Shown one piece after another: positions 1 to 64,000 of a DNA stretch of 64,000 nucleotides (positions within the stretch are counted from its first letter, which is position 1; every line of letters begins with the position of its first letter). A model generated the notes under the pieces. It was given only the letters and a program-made list of their open reading frames with translations, was not told the DNA's origin and searched no databases. The translations under genes and the position numbers were made by a program. Origin of the DNA: Actinomycetospora chiangmaiensis DSM 45062 (lineage in GTDB: Bacteria; Actinomycetota; Actinomycetes; Mycobacteriales; Pseudonocardiaceae); contig NZ_KB903240.1 in assembly GCF_000379625.1 (NCBI RefSeq), forward strand, positions 62,195-126,194, read 5' to 3'.

Positions 1-331
1 GTGGCCACCCCCGCCGAGCGGACCGTCTCCAGGGCCTCGCGTGCCCCGGGCCGCCAGGGCAGGCCCTCCGCGAAGACCTCGTGGGTGCGGTCGAGCAGCC
101 AGCGACCGGCCTTCTCGACGGAGGCCTCGTCGTCGGGAAGACCGACCTCGCGCAGCACCGTGGCGGACGTCCGACGCAGGCTGGACCCGGTCAGCTCCTC
201 GCGGGTCGCGAGGGAGAGCTCGCCGCCCAGGTGGGCGGCGAGCTCCGTCATCGTGATCGACCAGAGTCCCTCGGAGTCGACCAGCGTGCCGTCCATGTCC
301 CACAGGACGGCCGCCAGGTCAGGCACGGAGA

Positions 332-335
<4 letters not shown>
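1..335 (-). CDS. HAD-superfamily phosphatase, N-terminal part (cut by window edge)
   Basis: The leftward frame opens with a GTG whose first bases overlap the metH stop codon (GTGA), so the two genes are probably co-transcribed and translationally coupled. The visible 111 residues contain the HAD motif I, DMDGTLVDSEG, near residue 14, followed by a helical cap-like stretch. This is the pattern of beta-phosphoglucomutase-like HAD phosphatases, which use the first Asp as nucleophile. The C-terminal motifs II-IV lie outside the window, so the substrate cannot be judged. A second GTG nine bases downstream is an equally possible start. The HAD assignment is firm; the reaction beyond phosphate-ester hydrolysis is unknown. 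Confidence 0.85.
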
Positions 336-3877
<3,542 letters not shown>

Positions 3878-3883
3878 CACACG

Positions 3884-3889
3884 ATCGTA
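3884..3889 (-). promoter_or_regulatory. Probable -10 hexamer of metH (TACGAT)
   Basis: TACGAT on the minus strand is followed by six bases and the metH ATG, so the transcript would start at or next to the start codon (leaderless). No good -35 is visible at 16-18 bases. The same arrangement recurs at nine other genes in this window. Confidence 0.55.
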
Positions 3890-3938
3890 ACGTGACGTAG
3901 GGGTCAACCGTCCGGCCTGCGAGCCTCGTCACGACCCG

Positions 3939-3944
3939 TAAGCT
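3939..3944 (+). promoter_or_regulatory. Probable -10 hexamer of the PAC2-family gene (TAAGCT)
   Basis: TAAGCT ends six bases before the GTG start and no Shine-Dalgarno sequence is present, which suggests a leaderless message. It lies back to back with the metH -10 in the 73-base divergent intergenic region. Confidence 0.55.
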
Positions 3945-3950
3945 GGGCCG

Positions 3951-4862
3951 GTGTCCGCCTCCGACGACGCCGGAATCCCTGCTCGTGAGCTGAACGACCC
4001 GGTCATGCTGTGTGCGTTCGAGGGTTGGAACGACGCGGGGGACGCGTCCAGCACGGCCGTCGAACACCTCGCCCTGAACTGGGACGCCACCGAGCTGGGT
4101 GCGATCGACCCCGAGGACTACTACGATTTCCAGGTCTCGCGGCCGACCGTGCGCCTGGTCGACGGGATCAGCCGGGCCATCGACTGGCCCACCACCCGCT
4201 TCACGCTCTGCCGCCCGCCGGGTTCCGACCGCGACCTGGTCCTCGTGCGCGGCATCGAGCCCAACATGCGGTGGCGCTCCTTCGTCGGCGAGATCGTGGC
4301 CAAGGCCGAGGAGCTCGGCGTCACCACCGTGATCACTCTCGGTGCGCTCCTGGCCGACACCCCGCACACCCGGCCCGTCCCGGTCACCGGCTCGTCGTTC
4401 GACAAGGAGTCGGCCGCCCGCTACGGCCTCTCCAGCTCGCGCTACCAGGGCCCGACGGGCATCACCGGCGTGCTCAACGACGCCTGCGTGCAGGCGGGCA
4501 TCCCTGCCATCTCGTTCTGGGCCGCGGTGCCGCACTACGTCTCGCAGCCGCCCGCCCCCAAGGCCACGATCGCGCTGCTGCAGCGCGTCGAGGAGGTCCT
4601 CGACGTCGAGGTCCCGCTCGGGGCGCTCCCGGAGCAGGCCGAGAAGTGGGAGCGAACGGTCTCCGAGATGGCCGACGAGGACGACGAGGTCCGCGAGTAC
4701 GTCAAGGCCCTCGAGGAGGCCGGCGACGCGGAGTCCGACCTCCAGGAGGCCTCGGGCGACGAGATCGCCGCCGACTTCGAGCGCTACCTGCGACGCCGGG
4801 ACCCGGGCGGTCCGGGCGACGTCGCGGGCGGCCCGAGCCTCGGCGGCCCCTGGGAGCGCTAG
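3951..4862 (+). CDS. PAC2 family protein (proteasome-assembly-chaperone fold)
   Basis: The 303-residue protein begins with the PAC2 family signature around FEGWNDAGDASS (residues 23-34) and continues through the full domain; the C-terminal 60 residues are acidic and probably flexible. Actinobacterial members, including the neighbour of metH in M. tuberculosis (Rv2125), are related to proteasome assembly chaperones; their bacterial role is not settled, though these organisms do have proteasomes. The GTG start is chosen because the TAAGCT box ends six bases before it. It is monocistronic: eccB converges on it 22 bases after its stop. Confidence 0.9.
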   Translation: MSASDDAGIPARELNDPVMLCAFEGWNDAGDASSTAVEHLALNWDATELGAIDPEDYYDFQVSRPTVRLVDGISRAIDWPTTRFTLCRPPGSDRDLVLVRGIEPNMRWRSFVGEIVAKAEELGVTTVITLGALLADTPHTRPVPVTGSSFDKESAARYGLSSSRYQGPTGITGVLNDACVQAGIPAISFWAAVPHYVSQPPAPKATIALLQRVEEVLDVEVPLGALPEQAEKWERTVSEMADEDDEVREYVKALEEAGDAESDLQEASGDEIAADFERYLRRRDPGGPGDVAGGPSLGGPWER

Positions 4863-4884
4863 CTCGTCCCGACGTCGGGCCCGC

Positions 4885-6303
4885 TCAGCGCAGGGTCCGG
4901 GCCGCCTCCACCGAGAGCACGGGACCGCGCGGGAGCAGGCCGACCACACTGCGCGGGGCCGGTCGGGGGTCGCCCAGTCCGAGGGCGGCGGCCGCGCCCC
5001 GACCGGCGACGGGGAACACGCGGCCGACCTGGTCGACGACGACGCCGCGGTCCGGGTCGGACGCCTCCCCGGGGCCCACCGGCACCACGTACGCCCCGGC
5101 CCCGGCGATCCGCACGGCCGTGACCGGGCCGGCGGCACCGGGTTCGCCCAGCGGGGTCGGCGGCACGGGCGAGGGCAGGGTGCCGGCGACCGAGACGGTG
5201 GTGGTCCCGTCGGCCGCGGGGGCCGCACACGCGACCGGCGCGTCCTGGACGCCCAGCACGCGCGGGAACGTGCGGGGGTAGGCGCGGAGGTCGACCCCGA
5301 CGGCACGCGGCAGGCCGTCGGCGACGGCGGCGGGGATCTCGGCGACGCGGGGGTCGGCGCCGGGCGAGGCGAAGCGGACGAGTTCGGCCACGACGTCGGG
5401 CACCTCCTGCACCCCGCCGTCGAGCACCACCAGGAACCGGGCGACCCCGCCCGCGACCCGGGCGACCGCCCCGACCGGCAGCCCGAGCGCACGGGTCCCG
5501 GGGTCGGTGGGTCCGAGCCCGGCGCCGGGGATGCGCGGCGGCACGAGCGGTGCCCCCTCGGGCAGGGTGCCGAGCAGGGCTTCACCGGCCGCCCGCGCGG
5601 GCGCGCCCGCGAGGTCGAGGCCGCGGACCACGGCGCCGGCGGCGGGGTCGAACGCGGCGCGGCGGCCGTCGACGACCAGCCAGGTCCGCCCGTCGTCGCC
5701 GCGCAGCAGCAGTGATTCCCCCGCCGCGACCGGCCGGCCGGGCGAACTCCCGCCGCCGAGGACGATGCCGCGCACTCCGGGCCCGGCCGGGACGTCGCAG
5801 ACCGCCCACACGTCGCTCGGCGGCGGGCTCGCGGTGTCGGGCAGCACCGACGGTGCTCCGGCGAGGCCGACGGGCACGGTGCGCGCGACCCCGACGAGGG
5901 CGTCGTCGCGCACCGGGGTCGGGTCGGCGGGTGGGAGGCCTTCGGCCGGGTCGGCCCGACGCGGGTCGAGGTCCGCCGCGAGGAGCCGCGCCGACGTGAG
6001 GTCCGTCGTCGGCACCAGGCGCGCGGGGTCGCGCGCCACGACGTAGAGGGCCCCGCTGGGCACCCCGCGGACGACGGTCGCGGCGCGCCAGTCGGTGTCG
6101 CCGCGCACCAGGCCCACGACGGCCGCCGCCGCCAGCCCGAGCGCCGCGACCACGGCCCCGACCACCACCGCCCGACGACGGGTGTGCTCGGGATCGCGCT
6201 CGGCGTGCGGGTCCCGTTCGACGAGGGCCTCGTCCAGCCGCCGCACCGCCCTCCGCCGCGCCCGGGCCTGGGCGGCCGTCGCCGGGGGCGCGGGGCGGGT
6301 CAC
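4885..6303 (-). CDS. eccB: Type VII secretion protein EccB-like, orphan copy
   Basis: EccB is a periplasmic-facing subunit of the ESX/type VII secretion membrane complex. The 472-residue protein has the family layout: a short basic cytoplasmic N-terminus (RRRAVRRLDEALVERD), one membrane helix near residues 45-65, and a long extracytoplasmic domain with GALYVVA, LTSARLL and a late PLG-containing repeat region. No eccA, eccC, eccD, eccE, mycosin or WXG100 gene is in the window, so it is detached from an ESX locus. It starts with GTG three bases after the DUF2237 gene, suggesting read-through from mshC. Family assignment is firm; whether it serves a remote ESX system or something else is unknown. 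Confidence 0.88.
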   Translation of the reverse strand: MTRPAPPATAAQARARRRAVRRLDEALVERDPHAERDPEHTRRRAVVVGAVVAALGLAAAAVVGLVRGDTDWRAATVVRGVPSGALYVVARDPARLVPTTDLTSARLLAADLDPRRADPAEGLPPADPTPVRDDALVGVARTVPVGLAGAPSVLPDTASPPPSDVWAVCDVPAGPGVRGIVLGGGSSPGRPVAAGESLLLRGDDGRTWLVVDGRRAAFDPAAGAVVRGLDLAGAPARAAGEALLGTLPEGAPLVPPRIPGAGLGPTDPGTRALGLPVGAVARVAGGVARFLVVLDGGVQEVPDVVAELVRFASPGADPRVAEIPAAVADGLPRAVGVDLRAYPRTFPRVLGVQDAPVACAAPAADGTTTVSVAGTLPSPVPPTPLGEPGAAGPVTAVRIAGAGAYVVPVGPGEASDPDRGVVVDQVGRVFPVAGRGAAAALGLGDPRPAPRSVVGLLPRGPVLSVEAARTLR

Positions 6304-6306
6304 CCG

Positions 6307-6663
6307 CTACTCGGCGATCGCGTGCGCGCGCAGGTCGTCGAGGTCGACCCACTCCAGGGTGCGGGCGTGGGTGGCCTCGAGGACGACGGGCGGGGCGACC
6401 CCGCCGTCGAGGGCCTCCTTCCACCGGCCCGCGCACAGGCACCAGCGGTCGCCCGGGGTCAGCCCCGGGAACCCGGTGTCGGCGCGCGTGAGGTCGTTGC
6501 CGCGCGCCGCCGAGAACTCCAGGAACTCCGCGGTGACGCGCGCGCACACCGTGTGGACCCCGTCGTCGTCGACGCCGGTCTCGCAGCACCCGTCCCGGTA
6601 GAAGCCGGTGACGGGGTCGTGGCTGCAGTCGGCGAGCTCGCCGCCCAGGACGTTGCGGGCCAT
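6307..6663 (-). CDS. DUF2237 family protein
   Basis: This 118-residue protein starts MARNVLGGELADCS and contains the DUF2237 pattern GFYRDGCC near residue 21, WCLCAGRW near 73 and a C-terminal ATHARTLEWVDLDDL. The family is widespread in bacteria and has no established biochemical role; the conserved cysteines suggest a metal or redox site, which is inference. It sits 27 bases after mshC and three bases before eccB in the same direction, so the three probably share a transcript. Confidence 0.9.
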   Translation of the reverse strand: MARNVLGGELADCSHDPVTGFYRDGCCETGVDDDGVHTVCARVTAEFLEFSAARGNDLTRADTGFPGLTPGDRWCLCAGRWKEALDGGVAPPVVLEATHARTLEWVDLDDLRAHAIAE

Positions 6664-6690
6664 GGGTTCCTCCTCGCGGTCGGGGGGTGC

Positions 6691-7941
6691 TCAGCGCAGG
6701 GTGACGCCCAGCAGCGCGTCGATCGCGTCGGCGGCGCGGGACCCGCCGTCGGGAACGGTCCCCGAGCCGGGGCGCCGCAGCGCCTCGTCGACCCAGGCGT
6801 CGACCGCGACGAGCGCGCCGGGGCTGTCGAGGTCGTCCGCGAGGTGGCCGCGGACCTTCTCGATCGTCTCCCCGGGGTCGGGCGTCGCGTCGAGCGAGGT
6901 CGCCTCGCGCCAGCGGTGCAGGCGCGCCTGGCCGCCCGTCAGGAGCTCCGCGGTCCAGGACCGGTCGGTGCGCCAGTGGCCGGAGAGCAGTGCGAGGCGG
7001 ACGGCCATCGGGTCGACCCGGTCGGCGCGCAGGCGGGAGACGAAGACGAGGTTGCCCTTCGACTTCGACATCTTCTCGCCGTCGAGGCCGATCATCCCGG
7101 CGTGGCAGTAGTGACGGGCCATGGGGTGGATGCCGGTGAGGGCCTCGCCGTGTGCGGAGCCGAACTCGTGGTGGGGGAAGGCGAGGTCGGACCCGCCGCC
7201 CTGCACGTCGTAGGCGTCGCCGAGGCGGTTCATCGCGATCGCGGTGCACTCCACGTGCCAGCCGGGGCGGCCGTCCCCGAGGTCGGAGGACCAGGAAGGC
7301 TCGCCGTCGCGGGCGGTGCGCCACAGCAGGGCGTCGAGCGGGTGGCGCTTGCCGCGCCGGTCGGGGTCGCCGCCGCGCTCCGGGAAGATCCGCTCCATCT
7401 CCGCCGTCGAGTAGCGGGAGACGTAGCCGAAGTCCGGGGTGGCGGTGTGGTCGAAGTAGACGTCGGGGTGCTCGGGGTCGTCGGCGCGGTAGGCGACGCC
7501 GGCGGCGAGCAGCTTCCCGACGAGCTCGGTGATCTCGTCCATCGCCTCGACCGCGCCGATGTAGTCGCGCGGGGGCAGCACCCGCAGGGACTCCATGTCC
7601 TCGCGGAAGAGGGCGGTCTCGCGCATGCCGAGGACGACCCAGTCGTCGGAGTCCCGCTCCGCCCGCTCGAGCAGCGGGTCGTCGATGTCGGTGACGTTCT
7701 GGACGTAGTGCACGTCGTGCCCCGCGTCGCGCCAGCAGCGGTTGACGAGGTCGAAGGCGAGATAGGTGGCCGCGTGGCCGAGGTGGGTCGCGTCGTAGGG
7801 GGTGATCCCGCAGACGTACATCCGGGCCCCGGACGCGGACGGGGCGGTCGGCCGGACGTCGCCGGTGGAGGTGTCGAACAACCGAAGCGGGGGCGGGGTG
7901 CCGGGCACCGGGGGGACGTCGACTCCAGACCACGAACGCAT
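6691..7941 (-). CDS. mshC: Cysteine:GlcN-inositol ligase of mycothiol synthesis
   Basis: MshC joins cysteine to 1-D-myo-inosityl 2-amino-2-deoxy-alpha-D-glucopyranoside using ATP, the third committed step to mycothiol, the main actinobacterial thiol. It is a class I CysRS paralogue. Visible are [18 protein letters not shown] (HIGH-like motif), [12 protein letters not shown], the zinc-ligand region, and KMSKSKGN near residue 288. The start is the ATG of MRSWSG, giving 416 residues and matching the mycobacterial N-terminus; a TAAGGT hexamer lies seven bases upstream. Eight further codons upstream are open but would overlap the promoter. The C-terminal anticodon-type region ends [10 protein letters not shown], as in the family. 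Confidence 0.97.
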
Positions 7942-7948
7942 GCCGCCG

Positions 7949-7954
7949 ACCTTA
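7949..7954 (-). promoter_or_regulatory. Probable -10 hexamer of mshC (TAAGGT)
   Basis: TAAGGT on the minus strand lies seven bases before the ATG with no ribosome-binding site between, consistent with a leaderless mshC mRNA. Confidence 0.5.
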
Positions 7955-8018
7955 TGCCCACGCACGCTCCGACCGGTGGCGAACGTGACCGTCGTGGGTC
8001 CCGGCCGGGCCCCGTGTC

Positions 8019-8048
8019 GGGCCCGTCGCGGGCGAGCACGACGGGCCC
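8019..8048. terminator. Hairpin upstream of mshC (10-bp perfect stem)
   Basis: GGGCCCGTCG pairs with CGACGGGCCC across a 10-base loop. It lies downstream of the leftward VWA gene and upstream of the mshC promoter, so it probably ends VWA transcription. There is no T-tract, as is usual in GC-rich actinobacteria. Confidence 0.5.
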
Positions 8049-8079
8049 GTCCTGACGGAAACGGAGCCCGGCCGGGGAT

Positions 8080-8111
8080 GGCGGGAGTCGCGGGGGGGAT
8101 CGACTCCTGCC
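8080..8111. terminator. Second hairpin between the VWA gene and mshC
   Basis: GGCGGGAGTCG pairs with CGACTCCTGCC (10 of 11 positions) over a G-rich 10-base loop. Together with the hairpin at 8019-8048 it gives two tandem structures in the 285-base gap. The rest of the gap, up to 8226, holds only short weak dyads and no convincing gene. Confidence 0.45.
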
Positions 8112-8226
8112 GTATCCCAGCGTAACCGACGCGCTAGACCCGAACGGGTCACGGGTTCAGCGCAACCGGTTATCTCTCGCACATTCGTCACCGTGAGCCA
8201 TCAGGAGATCGTTTGTCTCCGTGCGC

Positions 8227-10206
8227 TCACCGTCGCCGACTGTGGAGGTAGTCACTCACCACCGCGGCCCCGAGCCCGTCGAGGTCCGGCGCGACGACCC
8301 GTCCGCCACTACGTCGGGCGACCATGTCCACGAAGGCCTCCAGGCGCGGGTCCTCCCCGAGCATGAACACCGTCAGCGCGGCCTTCAGGCGCGCGATCGC
8401 GTCGACCTCGTTGAGCGTCGCCCGCAGCGTCTCCGGGGTCGGCGGGTAGTCGAACACCGCGTGCCCGTCGGGCTCCAGATGGGCGGTGGGCTCGCCGTCG
8501 GTGACCACCAGGACCACCGGCGCCGCGTCGGAGTGCCGGCGCAGGTGCCGGCCCGCGAGCAGCAGCGCGTGGTGCAGGTTCGTGCCCTGTTCCCACACCC
8601 CCTCCAGGCCGGTCAGCTGCGCGAGGTCGACCTCCTGCGCGTGCCGCCCGAAGGTGATGATCTGCAGCGCGTCGCCGCGGAAGCGTGTCGAGACCAGGTG
8701 GTGCAGGGCCAGCGCGGTGCGCTTCATCGGCACCCAGCGCCCGTCGGCCACCATCGACCAGGACGTGTCGACGCACAGCGCGACCGCTGCCCGCGTCCGC
8801 TGCTCGGTCTCCACGATCTCGACGTCGGTGACGTCGAGCGCGCGGTCGTCGCCGCCGGCCTTGCGCAGCTCGGCGTTGAGCAGCGTGCGGGAGGTGTCCC
8901 AACGCTCGGTGTCGCCGAAGGCCCACGGGCGGGTCGCCCCGCTCGCCTCCCCCGCCGCCCCCGAGCGCTGCGTTTCCCGCTCCCCGCGGCGGGTCGACAG
9001 CGAACCGACCACGTCGCGCAGCGCGGACTGGCCGAGCTGGCGCAGCGCCTTCGGCGACAGCGTCAGCGACCCGTCCGGCCCGCGCTCGAACACGCCCTGC
9101 TGCTCGAGCTCCCGTTCGAGCTCGGCGAGGCGCTGCGCGTCGACGCGGGCCTGGCGGCCGAGCGACGCCTCGAGCGCCTCCAGGTCGATGTCCTCCATGC
9201 GGGCACCCGGATAGCTCTGCGAGAGCTGCTCGGAGAGCGAGTCGAGCTGCGCGAGCTGCTCCATCGCCCGCGTCGCCTCGCCCATGCCCATCGGGTTGTC
9301 GCCCCGGAAGCGGCCCTGCCCGTCCCAGTCCTCGCCCGGACGCATGGCCTGCAGCTGGGAGTCCAGCCGGGAGAGCTGCTCGGCCAGCCGCGGGTCGCCG
9401 AACGCGGACTGCATGAGGCCCTCGAGCTCGGCCCGCTGCTCGGCCGACAGGGAGTTCATCATCCGCTGGGCGGCCGCCGACCGCTGCGCCAGGATGTCGA
9501 TCAGTTCCTCGACGTTCTTCGGGTTCTCCGGGAAGTACCGCCCGTGCTTGCCCATGAAGTCGGAGAACTGCTCGGCCGTGTCCTCGCCCCGGCCGTGCGA
9601 CTCCAGCAGGTCGTTGAGGTCGGAGAGCATCTCGCGCACCTCCTCGACGTCCTCGGGGGTGGCGTTCTGCATCGCCTCCTTCATGCCCTGGAAACGCTGG
9701 TCGAGGGCCTCGCGGCCCATCAGGTCCTGGATCTGCTGGTAGGCCTGGCGCGCCTCGGCGTTGCGCCAGTCGTAGTTCTGCAGCTCGTTGACCGCGCCGG
9801 CGGTGGAGTCCGGGAGCGCGTCGAGCGACATCTCCCGGAACCGCGCGTCGTCGGAGTCCTCGGCCTGCAGCGAGTTCCGCTCGGCCTCGAGCGCCTGCTC
9901 CAGCAGCTCCCGGATCTCCTGCAGCGTGCCGTCGATCCGGTTCTCGCGCTGCAGGCTGCGGCGCTGCTGGTTGAGCCGGCGCTGCAGGTCGTCGAGACCC
10001 TGCTGGTCGCGCAGCCCCCGCCGCATCAGCTCGCGCATCGCCTGGCGGGGGCTGGTGCCCTCCATGACGTCGCGGCCGAGCTGGTCCATCGCCTCGCGGA
10101 TGTCGAACGGCGGGGCGAGCGGGTCCGGTCCGTCGTAGAACCGGCCGTAGGAGTAGCGACCGGGTCGCGGCTTCCAGCCGGACCCGCCGTCGGGGTCAGC
10201 CGCCAT
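8227..10206 (-). CDS. VWA-domain protein, Mg-chelatase-like partner of the AAA ATPase
   Basis: A 659-residue protein resembling M. tuberculosis Rv0959. The first 430 residues are charged, predicted helical and rich in Gln/Glu/Arg (coiled-coil-like, including an EAMQNATPEDVEEVREML segment). The C-terminal third is a von Willebrand A domain with the MIDAS motif DTSWSM near residue 477 and VVTDGEP. Such proteins bind a metal-dependent ligand and act with a MoxR/ChlI-type ATPase, by analogy with BchD-BchI. Its ATG lies inside the end of the upstream ATPase gene (11-base overlap), so the two are made together. There is no chlorophyll or cobalamin gene nearby, so a chelatase role is not supported; the substrate is unknown. 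Confidence 0.88.
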   Translation of the reverse strand: MAADPDGGSGWKPRPGRYSYGRFYDGPDPLAPPFDIREAMDQLGRDVMEGTSPRQAMRELMRRGLRDQQGLDDLQRRLNQQRRSLQRENRIDGTLQEIRELLEQALEAERNSLQAEDSDDARFREMSLDALPDSTAGAVNELQNYDWRNAEARQAYQQIQDLMGREALDQRFQGMKEAMQNATPEDVEEVREMLSDLNDLLESHGRGEDTAEQFSDFMGKHGRYFPENPKNVEELIDILAQRSAAAQRMMNSLSAEQRAELEGLMQSAFGDPRLAEQLSRLDSQLQAMRPGEDWDGQGRFRGDNPMGMGEATRAMEQLAQLDSLSEQLSQSYPGARMEDIDLEALEASLGRQARVDAQRLAELERELEQQGVFERGPDGSLTLSPKALRQLGQSALRDVVGSLSTRRGERETQRSGAAGEASGATRPWAFGDTERWDTSRTLLNAELRKAGGDDRALDVTDVEIVETEQRTRAAVALCVDTSWSMVADGRWVPMKRTALALHHLVSTRFRGDALQIITFGRHAQEVDLAQLTGLEGVWEQGTNLHHALLLAGRHLRRHSDAAPVVLVVTDGEPTAHLEPDGHAVFDYPPTPETLRATLNEVDAIARLKAALTVFMLGEDPRLEAFVDMVARRSGGRVVAPDLDGLGAAVVSDYLHSRRR

Positions 10207-11650
10207 AGGCCACCGTCCCGGCGTCCTCGTCGTCGTCCTTGGCGAGCTTGCGGGTGAGGTAGAGGTGCTCGAGGGCCAGCTCGACGGCGGACGCGAGCGG
10301 CCCGGGCGCCTCGGTGCCGCCGGCGCCGAGGCGGTCGGCCACGGTCCGGACGACGGGGATCGCCGGCAGCGTCGCGACGACCTCGCGGGCCGGGACCCGC
10401 TCCCCCGTCACCACGCGGCGACCCTCGGCGACGGCGTCGGCGAGCGGGCCGAGGTCCACCCCGGCGAGCCGCTTGCGGGCGGTCTCGGCGACGGCGCGGC
10501 GCAGCAGGTGGGTCAGCAGTTCCTCCTCGCGCCCCTCCTCGCCGGACTCGAACTCGAGCTTGCCGCGCAGCACCGGCGGCACCGCCTCGAGGTCGACCGG
10601 GCGGGCCACCGGGGTGTCCTCCCCCGTCACCGCGGCCCGGCGCAGCGCCGCGGCCGCGACGGTCTCCGCGGCCGCCACGGAGAACCGGGCCGAGACGCCG
10701 GAGCGCTGGTCGATCGCGCTGGCACCGCGCAGGTTGCGGGTGAAGCGGGCGATCACCTCGAGCAGGTGGTCGGGGACCTCGGCGACGACGTCCGCCTCCT
10801 GCTGGATGAGCGCCACCTCGCCGGCGACCTCCAGCGGGTAGTGCGTGCGCACCTCGGCGCCGAAGCGGTCCTTGAGCGGGGTGATGATCCGCCCGCGGTT
10901 GGTGTAGTCCTCGGGGTTGGCGCTCGCCACGAGGAGGATGTCGAGCGGCAGGCGCAGCGTGTAGCCGCGGACCTGGATGTCGCGCTCCTCCATGACGTTG
11001 AGCAGCGCGACCTGGATGCGCTCGGCGAGGTCGGGCAGCTCGTTGATCGTCACGATGCCGCGGTGCGCCCGCGGCACGAGGCCGTAGTGGATCGTCTCCG
11101 GGTCGCCCAGCGAGCGGCCCTCGGCGACCTTCACCGGGTCGACGTCGCCGATGAGGTCGGCGACGGAGGTGTCGGGCGTGGCGAGCTTCTCGGCGTAGCG
11201 CTCGGAGCGGTGGCGCCAGCCGATCGGCAGCGCGTCGCCCTCGAGCGTCGCGCGCCTGATGCTCGCCGGGATGATCGGCTGCTCGGGGTGCTCGCCGAGC
11301 TCGGAGCCGGCGATGACGGGCGTCCACTCGTCGAGCAGGGAGACAAGGCTGCGCAGCAGGCGGGTCTTGCCCTGGCCGCGCTCGCCCAGGAGCACGACGT
11401 CGTGCCCGGCGATGATCGCGCGCTCGAACTGCGGCAGCACGGTGCGCTCGAACCCGACGATCCCGGGCCACGGGTTCTCGCCGGCCCGCAGCGCGGACAG
11501 CAGGTTGTCGCGCAGCTCGTCACGGACGCCGCGCGGGGTCTTCGCCGGGTGGTCGCTCGCGCGGAGCTCACCCAGGGTGGTCGGGAGCCCCTCGGGAGGG
11601 GGCGGGGTGGTACCGGGAGCGGTGGCCTCGGTCGGGCGCGGGGTGCTCAC
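10196..11650 (-). CDS. AAA ATPase of the ChlI/MoxR type
   Basis: This 484-residue protein is the ATPase half of the pair with the VWA gene and resembles M. tuberculosis Rv0958. Walker A is GERGQGKTR near residue 88; the Walker B equivalent is GIVTINELPDL near 203, with Asn-Glu in place of the more usual Asp-Glu; a sensor-like ANPEDYTNRGR follows. The C-terminal half is helical. The GTG start at 11650 is chosen because a TAGCGT hexamer precedes it by seven bases; the frame stays open far upstream, but that sequence is Pro/Arg-rich and unlike the family. A GTG six bases upstream is an alternative. Family is secure, biological role is not. Confidence 0.9.
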   Translation of the reverse strand: MSTPRPTEATAPGTTPPPPEGLPTTLGELRASDHPAKTPRGVRDELRDNLLSALRAGENPWPGIVGFERTVLPQFERAIIAGHDVVLLGERGQGKTRLLRSLVSLLDEWTPVIAGSELGEHPEQPIIPASIRRATLEGDALPIGWRHRSERYAEKLATPDTSVADLIGDVDPVKVAEGRSLGDPETIHYGLVPRAHRGIVTINELPDLAERIQVALLNVMEERDIQVRGYTLRLPLDILLVASANPEDYTNRGRIITPLKDRFGAEVRTHYPLEVAGEVALIQQEADVVAEVPDHLLEVIARFTRNLRGASAIDQRSGVSARFSVAAAETVAAAALRRAAVTGEDTPVARPVDLEAVPPVLRGKLEFESGEEGREEELLTHLLRRAVAETARKRLAGVDLGPLADAVAEGRRVVTGERVPAREVVATLPAIPVVRTVADRLGAGGTEAPGPLASAVELALEHLYLTRKLAKDDDEDAGTVAYGG

Positions 11651-11657
11651 CTCCACC

Positions 11658-11663
11658 ACGCTA
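11658..11663 (-). promoter_or_regulatory. Probable -10 hexamer of the AAA ATPase gene (TAGCGT)
   Basis: TAGCGT on the minus strand ends seven bases before the chosen GTG, the same geometry as at metH and mshC, and it decides the start of this gene. Confidence 0.45.
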
Positions 11664-11704
11664 CGACGGCATCGGCTCCTCTGCCTGGCCCACGCGGTCC
11701 CACC

Positions 11705-11719
11705 TTCCCGACGACGGGT
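11705..11719 (+). repeat. Iterated 15-mer TTCCCGACGACGGGT (exact copy, intergenic)
   Basis: An exact copy in the gap between the AAA ATPase gene and the small membrane-protein gene, followed by CGGG. It is one of eight exact copies in the window. Confidence 0.8.
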
Positions 11720-11904
11720 CGGGCCGCGCGCCGCGCGGTCGCCGCCCGGTGGACGGGTCCGGGCGCCGGATCCGGTGACCGCACGAACGGGTCCGGCGCG
11801 GCGAGGACGGATCTCCCCGGGTCTCGACACCCACACGAGTTGACTCCCCGCCCTGCGACGAACCAGCCGGTTCGTCGGCTTTCGACCGGGTCGGGGGGCT
11901 CGCG

Positions 11905-12066
11905 ATGAAGACGACACTGGTGGCGGCCGCGGCGGTGGTGGTCGCCCTCGTGCTGGTGCCCGGGAGCGGCGACGGCCCCCTGGGCATGACCCTCGGCGGC
12001 GCCGCGGTGCTGGCGCTGTTCGCCGGGATCGCGGTGTGGATCCGTCGCACCATGTCGCACCACTGA
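11905..12066 (+). CDS. Small two-helix membrane protein
   Basis: A 53-codon frame starts at an ATG eight bases after a GGGGGG Shine-Dalgarno-like run and ends at TGA. The product starts MKTTLVAAAAVVVALV, has a short GSGDGPLG turn, a second hydrophobic segment around GGAAVLALFAGIAVWI, and ends RRTMSHH. This is the pattern of a two-pass or secreted-plus-anchor small protein. I do not recognise a family. It is convergent with the MFS gene; a long hairpin follows its stop. Support comes from the ribosome-binding site, the hydrophobic layout and the codon pattern. Confidence 0.6.
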   Translation: MKTTLVAAAAVVVALVLVPGSGDGPLGMTLGGAAVLALFAGIAVWIRRTMSHH

Positions 12067-12162
12067 TGCGGGCCCGCACCCGGGTCTGACTCGTAGACGA
12101 GGCGTCACTCAACCGGCTCCCGGGGGCAGCCGGAGCCGGACAGGTGGCGTCTCGGCCCTCGG

Positions 12163-12240
12163 CATGATCACGTCGAGGGGACGCTCATGGCTGTTCCGAA
12201 GATCGACAACAGCCATGGTGGTCCCCCCGACGTGATCATG
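12163..12240. terminator. Long hairpin between convergent genes (33-base arms)
   Basis: Left arm 12163-12195 and right arm 12208-12240 pair at all but about four positions around a 12-base loop; the outer ends read CATGATCACGTCGAGGGG and its near complement. It lies between the stops of the small membrane protein and the MFS gene, where a bidirectional terminator is expected. It has no T-tract. The remainder of the 270-base gap holds nothing else I can support. Confidence 0.6.
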
Positions 12241-12336
12241 GGTCGATGAGCAGGTCTCGCGGGCCGGCACGAGCGTGGCGCGCTGCTGACGTCCGGCGTC
12301 AGCCGTGTGCCACCGCTGACACACCACGGCGCCACC

Positions 12337-13575
12337 TCAGCGCGCGGCGCCCACCGGGAGGCGCGACCCGTCGTCGGGAAGGCGGACCCGGCGTCGGGAG
12401 AACCACATCCCCAGCAGTCCGACCAGGAGCACCGGGACGTGCACGGCCATGGCGACGCGGAAGACACCGGTGTCCCACGCGGCGGGTGAGCCGGCGCCCT
12501 GCAGGTCGAGCAGCACCCCGACCAGGGCGACGACCAGCAGCGACGACACGAAGCCGCCCACGTTCGTCATCCCCGAGGCGCGGCCGATCGACGCGGGCGG
12601 TACGGCGGAGCGGGCGACGTCGAACGCCACGAGCGACGCCGACCCCCCGCTGGCCAGGATCACCACCAGGACCACGAGCAGCGCGAACGGCACCGGTCCG
12701 GGCCAGGCGAGCACCACGCACCACGCGACGGCCTGCGCCACCACCGAGCCGGTGACCAGCATGACCCGGCGGTGCGGGAACCGGCCGGAGAACAGCCCGA
12801 ACAGCGGGCCGAAGAGGATGGTCACGAGCACGACGCCGCTGGTCATCACCCGCGCCGGGCCGACCGGGACGCCCTCACCCGCCGTCAGGAACGGGAAGCC
12901 CCAGAGCAGGCCGAAGACGTTCGCCGAGAACGGTGACGCGAAGTGGCACCAGAAGCCGAGCCGGGCGCCGGGGCTCGCGACGACCTCGCGCATCCGTCCC
13001 GGTTCGGCGGCGCCCGCGACCTCGAGCGGACCCGGCCGCACGATCAGCGCGGCGGCGACCGCCACGACTCCGGTCGCGCCGCCCGCGACGAGGTAGGCGG
13101 CGGTCCAGCCGGAGGAGACGACGAGGCCGGCGAGCGGGATGGCCGACACCGCCTGCCCGAACTGGCCGAGGATGCCGGAGAGCTGGTTGACGACGGGGAC
13201 CCGACGCGGGGCGAACCAGGTCGGCACCAGCCGCAGGACGCTGACGAACATCACCGCGTCGCCGGCCCCGGCGAGGACCCGCCCCACCACGGCCACGGGG
13301 AACGACGGCGCGACGGCGAGCAGCACCTGCCCGACCGCGACGAGCACGGCCCCGCCCGCGATCAGCCGTCTCGGCCCGAACCGGTCGACGAGCATCCCGG
13401 CGGGGATCTGCAGCGCGGCGTACACCCCGAGCGAGAGCACGGCGAGCAGCGAGAGCACGCCGGCCGAGACGCCGAAGCGCTCCGCGGCGACCGGCCCCGT
13501 CGCCGCCAGGGCCGAGCGACCCGTCACCGAGCAGACGTACGCGACGACCGCGGTGCCCCAGACGAGCAGCCTCAC
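12337..13575 (-). CDS. MFS transporter
   Basis: A 412-residue, twelve-helix major facilitator. It starts VRLLVWGTAVVAYVCSV, has the motif-A-like loop VDRFGPRRL after helix 2, and PTWFAPRRVP before the second bundle. The start is the GTG overlapping the stop of the upstream metallo-hydrolase gene (GTGA); eleven more codons are open upstream but would overlap that gene further. The last ten codons contain an exact copy of the iterated 15-mer, giving a C-terminal RLPDDGSR. The substrate cannot be inferred; closest resemblance by eye is to nitrate/oxalate-type or drug MFS proteins. Confidence 0.88.
   Translation of the reverse strand: MRLLVWGTAVVAYVCSVTGRSALAATGPVAAERFGVSAGVLSLLAVLSLGVYAALQIPAGMLVDRFGPRRLIAGGAVLVAVGQVLLAVAPSFPVAVVGRVLAGAGDAVMFVSVLRLVPTWFAPRRVPVVNQLSGILGQFGQAVSAIPLAGLVVSSGWTAAYLVAGGATGVVAVAAALIVRPGPLEVAGAAEPGRMREVVASPGARLGFWCHFASPFSANVFGLLWGFPFLTAGEGVPVGPARVMTSGVVLVTILFGPLFGLFSGRFPHRRVMLVTGSVVAQAVAWCVVLAWPGPVPFALLVVLVVILASGGSASLVAFDVARSAVPPASIGRASGMTNVGGFVSSLLVVALVGVLLDLQGAGSPAAWDTGVFRVAMAVHVPVLLVGLLGMWFSRRRVRLPDDGSRLPVGAAR
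12366..12380 (-). repeat. Iterated 15-mer TTCCCGACGACGGGT (exact, inside MFS C-terminus)
   Basis: An exact copy on the minus strand, read in the MFS gene as LPDDGS about nine codons before its stop, in a non-conserved tail. Confidence 0.8.
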
Positions 13576-14507
13576 AGCGTCCGGGAGCCCCCGATCGCGA
13601 GGTCCCACAGGTCGTCGCGGTCGCGGCCGTCACGGGCCCACGCCCGGCGGGTCGCCTCGATCGGTTCGAGGGTCGGTTCCCCGGAGAGCACGAAGGTGCC
13701 CCAGTGCACCGGGACCATCCGCCGTGCCCCGACCGTCCCGGCGGCCCGCACGGCCTCGACCGGATCCATGTGCACGGTGCGCAGCAGCTCGCGCGGCGCA
13801 TACGCCCCGACCGGGAGTACCGCGACCTCGATGTGCCGGTGCCGCCCGGCGATGCGGCGCAGGAACGGCCCGGTCGCGGTGTCGCCCGCGTGGTAGACGG
13901 CCCGACCGTCCGGGGCGGTGACCACCCACCCGCCCCAGAGGCGGTGGCACAGGTCGGTGAGGGTGCGCCGCGACCAGTGCCGGGCGGGGACGAACTCGAC
14001 CCGGACCTCGCCGGACAGCCCGGTGAACCCGACCGAGGACCACCAGTTCAGCTCGACGACGTCGGTGAACCCCCGGGCCCGGAAGAACGCGGCCGTGTTC
14101 AGCCCGGCCACGATCCGCGTCGAGCGCGGCATCGCCCCGAGGGTGCGCACGTCGAGGTGGTCGTAGTGGTCGTGGCTGATCAGCACCGCGTCGATCCGCG
14201 GGAGCGTCTCGACCGTCCGACCCGGCGGCGTCAGGCGCCGGGCGGCCCCGGGGATGCCCGGCGACAGCACCGGGTCGACCAGCACGGTGACGCCGTCGAC
14301 CCACAGCAGCGCCGACGCGTGCCCCAGCCAGGTCACCCCCAGCGTTCCCGACGACGGGTCGGGCAGCGGCGCCTCCGGCGTCACCGGGATGCGCGCCGCG
14401 TCGCGGCGCGCGTCGGCGTCGTCGGGGTAGGACCACCACAGCCGGGCGGCCCCGACCGGACCGAGCAGCGTCGAGTCGAGGCGGTGACGGAAGTCCGGGA
14501 CGACCAC
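13572..14507 (-). CDS. Metallo-beta-lactamase-fold hydrolase, NAPE-PLD/UlaG-like
   Basis: The 311-residue protein has a lipid/phosphodiester-hydrolase type metallo-beta-lactamase domain: VTWLGHASALL, strand DGVTVLVDPVLS, metal motif SHDHYDHLD near residue 112, ARHWSRRT, YHAGDTATG with a metal-bridging Asp, and a late PVHWGTF. This set is typical of N-acyl-phosphatidylethanolamine phospholipase D-like and UlaG-like proteins. It starts with GTG one base after the SCO1664-type gene, and its stop overlaps the MFS start, so the three form one unit. An exact 15-mer copy lies near residues 50-55 (PSSGT). The substrate is unknown. Confidence 0.88.
   Translation of the reverse strand: MVVPDFRHRLDSTLLGPVGAARLWWSYPDDADARRDAARIPVTPEAPLPDPSSGTLGVTWLGHASALLWVDGVTVLVDPVLSPGIPGAARRLTPPGRTVETLPRIDAVLISHDHYDHLDVRTLGAMPRSTRIVAGLNTAAFFRARGFTDVVELNWWSSVGFTGLSGEVRVEFVPARHWSRRTLTDLCHRLWGGWVVTAPDGRAVYHAGDTATGPFLRRIAGRHRHIEVAVLPVGAYAPRELLRTVHMDPVEAVRAAGTVGARRMVPVHWGTFVLSGEPTLEPIEATRRAWARDGRDRDDLWDLAIGGSRTL
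14345..14359 (+). repeat. Iterated 15-mer TTCCCGACGACGGGT (exact, inside metallo-hydrolase)
   Basis: An exact copy on the plus strand, antisense to the gene, which reads it as PSSGT in a linker before the conserved VTWLGHAS strand. Confidence 0.8.
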
Positions 14508-14508
14508 G

Positions 14509-15339
14509 TCAGAACGCCGGCCACGGGATCGGCGGCCAGCCGCCCGAGGGCGAGGGCAGCTCGGCCTCGTGCAGCAGGCGGTCGGTGCGGGAGCGCAGCG
14601 CCTTGACCTCGCGCAGCGTGATGTGGTCGTTCAGCGCGTCGCCGAGCTCCGCGGCGTTGCCGGGCGAGAGGGCCGCGCGCAGTCGCTTCAGCCCGTCGGT
14701 GACGTCCTCGTCGAGCGGCTCGCCGACCCAGCCCCACAGCACGGTGCGCAGCTTGGTCTCCTGGTGCAGACAGATGCCGTGGTCGACGCCGTAGGTGCGG
14801 CCGTCGGCACCCGCGAGCACGTGGCCGCCCTTGCGGTCGGCGTTGTTGACCACGACGTCGAGGGCGGCCATGCGGCGCAGCCCCGGGTCGTCGGCGTGGA
14901 CCAGGAGGGCGGGCTCACCGTCCGCGCCGCGGGCCCGCAGCACGGTCCGCCAGCCCGGCTCGACGTGCTTCGGCTCGACGATGTCGACCAGCTCGCGCTC
15001 GTCGTCGGTCTCGATCCACCGCTGGACCATGCCGGGGCCGAACGGGCCGTCGCGCAGCACCGTCGGGGGCACGACGTGGAAGCCCGCCGCCTTGCTGACC
15101 AGGTAGGTCGCGACCTCCCGGCCCGCCAGCGTGCCGTCGGGGAAGTCCCACAGCGGGCGCTCGCCGCGCACCGGCTTGTAGACGCAGTGGTCGGAGACCC
15201 CGTCGAGGGTCACGGAGCAGAACAGTGTCGTGTTCGAGGCGTCGGTCAGGCGGCCCTCGACGTCGATGGTTCCCCGCCGCAGCAGGTCCTCGATGCGGTC
15301 GACGTCGACCGGGTCCGGTGTGCTCTGGGTGTCGGTCAA
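14509..15339 (-). CDS. SCO1664 family protein (PI3/PI4-kinase-like fold)
   Basis: The 276-residue protein matches the actinobacterial SCO1664 family, represented in M. tuberculosis by Rv2133c. Kinase-like elements are visible: YKPVRGERPLWDFP near residue 54 with a candidate ATP-binding Lys, VVVNNADRKGGHVL near 165 (catalytic-loop Asp-Asn pattern) and YGVDHGICLH near 187 (DFG equivalent). What it phosphorylates, if anything, is not known. It begins with TTG ten bases after the DUF3090 stop; no better start is available before the conserved region. The order SCO1664-DUF3090-phosphatase-UppP is conserved across actinobacteria. Confidence 0.88.
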   Translation of the reverse strand: MTDTQSTPDPVDVDRIEDLLRRGTIDVEGRLTDASNTTLFCSVTLDGVSDHCVYKPVRGERPLWDFPDGTLAGREVATYLVSKAAGFHVVPPTVLRDGPFGPGMVQRWIETDDERELVDIVEPKHVEPGWRTVLRARGADGEPALLVHADDPGLRRMAALDVVVNNADRKGGHVLAGADGRTYGVDHGICLHQETKLRTVLWGWVGEPLDEDVTDGLKRLRAALSPGNAAELGDALNDHITLREVKALRSRTDRLLHEAELPSPSGGWPPIPWPAF

Positions 15340-15349
15340 GCGTTCGCCG

Positions 15350-15919
15350 TCACGACTCGGCGGCGACGCGACGGAAGCCGTTCTGACGCGGGCACACGTG
15401 ACCGGCGGCGTCGAGCGGCTGGGTGCAGAGCGGGCAGAGCCGGCGCCCGGCGGAGACGACCCGCTCGGCGCGGGTGGCGAAGGCGCGGGCCCGCTCGGGG
15501 CTGAGGAACACCCGCAGCGCGTCGGGGCCCTCGTCGGTGTCGTCGAGCACGACCGACTCGTCGACCTCCTCCTCGGTGACCGCGAGGAGCTCCACCACGA
15601 CGTTGCGGGACTCGGCGTCCCAGCCCAGCCCCATCGTGCCGACGCGGAACTCCTCCTCGACCGGGACCTCGAGCGGCGAGGTGTCGACCTCGTTCTCCGG
15701 CGTGGTCGGCGGGACCTCGGCCCCGAACCGCCGCGAGACCTCCTCGAGCAGGGTGCCGATCCGCTCCGAGAGCACGGACACCTGCTGCTTCTCCAGCAGG
15801 ACCGACACCCGGCGGGCCGACTCGGTGGCCTGCAGGTAGAAGGAGCGGTCGCCGGGCTCGCCGACCGTGCCGGCGACGAACCGGTCGGGCTGGCGGAAGA
15901 CGTGGATCACCCTGGGCAT
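15350..15919 (-). CDS. DUF3090 family protein
   Basis: A 189-residue protein starting MPRVIHVFRQPDRFVAGTVG, with FYLQATES and VSVLLEKQQV, and a C-terminal CPLC...HVCPRQNG cluster that looks like a small zinc site. This is the DUF3090 family, equivalent to Rv2134c, always found beside the SCO1664-type protein and the histidine phosphatase. A GAGGGG ribosome-binding site lies just before the ATG. Function is unknown; the fixed neighbourhood suggests it works with the kinase-like protein downstream. Confidence 0.92.
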   Translation of the reverse strand: MPRVIHVFRQPDRFVAGTVGEPGDRSFYLQATESARRVSVLLEKQQVSVLSERIGTLLEEVSRRFGAEVPPTTPENEVDTSPLEVPVEEEFRVGTMGLGWDAESRNVVVELLAVTEEEVDESVVLDDTDEGPDALRVFLSPERARAFATRAERVVSAGRRLCPLCTQPLDAAGHVCPRQNGFRRVAAES

Positions 15920-15989
15920 GGCCCCTCGATTGGTCGTGCTGATCGGGCCGGGATCGGATTCCCGGCGTGACGGCTCGGCATGCGCGCGG

Positions 15990-16712
15990 TCAGTTTACGC
16001 CGGTCGACCCGCCGACCACCGCGTCGGCGGAGGCCTCGGCCGTCCCCTCACCGCCCTCGGCGTCGGGCTCCGGATCGGGCTTCGGCACCAGGGAGGCGAG
16101 GTCGCCCCCGGTGTCGTTGACCCGCACCACGAAGGGCCGGGTGGGCGTGTAGCTGATCACACTGATCGACGACGGGTCGACCGTGATGCGCTGGAACGAG
16201 TCGAGGTGCAGGCCGAGGGCGTCGGCGATCACGGACTTGATGACGTCGCCGTGGCTGCAGGCCACCCAGATCGCCTTCGGCCCGTGCTCCTCGGCGATCC
16301 GCGCGGCGTGCCGACGGATCGCGGCGACGGAGCGGTGCTGCACCGTCGCGAGCCCCTCGCCGCCGGGGAAGACCGCGGCCGACGGATGGGCCTGGACGAC
16401 CTTCCACAGGTCCTCCTTGCCGAGCTCGCCGAGTGTCTTGCCGGTCCAGTCGCCGTAGTCGACCTCCGCGAGGTCGTCCTCGACGACCGCGTCGAGCCCG
16501 CGGGCGGCCAGCAGCGGCGAGAGCGTCTCCTCGCAGCGCTGCAGCGGCGAGCGGACGGCAGCGGCGAGGGGCAGCTGCGAGAGCCGGTCGACGAGCTTCT
16601 CGGCCTGGGCACGTCCCGTGTCGTCGAGCCCGACGCCCGGGGAACGGCCGGCCAGGACCCCCGAGACGTTCGCCGTCGAGCGTCCGTGTCGCAGGAGGAT
16701 CACCGTGGTCAC
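15990..16712 (-). CDS. Histidine phosphatase (MSMEG_4193 type)
   Basis: A 240-residue branch of the phosphoglycerate-mutase-like superfamily. The catalytic LLRHGRST is at residues 6-13; a second conserved arginine follows in SPLQRCEET; the acid region is AEVDYGDW; and the second histidine is in ACSHGDVIK near 151. The C-terminal 30 residues are acidic and variable. It is the Rv2135c equivalent. The GTG start follows a TAGGGT hexamer by eight bases. It is followed by DUF3090 and preceded by uppP in the same direction. The substrate is not established. Confidence 0.92.
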   Translation of the reverse strand: MTTVILLRHGRSTANVSGVLAGRSPGVGLDDTGRAQAEKLVDRLSQLPLAAAVRSPLQRCEETLSPLLAARGLDAVVEDDLAEVDYGDWTGKTLGELGKEDLWKVVQAHPSAAVFPGGEGLATVQHRSVAAIRRHAARIAEEHGPKAIWVACSHGDVIKSVIADALGLHLDSFQRITVDPSSISVISYTPTRPFVVRVNDTGGDLASLVPKPDPEPDAEGGEGTAEASADAVVGGSTGVN

Positions 16713-16720
16713 GTTCGCCC

Positions 16721-16726
16721 ACCCTA
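16721..16726 (-). promoter_or_regulatory. Probable -10 hexamer of the histidine phosphatase gene (TAGGGT)
   Basis: TAGGGT on the minus strand ends eight bases before the GTG start, in the 33-base gap after uppP, suggesting an internal leaderless start for the phosphatase/DUF3090/SCO1664 unit. Confidence 0.45.
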
Positions 16727-16745
16727 TCCCTGCTCGGCGCGGTGA

Positions 16746-17585
16746 TCAGGTGGCGGGCACGACGCCGCCCAGGACGGCGAGGAGCACGACCAGACCGAGC
16801 AGCACGCGGTACCAGACGAACACGTAGATGGTGTGGTTCTCCACGTAGCGCAGCAGCCAGGCGATCGACGCGTAACCGACGCCGAAGGCGATGAGGGTCG
16901 CGACGAGGATCTGGGCCCAGCTCGACGTCACCTGGCCCGGCAGGGCCGGCTCGCCGATGTCCTTGAGCTTGTAGAGGCCCGACGCGAACACGGCGGGCAG
17001 CGCGAGCAGGAACGAGAACCGCACCGCGACGGCCCGCTCCAGCCCGAGGAAGAGCCCCGCGCTCGTCGTCGCACCCGAGCGCGAGACGCCCGGGATCAGG
17101 GCGAGCATCTGCCCGAGGCCCATGAGCACCCCGTCGCGCAGGGTGAGCTGGTCGGCGCCGCGGCGCTGCCGGCCGTACTTCTCGGCCGCCGCGAGGACCA
17201 GGCCGAAGATGATCAGCACGGAGGCGTTGAGCGCGAGGTTGCGCGCCGGGCCGTCGATGAGGTCCTGGAAGAGCAGGCCTGCCACGCCGATCGGCAGCGA
17301 GCCGAGCCCGACGTACCAGGCGAGGCGGTAGTCGTACCCGCGCTCGTCCCGGTTCCGCAGGCCGCGGAACCAGGCGCGCACCAGCCGCTTGATGTCCGGC
17401 CAGAAGTAGAGGAGCACGGCGAACTCGGTGCCGAGCTGCGAGACCGCGGTGAACGCGGACCCGGCGTCGTGACCGAAGAAGAAAGCCGAGGTGAACCGCA
17501 GGTGGGCCGACGAGGAGACGGGCAGGAACTCCGTCAACCCCTGGACCAGACCGAGGGTGATCGACTCCAACCAGGTCATCTGCAC
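16746..17585 (-). CDS. uppP: Undecaprenyl-diphosphatase
   Basis: UppP (BacA) recycles the cell-wall lipid carrier by removing a phosphate from undecaprenyl diphosphate at the membrane, and gives bacitracin tolerance. The 279-residue, multi-helix protein has both signatures: [11 protein letters not shown] near residue 19 and [13 protein letters not shown] near 165. It is the first gene of the leftward conserved cluster (Rv2136c equivalent). Start GTG at 17585 lies nine bases after a TACCGT hexamer; the ATG two codons later is the alternative. Confidence 0.96.
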
Positions 17586-17594
17586 GGGAACGGG

Positions 17595-17600
17595 ACGGTA
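17595..17600 (-). promoter_or_regulatory. Probable -10 hexamer of uppP (TACCGT)
   Basis: TACCGT on the minus strand lies nine bases before the GTG of uppP. It faces the TACGCT box of the rightward aldo/keto reductase gene across about 50 bases. Confidence 0.4.
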
Positions 17601-17648
17601 TCGGACGTCGCTGCGGGTGTCGCCGGTCGGTCGGCCCGTAGCTCCCCC

Positions 17649-17654
17649 TACGCT
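17649..17654 (+). promoter_or_regulatory. Probable -10 hexamer of the aldo/keto reductase gene (TACGCT)
   Basis: TACGCT ends eight bases before the GTG start; no ribosome-binding site is present, so the message is probably leaderless. Confidence 0.5.
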
Positions 17655-17662
17655 CCGGGCCC

Positions 17663-18649
17663 GTGGAACAGCGACGACTCGGTGCCAGCGGGCTACGGGT
17701 CTCGCGCCTCGCCCTCGGCACCATGACCTGGGGACGCGACACGGACGCCGACGAGGCCGGGGCGTCCCTGCTGGCCTTCCTCGACGCCGGCGGCACGCTC
17801 GTCGACACCGCCGACGTCTACGCCGACGGCGAGGCGGAGGCGATCCTCGGCGGACTGTTCGCCGACGTGATCCCGCGCACCGAGGTGGTGGTGGCCACGA
17901 AGGCCGGCGCCCGCCGCGAGGACGGCCCCTTCGGCGGCGGCGCCTCCCGGTCCTCGCTGCTCGCCTCGCTCGACGCCTCCCTCGCGCGGATGGGCACCGA
18001 CTACGTCGACCTCTGGCAGCTCCACGCCTGGGACCCCGACGTGCCCCTCGACGAGACGCTCTCCGCGGTCGACCTCGCGGTGTCCTCGGGCCGGGTGCGC
18101 TACGCCGGGGTCGCCAACTACGCGGGCTGGCAGATCGCGGCGGCCGCCCGCTCGGCGGGGCTGCCGCTGGTCAGCGTGCAGTCGGAGTACTCGCTGCTCG
18201 ATCGCGGGGTGGAGGACGAGGTGCTCCCGGCCGCGGAGTACCACGGTCTCGGGCTGCTCCCGTGGGGCCCGCTCGGGCGCGGGGTGCTCACCGGCAAGTA
18301 CCGCGACGGCACACCCGCCGACTCCCGCGGCGCCTCGGCGCACCTCGGCTCCTACGTCGCCCAGCGGCGGACGGAACGGGCCGCGCGGATCGTGCAGGCC
18401 GTCGTGACGGCGGCGCACGGGCTGGGCACGTCGCCCCTGGCGGTGGCGCTGGCCTGGGTGCGCGACCGGCCCGGTGTCGTCGCCCCCGTCGTCGGCGCCC
18501 GTGACGGCGCGCAGCTCCTCGGGTCGCTCGAGGCGGAGGAGCTCACGCTGCCGCCGGCGATCCGGGGCGCGCTCGACGACGTCTCGTCCTCGCCGTTGGT
18601 CGCGGTGGGCGGCGAGTCGATCGAGGATGCCCCCGCACCCTGGACCTGA
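17663..18649 (+). CDS. Aldo/keto reductase
   Basis: A 328-residue NADPH-dependent oxidoreductase. It starts [23 protein letters not shown], has [18 protein letters not shown] with the catalytic Asp and Tyr, VATKAG with the catalytic Lys, and DLWQLHAWD with the catalytic His, followed by the barrel strand [10 protein letters not shown] and the cofactor region [10 protein letters not shown]. Length and motifs are typical of the YhdN/Tas-like branch. The substrate is unknown. It is divergent from uppP and followed after 35 bases by the DUF5703 gene. Confidence 0.93.
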
Positions 18650-18684
18650 CGTACGGTGGTCGGCGGTCGACCAGGAGGTTGCAC

Positions 18685-18933
18685 GTGAGTGACCCGCAGC
18701 GGTCCGTCCCCGCCGGCATGACCCTCGAGGCCGGCGTCGTCGACGGCGACTGGGAGTACCAGCCGATCCGCCTGCCGCGCGACGTGTCGCGGCTGAACGC
18801 CACCGCCGAGCTCGGCCTGCGGGCCCAGTTCGGCGGCTGGGAGCTCGCGCGGACGCTGCTCTACGCCGACGGCACGCGCAAGGTGTGGTTGCGCCGCAAG
18901 CTCTCGCGGATGCGCGAGGCCGTGACGGTGTGA
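18685..18933 (+). CDS. DUF5703 family protein
   Basis: A small protein of 82 residues with the family core DWEYQPIRLPRDVSR and GGWELARTLLYADGTRKVWL. M. tuberculosis Rv2137c, beside its uppP cluster, is the probable counterpart. The GTG start is preceded by AGGAGG at six bases, which decides it over a TTG two codons upstream. No function is known. Confidence 0.85.
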   Translation: MSDPQRSVPAGMTLEAGVVDGDWEYQPIRLPRDVSRLNATAELGLRAQFGGWELARTLLYADGTRKVWLRRKLSRMREAVTV

Positions 18934-18962
18934 GTCCGGGGGCGCCGCGTGCTCCGGTGGTC

Positions 18963-18997
18963 GCAAAGCGTCGTTGCGTGCATCCAGTGGCAGGAAG
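18963..18997 (+). repeat. 35-base interspersed repeat, copy 1
   Basis: Starts GCAAAGCGTCGTTGC and continues through CATCCAGTGGCAGG. It matches the copies at 25105-25139 and 52117-52151 (minus strand) at about 29 of 35 positions each. Here it is a half element: the complementary arm is replaced, a few bases on, by the iterated 15-mer. It lies between convergent genes. Confidence 0.7.
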
Positions 18998-19003
18998 GCC
19001 GCT

Positions 19004-19018
19004 TTCCCGACGACGGGT
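19004..19018 (+). repeat. Iterated 15-mer TTCCCGACGACGGGT (exact copy, intergenic)
   Basis: An exact copy seven bases after the 35-base repeat, in the gap between convergent DUF5703 and quinone oxidoreductase genes. Confidence 0.8.
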
Positions 19019-19046
19019 GTGGCCGGCTCCGGAGCGCCCGTCTACG

Positions 19047-19069
19047 TGACCGAAGGGACCCTTCGGTCA
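19047..19069. terminator. Perfect 11-bp palindrome before the oxidoreductase stop
   Basis: TGACCGAAGGG, a single A, then CCCTTCGGTCA. It sits 11 bases beyond the stop of the leftward oxidoreductase gene and could end transcription from both sides. Confidence 0.5.
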
Positions 19070-19079
19070 GCTGGGCCGC

Positions 19080-20030
19080 TCATGGCACGACGACGACCCG
19101 GCCCGTCGTGGTCCGGGCCGCGATGGCGTCGAGCGCTTCGGGCAGCTGCTCCAGCGAGTACTCGGCGCCCACGAGCGGGTCGATGGCGCGGCGGGCCCAC
19201 AGGGCCTCGAGCTCCCGCTGCCACGCGTCGACCAGCTCGGGCGCGCGCTTCTGGTACGCCGCCCAGTGCACGCCGACCACGTCGTAGTTCTTCACCAGCG
19301 CGTGGTTGGTCGGGGCGTCGGCGATCCGCCCGCTCGCGAACCCGATCACGAGGATGCGGCCCTCCCACGCCACGACGCGGCGGGAGGCGTCGAAGGTGTC
19401 GCCGCCGACCGGGTCGTAGACCACGTCCACGCCCCGACCGTCGGTCAGCTCCTTCACCGGCGCGATGAGGTCCGAGGCCTCCCCGACCACCAGCACCTCG
19501 TCCGCCCCGAGCGACCGGGCGACGGCCGCCTTGTCCGCCGACCCCACGGTCGCGATCACCCGCGCGCCCGCAGCCTTGCCCAGCTGCACGGCGGCCGCGC
19601 CCACGCCCCCGGCCGCGGCGTGCACGAGCAGCGTGTCGCCCGCCGAGAGCGTCGTCCGGTGGTGCAGCGCGCACCAGCCCGTCTGGTAGGCCACCCAGAA
19701 GCCGGACGCCTGCGCGGCCGACATCCCCTCGGGCCACGGGTACGCCCAGGCGAGCGAGGCGTACTCCGCGTACCCGCCGTGCGGCATGGCCGCCGGGCCG
19801 AAGACCCGCTCCCCCGTCTCGACGTCCTCGCCCGCCACCTCGAGGCCCGGCGTGAACGGCAGCGGTGGCTTCTCCTGGTACGTGCCGCGGCAGTACAGGA
19901 TGTCGGCGAAGTTGACCGAGGACGCCGCGACCCGCACCACCCGCCGTCCGGAACCAGCAGGCTCGGGCAGGTCCGTGAGCGACAGGACCTCCCGCGGCTC
20001 CCCGAACGACGTCACGGTCCAGCCGCGCAC
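19080..20030 (-). CDS. NADPH:quinone oxidoreductase family protein
   Basis: A 316-residue zinc-free MDR protein. It begins VRGWTVTSFGEPREVL, has SVNFADILYCRGTYQ (QOR substrate-side motif), and the dinucleotide motif HAAAGGVGAAAVQLGKAAG near residue 138, then DVVYDPVGGDTF. The C-terminus ends TTGRVVVVP. The GTG start is placed two bases after the SDR stop, with GGGAGG in the SDR end as ribosome-binding site. The frame extends far upstream but through the SDR gene. It forms a unit with the SDR and the M20 peptidase. Confidence 0.9.
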   Translation of the reverse strand: MRGWTVTSFGEPREVLSLTDLPEPAGSGRRVVRVAASSVNFADILYCRGTYQEKPPLPFTPGLEVAGEDVETGERVFGPAAMPHGGYAEYASLAWAYPWPEGMSAAQASGFWVAYQTGWCALHHRTTLSAGDTLLVHAAAGGVGAAAVQLGKAAGARVIATVGSADKAAVARSLGADEVLVVGEASDLIAPVKELTDGRGVDVVYDPVGGDTFDASRRVVAWEGRILVIGFASGRIADAPTNHALVKNYDVVGVHWAAYQKRAPELVDAWQRELEALWARRAIDPLVGAEYSLEQLPEALDAIAARTTTGRVVVVP

Positions 20031-20032
20031 CC

Positions 20033-20788
20033 TCAGCCCTCCCAGGACAACGACGGCGGGGCGTCCCCGGTCCGCGGCCCCGGCACGCCGCGGAAGCCGT
20101 ACGGCCCGGGTTCGCGCCCGGGCTGCACGTACCAGCACTCCCCCGGCTCGCCGCGGTCCAGCATCGCGTCGACGGCGTCGGCGACGTCGTCCGCGCTCAG
20201 GAGCGGGAAGCCGCCGAACTGCTCCTTGACGTGGGCGATGAGCGCGGTGTCGGCGAACCCCGGGCACAGCGCCATCGCGCGGATGCCCTCGGGCGCGAGC
20301 GTCGCCGCGGCGGAGCGGACGTAGCCGACGACGGCGTGCTTGGTCAGCGTGTAGATCGCGTCGCCCGGCAGCGGGACCAGGCCCGCGAGCGACGCCGTCG
20401 CGATGATCGTGCCGCCCCCGGCGCGGCGCAGGGCCGGGACCGCGGCGTTGAGCCCGAACACCACGTGGTCGACGTTGACCCCCACCACGCGGCGGTAGGC
20501 CTCGACGTCGAGATCGGTGATCCCGGACTGGCCCCCCACCGACCCGGCGTTGAGGTGCACGACGTCGAGCCGCCCGCCCCACGACTCGACCTCGCCGAAC
20601 GCGCTCGAGAGCGCCGACTCGGAGGTGACGTCGCACGCGACGGCCAGCCCGTCGATCTCCGCGGCCACCTTCGCGGCGGCGACGGCGTCGCGGTCCACCA
20701 CGCCGACCTTCGCCCCGGCCGCGGCGAGCCGACGGGACACCGCCGCGCCGATCCCCGAGGCGCCACCGGTCACCAGTGCGGTCAGCAC
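20033..20788 (-). CDS. SDR family oxidoreductase
   Basis: A classical short-chain dehydrogenase/reductase of 251 residues: cofactor motif TGGASGIGAA at the N-terminus, CDVTS, LNAGS near 85, catalytic Ser in TASLAG and YTLTK (Tyr-x-x-x-Lys) near 150. The C-terminus has GECWYVQPG, as in some actinobacterial SDRs of unknown substrate. GTG start overlaps the end of the M20 gene by seven bases. Confidence 0.92.
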   Translation of the reverse strand: MLTALVTGGASGIGAAVSRRLAAAGAKVGVVDRDAVAAAKVAAEIDGLAVACDVTSESALSSAFGEVESWGGRLDVVHLNAGSVGGQSGITDLDVEAYRRVVGVNVDHVVFGLNAAVPALRRAGGGTIIATASLAGLVPLPGDAIYTLTKHAVVGYVRSAAATLAPEGIRAMALCPGFADTALIAHVKEQFGGFPLLSADDVADAVDAMLDRGEPGECWYVQPGREPGPYGFRGVPGPRTGDAPPSLSWEG

Positions 20789-22107
20789 GTCTTCAGGATC
20801 CTCTCCAGCACGCGGACGCCGAAGTGCAGCGCGTCGACCGGCACCCGCTCGTCGATGCCGTGGAAGAGCGCGGTGAAGTCGAGGTCCGGGGGCAGGCGCA
20901 GCGGCGCGAACCCGAAGCAGCGCATCCCGAGCTGCTCGAACGCCTTCGCGTCGGTGCCGCCGGACATCATGTAGGGCAGCGTGCGGGCGTCGCCGTCCTC
21001 GGCCTGGACCGCGGCGGTGATGCAGTCGACCAGCTCGCCGGAGAACTCGGTCTCGACGGCGGGGAGGTTGCGGATCCACTCCCGCTCGACGTCGGGCCCG
21101 AGGATCTCGTCCAGCTCCCGCTCGAAGGCCTCCTGACGGCCGGGCAGCACGCGGCAGTCGACGGTGGCCTCGGCGGTCGACGGGATGACGTTGGCCTTGT
21201 AGCCGGCCTGCAGCATCGTCGGGTTGGCGGTGTCGCGGGTCGTCGCGCCGACCACGCGGGCCACGCCCCCGAGCTTCGCGACGGCGCCGTCGAGGGCCGC
21301 GGCCGAGTCGGTCGGGAACTCGATGCCGGTCAGGCGCGTGACCTCGTCGAAGAAGCCCTGGACCGACTCGGTCAGCGTCAGCGGGAACCGGTGCCGGCCG
21401 AGCCGGGCGACGGCCTCGGACAGGATCGTCACGGCATTCTCGTCGTGGATCATCGAGCCGTGCCCGGGGCGCGAGCGCACCCGGAGCTTCATCCACGCGA
21501 TCGACTTCTCCGCCGTCATGACGGGGTAGACCCGGACGTCCTCGCCGAGGGTCACCGAGAAGCCGCCGACCTCGCCGAGCGCCTCGGAGCAGCCCTCGAA
21601 CAGGTCGGGACGGTGCTCGGCGAGCCAGTGCGAGCCGTACGCGCCGCCGGCCTCCTCGTCGGCGAGGAAGGCGAAGACGATGTCCCGCGGGGGCACCGTC
21701 CCCTCGGCCTTGAACTGACGCGCGAGCGCCAGGATCATCGCGTCCATGTCCTTCATGTCGACCGCGCCGCGGCCCCAGACGTAGCCCTCCTGGACCGCGC
21801 CCGAGAGCGGGTGGACCGACCACTCCTCGGCGTTGAACGGCACGACGTCGAGGTGGCCGTGCACGAGCAGCGCCGGCCGCGATCGGTCGGCCCCCTCGAG
21901 GCGGCAGAAGACGTTGTCGCGGCCCGGTGCGCCGGACTCCACGATCTCGGTCTCGTACCCGACCTCGCGCAGCTTCGCGTCGACGTACCGGGCGGCCTCG
22001 GCCTCCCCCGTCGTCGTCTCCAGTTCGCCGGTGTTGCTGCTGTCGATCTGGATCAGCTCGCTCGTGAGCTGCACGACCTCGTCCTCGGCGGCACCCATGC
22101 GGCGCAT
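20782..22107 (-). CDS. M20 family metallopeptidase (dipeptidase/DapE-like)
   Basis: A 441-residue di-zinc hydrolase. Motifs: VHGHLDVVPF near residue 80 (zinc His and catalytic Asp), GRGAVDMKD (bridging Asp), FLADEEAGGAYGS (general base and zinc Glu), and MSGGTDAKAF near the C-terminus. It resembles M. tuberculosis Rv2141c, annotated as a DapE-like peptidase, but it lacks context for lysine synthesis and is more likely a peptidase or deacylase. An ATG three codons downstream (MGAAEDE), preceded by AGGA at a good distance, may be the true start. First gene of the leftward unit with SDR and QOR. Confidence 0.92.
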   Translation of the reverse strand: MRRMGAAEDEVVQLTSELIQIDSSNTGELETTTGEAEAARYVDAKLREVGYETEIVESGAPGRDNVFCRLEGADRSRPALLVHGHLDVVPFNAEEWSVHPLSGAVQEGYVWGRGAVDMKDMDAMILALARQFKAEGTVPPRDIVFAFLADEEAGGAYGSHWLAEHRPDLFEGCSEALGEVGGFSVTLGEDVRVYPVMTAEKSIAWMKLRVRSRPGHGSMIHDENAVTILSEAVARLGRHRFPLTLTESVQGFFDEVTRLTGIEFPTDSAAALDGAVAKLGGVARVVGATTRDTANPTMLQAGYKANVIPSTAEATVDCRVLPGRQEAFERELDEILGPDVEREWIRNLPAVETEFSGELVDCITAAVQAEDGDARTLPYMMSGGTDAKAFEQLGMRCFGFAPLRLPPDLDFTALFHGIDERVPVDALHFGVRVLERILKTC

Positions 22108-22173
22108 CCTGCCAGTCGAACCGGCACCCCGTGTGATCGCCGCGGGACCGGTGTCGTAGGCTCTTTCCTGCAG

Positions 22174-22257
22174 GTCCGAGTGGCGGAATGGCAGACGCGC
22201 TAGCTTGAGGTGCTAGTCCCCGAGTAGGGGGTGGGGGTTCAAGTCCCCCCTCGGACA
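22174..22257 (+). tRNA. tRNA-Leu (anticodon GAG)
   Basis: Acceptor GTCCGAG pairs with CTCGGAC; the D-arm is GGCGGAATGGCAGACGC-like; the anticodon loop TTGAGGT gives GAG at 22207-22209; a class II long variable arm (CCCCGAGTAGGGG) is present; the T-arm contains GGTTCAAGTCC. No CCA is encoded. Reads CUC and CUU leucine codons. A strong hairpin terminator follows. Confidence 0.97.
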
Positions 22258-22263
22258 CACACG

Positions 22264-22290
22264 AAGGGCCGTCGATCAGACGGCCCTTTT
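22264..22290 (+). terminator. Rho-independent-type terminator of tRNA-Leu
   Basis: AAGGGCCGTC pairs perfectly with GACGGCCCTT around a GATCA loop, followed by TTCTC. One of the few terminators here with a short T-run. Confidence 0.85.
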
Positions 22291-22294
22291 CTCA

Positions 22295-22309
22295 TTCCCG
22301 ACGACGGGT
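22295..22309 (+). repeat. Iterated 15-mer TTCCCGACGACGGGT (exact copy, intergenic)
   Basis: An exact copy immediately after the tRNA-Leu terminator and 35 bases before the cold-shock gene start. Confidence 0.8.
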
Positions 22310-22344
22310 CGCGCACCCGTCCACCCTCCGAACCGGAGCCTTCG

Positions 22345-23268
22345 ATGCCGCAGGGAACCGTCCGTTGGTTCGACGTGGAGCGGGGCTTCGGCTTCCTCGC
22401 CCCCGACGACGGCTCGCCGGACGTGTTCGTGCACGCCTCGGAGGTCCTCGGGGACGGGACGGTCCTGCGCGAGGGCCAGGCCGTCGAGTTCGAGCTCGGC
22501 GAGAACGACCGCGGACCCCAGGCGCTCCGGGTCCGCGTCACCGCCGATGCGGCCGCCGACGCCGTCGGTCTGCTCGGCACCGTCACCTGGTACGAGCCGT
22601 CCATAGGGTACGGCTTCGCGAAGGCGGACGGCGGCGGCGCGGACGTCTTCGTGCACAGCTCCGCGATCGTGACCGGCGGGGTGGTCGCCGAGGGACAGCG
22701 GGTGGCCTTCGTGGTGGTCGAGGGCGACCGCGGTCCGCAGGCCGGGCACGTGATCCCGCTGGGACCCGACGCCGCCCCGCCCGCCGCGACCGGCACCGGC
22801 GACGGCGCCGACGGCACGGTGGCCTGGTACGACGAGGACAAGGGGTTCGGCTTCATCACCCCAGACTCCGGCGACGGGGACGTCTTCGTGCACGTCCGCG
22901 CCCTGGACGAGGGCCTGACGTGGCTGGCGGAGGGCGACCGGGTCGCCTTCGAGGTGGCCGAGGGCGACCGGGGTCCGCAGGCCCGCAAGGTGGGCTTGGT
23001 CCGGGGCGCCGGCCCCCAGGCGGCACCGGCCGCGCCCGCGAAGCCCGCGACGCGGAACGCCCCCGCCCGGGGCGGCGAGGGTGTCGTCGCGCGCTTCGAC
23101 GACGAGCGCGGCTTCGGCTTCATCACCCCGGACACCGGCGGCGACGACCTCTTCCTCCACGTGTCCGTGATCGTGGGGTCGGAGCCGCTGCAGAAGGGCG
23201 ACCGGGTCCGCTACAAGGTGCGGCAGAGCGACCGGGGCCCGCAGGCCGACCGCGTCGAGCGTCTCTGA
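22345..23268 (+). CDS. Protein of four tandem cold-shock domains
   Basis: Cold-shock domains bind single-stranded nucleic acid through RNP1 and RNP2 motifs; normal bacterial Csp proteins have one domain of about 67 residues. This 307-residue protein has four: residues about 1-66 ([16 protein letters not shown]), 75-140 ([16 protein letters not shown]), 156-220 ([16 protein letters not shown]) and 245-307 ([16 protein letters not shown]). Each ends in a DRGPQA segment, and short Ala/Pro-rich linkers separate them. The start is the ATG of MPQGTVRWF, with GGAG eight bases upstream. It is monocistronic, between tRNA-Leu and DUF5997. A multivalent RNA chaperone is the likely role; this is inference. 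Confidence 0.92.
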
Positions 23269-23318
23269 GGTCCCGGCCTCACGGGGCGCGCGCGACGACG
23301 TCGCGCAGGTGGCCGGGA

Positions 23319-23708
23319 TCAGGCCTTCATCTTCTTCGGCCGCTCGGTCCGCTCGGCCTTGAGCCGGGCCTCCTCGCGCTGCGTCTCGGCGCGCAGGTTG
23401 CGCTCGTTCCGCAGCCACTCCGGCTGCTCCTCCTTGATGGCCGCGATCTGCGCGGTCGTCAGCGGCTCCGTGATCTCCGCCCGGGCCAGCCCGGAGATCG
23501 AGACGCCCAGGCGATCGGCGACGACGGGGCGCGGGTGCGGGCCGTCGCGGCGCAGGTCGCGCAGCCACTCCGGCGGGTCGGCCTGCAGGGCGTCGAGCTC
23601 CTCGCGGGAGACGACGCCCTCCCGGAACTCGGCCGGGGTCGCGTCGAGGAGCACGCCGAGCTTCTTCGCCGCCGTCGCGGGCTTCATCGTCTGGGTCTGG
23701 CGGCTCAT
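23319..23708 (-). CDS. DUF5997 family protein
   Basis: A 129-residue basic protein starting MSRQTQTMKPATAAKKLGVLL, with two similar PPEWLRDLRRDG / QPEWLRNERNLR segments and a Lys/Arg-rich tail ending KKMKA. It is the DUF5997 family, typically divergent from the LysR-substrate-domain gene seen here. The segment GVSISGLARAEIT may be a short DNA-binding helix-turn-helix; that is a guess. A TATCGT hexamer lies six bases before the ATG. Confidence 0.85.
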   Translation of the reverse strand: MSRQTQTMKPATAAKKLGVLLDATPAEFREGVVSREELDALQADPPEWLRDLRRDGPHPRPVVADRLGVSISGLARAEITEPLTTAQIAAIKEEQPEWLRNERNLRAETQREEARLKAERTERPKKMKA

Positions 23709-23714
23709 GGGACC

Positions 23715-23720
23715 ACGATA
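23715..23720 (-). promoter_or_regulatory. Probable -10 hexamer of the DUF5997 gene (TATCGT)
   Basis: TATCGT on the minus strand, six bases before the ATG. Only ten bases separate it from the opposite -10 at 23731-23736, so the two promoters must interfere. Confidence 0.5.
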
Positions 23721-23730
23721 TCGGGCTCGC

Positions 23731-23736
23731 TACCCT
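23731..23736 (+). promoter_or_regulatory. Probable -10 hexamer of the LysR-like gene (TACCCT)
   Basis: TACCCT ends six bases before the GTG start of the rightward gene, without a ribosome-binding site. Confidence 0.5.
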
Positions 23737-23742
23737 GCACCG

Positions 23743-24405
23743 GTGACCGAGCAGCGCGCCTTCCGGCTCGGCTACGTCCCGGGAGTCACGCCGGACAAGT
23801 GGGCGCGGATGTGGGCCGAGCGCCGCCCGCACGTCCCGTTGGAGCTGACCCTCGCGCCGACCGACGAGGTCGTGACGGCCGTCCGCGCGACCGAGCTCGA
23901 CGCCGGGCTGGTCCGGGCGCCGATCGACCGCGTCGGGCTGCACGCGATCCCGCTGTACACCGAGACCACGGTCGTCGTCGTGCCGAAGGACCACGTCGTC
24001 ACGGCGGCCGACGAGGCCACGCTCGACGACCTCGCCGACGAGATCGTCCAGCGCCCGCAGGACGACACCCTCCCCTGGACCGACCGCCCGGGCCGCGCCG
24101 CGGTGTCCGACCCGGAGACCACGGCCGACGCGATCGAACTCGTCGCCGCCGGCGTCGGGGTGCTGGTCCTCCCCCTGTCGCTCGCCCGGCTGCACCACCG
24201 CCGCGACCTCACCCACCGGCCGCTGCGCGACGCCCCGCAGTCCGGCATCGTGCTGACCTGGCCCGACGCCGAGAACTCCGAGGACATGGAGGAGTTCATC
24301 GGCATCGTCCGCGGGCGCACGGTCAACAGCTCACGCACGCCTCGGCCGGTGAAGACACAGCCCGTGCGCAAGCAGCCGCCCCGCCGGACGGGCCGCCGAC
24401 GATGA
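23743..24405 (+). CDS. LysR-type substrate-binding domain protein lacking a DNA-binding domain
   Basis: The 220-residue protein begins directly with the effector-domain strand FRLGYVPGVTPDKW and continues with the two-lobed periplasmic-binding-like fold (TETTVVVVPKDH, GVGVLVLPLSLARL). There is no N-terminal winged helix, so it is not a normal LysR regulator. The basic tail (RPVKTQPVRKQPPRRTGRRR) is unusual. It is divergent from DUF5997, a pairing seen in other actinobacteria; the DUF5997 protein might supply the DNA contact, which is inference. Its stop overlaps the next start (ATGA). Confidence 0.85.
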   Translation: MTEQRAFRLGYVPGVTPDKWARMWAERRPHVPLELTLAPTDEVVTAVRATELDAGLVRAPIDRVGLHAIPLYTETTVVVVPKDHVVTAADEATLDDLADEIVQRPQDDTLPWTDRPGRAAVSDPETTADAIELVAAGVGVLVLPLSLARLHHRRDLTHRPLRDAPQSGIVLTWPDAENSEDMEEFIGIVRGRTVNSSRTPRPVKTQPVRKQPPRRTGRRR

Positions 24406-25592
24406 GCCCCCTGGTCCTGGCCGCGATCCTGGCCGTGGTCTCGACCTTCCCGGCGATGGCCCTCGGTGGCCCGCCCGCCGTCGTGGCCGTCGTCGCCGCC
24501 CTCGGGCTGCTCTCGCTCGCCGCGGTGCGCCTGCCGGTACGACGGCAGGTGCCGGCCGCCCTCGTCGCGGTCGTCGTCGCAGCGCTGGTGGTCGCGTTCG
24601 TGCTGGGGCCGCCGTCATGGGTGCCCGGGGTGGGCAGCGACCGTGCCGACGCCCTCGACGTCGCCCTCACCCGGCTCGCCGGCGGGCTCTACCCGTACAC
24701 CGGCGTGACGTACCTGGGGAACCCGATCACCCCGCTCCCCGGGTCGCTGGTGCTCGCCGCGCCGGTCTGGGCGCTGACCGGGCACGCGGCGGGGCAGAAC
24801 GTCCTGTGGACCCTCGTGCTGCTCCCGGTCCTGAACGGCGGGTGGCGGCTGCGCCCGGCCCCGACGCTGCTGTGGACGCTCGTCGTGATCACCCCCGAGG
24901 TGCTGCGGGAGTACCTCGTGGGCGACGACCTCGTGACCAGCGTCGTCCCCGCCGTCGCCGCCGCGGCGTGGGTCCTGCGCGCCCGGTCCCCGCTGGTCCT
25001 GACGACGGGTGCGGTCGCCCTGGGCATCGCGACCTGCACCCGGCCGCACCTGGCGCTCGTCGTCGTGATCGTGGCCGTGGCGGTGGGGCTGCGCCCCGAT
25101 GACAGGAAAGCGTCGTTGCTTGCACCCAGTGACAGCAACGACGCTTTCCTGTCATGGAGGAGGGGCCTGCTCGTCGGCGGGATCGGCGCGCTCACGTGGG
25201 CCGTGCTGATCGTGCCGTTCCTGCTCGGCGGGACCGACCGGTTCTCCCCGCTGCACGTGGGCGCCAAGGTGACCGGCGAGCGCGGCCTGCACCCGGCCAT
25301 CGTCGTGATCGCCCTCGTGGCGCTGATCGTCCTGGTCGCGGCGCTGCTCCGGGTGCGCCCGACGAGCGAGAGCGCGGTCGGCTGGTGCGCCGCGGCCGTG
25401 CTGATCGCCCCGACCGTGCTCTCCGCCGGGTTCTGGCTCCTGCTCACCGGCGGCGTGTCGCAGGCGGACCTGACCCTCGGGGCCGGCGCGGTGCCGTTCG
25501 CCGCGTGGGCACTCGCCCGTTCGCGAGGCGAGGATCCGAGCGCTCATGTGGTGCGAGGGTTCCCCTCACGCCGGAGGAGGGTGCGCGCGTGA
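24402..25592 (+). CDS. Multi-pass membrane protein, glycosyltransferase-87-like
   Basis: A 396-residue hydrophobic protein with about nine or ten membrane segments. After two N-terminal helices comes an extracytoplasmic GLYPYTGVTYLGNPITPLPGS loop typical of polyprenyl-phosphate-mannose-dependent glycosyltransferases (GT87/DUF2029), then TCTRPHLALVVVI. Family is probable, not certain. Its most striking feature is a 57-base perfect hairpin (25099-25155) within the coding region, read in frame as about 19 hydrophilic residues (DRKASLLAPSDSNDAFLS) in a loop between two helices. The start overlaps the upstream stop and the end overlaps the downstream GTG. Confidence 0.75.
   Translation: MSPLVLAAILAVVSTFPAMALGGPPAVVAVVAALGLLSLAAVRLPVRRQVPAALVAVVVAALVVAFVLGPPSWVPGVGSDRADALDVALTRLAGGLYPYTGVTYLGNPITPLPGSLVLAAPVWALTGHAAGQNVLWTLVLLPVLNGGWRLRPAPTLLWTLVVITPEVLREYLVGDDLVTSVVPAVAAAAWVLRARSPLVLTTGAVALGIATCTRPHLALVVVIVAVAVGLRPDDRKASLLAPSDSNDAFLSWRRGLLVGGIGALTWAVLIVPFLLGGTDRFSPLHVGAKVTGERGLHPAIVVIALVALIVLVAALLRVRPTSESAVGWCAAAVLIAPTVLSAGFWLLLTGGVSQADLTLGAGAVPFAAWALARSRGEDPSAHVVRGFPSRRRRVRA
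25099..25155. repeat. Perfect 22-bp hairpin inserted in frame in a membrane-protein gene
   Basis: Arms 25099-25120 and 25134-25155 are exact reverse complements around a 13-base loop. The outer ends read ATGACAGGAAAGCG and its complement. The length is 57 bases, a multiple of three, so the host frame is kept. The interior (25105-25139) belongs to the 35-base repeat family. Confidence 0.85.
25105..25139 (+). repeat. 35-base interspersed repeat, copy 2
   Basis: Reads GGAAAGCGTCGTTGC then a TGCACCCAGTGACAG core. It shares about 29 of 35 positions with the copy at 18963. This is the copy with a complete complementary arm, and the only one within a gene. Confidence 0.7.
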
Positions 25593-26383
25593 GCGTCTTC
25601 GTGCCGTGGGGCACCTCGCACGTCGTCGTCGTGGTCCTCACCGTGGTCGGTGCGGTCGCGCTGGTGCCGTTCGGGCGGAGGGCGCCCGCAGCCGTCGTCG
25701 GGAAGGCCGAGAAGGCCCTCGCGGTGCTGCTCGTCGTCACGACCCTCGCCTACCAGGTCTACGCGTTCGAGCCGGGCCGGGCGGGGCAGACGCTGCCGCT
25801 GTGGCTCTCCGACCTCGTGCCCTACGTCGCGGCGTACGCGTTGTGGACCGGGCGGCAGTGGGCCTACGGCATGACCTACTACTGGGCGCTGACGCTCACC
25901 GTGCAGGCCATCGCCACGCCCGCCCTCGCCGGCCCGGACTTCCCGGCGCCGAGCTTCCTCGCCTTCTTCACCGCGCACGTGCTGCCGATCTGGGCGGCGG
26001 TGCTGCTGACCTGGGGTCGGGGACGACGCCCGACCTGGGCCGACTACGGGCGGACGGTGGCCGCCACGCTGATCTGGGCCGCCGTCGCGCAGCCGGCGAA
26101 CCTGCTCACCGGCGCGAACTACGGCTACCTCGACCGGAAGCCCGACGCCGCCTCGGTCCTCGACCTGTTCGGCCCGTACCCGGTGTACCTGCTGGTCGAG
26201 GCGGTCGTCGTGCTCGCGGTGTGGGCGGTGATCACCGTGGTGTGGAGCCCGCCGTGGACCGGTAGCGGCCGAAGCCCACGGCCACGTCCTCGGGCGCGAG
26301 CAGAGGCGGTTCCGGACACGCCGGACCCTGCGGCCAGCCCGACGGCGAGTCCTCCCAGTCCTCGCGCCGACCGTACGGAGTGA
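25589..26383 (+). CDS. TIGR02206 (YwaF-like) membrane protein
   Basis: A 264-residue protein with seven hydrophobic segments. It has the family features FVPWGTSH at the start, LPLWLSDLVPYVAAYAL, YYWALTLTVQAIATPAL and ANYGYLDRKPDAASVLDLFGPYP. The role of TIGR02206 proteins is unknown. The GTG start overlaps the previous stop and is preceded by GGAGGAGGG. The last 45 residues are Pro/Arg/Ala-rich and overlap the convergent DUF899 gene by 152 bases, so the natural stop may have been lost and the tail is probably junk read-through. Confidence 0.82.
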   Translation: MSVFVPWGTSHVVVVVLTVVGAVALVPFGRRAPAAVVGKAEKALAVLLVVTTLAYQVYAFEPGRAGQTLPLWLSDLVPYVAAYALWTGRQWAYGMTYYWALTLTVQAIATPALAGPDFPAPSFLAFFTAHVLPIWAAVLLTWGRGRRPTWADYGRTVAATLIWAAVAQPANLLTGANYGYLDRKPDAASVLDLFGPYPVYLLVEAVVVLAVWAVITVVWSPPWTGSGRSPRPRPRARAEAVPDTPDPAASPTASPPSPRADRTE

Positions 26384-26948
26384 GGTCGAGCAGCGAGGTC
26401 ACGAAGGTGACCTCCTCCAGGCCGCGTCCGGCGGTCCCCCACGTCCGGTACACGGCGGCCTCGTCCCGCACGAACACCGTCAGCCACGAGCCGGTCTCCG
26501 CGGCGAACGTCGTCCCGCGCGACGAGGCGTAGGGCATCGTCCAGCCCCGGGCCGCCCAGTAGGTGGTGAGGCGCTCGAGGGGGAGGTCGGACACGTGCGC
26601 CCACGCCACGCCGTTCTCGGCGAGCAGCTGCGGCGCCGTCGCGGGAATGTTCTCGGCGAACCAGGTGCACCCGCCGCAGTAGCGCTCCGAGCCGTGGTCC
26701 ATGAACTGGTAGACGACGAGGGTCCGGTGCTCGCCGAAGAGGTCGAGCAGGGTCCGGGGACCGGCCGTCGTCAGGAACGTGTGGTTCGTGGCCGGGGTCA
26801 TCGGCAGCCGCCGCCGGCGGGCCGCGAGGGCGTCACGGGCCCGGGTCAGCTCCTTCTCGGCGGCGAGCAGCGCGGCGCGCTCCCGCGCCCAGGTGGCGGC
26901 GTCGACGACGGGTGGCAGGGCGGTGGTCATACGGTCCGGGAACGTCAT
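26232..26948 (-). CDS. DUF899 family thioredoxin-like protein
   Basis: A 238-residue protein of the DUF899 family: ERAALLAAEKELTRARDALAARRRRLPM, RTLVVYQFMDHG, then YCGGCTWFAENI with a Cys-x-x-Cys-type pair near residue 90, and DEAAVYRTWGT. The fold is thioredoxin-like; the reaction is unknown. The ATG (MTFPDRM) has GGAGG five bases upstream. Two tandem inverted repeats lie just ahead, probably operators. The 3' end overlaps the TIGR02206 gene by 152 bases on the other strand. Confidence 0.88.
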   Translation of the reverse strand: MTFPDRMTTALPPVVDAATWARERAALLAAEKELTRARDALAARRRRLPMTPATNHTFLTTAGPRTLLDLFGEHRTLVVYQFMDHGSERYCGGCTWFAENIPATAPQLLAENGVAWAHVSDLPLERLTTYWAARGWTMPYASSRGTTFAAETGSWLTVFVRDEAAVYRTWGTAGRGLEEVTFVTSLLDLTPYGRREDWEDSPSGWPQGPACPEPPLLAPEDVAVGFGRYRSTAGSTPR

Positions 26949-26960
26949 GCCGACCTCCGG

Positions 26961-27003
26961 TGGCAACTGAGGAGTTGCCATCGTGACGCAACCGAAGGGT
27001 TGC
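26961..27003. promoter_or_regulatory. Two tandem inverted repeats upstream of DUF899 (probable operators)
   Basis: TGGCAACT-GAGG-AGTTGCCA at 26961-26980 is perfect. GCAACC-GAAG-GGTTGC at 26988-27003 is a second dyad of the same type. The centres are 25 bases apart. They share GCAAC-N4-6-GTTGC half-sites, which fits a dimeric regulator such as an ArsR- or TetR-family repressor; no such gene is adjacent. Confidence 0.6.
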
Positions 27004-27153
27004 CACAAGGCCCTCGGCGTCCTCGCTGGCGATTGGACGCGCCCGTTCGACTGAGCGGAGCGAATGATGGTCAACGGGAGGCCAGTGGCGGGTGAGGTAC
27101 AGGTGAAGCGGGTACGACCCGATTCGTTCGCCCCAGGAAGGAAACCCCCCGCC

Positions 27154-28245
27154 ATGACCGCGAGGAACGACGCGCCGTCGGCACTCGTGCCGCCCCCGGA
27201 GGACCCGACCGACGAGGGGCGTGACCCCGAGGACTCGTCGTCCGGGCAGAGCACGCTCTCCGTGATCCTCGCGCTCGCGGCGAATGCGGCGGTCGGCGTC
27301 CTCAAGCTGGTCGCGGGCCTGCTCACCGGGTCGTCGGCGATGCTCGCCGAGGCGGCGCACTCGGCGGCCGACTGCGTCACCGAGGTGCTGCTGTTCACCG
27401 CGCTGCGCCGCTCGGGCAAGCGGGCCGATCGGGCGCACCCGTTCGGCTACGGCAAGGAACGCTTCTTCTGGGCGATGATCGCCTCGGTCTCGGTGTTCGT
27501 CGTCGGCGCGACGTACTCGGTCTACGAGGGCATCACGACGATCATCGAGAACGCCCCCGACCCGGCCGAGGAGCAGTACGCCTGGGTCGCCTACTCCGTC
27601 CTCGGCCTCTCGGCGATCATCGAGGGGATCTCCTGGCAGCAGGCCCTGCGGCAGTGCCTGCGCGAGCGCACGGAGCTGAAGCTCACCCTGGCGCGCTACC
27701 TGTACCTGTCCGACGACCCGACGGTGAAGAGCGTGCTCTTCGAGGACACCGCGGCACTGCTCGGGCTGCTCTTCGCCGCCGTCGGCGTGGTGCTCCACCA
27801 GCAGACCGGCTCGTCGGTGTGGGACGGCATCGCCTCGATCATGATCGGTGTGCTCCTCGCCGTCGTGGCCCTGCTCCTCGGGCGCACCAACAAGAACCTC
27901 CTCATCGGCCGCGCCGCCGAGCCGCGGGTGACCCGCGCGATCTACGACTACCTGGAGGCCGCCCCGGAGGTCACCCAGGTCGTCGACCTGCAGACGATGC
28001 TCACCGGCACCGACAGCGTCCTGCTCTGCGCGCGCGTCGACTTCCGGGACGAGCTGACGGTCGGCGACCTCGAGCGGGCCTGCGTCCGGCTCGACGACGA
28101 GCTCCGGGAGCGCTTCTCCGACCTCGACCAGGTCTTCCTCGAGCCCGTCCCCCGCGAGGACGAGGACCTCCGCCAGGCCGTCCTCGACCGCTTCGGGAGC
28201 TCCCTCGCGGACTGGCGCGCCGAGCAGGACAGACTCGGCCGATGA
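27154..28245 (+). CDS. Cation diffusion facilitator transporter (ZnT9-like branch)
   Basis: CDF proteins export Zn2+ or related divalent metals in exchange for protons. This 363-residue protein has a long acidic N-terminus, then GSSAMLAEAAHSAADCVTE with the His-x-x-x-Asp metal site near residue 69, HPFGYGKERFFWA, and a second-site helix SVLFEDTAALLGL near 196, where the usual His-x-x-x-Asp is replaced, as in the SLC30A9-like branch. A cytoplasmic C-terminal domain follows. The start is the ATG of MTARND, with GGAAGGA upstream, rather than the upstream ATG at 27064. Stop overlaps the crotonase start (ATGA). Confidence 0.93.
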   Translation: MTARNDAPSALVPPPEDPTDEGRDPEDSSSGQSTLSVILALAANAAVGVLKLVAGLLTGSSAMLAEAAHSAADCVTEVLLFTALRRSGKRADRAHPFGYGKERFFWAMIASVSVFVVGATYSVYEGITTIIENAPDPAEEQYAWVAYSVLGLSAIIEGISWQQALRQCLRERTELKLTLARYLYLSDDPTVKSVLFEDTAALLGLLFAAVGVVLHQQTGSSVWDGIASIMIGVLLAVVALLLGRTNKNLLIGRAAEPRVTRAIYDYLEAAPEVTQVVDLQTMLTGTDSVLLCARVDFRDELTVGDLERACVRLDDELRERFSDLDQVFLEPVPREDEDLRQAVLDRFGSSLADWRAEQDRLGR

Positions 28246-29018
28246 CCGATGCTCCGCTGGGTGTCCACGACGACGGGTCGGTTCGGGTGTTCACCCTCGA
28301 CGTCCCCGACCGTCGCAACGCCCTCACCGTGCCCCTGCGCCGCGACCTGCGCGCCGCCCTCGAGGCCGCCCACGCCGAAGACGGGTGCCGGGCGCTGGTG
28401 GTCACGGGCGCCGGGAAGCACTTCAGCTCGGGCGGCGACGTCTCGTCGATGCCGCAGGGCGACCGCGCCGACGCCCGCGACCGGCTGCACCTGATCGCCG
28501 ACGTGATCTCCCTGCTGGTGGAGGGCCCCCTGCCGGTGGTGGCCGCCGTCGAGGGCGCCGCGGTCGGTGCGGGGACCTCACTGGTCGCGGCGTGCGACTA
28601 CGTCGTGGCGGGTCGGGGTTCGCGCTACGGGGCGATCTTCGGCCGGCTCGGGCTGGTCGCCGACTCCGGCCTCTTCTGGACGTTGCCCCGCAAGGTCGGG
28701 GCGGGCCCGGCGCGCCGGCTGCTGCTGCGCGGTCAGCTGATCGACGCCGCGGAGGCGGAGCGGCTCGGGCTGGTCGACGAGCTGGTCGACGACGGGTCCG
28801 CGCTCGCGGTCGCGGTGGAGCGGGCACGGGAGATGGCGCGGGCCGCGCCGCTCGCGCTCGCGGCGACCAAGCGCATCCTCGCCGACCCACCGACCAGCCT
28901 CGCCGAGGCGCTGCACGTCGAGGAGACGACGCAGGTGACGATGTTCGAGACGGCGGACTTCGCCGAGGGCCGGGCGGCGTTCCTGGAGAAGCGGACCGCC
29001 GTGTTCCGCGGCCGCTGA
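28242..29018 (+). CDS. Enoyl-CoA hydratase/isomerase family protein
   Basis: A 258-residue crotonase-fold protein. It shows RRNALTVPLRRDL (first part of the CoA site), ALVVTGAGKHFSSGGDVSSM with the oxyanion-hole glycine near residue 63, GAAVGAGTSLVAACDYVVA for the second oxyanion amide, and the C-terminal FAEGRAAFLEKR. Catalytic Glu of hydratases is not evident at the usual place (LGLVADSG), so isomerase or another crotonase reaction is possible. Overlaps the CDF gene by four bases. A 139-base gap follows with a short Leu/Arg-rich remnant but no supported gene. Confidence 0.9.
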   Translation: MTDAPLGVHDDGSVRVFTLDVPDRRNALTVPLRRDLRAALEAAHAEDGCRALVVTGAGKHFSSGGDVSSMPQGDRADARDRLHLIADVISLLVEGPLPVVAAVEGAAVGAGTSLVAACDYVVAGRGSRYGAIFGRLGLVADSGLFWTLPRKVGAGPARRLLLRGQLIDAAEAERLGLVDELVDDGSALAVAVERAREMARAAPLALAATKRILADPPTSLAEALHVEETTQVTMFETADFAEGRAAFLEKRTAVFRGR

Positions 29019-29156
29019 CAGGTGCCGTCGACCTCGCCACCGTCGCGGCGTTAAGGAGGCTGCTCGCGGGCCGCTGACCCGGCCGATCCCGTCGGCCCCT
29101 CCGAAGGGCGGGCGTCCCGCTCGCGCCATCGGGTGGCGCCCGAGAGGATCACGCGT

Positions 29157-29852
29157 ATGGCGAAGCCGGTGTTGTTGGTGCACGGAGCGTTCCTGGGTGC
29201 GTGGGCGTGGCAGGAGGTGATCGAGGCCCTCGAGGCGCAGGGCGTCGAGGCCTCGGCGGTCGACCTGACCTGCCGGACGCCGGAGGGCTCGCTCGCGGGC
29301 GACGCCACGCTGGTGCGGGGCGCGCTCGCGTCCCTGGGACAGCCCGCCGTCCTCGTCGGGCAGTCCTACGGCGGCATGGTGATCACCGAGGCGTCCGCGG
29401 GCAACGACGACGTGGCCCACCTCGTCTACGTGTGCGCGGCGCTGCCGGTCGAGGGCGAGCACGTCGGTTCGCTGCTCGCCACGGACCCGCACCCCACCAC
29501 CCTCGGCGAGGGGATCCGGATGATCGGCGAGGGCCCGATGGCCACGCTGGACCCGGAGACCGCCCGATCGGTGCCCGGCCACGACGTACCGGAGGCGGTG
29601 ATGGACGAGAAGCTCCCGCTGACCGGCGAGCACAACATGGCCGTCTTCGAGCAGGAGGCCACGGGCTTCGGTTGGCGCGAGCACCCGTCGACCTACGTGG
29701 TGACCACCCAGGACACCGTCTTCTCCCCCGACCTCCAGCGCACGATGGCCGCGCGCGCCACCCGGAGCGTGGACATCGCCACCTCGCACTTCCCGATGTT
29801 CTCCCGGCCGGCCGAGCTCGCCGCGATCATCGCCGAGGCCGCCGCGGACTGA
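29157..29852 (+). CDS. Alpha/beta hydrolase
   Basis: A 231-residue hydrolase of the AB-hydrolase_1/MenH-esterase type. It begins MAKPVLLVHGAFLGAWAWQ (oxyanion HGA), has the nucleophile elbow GQSYGGMV near residue 71, and the catalytic-His segment ATSHFPMFSRP near 212. The acid is probably in TTQDTVFSP. This set resembles EstC/salicylate-esterase-like and hydroxynitrile-lyase-like proteins. GAGAGGA nine bases upstream supports the ATG. It stands alone between the crotonase and the P450. Confidence 0.9.
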   Translation: MAKPVLLVHGAFLGAWAWQEVIEALEAQGVEASAVDLTCRTPEGSLAGDATLVRGALASLGQPAVLVGQSYGGMVITEASAGNDDVAHLVYVCAALPVEGEHVGSLLATDPHPTTLGEGIRMIGEGPMATLDPETARSVPGHDVPEAVMDEKLPLTGEHNMAVFEQEATGFGWREHPSTYVVTTQDTVFSPDLQRTMAARATRSVDIATSHFPMFSRPAELAAIIAEAAAD

Positions 29853-29916
29853 GTGCCTATCAGGGCACCCCGACAGTCGGCCCACTTCCGCCGACGACCG
29901 GTGGTACGGCAGGGTC

Positions 29917-31143
29917 GTGAGCATGGGCATCGACCAGACGACGGAACGACCGCCGCGGCTCGGGCTGCGCCGTGCCGGGCTCGACCCGGACCCGCAGGTC
30001 ACCGCCCTGCGGGAAGCCGGCGGGACGTGCCCGGTGACCACGCTGGTCGGCCACGAGGCGACGCTCGTCGCCGGCTGGACCGAGGCGCGCACGGTGCACG
30101 GCGATCCGGCGTTCGGCTTCGGGGGCCTGCCGCTGCCGCCCGGCGAGGTCGACGTCGAGGACATGCGGCGGCGCCGGACCGGGATGCTGCTGGCCCTGGA
30201 CCCGCCCCACCACACCCGGCTGCGGCGGATGCTCACCGGGCGCTTCACGGTGCGTGCCATGAAGGCGCTCGAACCGCGCATCGTCGCGATCGTCGAGGAC
30301 GCGCTCGACGCGATGGAGAGGGCCGGCTCCCCCGGCGACCTCGTCGCGGACTTCGCACTCCCGGTGCCGTCCCTGGTGATCTGCGAACTGCTCGGGGTCC
30401 CCTACGCGGACCGCGACGGCTTCCAGGAGCGGGCCGAGCTCACCCTGCGCTCCGACCTCCCCCTGGAGCAGCGGCTGCAGGTCGTCCGCGACTCGCGGGA
30501 GTACATGGCGACGCTGGTCGCGCGGGCCCGGCGCGATCCGGGCGACGACCTCATCGGGATGCTCGTCCGCGAGCACGGCGACCGCTCCGCCGCCGAGGGC
30601 GGGATCGACGACGACGAGCTGGCCGGGCTGGCGAACCTGCTCCTGGTGGCCGGCCACGAGACGACGTCCAACGTCATCGCCCTCGGCACCCTGGAGCTGC
30701 TGCGCGATCCGGCCCAGCTCGCCGCGACCCGTGCCGCACTCGACGACGACGCCGCGCTCGGCCGCGTCGTGGAGGAACTGCTCCGGCACGTCTCCCCGGT
30801 CTCGGCCGGTTTCCCGCGGGTCGCGACGACGGACGTGACCGTGGGTTCCCACGCGTTCCCGGCGGGCTCCGTCGTCACCGCCTCGCTCTGCGCCGCCAAC
30901 CGCGACCCGGCCCTGGGCGAGGGCCTCGACCACCTGGACGTCACCCGGGCGCCGCTGCCCCACGTCGCGTTCGGGTACGGGATCCACCACTGCCTGGGCG
31001 CCCCGCTGGCCCGCATCGAACTGCGGATCGCCTTCCGGGCCCTGCTGCGCCGCTTCCCGGGTCTGGCCCTGGGCGGGGACCGGATCGACTTCCGCCACGA
31101 GAACCTCATCCACGGCGTGGAGGCGTTGCCCGTCACGTGGTGA
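29917..31143 (+). CDS. Cytochrome P450
   Basis: A soluble bacterial P450 of 408 residues. The I-helix oxygen-binding motif is AGHETT near residue 247, the K-helix Glu-x-x-Arg is EELLR near 288, and the heme-Cys loop is FGYGIHHCLGAPLAR with Cys near 358. The substrate-recognition region SPVSAGFPRVATTDV is CYP105/CYP107-like. No ferredoxin or reductase gene is adjacent, so electrons come from elsewhere. GTG 29917 or the ATG two codons later starts it. Confidence 0.96.
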   Translation: MSMGIDQTTERPPRLGLRRAGLDPDPQVTALREAGGTCPVTTLVGHEATLVAGWTEARTVHGDPAFGFGGLPLPPGEVDVEDMRRRRTGMLLALDPPHHTRLRRMLTGRFTVRAMKALEPRIVAIVEDALDAMERAGSPGDLVADFALPVPSLVICELLGVPYADRDGFQERAELTLRSDLPLEQRLQVVRDSREYMATLVARARRDPGDDLIGMLVREHGDRSAAEGGIDDDELAGLANLLLVAGHETTSNVIALGTLELLRDPAQLAATRAALDDDAALGRVVEELLRHVSPVSAGFPRVATTDVTVGSHAFPAGSVVTASLCAANRDPALGEGLDHLDVTRAPLPHVAFGYGIHHCLGAPLARIELRIAFRALLRRFPGLALGGDRIDFRHENLIHGVEALPVTW

Positions 31144-31151
31144 GGGAGGCG

Positions 31152-31166
31152 TTCCCGACGACGGGT
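31152..31166 (+). repeat. Iterated 15-mer TTCCCGACGACGGGT (exact copy, intergenic)
   Basis: An exact copy in the 40-base gap between the P450 stop and the tautomerase start; it makes up more than a third of the gap. Confidence 0.8.
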
Positions 31167-31183
31167 GCGGGCACCCGGGCGCC

Positions 31184-31573
31184 ATGCCTCTCGTCAGGAT
31201 CGACCTCGTCCGCGGCCGTTCGCCGGAGGAGGTCCGCCGTCTCGCCGACACCGTGCAGGAGGTCATGCTGGACGTGTTCGCCGCCCCGCCCGGCGACCGC
31301 TACCAGGTGATCCACCAGCACGAGGTCGGCGAGATCATCGCCGAGGACACCGGGCTCGGCATCGAGCGCACCGACGGGGTGACGATCATCCAGGTCACCC
31401 AGCAGGGCCGGGGGCGCGAGCAGAAGGAGGCCCTCTACGCCGCGCTCGCGAAGCGGCTCGACGAGGAGGGCCTGGTGCGCCCGACCGACCTGATCGTCTC
31501 CCTGGTGCGCAACGAGCAGGAGGACTGGTCGTTCGGGCACGGCCGCGCGCAGTTCCTCACCGGCGAGCTGTAG
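31184..31573 (+). CDS. Tautomerase family protein
   Basis: A 129-residue protein with the key Pro after the initiator Met ([17 protein letters not shown]), the catalytic base of 4-oxalocrotonate tautomerase-like enzymes once Met is removed. It has [12 protein letters not shown] (active-site Arg region) and [22 protein letters not shown], typical of the longer two-repeat members. The substrate is unknown. Its last 17 bases overlap the end of the convergent Nudix gene. Confidence 0.9.
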
Positions 31574-32414
31574 CCGCGTTCAGCTCGCGGTAGCGCGCGG
31601 GCAGGGTCAGCGCCGACCCGTCCGGTTCCAGGCCCGGCATGATCGGCTCCGGGATCGGGCGGTCGGCCGCCGCGAGGATCTGCGGGACCGTGCCGTACTG
31701 GGCGAGCTCGAGGAACGTGCAGTACTGCGGCGGCAGCACCATCACGGTGTCGCCCGCCGCCGCGATCGCCGCGTCGACCGCCAGCCACGCGGCGGCGTCG
31801 GACTCGGTGGAGACGCCCGCGGCCTCCTGTCCGTCGGGGCTCGCCGTCACGAAGAAGAACGTGCGGTAGCGGCGCGGCTCGAACTCCGGGGTGATCCAGC
31901 AGGTCCAGCCGCGGAGCAGGTCGGTGCGCAGCACGAGTCCGCGGTCGCGCAGCAGCTCGGAGAACGCGATCTCGCGGGCCTCCAGCGCCCGGCGCGCCTC
32001 GGCCCACTCCCCGCCGGAGGTGGACGGGACCACGGACCCGTCGTCGGGACCCGCGAGGAGCACCCCGGACTCCTCGAACGTCTCCCGCACCGCGGCGCAG
32101 ACCACCGCGCGGGCCTGGTCGACCGCGAGCCCCAGGCGTTCGGCCCAGACCTCCGGGGCCGGCCCGGCCCACCCGATGTCATCGGTCGCGTCGCGCGGGT
32201 CGACCCCGCCGCCCGGGAACACGACCATCCCGCCCGCGAACGCCATCTGCGTGCGCCGGCGCAGGAGGAAGACCTCCGGGCCGGACGCGCCGGTGCGCAG
32301 CAGGATCGTCGAGGCCGCCACCTTGGGCGTCACCGGGTCCGCGGCCCGCGCGCGGAAGTCGGCGAGCTGGTCGGCGAAGCCGGGCGGGAGCGCCGTGGGG
32401 TCCATGGCGCCCAT
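31557..32414 (-). CDS. NUDIX hydrolase
   Basis: A 285-residue NUDIX protein of the long RppH/NUDT19-like type. The Nudix box runs through GGGVDPRD...[14 protein letters not shown] near residues 68-117, with an insertion between the Gly-rich start and the REFEE core, as in NUDT7/NUDT19-like coenzyme A pyrophosphatases. It includes FVVTASP-like and [10 protein letters not shown] segments. Substrate (CoA esters or nucleotides) is inference. A one-mismatch 15-mer copy is read here as PDDGS. Start ATG at 32414, with an ATG three codons downstream possible. Confidence 0.88.
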
Positions 32415-32477
32415 CTGATCACATCGGCCCCACGGCGCGACCGCGTCGGACGCGGCGTCCGCTGCTCGCCGTTCCGC

Positions 32478-33503
32478 TCACACGTCGGCGAGCTTCGGCG
32501 CGGCCTCCCCGAGCAGCTCGATGGAGTGCAGCAGGTCCGCGTGGCGCAGGCGCGGGTTGGTCATCTGCAGGTTGATGCGGTCGACCCCGCCCAGCTGCTC
32601 GGCCACCCGCGTCGCCTTCTCGACGATCATGTCGGGGTCACCGATGAAGTAGGCGCCGTCGGGCCCGCGGGTGGCGTCGAACTGGCGCCGCGACGGCGGC
32701 ATGCCCCCGCGCTCGCGGGCGATCGTCGTGAACATCTCCTCCCAGCCCGGGTAGAAGGCGTTCGTCGCCTGCGCGACGTCGTCGCCGAGGAAGCCGAAGC
32801 AGTGCAGCCCGACCTTGAGCTGCTCGGGCGGGTGTCCGGCCTCGGCACCGGCGCGGCGGTACAGGTCGACCAGCGGTGCGAACTGCGCGGGCGCCCCGCC
32901 GATGATGGCGATCATCAGCGGCAGCCCCAGGGCGCCGGCGCGGTAGAACGACTCGGGCGAGCCGCCGACGCCGATCCAGATCGGCAACGGGTCCTGCGCG
33001 GGCCGCGGGTACACCGGCTGGTCCCGCAGCGCCGGGCGGTGCGGCCCGGACCAGGTGACGCGCTCGTGGTCCCGGATCTGCAGCAGCAGGTCGAGCTTGG
33101 CGGTGAAGAGCTCGTCGTAGTCGGAGAAGGGCAGCCCGAACAGCGGGAACGCCTCGGTGAACGACCCCCGCCCGACGACGAGCTCGACGCGGCCGCCCGA
33201 GATCAGGTCGACCGTCGCGTACTCCTGCCAGACCCGTACCGGGTCGGCGGCCGAGAGCACGGTGACCGCCGAGCGCATGCGGATCTGCTGCGTCCGCGCC
33301 GCGGCCGCCGCGAGGATCACGGCGGGCGCGGCGTCGTAGTACTCGCTGCGGTGGTGCTCGCCGATGCCGTAGGAGTAGAGGCCCACCCGGTCGGCGGTCT
33401 CGATCTCCTCGAGCAGGTGCGCGAACCGTTCGACCGGCCCGACCACGTGCTCGGTGTCGGGGTCGGTGACCTTCGCGACGAAGCTGTCGACGCCGATGTG
33501 CAC
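32478..33503 (-). CDS. LLM-class flavin-dependent oxidoreductase
   Basis: A 341-residue luciferase-like monooxygenase using FMN or F420. It begins MHIGVDSFVAKVTDP, has YGIGEHHRSEYYDAAP (typical of the FMN group near alkanal monooxygenase), GRVELVVGRGSFTEAFPLFG, and LPIWIGVGGSPESFYRAG. The GTG start has GGAGG seven bases upstream. A 22-base dyad 15 bases further upstream probably binds a regulator. It runs toward the Nudix gene in the same direction with a 63-base gap. Confidence 0.92.
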   Translation of the reverse strand: MHIGVDSFVAKVTDPDTEHVVGPVERFAHLLEEIETADRVGLYSYGIGEHHRSEYYDAAPAVILAAAAARTQQIRMRSAVTVLSAADPVRVWQEYATVDLISGGRVELVVGRGSFTEAFPLFGLPFSDYDELFTAKLDLLLQIRDHERVTWSGPHRPALRDQPVYPRPAQDPLPIWIGVGGSPESFYRAGALGLPLMIAIIGGAPAQFAPLVDLYRRAGAEAGHPPEQLKVGLHCFGFLGDDVAQATNAFYPGWEEMFTTIARERGGMPPSRRQFDATRGPDGAYFIGDPDMIVEKATRVAEQLGGVDRINLQMTNPRLRHADLLHSIELLGEAAPKLADV

Positions 33504-33517
33504 GGCACTACCTCCCA

Positions 33518-33539
33518 GGTCGTTTCACGTTCAACGACC
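33518..33539. promoter_or_regulatory. Dyad operator upstream of the LLM oxidoreductase
   Basis: GGTCGTT, eight bases, AACGACC. The dyad lies between the htpG end and the LLM ribosome-binding site, the position expected for a repressor such as a MarR- or TetR-family protein. No regulator gene is adjacent. Confidence 0.5.
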
Positions 33540-33567
33540 AACCTCCGGGTCGGTGACCCTATTCCGG

Positions 33568-35487
33568 CTACAGCGTGGCGGCGAGGCGCTGGGCCAGCTT
33601 CCCGACGAAGGCCGAGGGCTCCTTGAGCTCCCCGCCCTCCGCGAGCAGCGCCATGTCGTGGAGCAGGGACGCCGTGTCGGCGATGCCGGCGTCGTCGGGC
33701 TTCGCGGCGTGCGCGGCCCGCAGGTTCTCCACCAGCGGGTGCTTCGGGTTCAGCTCGAGCGCCCGCTTCTGCACCGGGATCTCCTGGCCCATCGAGCGCA
33801 TCATCTGCTCGAGCTGCGGCGGGAGACCCCCGACCTCGCCCACGAGGCACGCGGGGCTCGTCGTCAGGCGGGTGGACAGCCGCACCTCGGAGACGTCGTC
33901 GGCGAGCGTCGTCGTCATCCAGGCGAGCAGGTCGTCGAAGCCCTCGGGCTTCTCCGCGTCGTCCGAGAGGTCGACGTCGCCCTGCGCGATCGACGCGAAC
34001 GGCTTCGCCGTGTCGCCGGTGCCGTAGGACGGCACCATCCCGACCCACACCTCGTCGACCTGGTCGGTCAGCAGCAGGACCTCGTAGCCCTTCGCCCGGA
34101 ACGCCTCGATGTGCGGGGAGTTCTCGACGGCGGTGCGGGACTCGCCGGTGACGTAGTAGATCGACTCCTGGCCCTCCGGCATCCGCGCGACGTAGTCGGC
34201 GAGCGTGGTGAGCTTCTCCGGGTCGTGCGTCGAGGCGAAGCTGGACGCCTCGAGGATCGCCTGCGTGTTGTCCTGATCGGAGAGCAGGCCCTCCTTGAGC
34301 GCCCGCCCGCACTCGCGCCAGAACGTCCCGTACTTCTCCGCGTCCTCCCCGCGCAGCCCCGTGATCGTCTGCAGCACGCGCTTGACGAGACGCTTGCGGA
34401 TCAGCTGGATCTGGCGGTCCTGCTGGAGGATCTCGCGCGAGACGTTGAGCGAGAGGTCCTGTGCGTCGACGACGCCCTTGACGAACCGCAGGTACTCGGG
34501 GACGAGCGCCTCGCAGTCCTCCATGACGAAGACGCGCTTGACGTAGAGCTGCACGCCGCGCTTGGCGTCGCGGTAGTACAGGTCCATCGGCGCGTGGGCC
34601 GGCAGGAACAGCAGCGCCTGGTACTCGAAGGTGCCCTCGCCGGTGAACCGCATCGTCTCGAGCGGCTCCTGCCAGTCGTGCGAGACGTGGCGGTAGAACT
34701 CGGCGTACTCCTCGTCGCTCACCTCGGAGCGCGGGCGCGCCCACAGTGCCTTGCGGGAGTTGATCGGCTCGTTCGAGGTGTCGGGTTCGGAGTCCTCCTC
34801 GGCGCCCTCGACGACCGTGTCGGTCGCCCCGCTCGGGTTGAGCAGGATCGGCCAGGTGATGAAGTCCGAGTAGCGCTTGACGATGCGGCGCACGACGGAC
34901 GGATCCGCGTAGTCGTGCAGGTTGTCCTCGGCGTCCTCCGCCTTGAGGTACACGGTGATGCTCGTGCCCTGCGGCGCGTCGGCGACCTCGGAGAGCTCGT
35001 AGGTGCCCTCCCCCGCCGACTCCCAGTGCACGCCGCCGTCGGTGCCCGCGCGCCGCGTGGTCATCTCCACCCGGTCGGCCACCATGAAGCTCGAGTAGAA
35101 GCCGATGCCGAACTGCCCGATGAGCTCGGCGGTGGCCTCCTCGCTGCCGGAGGCCTGCGCCTCGCGCAGCTTCGACAGCGTCTCCGCCGTGCCCGAGCGC
35201 GCGATCGTGCCGATGAGGTTCACGACGTCGTCGCGGCTCATGCCGATCCCGTTGTCGGTGATCGTCAGCGTCCGCGCGGCGGCGTCGGTGCGCAGCTCGA
35301 CGTGCAGGTCCGAGGTGTCGACCCCGAGGTCCTTGTCCCGGTAGGACTCCATCCGCAGCTTGTCCAGCGCGTCACTGGCGTTGGAGATCAGCTCGCGGAG
35401 GAACACGTCCTTGTCGGAGTAGATCGAGTGGATCATCAGCTGCAGCAGCTGACGGGCCTCGGCCTGGAACTCGATCGTCTCGGTCAT
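33568..35487 (-). CDS. htpG: Molecular chaperone HtpG (Hsp90)
   Basis: HtpG is the bacterial Hsp90, an ATP-driven cytoplasmic dimer that remodels client proteins. The 639-residue protein is full length. It starts MTETIEFQAEARQLLQLMI with VFLRELISNASDALDKL (ATPase Glu near residue 30), DNGIGM near 80, GQFGIGFYS lid, and middle-domain VDAQDLSLNVSREILQQ. The start is the ATG with AGGA five bases before it; 26 further codons upstream are open but unlike Hsp90. No CIRCE or HAIR element is visible in the divergent gap to ilvA. Confidence 0.97.
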   Translation of the reverse strand: MTETIEFQAEARQLLQLMIHSIYSDKDVFLRELISNASDALDKLRMESYRDKDLGVDTSDLHVELRTDAAARTLTITDNGIGMSRDDVVNLIGTIARSGTAETLSKLREAQASGSEEATAELIGQFGIGFYSSFMVADRVEMTTRRAGTDGGVHWESAGEGTYELSEVADAPQGTSITVYLKAEDAEDNLHDYADPSVVRRIVKRYSDFITWPILLNPSGATDTVVEGAEEDSEPDTSNEPINSRKALWARPRSEVSDEEYAEFYRHVSHDWQEPLETMRFTGEGTFEYQALLFLPAHAPMDLYYRDAKRGVQLYVKRVFVMEDCEALVPEYLRFVKGVVDAQDLSLNVSREILQQDRQIQLIRKRLVKRVLQTITGLRGEDAEKYGTFWRECGRALKEGLLSDQDNTQAILEASSFASTHDPEKLTTLADYVARMPEGQESIYYVTGESRTAVENSPHIEAFRAKGYEVLLLTDQVDEVWVGMVPSYGTGDTAKPFASIAQGDVDLSDDAEKPEGFDDLLAWMTTTLADDVSEVRLSTRLTTSPACLVGEVGGLPPQLEQMMRSMGQEIPVQKRALELNPKHPLVENLRAAHAAKPDDAGIADTASLLHDMALLAEGGELKEPSAFVGKLAQRLAATL

Positions 35488-35616
35488 CGCTGTCCTGCAT
35501 CCTTCCGGGGTCCACGACGGGTCGATGACCACGATAAACGGACCCCCCGACAGCCATCCCGACACCGTGCCCCGGGTCGACGAAGCCCGGTGAGCCGTCG
35601 TCGGGAAGGGCGGACC

Positions 35617-35622
35617 TACGAT
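35617..35622 (+). promoter_or_regulatory. Possible -10 of ilvA (TACGAT)
   Basis: TACGAT 36 bases before the ilvA ATG, with a ribosome-binding site (GGAGGA) between, so here the message would have a leader. A one-mismatch copy of the 15-mer (35593-35607, minus strand) overlaps the expected -35 position. Confidence 0.35.
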
Positions 35623-35658
35623 GAGCTGTTCGGATCAGCAGCACGGAGGAGCAGGGCG

Positions 35659-36927
35659 ATGACGGGCGGGACCGCGTTCGAGAAGCAGGTACTCGAGGCC
35701 GCGGAGCGTCTCACCGGCATCGCCGAGCTGACCCCGCTGCAGTACAACCCGCGGCTCTCCGCCGACTCCGGCGCGAACGTGTGGTTCAAGCGCGAGGATC
35801 TGCAGGTCGGGCGCTCCTACAAGCTGCGCGGCGCGTACAACCTCATCTCCCAGCTGGACGACGAGGCACGCGCCACCGGCGTGGTGTGCGCGTCCGCCGG
35901 CAACCACGCCCAGGGCTTCGCCTTCGCGTGCCGGACGCACGGGGTGCGCGGACGCGTCGTCATCCCGTCGACCACGCCCCGCCAGAAGCGCGAGCGGATC
36001 GCGGCGCTGGGCGGCGACATGGTCGAGCTCGTGGTGCAGGGCGACACCTACGACGAGGCGAGCGCGTCGGCCACGGCGTACGCGGAGGAGACCGGCGCGA
36101 CCCTGGTCCCCGCCTTCGACGACTCCCGCACCGTGGCCGGGCAGGCCACCGTGATCGCCGAGGTCGTGGAGCAGCTCGGGCACGCGCCGGACGTCGTCGT
36201 CGTGCCGGTCGGGGGCGGTGGCCTCCTCGCCGGCACCGCGACCTGGCTCGCCGCGACCTACCCGCGCACGCGGGTGATCGGGGTGGAGCCGGCCGGGGCG
36301 CGCAACGTCGCGGCGGCGCTGCACGCGGGCTCCCCCGTGGTGCTCGACGAGGACGGGTTCGACCGGTTCGTCGACGGCGCCGCGGTCCGGAAGGCGGGCG
36401 CCGTGACGTTCCCGCTGATCCGGCGCTCGGGGGCCCAGCTCCTCGCGGTCGACGAGGGCCTCGTCTGCACCGAGATGCTCGCGCTCTACCAGACCGAGGG
36501 CATCATCGCGGAGCCCGCGGGCGCGCTCGCCGGCGCGGCGGTGCGCTCCGACGGGCCGGAGCTCGACCTCGTGCCGGGCGAGACGGTCGTCGTCATCCTC
36601 TCCGGGGGCAACAACGACGTCTCGCGCTACGCGGAGGTCATCGAGCGCTCGCTGCGCTTCCAGGGGCTCAAGCACTACTTCCTCGTCGAGTTCCCCCAGG
36701 AGCCCGGCGCGCTGCGGCGCTTCCTCGACGAGGTGCTCGGCCCGGACGACGACGTCACGCGCTTCGAGTACGTCAAGCGCGACAACCGGGAGTCGGGGCC
36801 GGCGCTCGTCGGCGTCGAGATCGGGCGGCGCGAGGACTACGAGCCGCTGCTGGAGCGCATGGCCCGCTCGCCGCTGCAGATCGAGGTCCTCGAGCCGGGC
36901 TCGCCGGCCTTCCGTTTCCTGGTGTAG
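35659..36927 (+). CDS. ilvA: Threonine ammonia-lyase (threonine deaminase)
   Basis: IlvA converts threonine to 2-oxobutanoate with PLP, the first step to isoleucine. It is 422 residues, the shorter actinobacterial form. The PLP lysine is in SYKLRGAYN near residue 54; SAGNHAQGFA near 80; the phosphate-binding loop is VGGGGLLAG near 190; SGGNND near 315. The C-terminal GLKHYFLVEFPQEPGALRRF is a single ACT-like regulatory domain. GGAGGA lies ten bases before the ATG. The AraC gene follows by three bases. Confidence 0.95.
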   Translation: MTGGTAFEKQVLEAAERLTGIAELTPLQYNPRLSADSGANVWFKREDLQVGRSYKLRGAYNLISQLDDEARATGVVCASAGNHAQGFAFACRTHGVRGRVVIPSTTPRQKRERIAALGGDMVELVVQGDTYDEASASATAYAEETGATLVPAFDDSRTVAGQATVIAEVVEQLGHAPDVVVVPVGGGGLLAGTATWLAATYPRTRVIGVEPAGARNVAAALHAGSPVVLDEDGFDRFVDGAAVRKAGAVTFPLIRRSGAQLLAVDEGLVCTEMLALYQTEGIIAEPAGALAGAAVRSDGPELDLVPGETVVVILSGGNNDVSRYAEVIERSLRFQGLKHYFLVEFPQEPGALRRFLDEVLGPDDDVTRFEYVKRDNRESGPALVGVEIGRREDYEPLLERMARSPLQIEVLEPGSPAFRFLV

Positions 36928-36930
36928 GCC

Positions 36931-37365
36931 ATGGTCGCGCACGACCTCCTGGTCGGCCTGCGCCGCGCCCGCGACCGGATCGACCGCGAGTACGCCGAGC
37001 CGCTCGACCTCGACGCCCTCGCCGCGACCGCGGGGCTGTCGAAGTACCACTTCCTGCGGTGCTTCGCCCGGACCTACGGCCGCACCCCGGCCGCCTACCT
37101 CACCGAGCGCCGGATCGAGCGGGCCCAGGACCTGCTGCGCGCGACGAACCTGACCGTCACCGAGGTGTGCTGGCTCGTCGGGTACGCCTCGCTCGGGTCG
37201 TTCTCCTCGCGGTTCCGGCGGCTCGTCGGGGTCAGCCCGTCGGCCTACCAGGCGCGCTGGGCCTCCGGGGCGCCGCGCATCCCCGGCTGCTTCGTGCTCA
37301 TGCACGGGCTCTCCGACCGCGCAATCCCGGAGAAGCCGTCGGGGCCCGACCCGGCGGGAGGATGA
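36931..37365 (+). CDS. AraC-family DNA-binding protein (DNA-binding domain only)
   Basis: A 144-residue regulator consisting of the two AraC helix-turn-helix motifs: LDLDALAATAGLSKYHFLRCF near residue 26 and LTVTEVCWLVGYASLGSFSSRF near 73, then the family signature VGVSPSAYQARW. There is no effector domain. It starts three bases after ilvA and overlaps the downstream VOC gene (ATGA), a common AraC-VOC arrangement in actinobacteria where the regulator probably controls the VOC enzyme. Confidence 0.93.
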   Translation: MVAHDLLVGLRRARDRIDREYAEPLDLDALAATAGLSKYHFLRCFARTYGRTPAAYLTERRIERAQDLLRATNLTVTEVCWLVGYASLGSFSSRFRRLVGVSPSAYQARWASGAPRIPGCFVLMHGLSDRAIPEKPSGPDPAGG

Positions 37366-37825
37366 GCCTCGTGCTCACCAACATCTCGCTGGTCACGCTC
37401 CACGTCACCGACCAGGACGACGCCAAGAAGTTCTACTGCGAGGTCCTCGGCTTCGTCGAGGGCACCGACGTCACGATGGGCGAGGGCTTCCGCTGGGTCA
37501 CCGTCAAGCACCCCGCGCAGCCCGAGCTCGAGGTCACGCTGATGGTCCCGGGGCCGCCGCTGACCGAGGACATGGCCGACGCCGTCCGACGGTCCCTGGC
37601 CGCGGGCACCATGGGCGGGTTCGGTCCTCGACCGACGACTGCCACGCCGAGTACGCCCGCCTGGTCGACCTCGGGGTGGAGTTCCTGCAGCCGCCGTCCG
37701 AGCGCCCCTACGGCGTGGAGGCGGTCATGCGCGACAACTCCGGCAACTGGCTCGTCCTCGTCGAGCCCCGCGCCTTCACGCCGTCCGAGCTCCACGACGC
37801 CGAGTGGGGGCCCGACGGGTCATGA
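37362..37825 (+). pseudogene. VOC-family (glyoxalase-like) gene with a frameshift
   Basis: The first frame reads SLVLTNISLVTLHVTDQDD and FYCEVLGFVEGTD through GTMGGFG, as expected for a VOC metalloenzyme of the AraC-linked type. Near 37620-37632 the frame is lost. The missing half is in another frame as DCHAEYARLVDLGVEF and DNSGNWLVLVEPRAF, ending at TGA 37823-37825. The junction is 11 bases where 12 would keep frame, so there is a net one-base loss. It is either a recent pseudogene or a sequencing/assembly error. The unshifted frame continues to about 37904 as Pro/Ser/Arg-rich nonsense. Start ATG overlaps the AraC stop; a GTG at 37371 has better ribosome-binding spacing. Confidence 0.85.
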
Positions 37826-39013
37826 CCGCCGCTCGGCCCGCACCGGCGTCACGGCGATCGCCGCCAGCGGCGCCAGGGCGGCCGCGGTGAACCCGACGCC
37901 GTAGCTCGTCGCGCCGATGATCGCGCCGAGCACCGGCGGGGCCAGGGAGGCGACGATGTTCTGGGTCGTGTTCTGCACGCCGAGGGCGCGTCCCGACCAC
38001 GCCTGCCCGGCCATCTCCGCGGTCGACACGAAGGCCAGCCCGTTGTCGGCCACCGTGACGATCGCCCCGACCGCGATGCCCGCCACCGCGATCACCGGCA
38101 CCCACACCGATCCCGCCGCGAAGCCCAGCATCACGAGCGCCGAGGCCACCGCCAGCTGCCGCATCGGGCGGAGCCGGGAGCCGACGCGGTCCGACCACCA
38201 GCCGGTCGCGATCCGCCCGGCCGCCCCCGCGATCTGCGAGACCGCGACGAAGACGCCCGCCACGCCCGGCGACCACCCCAGCTCGCGGACGAGGTACTCG
38301 AGCGCGAACGCCGAGATCGCGAACTGCGGCAGCACCAGCAGCGCGGACGCCGCGTGCAGGCGGTACAGCGTCGGGGTCCGGTAGGGGTTGCCGGTGGGCT
38401 CGTGCGGCTCCGGCGGCCGCCGCGGGGCGTCCTGCGCGATCCCGACGACGAGGCCTGCCGCGAGCAGGCACGCCAGCCCGGTCCAGCCGAGGGCGACGAA
38501 CGGGCCCTGGGTGGTCGCGAGGACCGGCAGCACGAGCGCGGCGAGCGCGACCCCGAGCGGCTGTGCCGTCTGCCGGATGCCCATCGCGATGCCGCGTTCG
38601 TCGGCGCTGAACCAGCCCATGATCAGCCGACCGCTCGCCGCGTTCACCGACGCGGCGCCGAGGCCGCCGACGGCGAGCAGCACCACGATCGTCACCAGCG
38701 AGGACGGCGTCTCCAGCGCGACGCCCCCGACGACGAGGCCGGCGACGGCGAGGCCGGTCGCCATCGGCACCCGCTCCCCCACCCGGTCGACCACGAACCC
38801 CCACGCGACCAGGGCGAGCAGCAGCCCTGTCGTCGGCGCCGCGACGACGATGCCGACCTGCGCCAGGGACAGGGCGCGTTCGTCGCGCAGGGTCGGCACG
38901 AGGAACGGGATGCCGTACACGAACGACGAGGCGGCGGTCTGGGCGAGCACACCGACCACGAGGATCGCCCAGCGGCGTCGCGGGCGGGCGGGGGCGCTCG
39001 TCTCCGTGCTCAC
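37820..39013 (-). CDS. MFS transporter
   Basis: A 397-residue twelve-helix major facilitator: SSFVYGIPFLVPTLRDE in helix 1, motif A-like FVVDRVGERVP after helix 2, MGIRQTAQPLG in helix 5 and a second motif-A copy WWSDRVGSRLRP. It resembles the cyanate/oxalate/CynX-like group but no substrate can be inferred. Its stop overlaps the end of the convergent VOC pseudogene by six bases. Upstream lies a 22-bp perfect hairpin belonging to the gene beyond. Confidence 0.88.
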   Translation of the reverse strand: MSTETSAPARPRRRWAILVVGVLAQTAASSFVYGIPFLVPTLRDERALSLAQVGIVVAAPTTGLLLALVAWGFVVDRVGERVPMATGLAVAGLVVGGVALETPSSLVTIVVLLAVGGLGAASVNAASGRLIMGWFSADERGIAMGIRQTAQPLGVALAALVLPVLATTQGPFVALGWTGLACLLAAGLVVGIAQDAPRRPPEPHEPTGNPYRTPTLYRLHAASALLVLPQFAISAFALEYLVRELGWSPGVAGVFVAVSQIAGAAGRIATGWWSDRVGSRLRPMRQLAVASALVMLGFAAGSVWVPVIAVAGIAVGAIVTVADNGLAFVSTAEMAGQAWSGRALGVQNTTQNIVASLAPPVLGAIIGATSYGVGFTAAALAPLAAIAVTPVRAERRS

Positions 39014-39089
39014 GGTTCGTCAGCATGCCTCACGATCGCCCAGCAGGCGAGACGCTGTCCCATCATGTGGGAAGCGTGGCGGCCCTTGA

Positions 39090-39144
39090 CCTGACGAACG
39101 GGTCGTTCGTGCAGCTAGGGGCCACGAACGACCCGTTCGTCAGG
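39090..39144. terminator. Perfect 22-bp hairpin downstream of the CopD/CtaG gene
   Basis: Arms 39090-39111 and 39123-39144 are exact reverse complements (ends CCTGACGAACGGGTCG) around an 11-base loop. It lies 16 bases after the stop of the leftward CopD/CtaG gene and 77 bases before the MFS start, the position of a terminator. There is no T-tract. Confidence 0.65.
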
Positions 39145-39159
39145 TACGAACGAGCCGCC

Positions 39160-41001
39160 TCAGCGACGGGCGGCCAGCAGATCCCGGGCGGCCCGGTCCT
39201 CGGCCAGCCCGGCCCGGTGCCACTGCACCAGCAGGATCACCAGGACGCCGACGAGCGGGAGGTCGCCCATGCCCCACGACAGCAGGGCGGCGAGGTGCTG
39301 GTCGGCGAGCAGGTCCGGCGCCCAGGGCAGGCGCAGCCGGGAGTAGAAGTCGGTGACGAACACCTGGCCGCCCCCGCCGTCGGCGGCGAGCGTCGACGGC
39401 GTCTGCGCCACCGGGGTGTCCGCGGCCAGCAGGATCACGCCGAACAGCGCGTGGAACGGCATCGAGGCGATGAGGACGGCGAGCCGCGCGACGTGCGGGA
39501 GCTTCTGGCCGGGCGTCGGGTCGACGCCGACGAGCACCCAGAAGAACAGGTAGCCCGCCGTCAGGAACCACGCGGAGATCGCCGGCATCAGCCAGCCCAA
39601 CGGCTGGAGCAGCGAGAACAGCGGCGTGAGGTAGAACGCGAACGGCGAGCCCACCATGACGACGGCGGCGACGGCCGGGTGGGTCAGGAACCGCAGCAGC
39701 GGGGCGTCGAGCACGGCCTCGAGCCGGTCCCGGGCGTCGCCCTGCTCGGGCAGCGCCCGCCGCGCGAGCGACACCGGGCCACCCAGCACGAGCAGCACCG
39801 GCACCACGATGCTCACCAGCATGTGCTCGGCGACGTGCACGCTGAACAGCGCGTCGGCGTAGCGGCCGATCCCGGACGACGTCGCCACGACCAGCAGCGC
39901 GCAGCCCGCGAACCACGAGAACGCCCGCGCCCTCGGCCAGCCGTCCACGCGCCGCAGCCAGCGGGCGTAGCCGACGACCAGCACGGCCACGAGCACGAGG
40001 AACCACACGTCGGGCCGCCAGTCCCCGAGCAGGCGCCCGAGTGTCGGCGGGTCGGGGATGCCGAAGCCGAGCACCGCCTCGGTCGGGGTGGTGTGGAACG
40101 GGGCCTGCACCGGCGGCACCGCCCGGGTCATCGCCACCGACAGACCGGTGACGACGGCGAGCAGGGTCAGTTCCAGCAGCACCACGCGCCGCGAGCCGCC
40201 CACCCGCCGCCGCACGAGCACGCCCAGCCCCACGACCGTCACGGCCGCGGCGAGCAGCACCAGCACCCCGTAGGCCGTCGCGAGCTCACCCCACGACGGG
40301 ACGAGCACCGCCGACGCGAGCACGCCGCTCGCCACCGTCACGACCGCGCACATCGTGGACACCGTGCCGCTGCGCGCGGGCGAGGCCGGGGCCACGAGCA
40401 GGGCGCCGACGGTCCCGAGCCAGACGGTCGCCGCGATCACGTGCAGGGCGACCGCCGGGGTGCCGAGGTCCTTGCCGACCCCGTCGATCGCGTGCCCGGT
40501 CATCACCGGCCCGAGCAGGGCCACGCCCGCGAGCACGCCGGCGCCGAGCGTGGAGGACCAGGTCCGCGCCTCGCGCACCCACACCGCCACCACGGCCGCG
40601 CCGATCGCGCACGCCAGCCAGCCGATCGGCGCCGCGCGCACCACCATCCCGACGACGAGGTCCGGTCCTGGCGCGACGAACCCGCCGGAGACGTCCGCGA
40701 CGGTGAACACCGCCGTCCCCGCGGCCAGCGCGGCCCAGGCCCAGGCGGCCCCGGAGGCCACCACCCGCACCGACGCCGACGGCCCGCCGGTCCCGGGCGC
40801 GACCACCAGTCCGTGCACGAGGGCCCCGAGCACGACCGCCGCCGCACCCGCCGTCAGGACACGGAGCAGCGGCAGCCCGAGCTGGACGAGCTCGCCGGGG
40901 TCGACGAGGCCGAGCACGGGATAGGCGGAGCGGCCGAGGAGCAGCGCGGCGACGAGGACCGTCACCAGGCCCGCGGCGCCTGCGGGGACGAGGCGCCTCA
41001 C
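39160..41001 (-). CDS. CopD/CtaG fusion membrane protein (copper handling)
   Basis: A 613-residue polytopic protein. The N-terminal half has the CopD copper-resistance fold with TGHAIDGVG and ALHVIAATVWLGTVGALL (conserved His in a helix). The C-terminal half is a CtaG_Cox11-type (caa3-CtaG) domain: VHVAEHMLVSIVVP, FAFYLTPLFSLL, MPFHALFGVILL and LADQHLAALLSWGMGDLP, each with metal-ligand His. M. tuberculosis Rv0102 is the same type. It probably inserts or imports copper for cytochrome oxidase. The GTG start overlaps the upstream stop (GTGA). It lies near the copper-type ATPase. Confidence 0.92.
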   Translation of the reverse strand: MRRLVPAGAAGLVTVLVAALLLGRSAYPVLGLVDPGELVQLGLPLLRVLTAGAAAVVLGALVHGLVVAPGTGGPSASVRVVASGAAWAWAALAAGTAVFTVADVSGGFVAPGPDLVVGMVVRAAPIGWLACAIGAAVVAVWVREARTWSSTLGAGVLAGVALLGPVMTGHAIDGVGKDLGTPAVALHVIAATVWLGTVGALLVAPASPARSGTVSTMCAVVTVASGVLASAVLVPSWGELATAYGVLVLLAAAVTVVGLGVLVRRRVGGSRRVVLLELTLLAVVTGLSVAMTRAVPPVQAPFHTTPTEAVLGFGIPDPPTLGRLLGDWRPDVWFLVLVAVLVVGYARWLRRVDGWPRARAFSWFAGCALLVVATSSGIGRYADALFSVHVAEHMLVSIVVPVLLVLGGPVSLARRALPEQGDARDRLEAVLDAPLLRFLTHPAVAAVVMVGSPFAFYLTPLFSLLQPLGWLMPAISAWFLTAGYLFFWVLVGVDPTPGQKLPHVARLAVLIASMPFHALFGVILLAADTPVAQTPSTLAADGGGGQVFVTDFYSRLRLPWAPDLLADQHLAALLSWGMGDLPLVGVLVILLVQWHRAGLAEDRAARDLLAARR

Positions 41002-41438
41002 GGATCGAGGCGGCCGGGGAACCGGGCGCGGTACTCGTCCAGGTGCTGGGACTTGCAGACGTGCTGTTCCTTCTCGTTGATGGCCTGGCGCATGCACTCG
41101 TCGAGCGTGCGGGCCTGCGAGGCGTGCAGGTAGGTCACCGCGGACTCGAGGGTCGGCCACTCGATCACCGTGCCGATCACCACGGCGATCAGGGCCACAC
41201 CCAGGGCGGCCAGCGGCTTACCGCGACCTGACGCGCGGCCCGACCGCACCCGCATCAGCGCGACCACCGCGGCGACCAGCGCGACGAGCCCCAGCGCCAT
41301 GCCGCCCCAGCCCGTCCAGGCGCTGACCAGGGCCATCGCGGCCACGACCAGCGCGAACGTGGCCGCGCCGGTCGCGCCCGAGCCGCCGGAGCCGTCGTCG
41401 GGAACGGTCTCCGGGGCCGCCGAGCTCGTGCTGCTCAC
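40998..41438 (-). CDS. Small membrane protein (DUF4190-like)
   Basis: A 146-residue protein. It begins with a Ser/Pro/Gly-rich segment (the one-mismatch 15-mer lies here and is read VPDDGS), then two helices around [16 protein letters not shown] and [17 protein letters not shown], a third near [17 protein letters not shown], and a C-terminal soluble tail with paired Cys ([19 protein letters not shown]). It resembles DUF4190-like small actinobacterial membrane proteins; the fit is loose. GTG start at 41438 follows a weak CACCAT hexamer by seven bases. Co-directional with the CopD/CtaG gene. Confidence 0.7.
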
Positions 41439-41496
41439 GGGCCCGATGGTGACACCCGGTGTGCGAGGACCCGCGCGGGGGGCGCACCATCGGAGC

Positions 41497-43701
41497 ATGA
41501 CCGTCGCACCCGCCCGGGAGGACCGGAGCGAGGACTTCCTGCTCACGGGGATGACGTGCGCCGCGTGCGCGTCGCGGATCGAGCGGCGGCTCAACAAGGT
41601 CGACGGCGTGATCGCGCAGGTGAACTACGCGACGGAGCGGGCGACGGTCACGCTGCGTCCCGACGTGGAGCGCTCGACGGTCGTCGACGTCGTCGCGAAG
41701 CTGGGTTACGGCGCGACACCGCTGTCCGTGCCCGAGGCCGAGCTCGACGACGTCGCGGCGGTCCGTGACGACCGGGTCGCGGACCTCTGGCGGCGCCTCG
41801 TGGTCGCGGCGGTGCTGTTCGTCCCGATGGTCGACCTGCCGCTGGTCCTCTCGGTCCTGCCCGCGGCGCGCTTCCCCGGGTGGGAGTGGGTCGTCGCAGC
41901 GCTCGCGGCACCCGTCGTCCTGTGGTCGGCGTGGCCGCTGCACCGGGCGGCGTTCGTCAACGCCCGGCACGGCGCGTCGTCGATGGACACGCTGATCTCG
42001 CTCGGCGTCATCGCGGCGACCGTGTGGTCGCTCGGCTCGATCCTCACCGGACAGCTGCCCGACCCGTCGGCGGGCGCGCTGCGCGTCTTCCTCGACCCGG
42101 TCGGCCCGCTCTACCTCGAGGTCGCCGCCGCGGTGACGACGTTCGTGCTCGCGGGGCGCTACGTCGAGGCCCGCGCCAAGCGCTCCGCCGGCGACGCGCT
42201 CGCCTCACTGGCCGCCCTCGCCGCACGCGACGTCGCCGTCCTGCTCCCCGACGGCACCGAGGCGCGCATCCCGGCCGCCTCGCTCGCCGTCGGGACCCGC
42301 TTCGTGGTCCGGCCCGGCGAGAAGATCGCCACCGACGGGACGGTGGAGGGCGGCGCCTCCGCGGTGGACCGGTCGATGCTCACCGGTGAGACCGTGCCCC
42401 TCGAGGTCGGCGCGGGCGACGCCGTGACCGGCGGGACCGTGGCGACCTCCGGCCGCCTCGTCGTCACCGCCACCGCGGTCGGCGGCGCGACGCAGCTCGC
42501 CGGGATGATCCGGCTCGTCGAGTCGGCGCAGGCATCGAAGGCGTCGGTGCAGCGGCTGGTCGACCGCATCTCCTCCGTCTTCGTCCCCATCGTCATCGGG
42601 CTCGCGGTCCTGACGGCGCTCGGCTGGTGGGTCGCCGGCGGCACCGCCGGGGACGTGTTCTCCGCAGCCCTCGCCGTCCTGGTGATCGCCTGCCCGTGCG
42701 CACTCGGCCTCGCGACGCCCACCGCGATGCTCGTCGCCTCCGGACGTGGCGCCCGCGAGGGCATCTTCCTCAAGAGCCACCAGGCGCTGGAGACCTCGCG
42801 CGTGGTCGACACGGTGGTGTTCGACAAGACCGGCACGGTCACCACGGGCGCGATGACGGTGCGGTCGGTGCACCTCGTCGACGACGGTTCCCGACGGCGG
42901 GTGCTCGAGATCGCGGGCGCGGTCGAGGACGCATCGGAGCACGCCGTGGCGCGGGCGGTGGTGGCGTGTGCCCGGGCGGAGGTCCCGGACTTCCCGGCCG
43001 TCGACGGCTTCGAGGCGCTGCCCGGACTCGGGGCCCGCGGGGTCGTCGACGGCGTCGAGGTGCGGCTGGGGAAGCCTCAGACGGCCCTGCCCGTGTGGGC
43101 CCCGGCGCCCGCGGCGGACTCGACGCTCGTCGTCGTGACCCTCGACGGCACGGAGGCCGCGGTGCTGGAGCTGGCCGACGAGGTGAAGCCCTCGGCGGCC
43201 CCCGCGATCGCCCGCCTGCGCGCGGCCGGGCTGCGGACCGTCCTGCTCTCCGGCGACCGGTCGGAGGCCGCCGCCGCCGTCGGCACGGCCGTCGGGGTCG
43301 ACGAGGTGATCGCCGACGTCCTGCCCGCGGGCAAGGTCGAGGCGCTGACGGCGCTGCAGTCCGGGGGCCGCCGGGTCGCGATGGTCGGCGACGGCATCAA
43401 CGACGGTCCCGCGCTCGCCGCCGCGGACCTCGGGCTGGCGGTGGGTGCCGGCACCGACGTGGCCCTCGACGCGGCCGACGTCATCCTGGTGCGCGACGAC
43501 CTCGGCGCCGTCCCGGACGCGCTCGACCTCGCCAGGCGTACCGCCACCACGATCCGCCGGAACCTGGTCTGGGCCTTCGGCTACAACGTCGCCGCGATCC
43601 CGCTGGCCGCCCTCGGCCTGCTCAGCCCGCTCATCGCGGGCCTGACGATGGCGCTGTCCTCGGTGCTCGTCGTGACCTCGAGCGTGCGGCTGCGGAACTG
43701 A
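41497..43701 (+). CDS. ctpA: Copper-type P1B ATPase (CtpA-like)
   Basis: This membrane ATPase exports Cu+ or a related ion. The 734-residue protein has one N-terminal HMA domain with [12 protein letters not shown] near residue 18, the A-domain [11 protein letters not shown], the membrane metal site [14 protein letters not shown] near 398, the phosphorylation motif DKTGTVT near 442, the hinge [11 protein letters not shown] near 630, and the later Tyr-Asn (FGYNVAA) and Met-Ser-x-Ser (MALSSV) Cu+ signatures. In the nucleotide-binding domain the usual Ser-Glu-His-Pro is Ser-Glu-His-Ala near 480. The start (ATG) has CACCAT and GGAG closely upstream. It is divergent from the CopD/CtaG pair, forming a copper locus. 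Confidence 0.95.
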
Positions 43702-43705
43702 GCCC

Positions 43706-44455
43706 CTACGACGCCCGCCGACGCCGTTCGGCCAGGACCGCCGTCAGGTAGGTCTCGGCCGGGATTCCCGACGGCGGGTCGGGCGCGACCCGCGCGGCGA
43801 CGTCCGTCGCGAGCTGCTCGCCCAGCGTGCGCCGGACCGCCGGGTCCAGGTCGCCGGCGCGGGCGAGGAACTGCCGGGCGGCGAGGGCGAGGTCGTCGGG
43901 CAGGGCGGCGAGCTGGAGGGTCGAGGCCCAGCCGGCGAGCGCGGGGTCGGGCGCGGGCAGCGTCGGGTGGCGGGTGGACCGCGGGACCCGGTCGCGGAGC
44001 ACGATCGTGCCCGCGAGCAGGTCGCCGACCCGCTGGCCGCGCCGGGTGCACGCCGAGACCACGATCGCGACGACCCCGCTCGCGAGGCCGAAGTCGACGA
44101 ACAGTCCGGCCAGGGCGCGGACAAGGGCCTGCCGGAACCGGATCGGCCCGCCGTCGTCGGAGACCACCCGCAGCCCGAACGCCAGCTTCCCGGGCGTCCG
44201 ACCCCGGGTGAGCGTCTCCCACGCGGTCGGCCACACCACGAACCCCAGCACCGCGAGGACGACGCCGACCGTCGCGGCCAGCGCCACGTCGAGATCGGCC
44301 CCGCTCACCACCACGGCGACCAGCGCCGCCACCATGAGCGTCCCGACGATCGCGAGATCCAGGGCGAACGCGAGGGCCCGGCTCGGTAGCTTGGCGGGAG
44401 CGAGATCGAGTTCGACCGCCTCGCCGATCACGACGCCGGGATCCGGTGGGGTCAT
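43706..44455 (-). CDS. RDD family membrane protein
   Basis: A 249-residue protein of the RDD family: LAPAKLPSRALAFALDLAIVG (the Arg-Asp pattern is partly changed), WETLTRGRTPGKLAFGLRVVSDDGGP (highly conserved RDD segment) and CTRRGQRVGDLLAGTIVL. The cytoplasmic C-terminal 80 residues are helical. It is the Rv3695 equivalent in the conserved moxR2 locus. ATG start, divergent from SpoIIM. A one-mismatch 15-mer (43765-43779) lies in its C-terminus. Confidence 0.9.
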   Translation of the reverse strand: MTPPDPGVVIGEAVELDLAPAKLPSRALAFALDLAIVGTLMVAALVAVVVSGADLDVALAATVGVVLAVLGFVVWPTAWETLTRGRTPGKLAFGLRVVSDDGGPIRFRQALVRALAGLFVDFGLASGVVAIVVSACTRRGQRVGDLLAGTIVLRDRVPRSTRHPTLPAPDPALAGWASTLQLAALPDDLALAARQFLARAGDLDPAVRRTLGEQLATDVAARVAPDPPSGIPAETYLTAVLAERRRRAS

Positions 44456-44490
44456 GATCGGACATGCTGCCACCAGGAGGGGTACCGCGA

Positions 44491-45453
44491 GTGGACGTCG
44501 ACGCCTACACCGACGCCCACCGCGCGGAGTGGGAGCGCCTGGAGCGACTGCTCCGGGGCAGGCGACGGTGGAGCGCCGACGAGGCCGACGAGGCGCTCGA
44601 CCTCTACCGCCGCACCGCCACGCACCTCTCGGTCGTGCGCTCCTCCTCCCCCGACCCGGCCCTGGTCGCCCGACTCTCCTCGCTCGTCGCCCGGGCCCGG
44701 TCCGCGGTGCTGGGCACGACGCCGTGGAGCTGGGGCGTCGTCCGGCGGTTCGTCACCGAGGAGTTCCCGGCCGCCCTCGCCGCGTCCGCGCGCTGGTGGA
44801 TGCCGACGGCGCTGCTCTCGATCGCGCTGATGGTCGTGGTCGGCGGTTGGGTGGCGCGGAGTCCCGACGTCGCCGGGGCGATCGCCTCGCCCGAGGAGAC
44901 CCGCCGTCTGGTCGACGAGGCGTTCGCCTCGTACTACTCGTCGAACCCGGCCGCCTCGTTCGCCGCGCGGGTCTGGACGAACAACGCGCTGGTCGCCGCC
45001 ACCTGCCTCGTCACGGGCGTGCTCGTGCTGCCGGTGCTGTGGGTGCTGTTCCAGAACGTCGTCAACGTCGGCATCTCCGGCGGCATCCTCGCCGCGAACG
45101 GCCGGCTCGACCTGTTCCTCGGGCTCATCACCCCGCACGGACTGCTCGAGCTCACGGCCGTGTTCGTGGCGGCCGGGGCCGGGCTGCAGCTGGGCTGGTC
45201 GTGGATCGACCCGGGCCCGCTCACCCGCGCCCGGTCCCTCGCCCGGCAGGCCCGCATCACGGTCGGCATCGCGCTCGGCCTCGTCGGGGTCCTGCTCGTC
45301 TCCGGGCTCATCGAGGCGTTCGTGACGCCGTCCGGCCTCCCCACCTGGGCCCGCATCGGCATCGGCGCCCTGGCGTGGCTGCTGTTCGTCGCCTACGTCC
45401 TGCACGGCCGCCGGGTGCTGCGGACGCGGGCGGACGTGCTCGACGCAAGCTAG
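44491..45453 (+). CDS. SpoIIM-domain membrane protein (stage II sporulation protein M family)
   Basis: A 320-residue protein: an N-terminal helical part (AHRAEWERLERLLRGRRRW, YRRTATHLSVVRSS) and a membrane domain with NNALVAATCLVTGVL, LFQNVVNVGISGGILA and ITPHGLLELTAVFVAAGAGLQLGW, which are the SpoIIM/DUF95 signature. The organism need not sporulate; M. tuberculosis has the same gene (Rv3694c) in this locus. The GTG start is set by AGGAGG eight bases upstream. Its TAG stop shares the same CTAG bases with the convergent DUF58 stop. Confidence 0.9.
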   Translation: MDVDAYTDAHRAEWERLERLLRGRRRWSADEADEALDLYRRTATHLSVVRSSSPDPALVARLSSLVARARSAVLGTTPWSWGVVRRFVTEEFPAALAASARWWMPTALLSIALMVVVGGWVARSPDVAGAIASPEETRRLVDEAFASYYSSNPAASFAARVWTNNALVAATCLVTGVLVLPVLWVLFQNVVNVGISGGILAANGRLDLFLGLITPHGLLELTAVFVAAGAGLQLGWSWIDPGPLTRARSLARQARITVGIALGLVGVLLVSGLIEAFVTPSGLPTWARIGIGALAWLLFVAYVLHGRRVLRTRADVLDAS

Positions 45454-46771
45454 AGCCGCCCCCGCGCCTTCAACGCGAGGTACCGGTCGGCGACGGCGGG
45501 GGCGAGGTCGTCGGGCAGGGCGTCGACCACCTCGACGCCCCGGCGCTGCAGCCGCCCCACCACGGCGCGGCGCTCCTCCCGCGCCACCGTCGCCGCGGCC
45601 GCGCCGTACACCGCCTCCCCCGAGCCGCGGCCGGTCGCGAGCGACGCCACGGCCGGGTCGGCCACCCCGGCGACCAGCATCGTGTGCCGGTGCAGCAGCG
45701 GGCCGAGCACGGACTCCAGACCCTCCGCCACGGCCGCGTCGTCGAGCCCGGTGAACAGCACGACCAGTGACCGCCGGGACGCCCGCGTCAGCACGGTCGC
45801 GGCGAGCAGCCGCATGTCGGTCTCCACCAGCGCGGGCTCGACGCCGGACAGGGCCGTCGTCATCGCGGGCAGCGGGTCGCGGGCGCCGATCACCGAGGCG
45901 CGCACGGCCCGGTCGAGCGCGAGCAGGTCGACGCGGTCCCCGCCGCGGGCCGCCAGCGCCGCGAGCAGCAGCGCCGCGTCCAGGGCGGCGTCGAGCCGGG
46001 GCGCCTCCCCGCTGCCTCTCCCCGTCGCTGCGCTCGCCTCCACCAGGCCCGCGGACGTCCGGCCGGTGTCGAGCACGACCAGCACGTGCCGGTCCCGCTC
46101 CGGGCGCCAGGTCCGGACGACGAGGTCCGAGGACCGCGCCGAGGCCCGCCAGTCGATCGACCGCACGTCGTCGCCCCCGACGTACTCGCGCAGCGAGTCG
46201 AACTCGGTGCCCGCGCCGCGGACCTGCACCGCCCGCAGGCCGTCCAGTTCCCGCAGCCGCGCCAGCCGGGCCGGGAGGTGCCGTCGCGACGCGAACTCGG
46301 GCAGCACCCGCACCCGCCCGCCGACCCTCCGCGTGCCCTGCCGGCCCGCCAGCCCCAGCGGGCCCCACGCGCGCACCGTCACCGCGGCCGCGGCGAGCTC
46401 ACCGCGTCGGGCGGGCACCAGCGTCGTCGTGACCCGTCGCCGTTCCCCCGCCGGGACGTCGAGCCGGTGGGAGTCGGGACGGGCGCCGCACGACGGCGGC
46501 CACGCGTCGCGCACGAGCCCCACCACCCGTCGTCGGGAAGGATTCACGACGACGAGCGTGGTCGCGACCTCCTCGCCGAGGCGTACCTGCACGGTCTCCT
46601 CGGCGCGCTCCAGGCGCAGCGCGGCGGGCGAGCCGGCCCGCGCGAGGTCGATCACCACCGCCACGAGCAGCGCGGCCAGGATCCCGAGCACGCCGGCAGG
46701 CGAGGGCACGGCCAGCCCGACGACGAGGGCTCCGACGACCGCCGCCAGCGCCAGCCGACCCGAGATCGCCA

Positions 46772-46772
<1 letters not shown>
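45450..46772 (-). CDS. DUF58 domain protein
   Basis: A 440-residue protein. Two N-terminal membrane helices (LALAAVVGALVVGLAV and GVLGILAALLVAVVI), an extracellular beta region, then the DUF58 signature REYVGGDDVRSIDWRASARSSDLVVR near residue 196 and a VWA-like C-terminal fold (VLVVLDTGRTSAG). DUF58 proteins accompany MoxR ATPases and may be their substrates or metal-bound partners. ATG start overlaps the moxR stop (ATGA). An exact 15-mer copy lies inside, read in frame as SRRRV. Confidence 0.92.
46525..46539 (-). repeat. Iterated 15-mer TTCCCGACGACGGGT (exact, inside the DUF58 gene)
   Basis: An exact copy on the minus strand, same sense as the gene, coding NPSRRRV in the beta region, a part with low conservation. 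Confidence 0.8.
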
Positions 46773-47718
<946 letters not shown>

Positions 47719-47722
<4 letters not shown>

Positions 47723-48846
47723 GGGGCGCTCCTCTCCTGTCGGGTCGAGCTCCGCGGCGCCGCGTCTCCCAGCAGGTCGTCGAGCTCGTCGGCCAGCCGC
47801 GCGAGGGCCGCGTCGTCGGCCGGGTCGGGGCCGTCGAGGAGATCCTTCGCGGCAGCCCGGAGGGTCTCAGGCGCAGGGGCGAGCGCCTCGGTGGGGGCGT
47901 CCGGTGGGAGGCCGCGCCGGGCCGCGAGCCGGCGTCGGGCGTCCGCGCGCAGGATCGCCGCGGCCCGCCCGCGGGCACCGAGCCGGCGGTACAGGGCCGC
48001 GCGCCCCCGCGTCGTCTCGGCCGCCGGGACCCGGACCGGCAGCCGTTCGGCGACCACCGGGCCGAGGCGTCGGCCCCGCCAGAGCGCGGCCGCACCGCCG
48101 GCGACCAGGAGCATCACGGTGCCCCAGAGCCAGCCGCGCGGGACGAGGTCGACCAGGGACGCCTCGCCGTCGGCCCCGGGCGCGGGCAGGTACCAGAGCA
48201 CCCGCGGGTGGGCGCCGAGCAGCGTCGTCGTCAGGGCGGCGTTCCCCGCGCGGTCGAGCGCCTCGTTGGTGAACGGGGTCGCGCTGCCGACCACGACGGT
48301 ACGGCCGCTGACCGCGACCGGGGCGACCCCGGCGGCCGGGTAGCAGCCGACGGCGGGCGGGGTGACCGCGTAGACCGCCCCGTCCAGGGTGAGCGGGCCG
48401 GCGGCGAGTGCGGCCGGGAGCGGGCAGGCCGGCGCCGGGACGACCCCGGTGGTGAGCAGGTCCGGCGGCGACTGCGTGCCGCGGACCCCGGGCGCGAGGG
48501 CCTCCAGGGTCGCGGCGTCCGGGGCGACCAGCACGACGTCGGAGCCGCTGTGGGCCACCGCGATCCGGCCCGTCGTCCCGAGGCGGGAGGGGAGGGCGAC
48601 CAGCACCGTGGTGTCGGGCCCGGCGGCGACGACGTCCTCGGGCCGGGTGACCGCATCCACCCGGATCCCCTGCTCGCGCAGGACCGCCACGAGGGCCCCG
48701 CTGCCCGCGGCGTCGACGCCGTCGGGCTCCAGCAGCCCCTGCCCGGCCCGGGCCCCGGCGATCGCGAGCACGACGGCGGCGAGCAGCACGAGCGCCCCGA
48801 CCACGAGCGGCCCCCGGGCGCGACGGGCGCGGACGCGCAGGGTCAC
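47719..48846 (-). CDS. DUF4350 domain protein
   Basis: A 375-residue membrane-anchored protein: basic N-terminus, one helix (GPLVVGALVLLAAVVLAIAG), extracytoplasmic DUF4350 domain with GSGALVAVLREQGIRVD and VLVALPSRLG, GSATPFTNEALDRAGNAAL, a second helix (GWLWGTVMLLVAGGAAALW), and a cytoplasmic helical tail ending before moxR. DUF4350 resembles the GATase-like domain of gliding/secretion proteins; its partner role in MoxR loci (Rv3691 equivalent) is unknown. GTG start overlaps the DUF4129 stop. Confidence 0.9.
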
Positions 48847-49466
48847 CCGGCGACCACCGGCAGCTCGCGGACCGCGCGGTCGGCGGACCGCATCCGGTCC
48901 ACCGAGCCCGCGTCGGCGGGGCGGCCGCCGTAGACCGTCTCGTCGAAGCAGCGGGCCGCGTCCGTCAGGGCCCCGATGGCCGCGGGCAGCACCGCCGACG
49001 CCTCCCGCGCCGCCTCCCCCGCGGTCCGGCCCGGGCGGGCGGCGAGCACGTCGCGTTCCTCCAGGTCGCGGACGAGGGCGCGCATCCACTCGCGGACCGC
49101 CTCGTCGTACCGCCCGGCGTCGCCCTGCTCCTCGGCGCGGCGCCGGTGGTCGGCGGCGGTGAGACCCACGGCGTCGAGCGGGGCCGACCCCGACCCCGCG
49201 GTGCGCGCCGAGCGCCCCAGCCGCCACCGCACCACGGCGACCGCCACGACCACGAGCGCGACGACGACGAGCACCCCGCCCGCGCCCCCGAGCCGCTGGG
49301 CGGTGAACAGGCCGACGAGGTCGTCGAGCCGGTCCAGCAGCCACCGACCCACCCGCGCGAGCAGCCCGGGCTCGCGGCCGGCGTACGCGGCCTTCGCGAG
49401 CTCGCGCGCCGCCAGCTCCCGCGCCTGGTCGGCCGTCGGGGTGAAGGGCGGCGGAGGCCGGGTCAC
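48843..49466 (-). CDS. DUF4129 domain protein
   Basis: A 207-residue protein with an N-terminal Pro-rich then helical part (ADQARELAARELAKAAYAG), one membrane helix (GGVLVVVALVVVAVAVV), and the C-terminal DUF4129 domain with YDEAVREWMRALVRDLEERDVL and the ending FDETVYGGRPADAGSVDRM. It is typical of MoxR/DUF58/DUF4350 operons. GTG start lies seven bases after the previous gene's stop. Confidence 0.9.
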   Translation of the reverse strand: MTRPPPPFTPTADQARELAARELAKAAYAGREPGLLARVGRWLLDRLDDLVGLFTAQRLGGAGGVLVVVALVVVAVAVVRWRLGRSARTAGSGSAPLDAVGLTAADHRRRAEEQGDAGRYDEAVREWMRALVRDLEERDVLAARPGRTAGEAAREASAVLPAAIGALTDAARCFDETVYGGRPADAGSVDRMRSADRAVRELPVVAG

Positions 49467-49473
49467 GTCCCGC

Positions 49474-50655
49474 TCACGCCAGCCCGTGAGCGGCCCGCTG
49501 CAGCTCGATGTCGAAGCCCTCGCGGCGCATCCGCTGGTCGATGTAGAGCAGGCCGGTGACGCCGGCCTGGAACGGGGCGGTGAGCGCGGTGCCGATCACG
49601 CTGCCCACGGAGGAGATCAGAAGCGGCCCGACCGTGTAGGGACTGGTGCCCACCGCGGCCGCGACCGCGGCGGCACCGCCCCCGAACGGGATGCCGATGA
49701 TCCCGGCGATGATCAGCACGATCACGTAGGTCAGCAGCAGCGTGCCGAGGATCGCCCAGAAGCGGCCGCTGACGAGCGTGCGCGAGCGGGACAGGGCGGC
49801 GACCACCCCGACGCCCTCGAGGACGTAGGCCGGGGCCGCGAGGGAGAGCAGGACACCGACGACGAGGGACGCGACGGCGCCCACCAGGATCCCGAGCACC
49901 AGCAGCCCGGCGGCGAGCGTCGTCGATCCGGCCAGGTAGGCGAGGCCGGCGGGCACGAGGCACACCACGAAGGCGGCCGCCCCCACCAAGGCCACGAGCA
50001 CGACGACGCCGAGCAGCCCGGGCAGCCGGGGCCGGGCCGCGTTCCAGCACTCCCGGGCGTCGACCGGGGCACCGAGTACCGAGCGGGACAGGACGACCAC
50101 GAGCAGGCCCGTCAGCACCGTGTTGGCGAGCAGCCCCACCACGGCGGACGCCCCGAGCAGCGCCGCCGCCCCGCCGATCACCCCGGAGAGGCGGGCGAGG
50201 TCCGGCGTCGTGCCCGCGGGGCCGACGAAGGCCTCGAGCGACTGCCCGTAGAAGGCCTGGAACGGGGCCTGGATGAGCGTGGTGACCACCGCGACCACCG
50301 CCGACACCCCGAGCACGACCCTCGGGTGCGCCCGGATGTACTGGAACGCGCCGTCGAGCAGCTCGCCCAGCGCGAGCGGGCGCAGCGGCACGATCCCGGG
50401 CCGCGGCGAGGCGACCGGGCCGCCGAAGCCCCACGGGTCACCGGCCGGCGGGGCCGTGCGCGGCACCTGGGCCGGCGGGGGCCCCTGAGGCGGCCGCGGC
50501 GGCCCCGGCGGCGTCGAGCCCGGGCTCTGCCACCCGCCGGTCGGTTGCTCGGCCGGCCGCTCGCTCGCCGGGCCGGTCGGCTCCCAGGGCGGGACGCCGT
50601 CCGAGCCGGACCCCGCCCCGTCGTCGGGGCTCCTGCGGTCCTGCGGCTCGCCCAC
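49474..50655 (-). CDS. Glycerophosphodiester-phosphodiesterase-membrane-domain-like protein
   Basis: A 393-residue protein. The first 90 residues are Pro/Gly-rich and disordered (a core copy of the 15-mer lies here at 50617-50628). Then comes LRPLALGELLDGAFQYIRAHPRVVLG, the hallmark of the membrane domain found in some GdpD proteins and in MoxR-operon proteins, followed by about six helices and a closing IDQRMRREGFDIELQRA, which is the cytoplasmic signature. First gene of the leftward MoxR operon; GGAGAGGA lies just before the GTG. Its function is unknown. Confidence 0.85.
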   Translation of the reverse strand: MGEPQDRRSPDDGAGSGSDGVPPWEPTGPASERPAEQPTGGWQSPGSTPPGPPRPPQGPPPAQVPRTAPPAGDPWGFGGPVASPRPGIVPLRPLALGELLDGAFQYIRAHPRVVLGVSAVVAVVTTLIQAPFQAFYGQSLEAFVGPAGTTPDLARLSGVIGGAAALLGASAVVGLLANTVLTGLLVVVLSRSVLGAPVDARECWNAARPRLPGLLGVVVLVALVGAAAFVVCLVPAGLAYLAGSTTLAAGLLVLGILVGAVASLVVGVLLSLAAPAYVLEGVGVVAALSRSRTLVSGRFWAILGTLLLTYVIVLIIAGIIGIPFGGGAAAVAAAVGTSPYTVGPLLISSVGSVIGTALTAPFQAGVTGLLYIDQRMRREGFDIELQRAAHGLA

Positions 50656-50717
50656 GGTGTCCTCTCCCGGTCCGACCTGATCGACTTCGTCACCCCCGAT
50701 CGTGCCACGATGGCGCG

Positions 50718-51329
50718 ATGCCTCTCGGGACCGCGCTCTGGCGTCGCCTGGACGAGCCGCACGGGCTCGTCCACGGCGTGATCTCGGAGATGGCGCCGAC
50801 CCCCGAGCAGCCCGACGCGGCGTTCCTGCTGGACGGGGCCGCGCTCGGCGCCGACTCCCCCGACGACACCGGCCCGATCGGCGAGCAGCAGGCCCCGCGC
50901 CCGTGGTCGGCGCGGTTCTCGGTGGTCGTGGACGCGCGGTGGCAGACCCGGGCGTGCTTCCTCGAGGCGCTCGGTGGCGACGGGCTGGACCGGGTCACGT
51001 TGACCGCCGACGCCCTGGGCCGGTGGACGCTCGACGGCCGGCCGTGGCCCGAGCTCGAGGGCTGCCACGACGTCGACATCTCGATCTCCCCGCTGACCAA
51101 CACCCTGGTGGTCCGGCGCCTCGACCTCGCCGTCGGGGAGGAGCGCACCGTCGACGTCGCGTGGGTCGACGTGCCGTCGCTGGCGGTGCGGCGCGTCGCG
51201 CAGACCTACCGCCGGGAGACCGTGGACCGCTGGGTCTACGCCGACCCGCAGTACGGCGCCTTCGGCTTCACCGTGGACCCGCTCGGGCTCGTCCGGGAAT
51301 ACCAGGGGCTGTTCGCGCGGGTCGGCTGA
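50718..51329 (+). CDS. Putative glycolipid-binding protein
   Basis: A 203-residue protein of the glycolipid-binding family (PF06475-like): FSVVVDARWQTRACFLEAL, LDGRPWPELEGCHDVDISISPLTNTLVVRRL, WVDVPSLAVRRVAQTYRR, and YADPQYGAFGFTVDPLGLVREYQGLF. The last two are the diagnostic stretches. Binding to glycolipid is known only for the founding Pseudomonas member. Divergent from the MoxR operon; a CACGAT hexamer lies six bases before the ATG. Confidence 0.88.
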   Translation: MPLGTALWRRLDEPHGLVHGVISEMAPTPEQPDAAFLLDGAALGADSPDDTGPIGEQQAPRPWSARFSVVVDARWQTRACFLEALGGDGLDRVTLTADALGRWTLDGRPWPELEGCHDVDISISPLTNTLVVRRLDLAVGEERTVDVAWVDVPSLAVRRVAQTYRRETVDRWVYADPQYGAFGFTVDPLGLVREYQGLFARVG

Positions 51330-51371
51330 GTAGTCTGGGGCCCCGTCGGGGCCGGCGAGCAAAGGGGTGGC

Positions 51372-52031
51372 GTGCGCAACCGGACACGGGGCCTGCTGGC
51401 ACTCGGCCTGCTCGTCGCGGCCGTGGTGGTGGCGCTCGTCGTGCCGCTGCCGACGCCGACCGAGCTGCGCGAGTGGGTGCTCGCCGTCGGCCCCACCGCG
51501 CCGCTGATCTTCTTCCTCGTGCACGCGATCATCACCACCACACCGATCCCCCGAACCGCCTTCACGCTCGCCGCGGGGCTGATGTTCGGCCCGGTCTGGG
51601 GCATCGCGATCGCCGTCGCGGCGTCCATGGTCTCGGCGCTGGTCGGGTTCTGGATCGCCCGCCGCCTCGGCGGCCGCGCGATCGCCCGGCTCGGCCCGGC
51701 GCGCGTGCGGGCGCTCGAGGAGCGGCTGTGCGAGCGCGAGCTGCTGACCGTGACCTCGTCGCGCCTGGTCGGCATCCCGTTCGCACCGCTGAACTACACC
51801 CTCGGCGTCACCAGCGTGCGCTGGCACGCGTACCTGATCGGCACGCTCGTGGGCCTCGTCCCGGGGACGGCGGCGGTGGTGTTCCTCGGCGACGCCGTGA
51901 CCGGCGGAATCTCGCCGCAGTCGTTCATCGCGTTCGGGATCTCCGGCGGGCTCGGCCTGGTCGGGATCCTGATCTCCGCCCGCGGCCGTCGTCGCCGGGT
52001 GGTCCTTCCCGACGACGGGTCGGCGGCGTAG
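51372..52031 (+). CDS. VTT/DedA-like (TVP38/TMEM64) membrane protein
   Basis: A 219-residue integral membrane protein of the VTT (SNARE-associated/DedA) superfamily: ITTTPIPRTAFTLAAGLMFGPVWG (the conserved re-entrant Gly/Pro segment), WIARRLGGRAIARL, SSRLVGIPFAPLNYTLGVTSVRW, and LVPGTAAVVFLGD. Related proteins are lipid scramblases or flippases for phosphatidylethanolamine or undecaprenyl phosphate. GTG start, AGGGG upstream. Its last eight codons contain an exact copy of the 15-mer (LPDDGS). Confidence 0.9.
   Translation: MRNRTRGLLALGLLVAAVVVALVVPLPTPTELREWVLAVGPTAPLIFFLVHAIITTTPIPRTAFTLAAGLMFGPVWGIAIAVAASMVSALVGFWIARRLGGRAIARLGPARVRALEERLCERELLTVTSSRLVGIPFAPLNYTLGVTSVRWHAYLIGTLVGLVPGTAAVVFLGDAVTGGISPQSFIAFGISGGLGLVGILISARGRRRRVVLPDDGSAA
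52006..52020 (+). repeat. Iterated 15-mer TTCCCGACGACGGGT (exact, at the end of the VTT gene)
   Basis: An exact copy read as LPDDGS, ending three codons before the TAG. It parallels the copy at the end of the MFS gene (12366). Confidence 0.8.
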
Positions 52032-52041
52032 CACGCCCCGC

Positions 52042-52157
52042 GTGCCGGCAATGCGTCACTGCTGGCACTGGACGTCAGACGAGCCACACCGTCGGAGTGG
52101 GCCTGACGATGTGGCCTTTCCTGGCACTGGGTGCACGCAGTGACGCATTGCTGGCAC
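52042..52157. repeat. Composite hairpin repeat between convergent genes
   Basis: Outer arms of 21 bases (52042-52062 and 52137-52157) pair with one mismatch; the left begins GTGCCGGCAATGCGTC. Within are two direct copies of CTGGCACTGG (52062-52071, 52121-52130) and a weaker inner dyad around GAGCCACACCGTC and GATGTGGCC. Its right half is a copy of the 35-base repeat. It lies between the VTT and lipoprotein stops and may end both transcripts. Confidence 0.65.
52117..52151 (-). repeat. 35-base interspersed repeat, copy 3
   Basis: On the minus strand it reads GCAATGCGTCACTGC then a GTGCACCCAGTGCCAGG core. About 29 of 35 positions match copy 1. The T/A and AC/GT changes relative to copy 1 are compensated in the opposite arm (52042-52062), which suggests selection for pairing. 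Confidence 0.65.
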
Positions 52158-52166
52158 CGGGAGGTG

Positions 52167-52484
52167 CTAGCTGCCCGGCGCGGGGGCGGGCGCGCTCGTC
52201 GGGCGCGGCGTGACCTCGGAGGTCTGCGGCGACGGGGTCGGCTGCGGACCCTGCGGGCCGGTGGCCGGGCGAGGAGAGTTCGCCGGAGCCGGCGGGGCGA
52301 CCGCGCCGGGCGTGATCTGCCCGGGGACCGGCGCCGGACCGGGCGGCGGGAAGCCGTCGGTGGAGAACACGTTGGGGTTGGAGGCCGAGCCGGGCGCGGG
52401 CTCGGCGTTGTACACGCACCCCGACAGCACGGCGACCGAGGCCGCCGCGATGACCAGCAAGGACGCCACCCGTCGGGTCTGCAC
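52167..52484 (-). CDS. Putative proline-rich lipoprotein
   Basis: A 105-residue protein with a signal peptide and lipobox: QTRRVASLLVIAAASVAVLSGC, Cys at residue 23. The mature part is Pro/Ala/Thr/Gly-rich (over a third Pro), without recognisable domains; such tails often span peptidoglycan or are surface-exposed. GTG at 52484 is chosen because GGAGAGG is six bases upstream and it places the signal at the N-terminus; 14 more codons are open. Function unknown. Confidence 0.72.
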   Translation of the reverse strand: MQTRRVASLLVIAAASVAVLSGCVYNAEPAPGSASNPNVFSTDGFPPPGPAPVPGQITPGAVAPPAPANSPRPATGPQGPQPTPSPQTSEVTPRPTSAPAPAPGS

Positions 52485-52527
52485 GCTGTCCCTCTCCTCG
52501 AGCTGTGAACCGCTGACGGCGCGCACC

Positions 52528-54060
52528 CTATCGCCTACGCCCCGCGAGCACGCCGCGTGGCGTGATCGACCGGATGGGCTCGGGCGCCACGCCCTCCTCG
52601 CGGAGGACGTCGTTCGCGGCGAGCACCCCGGTCACCGCGGCCCGCTCCATGAGCGCCGAGGGGACGTCGGTGGCCACCCAGTCCCCCGCCAGCCGCAGGC
52701 CCCGGGCGTCGGTCACGACGCCGGGTCGGTGCGCGTGGTAGCCGGGGTCGAAACCGGGCGCGTTGGCGTAGAGGTGGGCGTCGACGTCGAGCACCTCGAG
52801 GTCCGCGAACTCGGGCCAGAGCCCCTCCAGCTCGCGGCGCATCTCGGCGACCAGCTCGTCGCGCGAGGCGTCGTGCGGGCAGGCGTAGGAGTGCAGCTCG
52901 ATCACCGAGCCGCCCGTCCGGGCCGCCCAGGCCGCCGACTCCGCCTCGATGCGGTGGAAGAGCGTGACCGAGTCGAGGATGCGCTCGCGGGTGACGCCGG
53001 TGAAGTCGGCGTGGCGGGCGTCGACGTCGCCCCGGCACCACAGCCGCGCGACGACGTAGGGCTCGCCCCCGGGCAGCTCGGCCACCTGCGCGGCGAGCCG
53101 CGGGGCCGTCGTCGCGAAGCCGGGTGAGCGGGCGAACAGCGCGCGGGTCCCGGGCACGTCGGTGGCGACGACGAGGTGGCGGGCGGTCCGCGACGGTCCG
53201 CCCTCGACGCCGACGGACCAGCCGCCGGGCCCGTCGACGACGACGGTGGCCCGCGCGTCCGTCGTCACCGTGGCGCCGTGCTTCTCCAGCAGCGCCGCGA
53301 ACGGCGACCAGAGCGTGGCGTCGTAGTGGTCGGTCGGCACGTCCATCCCGAGGCCCTCGGGGTTGCCGGTGAAGTAGAAGTGGCACATCGCGAGGAACTC
53401 GGCGGCCGAGTAGCGTTGCTCGGTGTTGAAGAACGAGTGCGCGAAGACCTCGAAGAGCATGGCCCGGCCGCGCTCGGAGAAGCCGAAGGCGTCGAGCAGC
53501 TCGGCGGTGGTGCGGTGGTCGTGCTCGGCGAAGGTGCGCACCGGGTCGTAGCGCAGCATGGCGAGCGCCTCGCGGCCGTCGACCTTGCGGAGGTCGCGCA
53601 GCCGGAAACTGGGCGACTTCCACACCAGCGCGGCGAGATTGGCCAGCGGCGTGGTGGGCAGGTCGCTGAAGTCCTCGGACTCCCACTCCCGGCTCTCCAC
53701 CGGGTAGCCGCCGACGTCGCGCAGGAAGGCGAGGTCCGGGTCGATGCGCCGCAGCACGTCGCGCAACGTGTAGTACTGCCGGAAGAACCCGTGGTAGCCG
53801 TGCTCGACGGTGACCGCGGTCCCGTCGGGCAGCGTCCGCGGCCACGTGCCGAGCCGGCCGCCGAGGCGCGGCGCCGCCTCGAGCAGCTCGACCGCCATCC
53901 CCCGCTCGGCGAGGACGGTGGCCGCGGTCACGCCCGCGAGGCCGCCGCCGACCACCACGACCTTCCCCGACCGCCTATCGGCGTGCTCGTCCCCACTGTC
54001 GGGAGCTACGCGCTGGGGCAGGTCCGGGCGGGGAGCGACCACGACGTGCGGAGAGAACAC
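52528..54060 (-). CDS. CrtU-like FAD-dependent oxidoreductase (carotenoid desaturase superfamily)
   Basis: A 510-residue flavoprotein. The FAD-binding VVVVGGGLAGVTAATVLAERG is near residue 35, LLEAAPRLGGRLGTW follows, then VEHGYHGFFRQYYTLRDVLRRIDPDL, which closely resembles isorenieratene synthase CrtU and related carotenoid beta-ring desaturases, and a C-terminal GLRLAGDWVATDVPSALMERA that completes the flavin site. No other carotenoid gene is nearby. Alternatives are an HpnE-type (hydroxysqualene) or generic amine-oxidase-like protein. The 30-residue lead before the Rossmann motif suggests a later start is possible. Confidence 0.6.
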   Translation of the reverse strand: MFSPHVVVAPRPDLPQRVAPDSGDEHADRRSGKVVVVGGGLAGVTAATVLAERGMAVELLEAAPRLGGRLGTWPRTLPDGTAVTVEHGYHGFFRQYYTLRDVLRRIDPDLAFLRDVGGYPVESREWESEDFSDLPTTPLANLAALVWKSPSFRLRDLRKVDGREALAMLRYDPVRTFAEHDHRTTAELLDAFGFSERGRAMLFEVFAHSFFNTEQRYSAAEFLAMCHFYFTGNPEGLGMDVPTDHYDATLWSPFAALLEKHGATVTTDARATVVVDGPGGWSVGVEGGPSRTARHLVVATDVPGTRALFARSPGFATTAPRLAAQVAELPGGEPYVVARLWCRGDVDARHADFTGVTRERILDSVTLFHRIEAESAAWAARTGGSVIELHSYACPHDASRDELVAEMRRELEGLWPEFADLEVLDVDAHLYANAPGFDPGYHAHRPGVVTDARGLRLAGDWVATDVPSALMERAAVTGVLAANDVLREEGVAPEPIRSITPRGVLAGRRR

Positions 54061-54161
54061 GTCCGCGAGCGTAGGGACCCGGCGGGAGACGCGCCCCCGC
54101 TGGCGGTTGTGGCCTCCCTCCCCGGGGCACTGCTGACCCGAGGACGAGTGCAGGAGGCGCC

Positions 54162-55613
54162 GTGCAGGACAACGAGAAGGCCATCGTCGAAGCGGTCGGG
54201 ACGGGGTTGCGGATCGGGGGGAAGTCCCAGGACACCGGCCGGACGTTCCCGGTCGAGGACCCGTCGACCGGCGACACGATCGCCCACGTCGCCGACGCCG
54301 GGCCCGACGAGGGGCGCGCCGCCCTGGACGCGGCCGTCGCGGCCGCCGACGAGTGGGCGGCCACCCCGCCGCGGCAGCGTTCGGAGATCCTGCGACGCGC
54401 CTTCGAGATCCTCGTCGAACGCCGCGACGAGCTCGCCGTGCTCATGACGCTGGAGATGGGCAAGTCGGTCACCGAGTCGGCGGCCGAGGTGACCTACGCG
54501 GCCGAGTTCTTCCGCTGGTTCTCCGAGGAGGCCGTGCGGATCTCCGGCGACTTCGCGACCGACCCCTCCGGCAAGCGCATGATCGTCATGCGTCGCCCGG
54601 TCGGCCCGTGCCTGCTCATCACCCCCTGGAACATGCCGCTGTCGATGGGCACCCGCAAGATCGGTCCGGCCATCGCCGCGGGCTGCACGATGGTGGTCAA
54701 GCCCGCCGACCTCACGCCGCTGACGATGCTCTACCTCGCCGACGTGCTGGCCGAGGCGGGCCTGCCCGCGGGCGTGCTCAACGTCGTCACGACGACGGAC
54801 CCCGGCGGCGTCGTCGAGCCGCTGCTGCGCGACCCCCGGCTGCGCAAGCTCTCCTTCACCGGCTCCACCGCCGTCGGGCGCACGCTCCTCGCCCAGGCCG
54901 CCGACACCGTGCTGCGGACCTCGATGGAGCTCGGCGGGAACGCGCCGTTCATCGTCTGCGCGGACGCCGACGTCGACAAGGCCGTCGACGGCGCGATGGT
55001 CGCGAAGATGCGGATCATCGGCGAGGCCTGCGTGGCGGCCAACCGCTTCTACGTCCACGCCGACGTGGCCGAGGAGTTCACCGCGAAGATGACCGAGCGG
55101 ATGGGTGCACAGACGGTCGGGCGCGGGACGGAGGAGGGCGTCCAGGTCGGGCCGCTGATCTCGGGCGTGCAGCGCGACAAGGTCGCCGGGCTGGTGTCCG
55201 AGGCCGTGTCCGACGGTGCGACGGTGCGGCTCGGCGGCGAGGTCCCGGACGGTGAGGGCTACTACTACCCGCCCACGGTGCTCGCCGACGTCCCGCCGTC
55301 GACGCGGCTGGCGCACGAGGAGATCTTCGGCCCGGTCGCGCCCATCTTCACGTTCACCGACGAGGACGAGGCGATCCGGCTCGCGAACGACACCGAGTAC
55401 GGCCTCGTCGCCTTCCTCTACACCCAGGACCTGCGGCGGGCCTTCGAGCTCTCCGAGCGGCTCGACGCCGGGATGGTCGGGCTCAACCAGGGCATGGTGT
55501 CCAACCCCGCCGCGCCCTTCGGCGGCGTGAAGCAGTCCGGCCTCGGCCGGGAGGGCGGTCGCGTCGGGATCGACGAGTACCTGGAGACGAAGTACCTCGC
55601 CGTCACGCTGTGA
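54162..55613 (+). CDS. Aldehyde dehydrogenase, succinate-semialdehyde type (first of two)
   Basis: A 483-residue NAD(P)-dependent ALDH. ITPWNMPLSMGTRKIGPAIAAGCTMVVKPA holds the catalytic Asn and cofactor Lys; SFTGSTAVG is the Rossmann turn; MELGGNAPF carries the general-base Glu near residue 256; GEACVAANR has the nucleophilic Cys near 289. The order matches GabD/SSADH-like enzymes, and the loop ALPSAR is replaced. The GTG is preceded by AGGAGG four bases upstream. About two thirds identical by eye to its neighbour, hence a tandem duplicate. Confidence 0.93.
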   Translation: MQDNEKAIVEAVGTGLRIGGKSQDTGRTFPVEDPSTGDTIAHVADAGPDEGRAALDAAVAAADEWAATPPRQRSEILRRAFEILVERRDELAVLMTLEMGKSVTESAAEVTYAAEFFRWFSEEAVRISGDFATDPSGKRMIVMRRPVGPCLLITPWNMPLSMGTRKIGPAIAAGCTMVVKPADLTPLTMLYLADVLAEAGLPAGVLNVVTTTDPGGVVEPLLRDPRLRKLSFTGSTAVGRTLLAQAADTVLRTSMELGGNAPFIVCADADVDKAVDGAMVAKMRIIGEACVAANRFYVHADVAEEFTAKMTERMGAQTVGRGTEEGVQVGPLISGVQRDKVAGLVSEAVSDGATVRLGGEVPDGEGYYYPPTVLADVPPSTRLAHEEIFGPVAPIFTFTDEDEAIRLANDTEYGLVAFLYTQDLRRAFELSERLDAGMVGLNQGMVSNPAAPFGGVKQSGLGREGGRVGIDEYLETKYLAVTL

Positions 55614-55682
55614 GTAGCGGGGCGACGCTACGGGCACCTGTGCCTGACCGAACGAGCACGAACGAGGAGATGAGCGCTTCAG

Positions 55683-57149
55683 ATGAGCGACGCCGACCGT
55701 GAGCGACGGGTCATCGAGGACGTTCCGAAGAAGCTGCTGATCGGCGGCCGTGAGCGGGACGCCGCCGAGGGGAAGACCTTCCCCGTCGAGGACCCCTCCA
55801 CCGGCGAGATCCTCTGCGAGGTCGCCGACGCCTCCCCCGAGGACGGCATGGCGGCGCTCGACGCCGCCGCGGACAAGCAGGCCGAGTGGGCGGCGACCGC
55901 CCCCCGCGAGCGGGGCGAGATCCTGCGCCGCGCCTTCGAGATGATCACCGAGCAGGCCGACGACATCGCCATGCTCATGACCCTCGAGATGGGCAAGCCG
56001 CTCGCCGAGTCCAAGGCCGAGATCAGCTACGCCGCCGAGTTCTTCCGCTGGTTCTCCGAGGAGACGGTGCGGATCCAGGGCGAGTGGAAGGTCAACGCCA
56101 CCGGCGCCGGCCGCGTGCTGGTGATGCGCCAGCCGATCGGCCCGTGCCTGCTGATCACGCCGTGGAACTTCCCGCTGGCCATGGGCACCCGCAAGATCGG
56201 CCCGGCGATCGCGGCGGGCTGCACCATGGTGATCAAGCCGGCCTCGCTCACCCCGCTGACCATCCTCAAGCTGGCCGACATCCTCGCGAAGGCGGGCCTG
56301 CCCGAGGGCGTGCTCAACGTCGTGACCACCAAGTCCACCGGCAAGGTGATGGGGCCGCTGATCGAGGACGGCCGCATCCGGAAGCTGTCGTTCACCGGGT
56401 CCACCGAGGTCGGGCAGAAGCTCATCGAGCAGTCGGCGAAGCAGGTGCTCAAGACCTCGATGGAGCTCGGCGGCAACGCGCCGTTCGTGGTCTGCGCGGA
56501 CGCCGACGTCGACGCGGCGGTCGAGGGCGCGATGCTCGCGAAGATGCGCAACATCGGTGAGGCGTGCACCGCGGCCAACCGGTTCTACGTGCACGCCGAC
56601 GTGGCCGAGGAGTTCACGAAGAAGCTGGTCGACCGCATGGGGTCGATGACGATCGGCCGCGGCACCGACGAGGGCGTCGAGGTCGGCCCGCTCGTCGAGG
56701 CCGACCAGCGCGACAAGGTCGCCGAGCTCGTCGACGACGCCGTCCAGAAGGGCGCGAAGATCCGCACCGGTGGGGAGATCCCCAACGGCGCCGGCTACTT
56801 CTACCCGCCGACCGTGCTCGCCGACGTGCCGACCTCCGCGCGCCTGGTCAAGGAGGAGATCTTCGGCCCGGTGGCCCCGATCTTCACCTTCACCGACGAC
56901 GACGAGGCCATCCGCGCCGCCAACGACACCGAGTTCGGCCTGGTCAGCTACCTCTACACCCGCGACCTGCAGCGGGCGATCCGGCTCTCCGAGCGCCTCG
57001 AGGCCGGCATGGTCGGCCTCAACCAGGGCATGGTGTCCAACGCCGGCGCCCCCTTCGGCGGCGTGAAGCAGTCCGGCCTCGGCCGCGAGGGCGGCGACGT
57101 CGGGATCGACGAGTACCTGGAGATCAAGTACGTCGCGATGAACGTCTAG
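55683..57149 (+). CDS. Aldehyde dehydrogenase, succinate-semialdehyde type (second of two)
   Basis: A 488-residue paralogue of the preceding gene with the same catalytic elements: ITPWNFPLAMGTRKIG, SFTGSTEVG, MELGGNAPF (Glu near 260), and GEACTAANR (Cys near 294). The N-terminus adds RERRVIEDVPKKLLIGGRERDAAEG. The two genes probably arose by duplication and may differ in substrate or regulation. The 69-base gap contains a distant GAGGAG; the ATG at 55683 has weak ribosome-binding support. A strong hairpin follows the stop. Confidence 0.93.
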   Translation: MSDADRERRVIEDVPKKLLIGGRERDAAEGKTFPVEDPSTGEILCEVADASPEDGMAALDAAADKQAEWAATAPRERGEILRRAFEMITEQADDIAMLMTLEMGKPLAESKAEISYAAEFFRWFSEETVRIQGEWKVNATGAGRVLVMRQPIGPCLLITPWNFPLAMGTRKIGPAIAAGCTMVIKPASLTPLTILKLADILAKAGLPEGVLNVVTTKSTGKVMGPLIEDGRIRKLSFTGSTEVGQKLIEQSAKQVLKTSMELGGNAPFVVCADADVDAAVEGAMLAKMRNIGEACTAANRFYVHADVAEEFTKKLVDRMGSMTIGRGTDEGVEVGPLVEADQRDKVAELVDDAVQKGAKIRTGGEIPNGAGYFYPPTVLADVPTSARLVKEEIFGPVAPIFTFTDDDEAIRAANDTEFGLVSYLYTRDLQRAIRLSERLEAGMVGLNQGMVSNAGAPFGGVKQSGLGREGGDVGIDEYLEIKYVAMNV

Positions 57150-57158
57150 TCGGCTGCG

Positions 57159-57206
57159 CCTCGTGAGCAGGACGTGGGCCGGCAGCCCCACGTCCTGCTC
57201 ACGAGG
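57159..57206. terminator. Perfect 20-bp hairpin after the aldehyde dehydrogenases
   Basis: Arms 57159-57178 and 57187-57206 are exact reverse complements (CCTCGTGAGCAGGACGTGGG and its complement) with an eight-base loop. It lies ten bases after the stop of the second ALDH. A degenerate piece resembling the 35-base repeat core (GCACGCAGTGCCAGGAT, 57216-57232) follows. Confidence 0.7.
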
Positions 57207-57239
57207 GCATCGCCCGCACGCAGTGCCAGGATGCGGGGC

Positions 57240-57968
57240 ATGAGCCCCGTCGTCGTGGCCCTCCTCGTGGGGGTGCCGGTGATGGCGGGCGCGACCCTGC
57301 AGCGCACCACCGGCCTCGGGCTCGCCCTGGTGGGCGCGCCCTTCCTCGTCGCCGTGCTGGGCCCGCGCGACGGGGTGTCGTTCGGCAACGCGCTGCAGAG
57401 CGTCCTGTGCACGCTCGTGCTGGTGCAGACCTGGCGGGACGCGCGCTGGTCGGCGGTGGGGCTGCTGCTGCTCGGGGCGGCGGTCGGCGTCCCGACGGGT
57501 GCGCTCGTCGCGACGACGCTCCCCGAGGCTCCGCTGCTCGTGGTGGTCGGGGTGCTCGCGCTGCTCGGGGTGGCGCTGTCGGTCGTGCCGGCGGCCGGAG
57601 CGGCGCTGCGCGGGCCGGTGGGGGCGGTCGGCTCCGGGGTGGCGGCCGGGTTCGTCAACGCCACGGCCGGGGTGGGCGGGCCCCTGATCTCCGCCTACGG
57701 CGCGTCGCAGCGGATCGAGCCGCGGGTGTTCGTGCCGACCGCCCAGGCCGTGCTGCTCGCCGTCAACCTCACGGCGCTCCTGGTCAAGGGGATGCCGGAC
57801 CTCGCGACGACCACCTGGGTGGCGGGCCTCGTCGCGATCACGGCCGGGGTGCTGCTCGGCGGCCCGGTGCAGCGTCGTCTCGACCCGGTGGTGGGGCGGC
57901 GGCTCATGCTCGCGGTCGCCGCGGTCGGGGCGGCGGCCACCGTGGTGCGGGGCCTGCTCACCTGGTGA
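57240..57968 (+). CDS. TauE/SafE family sulfite exporter-like protein
   Basis: A 242-residue protein with about seven or eight helices in two repeats: TLQRTTGLGLALVGAPFLVAVLGP in the first and GVAAGFVNATAGVGGPLISAYGAS in the second, the paired Gly/Pro motifs of the TauE/SafE (DUF81) family, which export sulfite or organosulfonates. The true substrate is not shown. The ATG (MSPVVV) follows a CAGGAT hexamer by seven bases; the frame continues upstream through the hairpin but that part is not protein-like. Confidence 0.9.
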   Translation: MSPVVVALLVGVPVMAGATLQRTTGLGLALVGAPFLVAVLGPRDGVSFGNALQSVLCTLVLVQTWRDARWSAVGLLLLGAAVGVPTGALVATTLPEAPLLVVVGVLALLGVALSVVPAAGAALRGPVGAVGSGVAAGFVNATAGVGGPLISAYGASQRIEPRVFVPTAQAVLLAVNLTALLVKGMPDLATTTWVAGLVAITAGVLLGGPVQRRLDPVVGRRLMLAVAAVGAAATVVRGLLTW

Positions 57969-58009
57969 GCGATCGGCCCCGACCTGCGCCGACCGTGACT
58001 GTCGGGGGT

Positions 58010-58025
58010 TCGTACTAGTGTTCGA
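58010..58025 (+). promoter_or_regulatory. Probable LexA (SOS) box over the 13E12 HNH promoter
   Basis: TCGTAC-TAGT-GTTCGA differs at one position from the actinobacterial/mycobacterial LexA consensus TCGAAC-N4-GTTCGA. It overlaps the -10 TAGTGT (58016-58021), which lies seven bases before the ATG, so LexA would block polymerase directly. Several 13E12 genes of M. tuberculosis are known LexA targets. Confidence 0.7.
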
Positions 58026-58028
58026 ACC

Positions 58029-59987
58029 ATGACGACGGCGGTGGACCCGGAGCGCGGGCACGACGAGGCTGCGCCGCGTCCGCACGTCGGTCCGGAGGGG
58101 TTGCCGGGACAGTGGGTCGACGCCGGCCTGAGCGTGCAGTTCGCGCTGTCGAACGTCGCGGCCTGGCAGCTGTGCCGCTGGGTGCTGGAGTGCTCACGCG
58201 CGAAGGCCGGGACCGCGGAGCGGGTGGCCTCCCGGCCGCGGGCGGGGAAGGCCGTGGCGGCGTCGTTGGGCTGGTCGGAGAGTTATGGGGCGTCACGGAT
58301 CGAGTTCGCCCGCCAGGTCCTCGAGCGGCTCCCGCGTCTCGGTGCCGCGATGCAGGCCGGGGTGTTGGAGGAGCGCAAGGCTTCCTCGGTCGTGGACCTG
58401 GTCGCCGATCTCGACGATGCCCAGGCCCGTGCGGTGGTCGAGGAGGTCCTCGAGCAGGCACCATCGCTGGGCTACACCGAGCTGCGTCGGCTCGTGGGTC
58501 GGGTGGCCATGGCGGTCGACCCCGGGTGGGCCGAGCGGCGTCGTGCGGCCGCGGTGGCTCGGCGGCGGGTCGCCCTGCGCTCGGCGCCCTCGGGTGCGGC
58601 CGAACTGTGCGGGCTCGATCTGCCCGAGGACCCGGCCCAGGACGCCCATGACCGGATCGTCGCCCTGGCCCACGCGGTCCTGCGCCGCCTCACGCGGGCC
58701 GGGATCACCTCGGTGTCGGTGGGGACCGCGGAGTCCGAGGTGATGCTGACCCTGACCGGCCCGGCCGGAGCTGGGATGTACGACCTCGACGTCGTCAAGT
58801 ACGTCACCACGCTCCTCGGCGGCCCCGCGTCCGAGCCCGACGACGGCCTCGGCCCTGATGACGGCCCCGACGACGTGCCTGACGACGATCCCGGCCCTGA
58901 TGACGGCCCCGGCCTCGACGGGTCGGACGACGTTCCCGACGAGGGCTCTGACGAGGGCCCTGACAGGGGCCGACCCGGCCGCGGTGCCACGTCGGAGCCG
59001 GGTGCGGCACCGGCCGGCGGACCCGTCGCCCGAAACGCCGACCGTCGGCGTGCAGCGGTGGCGTTCCGTCCGCGCACGGTGGTGCGCCTCGAGTTGCGTG
59101 CGGTCATCGGATGCGACCACTCCCCCGGGGAGTCGCCCGGCCGCGGTCCGCTGACCCATCCTGCCGCCCTGGCGATGGCCTGGGCCCGCACCCACGGCCG
59201 CTGGCGCATCCGGCTCTACGACGAGCACGGCGAGTTGGAGCACGTCCTGTCGATCCGGCCTCCCCGTGGCGGCCCGCCTCCCGTCGGCGGGCGTCGTCGA
59301 GCGCAGGTCGTCGAGCTGACCGCCCACACGCATGAGCTCGACGCCCTCGCCACCGCGTACACCGTCGACCGCGTCCGTGCCGGTGTCGTCCCCGATCCCG
59401 GTGCCGACGCCCTCGACCTGCTGCGCCGCGCCCGTCGCGCGCTCGACCACGAACGCGGTCGGCCGCCTCGGGAGCACCCTGCCCTCACGCGCGCCGAAGC
59501 CTCCCACCGGTTCCCCTCGACCCGGCTGCGCGACTGGGTGCAGAGCCGGGACCACACCTGCCGTGCTCCCGGTTGCGCCGTCGACGCCCTGGGCACCGAC
59601 CTCGACCACACCGTGCCGGTCACCGCCGGCGGACGGACCGCTGCTGACGACCTCGGCGCCCTGTGCCGCCGTGACCACCTGCTCAAGGGCGATCCCGACA
59701 GCGGCTGGACCCTCCGACAACCCCGACCCGGGCACTTCGAGTGGACCTCGCCCACCGGTCGCGTCCACACCGTCCTGCCCCATCGCTACCGCCCGATGCC
59801 CTCGCCCGTCGCCCGGACCGGATCCCGGGGACGCCTCCGCGACCACGGTTCGATGACACCGCCGCGCCCCGGTGCACCCCGCCCCAACCGGCACGGCCAG
59901 ATCACCGACGCCGCCACCGACACGGCCTGGCACCTCGTCACCCGCGCCGACCGCACCGGCTACGCCACCGCCGACCCGCCCTTCTGA
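58029..59987 (+). CDS. DUF222/HNH endonuclease domain protein (13E12 repeat family)
   Basis: A 652-residue protein. Residues about 20-250 are the DUF222 helical domain (QLCRWVLECSRAKAG, ARQVLERLPRLGAAMQAGV). Residues 266-314 are a low-complexity Asp/Pro/Gly run (repeats of GPDDGP type). Residues 504-555 are an HNH nuclease: DHTCRAPGCAVDALGTDLDH with Cys pair and Asp-His, then GGRTAADDLGALCRRDH with the final His. The family is multi-copy in actinobacteria and resembles the mycobacterial 13E12 repeats. The biological role (mobility, DNA repair, or toxin) is unsettled. The ATG is fixed by the upstream LexA box and -10. The last 28 bases overlap the convergent PH gene. Confidence 0.92.
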   Translation: MTTAVDPERGHDEAAPRPHVGPEGLPGQWVDAGLSVQFALSNVAAWQLCRWVLECSRAKAGTAERVASRPRAGKAVAASLGWSESYGASRIEFARQVLERLPRLGAAMQAGVLEERKASSVVDLVADLDDAQARAVVEEVLEQAPSLGYTELRRLVGRVAMAVDPGWAERRRAAAVARRRVALRSAPSGAAELCGLDLPEDPAQDAHDRIVALAHAVLRRLTRAGITSVSVGTAESEVMLTLTGPAGAGMYDLDVVKYVTTLLGGPASEPDDGLGPDDGPDDVPDDDPGPDDGPGLDGSDDVPDEGSDEGPDRGRPGRGATSEPGAAPAGGPVARNADRRRAAVAFRPRTVVRLELRAVIGCDHSPGESPGRGPLTHPAALAMAWARTHGRWRIRLYDEHGELEHVLSIRPPRGGPPPVGGRRRAQVVELTAHTHELDALATAYTVDRVRAGVVPDPGADALDLLRRARRALDHERGRPPREHPALTRAEASHRFPSTRLRDWVQSRDHTCRAPGCAVDALGTDLDHTVPVTAGGRTAADDLGALCRRDHLLKGDPDSGWTLRQPRPGHFEWTSPTGRVHTVLPHRYRPMPSPVARTGSRGRLRDHGSMTPPRPGAPRPNRHGQITDAATDTAWHLVTRADRTGYATADPPF

Positions 59988-61561
59988 GCCACCGACGAGC
60001 GTTCCGGAGCCGCTGCCGTCCTCGCGTCGTCCAGGTACGGCGTGAACTGCTCGCCCAACGTCTCCGCGGCGAGGGCCATCGCCTGCTCGACGCCGAGGTC
60101 GTACACGCCGTAGGCCCCGTCGCCGGCCGCCGTCGTGAACCACAGGGTCACCAGGCCGGCACGGCGCTGGAACGGGGTGCGGGTGAGCGTCCAGGTCAGG
60201 ATCCCGTCGCGGCGCAGCGCGACCGTGCGCCGCCCGGGCACCCCGTGCCGCGTCACGACGTAGCGCCCGACGACCCCGTGGCCGAGGTTGCGGTAGGCGA
60301 GCCGTCCCAGCCCGACGCCGGCCCCGAGACCGAGGACGGCCAGCACCGCGGCCGTGAACCACAGCCCGTCGGCCCCGGCGAGCGCCAGGGCCGCCGTCAC
60401 GACCGCCGGCACCAGGCAGACCGCCGAGGCCCGCCGCACCCGTCGCGTCCGCGCCGTGCGAGGGTGCGCGAGCAGATCGACCTGGGTGGTGGGCGCCGCC
60501 GGCTCCTGCAGGACCTCGGCCACGACCCGGTCCACCACCGCCGCCGGTGCGACCGGCAGCAGCGCCCGCGGGTCGGAGCGCTGCCGTTTCCCGTGCGAGA
60601 GCCCGGTGGCCACGGCGTCCACACGGGCCGCGCCGACGAGGCGTGCCACCGCCGACTCGACCACGGTCACGCCGCGCAGCCGGTCCTCCTCGAGGGTCGT
60701 CGAGCGGCGTGTGAAGAGACCGCGTCGCACGTGCAGTGCCCCGGTGCGCGACTCGCGGGTCAACCGGTAGCCCCACCAGGACTCCACGAAGACCGCCAGC
60801 GACGCGACCGTCCCCGCGACCGCCACCACCACCAGCCCGACGACGAGCGAGATCACCGCCCCGAGCGCCAGCGCCAGGGCCGCGGTGTCGTCGAGCACCG
60901 TCTGCTGCAGCCCGAGCCAGTCCGAACCCTGCAGCAGCGACCCGAACGCGGCCACCCCCAGCGCCGGGGTGACCGCCGACAACGGCGCGAACCGGATCCA
61001 CCCGGGGTCGAGGACGGCGAGGGTCGCGTCCCGCGGAATGGGGGCCTCCGGCGCGTTCCCGACAGGAGTTCCCGACAGCACGCCGACACGGGTTCGCTCC
61101 AGCAGGTCGTGCCGCAGCGCCTCCGCCTCCGGTCGGCGCAGGGCGCGCAGCTCGAGGGGCCGACCGGTGGTCGACGCGTGCTGCCCGGTCCCGATCCGCA
61201 CCGTCGCAAGGCCGAGCACCCGCAGGACCGGGTCGGCGGACACCTCCACGGTCCGCACGCGGTCCCGCGTCAGTCCCTGCCGCGCCCGCACGAGGACCCC
61301 GGTGTGCAGCTCCACCCGCTCCGGGCCGACGCGGAACCGGGTCCGCGCGAGCCGGACGTACTCGACGATCGTGGCCGCGACGACGAGCAGGACGACGCCG
61401 GTGCCGACCAGCCCCACCGTGAACGGGAACGTGTCCCGCCCGCGTTGCCCGAGCAGGACCGGCACCCCGGCGGCCAGGCACCCACCGAGGGCGAGGACCG
61501 CCGCGGCCAGGACCGTCCGCGGGTCCAGCCGACGCCACCCGTCGTCGGGACCGGTGGTCAC
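59960..61561 (-). CDS. Multi-helix membrane protein with bacterial PH domains (YdbT-like)
   Basis: A 533-residue protein of the YdbT family. Two N-terminal helices lead into repeated bPH2 units: TRFRVGPERVELHTGVLVRARQGL / DRVRTVEVSADPVLRVLGLATVRIGTG, WGYRLTRESRTGALHVRRGLFTRRSTTLEEDRLRGV, and YVVTRHGVPGRRTVALRRDGILTW, three in all, with hydrophobic pairs between. B. subtilis YdbS/YdbT are the reference; they protect against some bacteriocins. The GTG start overlaps the partner gene's stop (GTGA). A near-exact 15-mer copy (61537-61551) codes GPDDGW at the N-terminus. Confidence 0.9.
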   Translation of the reverse strand: MTTGPDDGWRRLDPRTVLAAAVLALGGCLAAGVPVLLGQRGRDTFPFTVGLVGTGVVLLVVAATIVEYVRLARTRFRVGPERVELHTGVLVRARQGLTRDRVRTVEVSADPVLRVLGLATVRIGTGQHASTTGRPLELRALRRPEAEALRHDLLERTRVGVLSGTPVGNAPEAPIPRDATLAVLDPGWIRFAPLSAVTPALGVAAFGSLLQGSDWLGLQQTVLDDTAALALALGAVISLVVGLVVVAVAGTVASLAVFVESWWGYRLTRESRTGALHVRRGLFTRRSTTLEEDRLRGVTVVESAVARLVGAARVDAVATGLSHGKRQRSDPRALLPVAPAAVVDRVVAEVLQEPAAPTTQVDLLAHPRTARTRRVRRASAVCLVPAVVTAALALAGADGLWFTAAVLAVLGLGAGVGLGRLAYRNLGHGVVGRYVVTRHGVPGRRTVALRRDGILTWTLTRTPFQRRAGLVTLWFTTAAGDGAYGVYDLGVEQAMALAAETLGEQFTPYLDDARTAAAPERSSVAQKGGSAVA

Positions 61562-62073
61562 GTGGCGTCCCCCGGCACCGCCTGCGTGGCGCGGGTGAGG
61601 GCGCCGGCGATCTCTGCCGCACGTTCGTGGTCGAGACCCGCGATCCGCACGGCGCCCTTCGACGAGGCCGTCGTGACGACGAGGGTGGCCAGTCCGAGCG
61701 CCTGCTGCAGCGGGCCGCGTGTGGTGTCGACCGTCTGGATCCGCGACAGCGGCGCCGCCCGCCACTCCTGCCAGACGAACCCGGACCGGGTGTAGACGGC
61801 GTCGTCGGTGAGCTCCCAGCGGTGGATCCGGTACCAGTACGCCGGGAACAGCAGCGCCACCAGCAGCCCGACGGCGACCACCACCCCCGCCGCCGGCAGG
61901 AACCACGCTGCCGAGGGGAAGAGCAGCCCGAGCCCCGTCAGCCCGGCGGCGAGCAGCACGGGCCACACGAGGCCGTGCACCCGCCACCACAGCCGCGCAC
62001 GCGGGTCGAGGGACTCGCGCGGCGGTCGGAGCGGGATCGCCGATCCGGACACGGGCCCACCCTGGGGCAGCAC
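61558..62073 (-). CDS. PH-domain membrane protein (YdbS-like)
   Basis: A 171-residue protein: Pro-rich start, two helices (GLVWPVLLAAGLTGLGLLF and WFLPAAGVVVAVGLLVALL), then one bPH2 domain with YWYRIHRWELTDDAVYTRSGFVWQEWRAAPLSRIQTVDTTRG and QQALGLATLVVTTASSKG, the YdbS signature. It and the larger YdbT-like protein form a translationally coupled pair. The first GTG is used; a GTG seven codons later has a better ribosome-binding site (AGGGTGGG). Confidence 0.9.
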   Translation of the reverse strand: MLPQGGPVSGSAIPLRPPRESLDPRARLWWRVHGLVWPVLLAAGLTGLGLLFPSAAWFLPAAGVVVAVGLLVALLFPAYWYRIHRWELTDDAVYTRSGFVWQEWRAAPLSRIQTVDTTRGPLQQALGLATLVVTTASSKGAVRIAGLDHERAAEIAGALTRATQAVPGDAT

Positions 62074-62079
62074 CGGATC

Positions 62080-63735
62080 TCAGGCCACCGCGCGGATCCG
62101 GCGCACCACCTCGTCGGCTCCGAGCACCCGCGTCACCTCGTAGAGGTCGGGGCTGCGCTGCGCGCCGGTGACCAGCACCCGGATCACGTTGGCGGCATCG
62201 CGCAGCATCCCCGGGTAGGCGTCGGGGTCCTTCTTGTACGTCTTCGGGTTCGGCGCGAACCCGTGCCGTTCGGCGAGGTCGCGGATCTGCTGGAACCAGG
62301 TCGGCTGGTCGCCCTCGTGGACGTAGCGCGCCGCCAGGTCCTCCGCCAGCCGCGACACCAGCGACGGGTCGAGGCCGCCGAAGCGCTCGTCGGCCGGGTC
62401 GGTGACGTCGGTGAACAGCGCCGGGAAGAAGAACCCGTAGGCGGTGCGGAAGTCCGACCAGCAGGCGAGGTCCTTGCGGGGGTTGTCGACCCCGACGCGC
62501 TCGACGTCGATCGCGGCCAGGGCCAGCTTCTCGTTCTCCTCGAGCACCTCGACCAGCGCCGAGTCGTACTCGTCGGCCCAACCGCGGACCCCGGCGAGGA
62601 CGTCGGCGGCCGGCAGCGTCGCGATGTGGTCGGCGCAGATGTCCGCGAGCTTGACCATGTCGACCAGCGGGCCGGCCGACTGGAACCGGTCGAGCTGCAG
62701 CGGGGTCGCCAGCGCCTCGGCCAGCGGGACCTCGGCGAGCGGCGAGTTCGCGAGGCCGCGCAGGTAGTAGAGCACCGCCTCGGTCGGGTAGCCGGCCTGC
62801 AGGTAGAAGTCGACCGACGCCTCGTCGTCCTTGCGCTTCGACAGCTTCCGGCGCGAGCTGCCCTCCTGCTTCATCAGCGGCGCGAGGTGGGCGTACTCGA
62901 CCTGCGGGAAACCGAGCGCGGTGAACAGCTGCAGGTGCGTGGGCACCGACGACAGCCACTCGTCGCCGCGGACCACCAGCGACGTCCGCATCAGGTGGTC
63001 GTCGACGACGTGGGCGAAGTGGTAGGTGGGCAGGCGTGGCTCGGTCGCCGAGGTCTTGAGGATGACGACGTCGTTGTGGTTGTCCTCGGCCTCGACGCGC
63101 CCGCGCAGCCGGTCGGTGAACGCGACCCGCTCCCCCACCTTGCCCTCGGACCGGAACCGCACCACGTACGGATCCCCCGCCTCCAGACGGCGGGTGACCT
63201 CGCCCTCGTCGGCGTCGCGCCACGGCGCCCACCGGCCGTAGTAGCCGGTCGGCAGCTTGAGCTTCCGCTGCGCGTCGGAGATCTCGGCGAGCTCCTCCTT
63301 CGTCGCGAAGTCCGGGTAGGCGAGCCCCCGACGCATGAGCTCGCGCACGAAGCTGAGGTAGATCTCCGAGCGCTGCGACTGCCGGTACGGGCCGTAGGGC
63401 CCGTCGTCGGGAACGCCGGAGAGCGGCCCCTCGTCGGGCCGCAGCCCGAAGGCGTCGAACGCCCGCGCGAACTGGACGTCGGCGCCCGCGACCTCCCGGG
63501 CCTGGTCGGTGTCCTCGATGCGCAGGAAGTACGTGCCGCCGGTCGAGTGGGCGAGGTCGCGCGACACCATCGCGGTGTAGATGCCGCCGATGTGGACGAA
63601 CCCCGTCGGGCTCGGGCCGAACCGGGTGACGAACGCGCCGTCGGGCACCTCGCGCGGCGGGTACCGCCGCTCCCACTCCTCGGTCTCGGGCAGGTCGGCC
63701 GGGAAGAGGGAGTCGACGGTCGCGCGATCCAGCAT
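62080..63735 (-). CDS. gltX: Glutamate-tRNA ligase of the atypical long-N-terminus class
   Basis: A 551-residue class I aminoacyl-tRNA synthetase that charges tRNA-Glu. It has GFVHIGGIYTA near residue 48 (HIGH-type), RIEDTDQAREV, and KLSKRKDD near 298 (KMSKS-type), which define GluRS. The N-terminus (LFPADLPETEEWERRYPPRE...VTRFGPSPTG) and the inserted PYRQSQRSEIYLSF and KTSATEPRLPTYHFAHVVDDHLM segments resemble the Clostridium/Bacteroides-type GluRS rather than the usual actinobacterial GltX. It starts six bases after a TAGCCT hexamer. Whether a second, standard gltX exists elsewhere cannot be seen. Confidence 0.88.
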   Translation of the reverse strand: MLDRATVDSLFPADLPETEEWERRYPPREVPDGAFVTRFGPSPTGFVHIGGIYTAMVSRDLAHSTGGTYFLRIEDTDQAREVAGADVQFARAFDAFGLRPDEGPLSGVPDDGPYGPYRQSQRSEIYLSFVRELMRRGLAYPDFATKEELAEISDAQRKLKLPTGYYGRWAPWRDADEGEVTRRLEAGDPYVVRFRSEGKVGERVAFTDRLRGRVEAEDNHNDVVILKTSATEPRLPTYHFAHVVDDHLMRTSLVVRGDEWLSSVPTHLQLFTALGFPQVEYAHLAPLMKQEGSSRRKLSKRKDDEASVDFYLQAGYPTEAVLYYLRGLANSPLAEVPLAEALATPLQLDRFQSAGPLVDMVKLADICADHIATLPAADVLAGVRGWADEYDSALVEVLEENEKLALAAIDVERVGVDNPRKDLACWSDFRTAYGFFFPALFTDVTDPADERFGGLDPSLVSRLAEDLAARYVHEGDQPTWFQQIRDLAERHGFAPNPKTYKKDPDAYPGMLRDAANVIRVLVTGAQRSPDLYEVTRVLGADEVVRRIRAVA

Positions 63736-63741
63736 GTCCCC

Positions 63742-63747
63742 AGGCTA
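63742..63747 (-). promoter_or_regulatory. Probable -10 hexamer of gltX (TAGCCT)
   Basis: TAGCCT on the minus strand ends six bases before the ATG, so the message is probably leaderless. Its first three bases are the stop codon of the upstream gene. Confidence 0.5.
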
Positions 63748-64000
63748 GTGGTCGGCCGGGGACGGTCCCCCGTTCGACCCGGGGTCGCCCACCGGGGTCG
63801 AGCTCCGCTCCGCTGCGTCTCCCGTGACCCCCTGCGTCGCGATCGCCTCGGCCTTCGCGACGGCGGCCGCGATCTCGGGATCGGTCCGCGTGTCGAACCA
63901 GTCGGCGACGTCCTCGTCGTGGTCGCCGGCCCGCTTCGCCACCGTCTCGTCGTCGACCGGCGAGGGCTGGAACCGGAACACGCCGTCCTCGCCGGGCGCC
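63745..64000 (-). CDS. C-terminal part of an unrecognised protein (cut by window edge)
   Basis: An open leftward frame enters from the right edge and stops at TAG 63745-63747. The visible 85 residues are acidic and hydrophilic: PGEDGVFRFQPSPVDDETVAKRA, then DWFDTRTDPEIAAAVAKAEAIAT, then a Ser/Gly/Pro-rich tail. I do not recognise a family. The frame is open across the edge, so the start may lie outside; an internal GTG at 63981 could also be the start, giving a 78-residue protein. It abuts gltX. Confidence 0.55.
   Translation of the reverse strand, partial: APGEDGVFRFQPSPVDDETVAKRAGDHDEDVADWFDTRTDPEIAAAVAKAEAIATQGVTGDAAERSSTPVGDPGSNGGPSPADH

Follow-up and report, generated by a model that had tools for sequence, protein, structure and literature searches.

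A highly iterated asymmetric DNA word in one clade of Actinomycetospora, putatively a self-DNA tag

Copies of the word in the window

The window (the whole stretch of 64,000 nucleotides analysed here; GC = 74%) contains eight exact copies of the 15-mer TTCCCGACGACGGGT. Intergenic copies lie at 11705..11719 (+), between divergent genes, where the word is kept in genome G135 though its flanks have indels; at 19004..19018 (+), in a convergent gap, where it overlaps a hairpin repeat at that repeat's right end; at 22295..22309 (+), directly past a terminator-like hairpin with a T run, this copy being identical in G042, G135, G098, G075 and G219; and at 31152..31166 (+), in a gap of 40 nt. The copies at 12366..12380 (-) and 52006..52020 (+) are 36 and 18 nt, respectively, from the stop end of a gene, the latter identical in G042 and G135, and those at 14345..14359 (+, opposite to the strand of the gene) and 46525..46539 (-) are within genes. 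A first-pass annotation had every one of these coordinates and strands right. An order-2 Markov model gives an expectation of 0.001 for the eight exact copies.

Including nine matches with one mismatch and eight with two, the window holds 25 matches with at most two mismatches, against 0.62 expected (100 dinucleotide shuffles; the largest shuffle gave 4). Six of the one-mismatch matches contain the core TCCCGACGNCGGG: 6741..6755 (-; 57 nt from a stop end and identical in G042 and G135), 43765..43779 (+; 66 nt from a stop end), and the genic sites 32036..32050 (-), 42888..42902 (+), 61537..61551 (-) and 63399..63413 (-). The others, at 25690..25704 (-), 35593..35607 (-; intergenic) and 41390..41404 (-; absent from G042 and G135), were recovered with a weight matrix. 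All eight one-mismatch places listed at first pass were real, but the one put at 25691 was one base off and the ninth, at 6741, had been overlooked. Two-mismatch sites comprise a core site at 12386..12400 (-), whose start is 20 nt from that of the exact copy at 12366, and weight-matrix sites at 125..139 (-), 12877..12891 (-), 19939..19953 (-), 24996..25010 (+) and 28264..28278 (+); two further matches of this class (6169 and 58933) fell under the site threshold. So did the supposed core at 50617, which in fact lies on the minus strand at 50616 and has three mismatches. One core site with three mismatches, at 4866..4880 (+) in a convergent gap, is not retained in G042. Weaker weight-matrix sites lie at 10182..10196 (-), 17459..17473 (-), 25055..25069 (-), 26763..26777 (-; intergenic), 38439..38453 (+), 40646..40660 (+), 40846..40860 (-), 42282..42296 (-), 43125..43139 (-), 46543..46557 (+; 3 nt past the exact copy at 46525-46539), 52712..52726 (+) and 54786..54800 (+).

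Site model, placement and strand

The first-pass annotation had proposed that the word is iterated, to be judged by a genome-wide count against control words. In the 5.86-Mb genome, the exact 15-mer was found 273 times, balanced between strands, vs 0 times for the reversed word. A 400 kb block gave 23 exact copies vs an average of 0.03 for 30 letter-permuted words. The window, with 8 copies in 64 kb vs a genome mean of one per 21 kb, is above average.

The 15-mer proved to be the top match to a degenerate, asymmetric site, roughly KTCMCGACGRCGGGT, which is near-fixed at C3, GACG6-9, C11 and G12 and soft at positions 1, 2, 4, 5, 10, 13-16 and 18. In three carriers, tolerance was position-specific and asymmetric rather than a uniform decay; A, G and C were favoured over T at position 10, and substitutions at C4 and G13 occurred without compensation. 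A palindrome or RNA hairpin was rejected because the arms change uncompensated and the copies lie both ways relative to genes. The dyad pointed out earlier (CCCG...CGGG) is present, but the recognised site itself is asymmetric. Sequence shared among copies extends no further than ~20 bp.

A likeness to HIP1 of cyanobacteria had been suggested, in which a DNA methyltransferase plus repair bias would make and keep the word. Both words are highly iterated and clade-restricted with a fixed centre, and deviations here fall mainly outside that centre, as the abstract of PMC4390886 reports for HIP1. However, HIP1 is an 8-bp palindrome linked to methyltransferases, whereas the Actinomycetospora word is non-palindromic, and the carriers have no common methyltransferase in the two families tested (PF01555 in 1/5 and PF00145 in 2/5 carriers). 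We consider this explanation improbable.

Because genes were called with a home-made gene finder, gene ends are approximate. In three 400 kb blocks, exact copies were enriched 15.8-fold in convergent gaps, 6.2-fold in divergent gaps and 3.5-fold within the final 60 nt of a gene, and stood at 0.42-fold in gene middles, in line with the earlier impression of a bias to gene ends and permissive spots. Core sites occurred about once per 4.5-5 kb. Of 249 core sites, 181 fell within predicted genes, as did 32 of the 56 exact copies, in several frames, on both strands and in either orientation to the gene, so the description of the word as both intergenic and genic held. A transcription-factor operator with a very large regulon would fit the enrichment in divergent gaps, but the higher value in convergent gaps, the enrichment at gene ends and the many genic core sites in either orientation make an operator unlikely.

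The replication origin of G042 was inferred from parB; neither DnaA boxes nor parS turned up in the 40 kb at each end of G042 or in one of its 400 kb blocks. Among the matches listed (the first 100 of 219 exact copies in G042), 49/100 were co-oriented with inferred replication. The word is asymmetric and genome-wide, as are KOPS and AIMS, but their polarity is absent from it among these listed copies. Of the uptake, nucleoid or segregation site suggested at first pass, the comparison with uptake sites as genome-wide iterated words stood and a polar segregation site did not. The 100 listed copies span 3 Mb with a spacing that fits random, and the densest 64 kb among them (10 copies, P 0.015) is the region of the window. 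The spacing of core sites was a little more regular than chance in two blocks (P 0.04 and 0.015) but not in a third (P 0.24), and close inverted pairs of sites were not clearly beyond chance. A stretch of G042 that seemed to be free of the word (1919631-2177033, without any exact copy) was dismissed as an island: 280 kb there held 60 core sites vs 62 expected, and therefore only the exact form is scarce.

Distribution and origin of the copies

The word is confined to one clade of Actinomycetospora. Five of the 18 congeners examined carry 192-273 exact copies, and genomes of 45 other genera in the same family have at most one. The core TCCCGACGNCGGG numbers 906-1,383 per genome in the five carriers, 124-238 in three intermediate genomes and 10-32 in the ten others. 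In G219, position 13 was more tolerant and position 5 less tolerant than in carriers. A separate dialect in G219 was discarded; its flanking preference is as elsewhere, but weaker. An alternative word in the non-carrier G178 was likewise discarded, since the top words there are hairpin-repeat ends or one repeated stretch, and 34 viral stretches with one copy apiece were treated as background rather than as a phage link. Literature searches for uptake sequences in Actinobacteria met only work on Neisseria mutants, and the papers searched print neither CCCGACGACGGG nor its complement. To our knowledge, no uptake sequence is known in Gram-positive bacteria.

These counts bear directly on whether codon usage or base composition could have generated the word as a by-product, as the GC-rich letters and the frequency of CGACGACG in the window might suggest. 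In 400 kb, G000 has 80 core sites and G178 only 1, although their GC is equal and their CGACGNCG counts are similar (2156 and 2183, respectively). Together with the intergenic enrichment and the use of several frames on both strands, this leaves a by-product, the refutation anticipated in the first-pass annotation, with hardly any credibility.

Between G000 and G042, identity was 90-99% at positions 3-9 and 11-14, 71% at the free position 10, 67-83% at positions 1, 2 and 15, and 73-88% in the near flanks. Of the 56 coding sites that could be aligned, 28 had the 13-mer intact, vs 18.6% of 2,605 flanking 13-mers. Noncoding DNA showed a small conservation excess in four comparisons (5/16 vs 18.1%, 4/10 vs 22.8%, 5/17 vs 23.8% and 7/14 vs 29.9%). 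The coding flanks of sites diverge more than random coding DNA (identity 0.85 vs 0.885 over 100 nt), the same pattern that passages of PMC2397512 report for Neisseria uptake sequences.

Many copies arose in place through substitution. Of about 60 coding sites in G000, 28 could be compared with G178, and 16 of these aligned ungapped, differing by 1-6 substitutions each, with 37 of the 60 differences at codon position 3. The remaining 12 were gapped, and for any single one of them insertion is not excluded. An origin from a mobile element or repeat (REP, MITE or target-site scar) would agree with these gaps, with the hairpin repeats common in these genomes, one of which overlaps a copy, and with the enrichment between genes and at gene ends that REP/BIME and MITE repeats also show. 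However, the word was built by substitution at many places, what is shared stops at about 20 bp, copies occupy orthologous places in several species, and the 16 ungapped coding sites show no inserted unit. We regard an element of this kind as very improbable.

Stretches of at least 2 kb unique to one genome contained 5, 5 and 12 sites vs 5.7, 4.5 and 18.5 expected, a weak test because it was done on 400 kb blocks. Depletion was not clear here, a point on which the word may differ from DUS/USS; passages of PMC2397512 report Neisseria uptake sequences as absent from recently acquired genes.

Candidate readers and proposed explanation

ComEC was found in 16/18 genomes, a pilus-type (T2SSE) ATPase in 16/18 (split in G219), RecC in 17/18 and a ParB gene in 18/18, and none of the four separates carriers from non-carriers. 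The TadE model, of 43 positions, matched 0/18 genomes and 1/14 control genomes. In Micrococcus luteus, also an actinobacterium, transformation requires ComEC and Flp-pilus genes according to passages of PMC4322843.

Among the 17 RecC family scores, the five lowest belong to the five carriers. RecC was rejected as a fast-evolving reader, since the low scores follow clade and species grouping in a tree that omits G227 and G250, whose contigs are short, and G258, where RecC was not found. A Chi-like site, which pauses the RecBCD helicase-nuclease, would share with the word its asymmetry, its GC-richness and the presence of RecC, and the core density is close to that of E. coli Chi. Known Chi sites are 5-8 nt, far shorter than the 12 fixed positions here; moreover, the word lacks replication polarity among the matches listed in G042 and avoids gene middles, and RecC is just as present in non-carriers. 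A Chi-like role thus seems quite remote.

Because of the conservation pattern, the origin in place, the siting at gene ends and in convergent gaps, and the non-polarity among the copies listed, we conclude that the word is recognised at the level of DNA. Neither codon bias nor a repeat element accounts for it, and it does not resemble HIP1, KOPS or Chi. It is probably read by a single protein. A clade-specific protein of chromosome architecture, whether nucleoid-associated, for occlusion or forming loops, could bind it, with sites where genes are least harmed; the sites are specific, asymmetric, conserved, on both strands and outside gene middles, and the somewhat even spacing of core sites in two of three blocks is in keeping with it, but would also be compatible with uptake. 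For the most part, the occlusion, terminus and ParB sites known so far are palindromes, much less numerous and confined to a region, whereas this word is neither palindromic nor, among the 100 listed copies over 3 Mb, regionally clustered as parS/Noc/MatP-type sites are. The ParB gene is common to all genomes, and an unsystematic search met no clade-specific DNA-binding gene. An architecture protein is the leading alternative, which we rate as somewhat less probable than a role in uptake.

We favour, at a probability of a little over one in three, the reading that TTCCCGACGACGGGT is the top match of an asymmetric word of about a thousand copies, better conserved between the genomes than its surroundings, that acts as a self-DNA tag, putatively for the uptake of DNA from kin. 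Like the Neisseria DUS and Pasteurellaceae USS, the word is short and non-palindromic, and lies on both strands in about a thousand copies or more; its core is strict while other positions are soft, and copies in permissive places are conserved. Unlike them, it has an actinobacterial host, is longer (~15-18 positions) and has more genic than intergenic copies; the majority of uptake sites are intergenic in Neisseria, according to passages of PMC2397512. If the word is a self-DNA tag in the five Actinomycetospora genomes, we predict that a sequence-specific receptor reads it as DNA is taken up, and the word would spread when homologous DNA carrying it replaces resident DNA. Biased uptake, rather than selection for chromosomal function, would then maintain the copies. 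It is a tentative further suggestion that such a self-recognition or uptake word arose de novo in one actinobacterial genus and may be the first uptake-sequence system in Actinomycetota, at ~15-18 positions.

Where the reader of a highly iterated word is known, such systems have shown how bacteria distinguish their own DNA from foreign DNA and how words of this type are spread. Because a single genus spans three copy levels in living sister clades (about 1,000, 124-238 and a background of 10-32), gain, loss and reader can be traced by comparison of Actinomycetospora congeners. Should the reader prove to be an uptake receptor, this would open transformation, and with it genetics, in an actinobacterial group that has been little studied. 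Should it prove to be a chromosome protein, more than a thousand asymmetric sites would be dedicated to that protein.

Form of the word and its abundance

The eight exact copies of the 15-base word reported by the first-pass annotation were confirmed in the window, in both position and strand. A count against a Markov model, which it had recommended genome-wide, bore out the excess in the window: in an order-2 model the word had the top z-score among the repeated 15-mers (8 copies vs 0.001 expected). With no more than two mismatches, 25 places in the 64 kb matched it (0.62 expected). Genome-wide, the assembly of the window's own genome (G000; 5.86 Mb in 31 contigs) contained 139 exact copies on the plus strand and 134 on the minus strand, whereas the reversed control was absent.

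In three 400 kb blocks from genomes rich in the word (carriers), one-letter variants of the 15-mer fell mainly at positions 1, 10, and 15. After subtraction of the background of the non-carrier congener G178, one-letter departures from the 13-base core (TCCCGACGNCGGG; position 10 free) mostly affected positions 2, 4, 5, 13, and 14, with few at 3, 6–9, 11, and 12. A weight matrix trained on the carrier-block sites with G178 as background held 20.7 bits; in addition, position −1 favoured C, position 16 C or G, and position 18 G. With false positives at about 5% (24 background-equivalent sites), it detected 511 sites in the 1.2 Mb, or some 2,500 per genome by extrapolation. The window held 36 matrix sites, 16 of them with the full core. 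The CCCG...CGGG dyad noted earlier can be seen in the word, but it is not the rule of recognition, because position 10 favours A, G, and C over the T required for a palindrome, and substitutions at C4 or G13 lack a matching change in the partner. The suggested likeness to HIP1 was not supported either: HIP1 is a palindrome, whereas the word is asymmetric, and a search for methyltransferases of two large families revealed none common to all carriers.

Distribution and origin of the copies

At least one exact copy was present in 16 of the 297 family genomes examined. Nine were among the 18 genomes of the window's genus (273, 257, 219, 193, 192, 19, 10, 6, and 1 copies), and the seven outside it had one copy apiece. 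A scan of named genomes found at least 103 stretches; among the 103 listed, 48 were from Actinomycetospora (Pseudonocardiaceae), with at least 20 from A. soli, at least 13 from A. termitidis, and at least 10 from A. sp. NBRC 106378, as was every listed stretch with two copies. The remaining 55 had one copy each in scattered taxa, and these look like background. The core occurred 1043, 1383, 1094, 1034, and 906 times in the carriers (G000, G042, G135, G075, and G098), and 225, 238, and 124 times in the intermediates G219, G200, and G258, of which G258 is 59% complete. Each of the other ten congeners had between 10 and 32 copies, and the reversed control gave 0 to 4 across all 18.

A midpoint-rooted RecC tree covering 15 of the 18 congeners showed a deep split (support 100/100) between eight non-carriers and a group of the carriers with two intermediates; the word is thus probably as old as this clade, within which the tree does not settle how G098, the intermediates, and the remaining four carriers branch relative to one another. 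In a 400 kb block of G219, near-matches were still limited to positions 2, 4, 13, and 14, unlike the outcome of free decay. One exact copy lies within the recC match of G000 (C1:308990-309004), likely by chance.

Codon bias, of which the copies might have been by-products, does not explain them: G178 is on a par with G000 in GC and in CGACGNCG counts, yet has almost no core sites. About 60 coding sites were available in G000, and 28 could be compared with G178. Of these, 16 aligned without gaps, 1 to 6 substitutions apart and mostly at codon position 3 (37 of 60 differences); many copies were thus built in place by substitutions that were often, yet not always, silent; 21 of the 54 changed codons altered the amino acid, and peptides were identical at 5 of the 16 sites. 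The other 12 sites were gapped. A repeat element was rejected, since nothing is shared past about 20 bp and many copies arose in place.

Interspersed hairpin-type repeats were observed separately at window positions 12163-12242 and about 12261-12335, with copies elsewhere in G000, G042, G135, and G075 (81–91% and 83–95% identity, respectively). A second hairpin family, AAAGCGTCGTTGC..., occupies 18951-19007, 25087-25167, and 52118-52161 and is present in G042 too; one of its copies continues directly into the word at 19004. Hairpins differ by species, with AAGGGCCCCT pairs in G135 and AACGTGCCCC pairs in G178, and G178 also carries a GGAGAAGCCGGAGAA repeat (eight copies in the 400 kb of C18:1-400000).

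Conservation, siting, and polarity

Where the G000 and G042 blocks could be aligned (89% of the G000 block), they were 88% identical. Among 80 core sites of G000, 45 had all 12 fixed positions preserved in G042, 17 were changed, 10 were gapped, and 8 were unaligned. Identity was 90–99% at positions 3–9 and 11–14, 83% at 2, and 71% at 10, and ranged from 73 to 88% in the ten bases before the word; position 10, free yet within the word, acts as an internal control. The full 13-mer was kept at 28 of 56 aligned coding sites vs 18.6% of 2,605 flanking 13-mers, and at 5 of 16 noncoding sites vs 18.1% of 382, too few for much weight. Three further species pairs or directions, whose sites are not independent, agreed in direction. 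The coding flanks of sites diverged more than random coding DNA (0.850 vs 0.885 over 100 nt, G000–G042; P 7.7e-7).

Siting was compared with expectation by length in three carrier blocks, each about 7% of a genome, with genes called by a simple finder. Exact copies (56, not independent events, as the blocks are orthologous in part) numbered 9 in convergent gaps (0.6 expected), 10 in divergent gaps (1.6), and 5 in tandem gaps (2.5). Within genes, 19 lay in the middle (45.0), 11 in the final 60 nt (3.1), and 2 in the first 60 nt (3.1). The 249 core sites showed the same trend more weakly.

Spacing was random for the first 100 of the 219 exact places in G042 (single contig, 6.17 Mb). As parB generally lies close to the origin, the origin was assumed to be near the sole ParB match at 4.53 Mb; on this assumption 49 of these 100 places were co-oriented with replication, which does not support a polar segregation site. 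Chi and KOPS were set aside, as the word is long and showed no replication polarity at these places. A 257 kb stretch of G042 (C1:1919646-2177032) had no exact 15-mer; core density was normal (60 vs 62 expected, 280 kb examined), and the free positions more often held other letters.

What reads the word

The word has some twelve fixed positions, stands at a thousand places, is retained between species, and is rebuilt in place, so something specific must read it. An architecture protein as the reader is only slightly less probable than an uptake tag. Against an uptake tag stand the missing receptor, a site density little changed in stretches unique to one genome, a share within genes larger than that reported for Neisseria (PMC2397512), and the fact that we know of no uptake sequence in a Gram-positive bacterium.

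ComEC and a pilus-type ATPase were found in nearly all congeners, and transformable Micrococcus luteus has both (PMC4322843); they permit the idea of uptake but do no more, because neither distinguishes carriers from non-carriers. In the low-copy G219 (A. endophytica, name inferred), the ATPase gene was split at the Walker A region into parts about 57 kb apart (C9:1815236-1872585); the intermediate G200 has an ATPase match of usual length.

We place at a little over one in three the probability that the word would serve as an uptake-sequence-like tag for a putative receptor, because its asymmetry, lack of polarity, presence on both strands, permissive siting, and conserved copies match the pattern described for Neisseria and Pasteurellaceae uptake sequences (PMC2397512).
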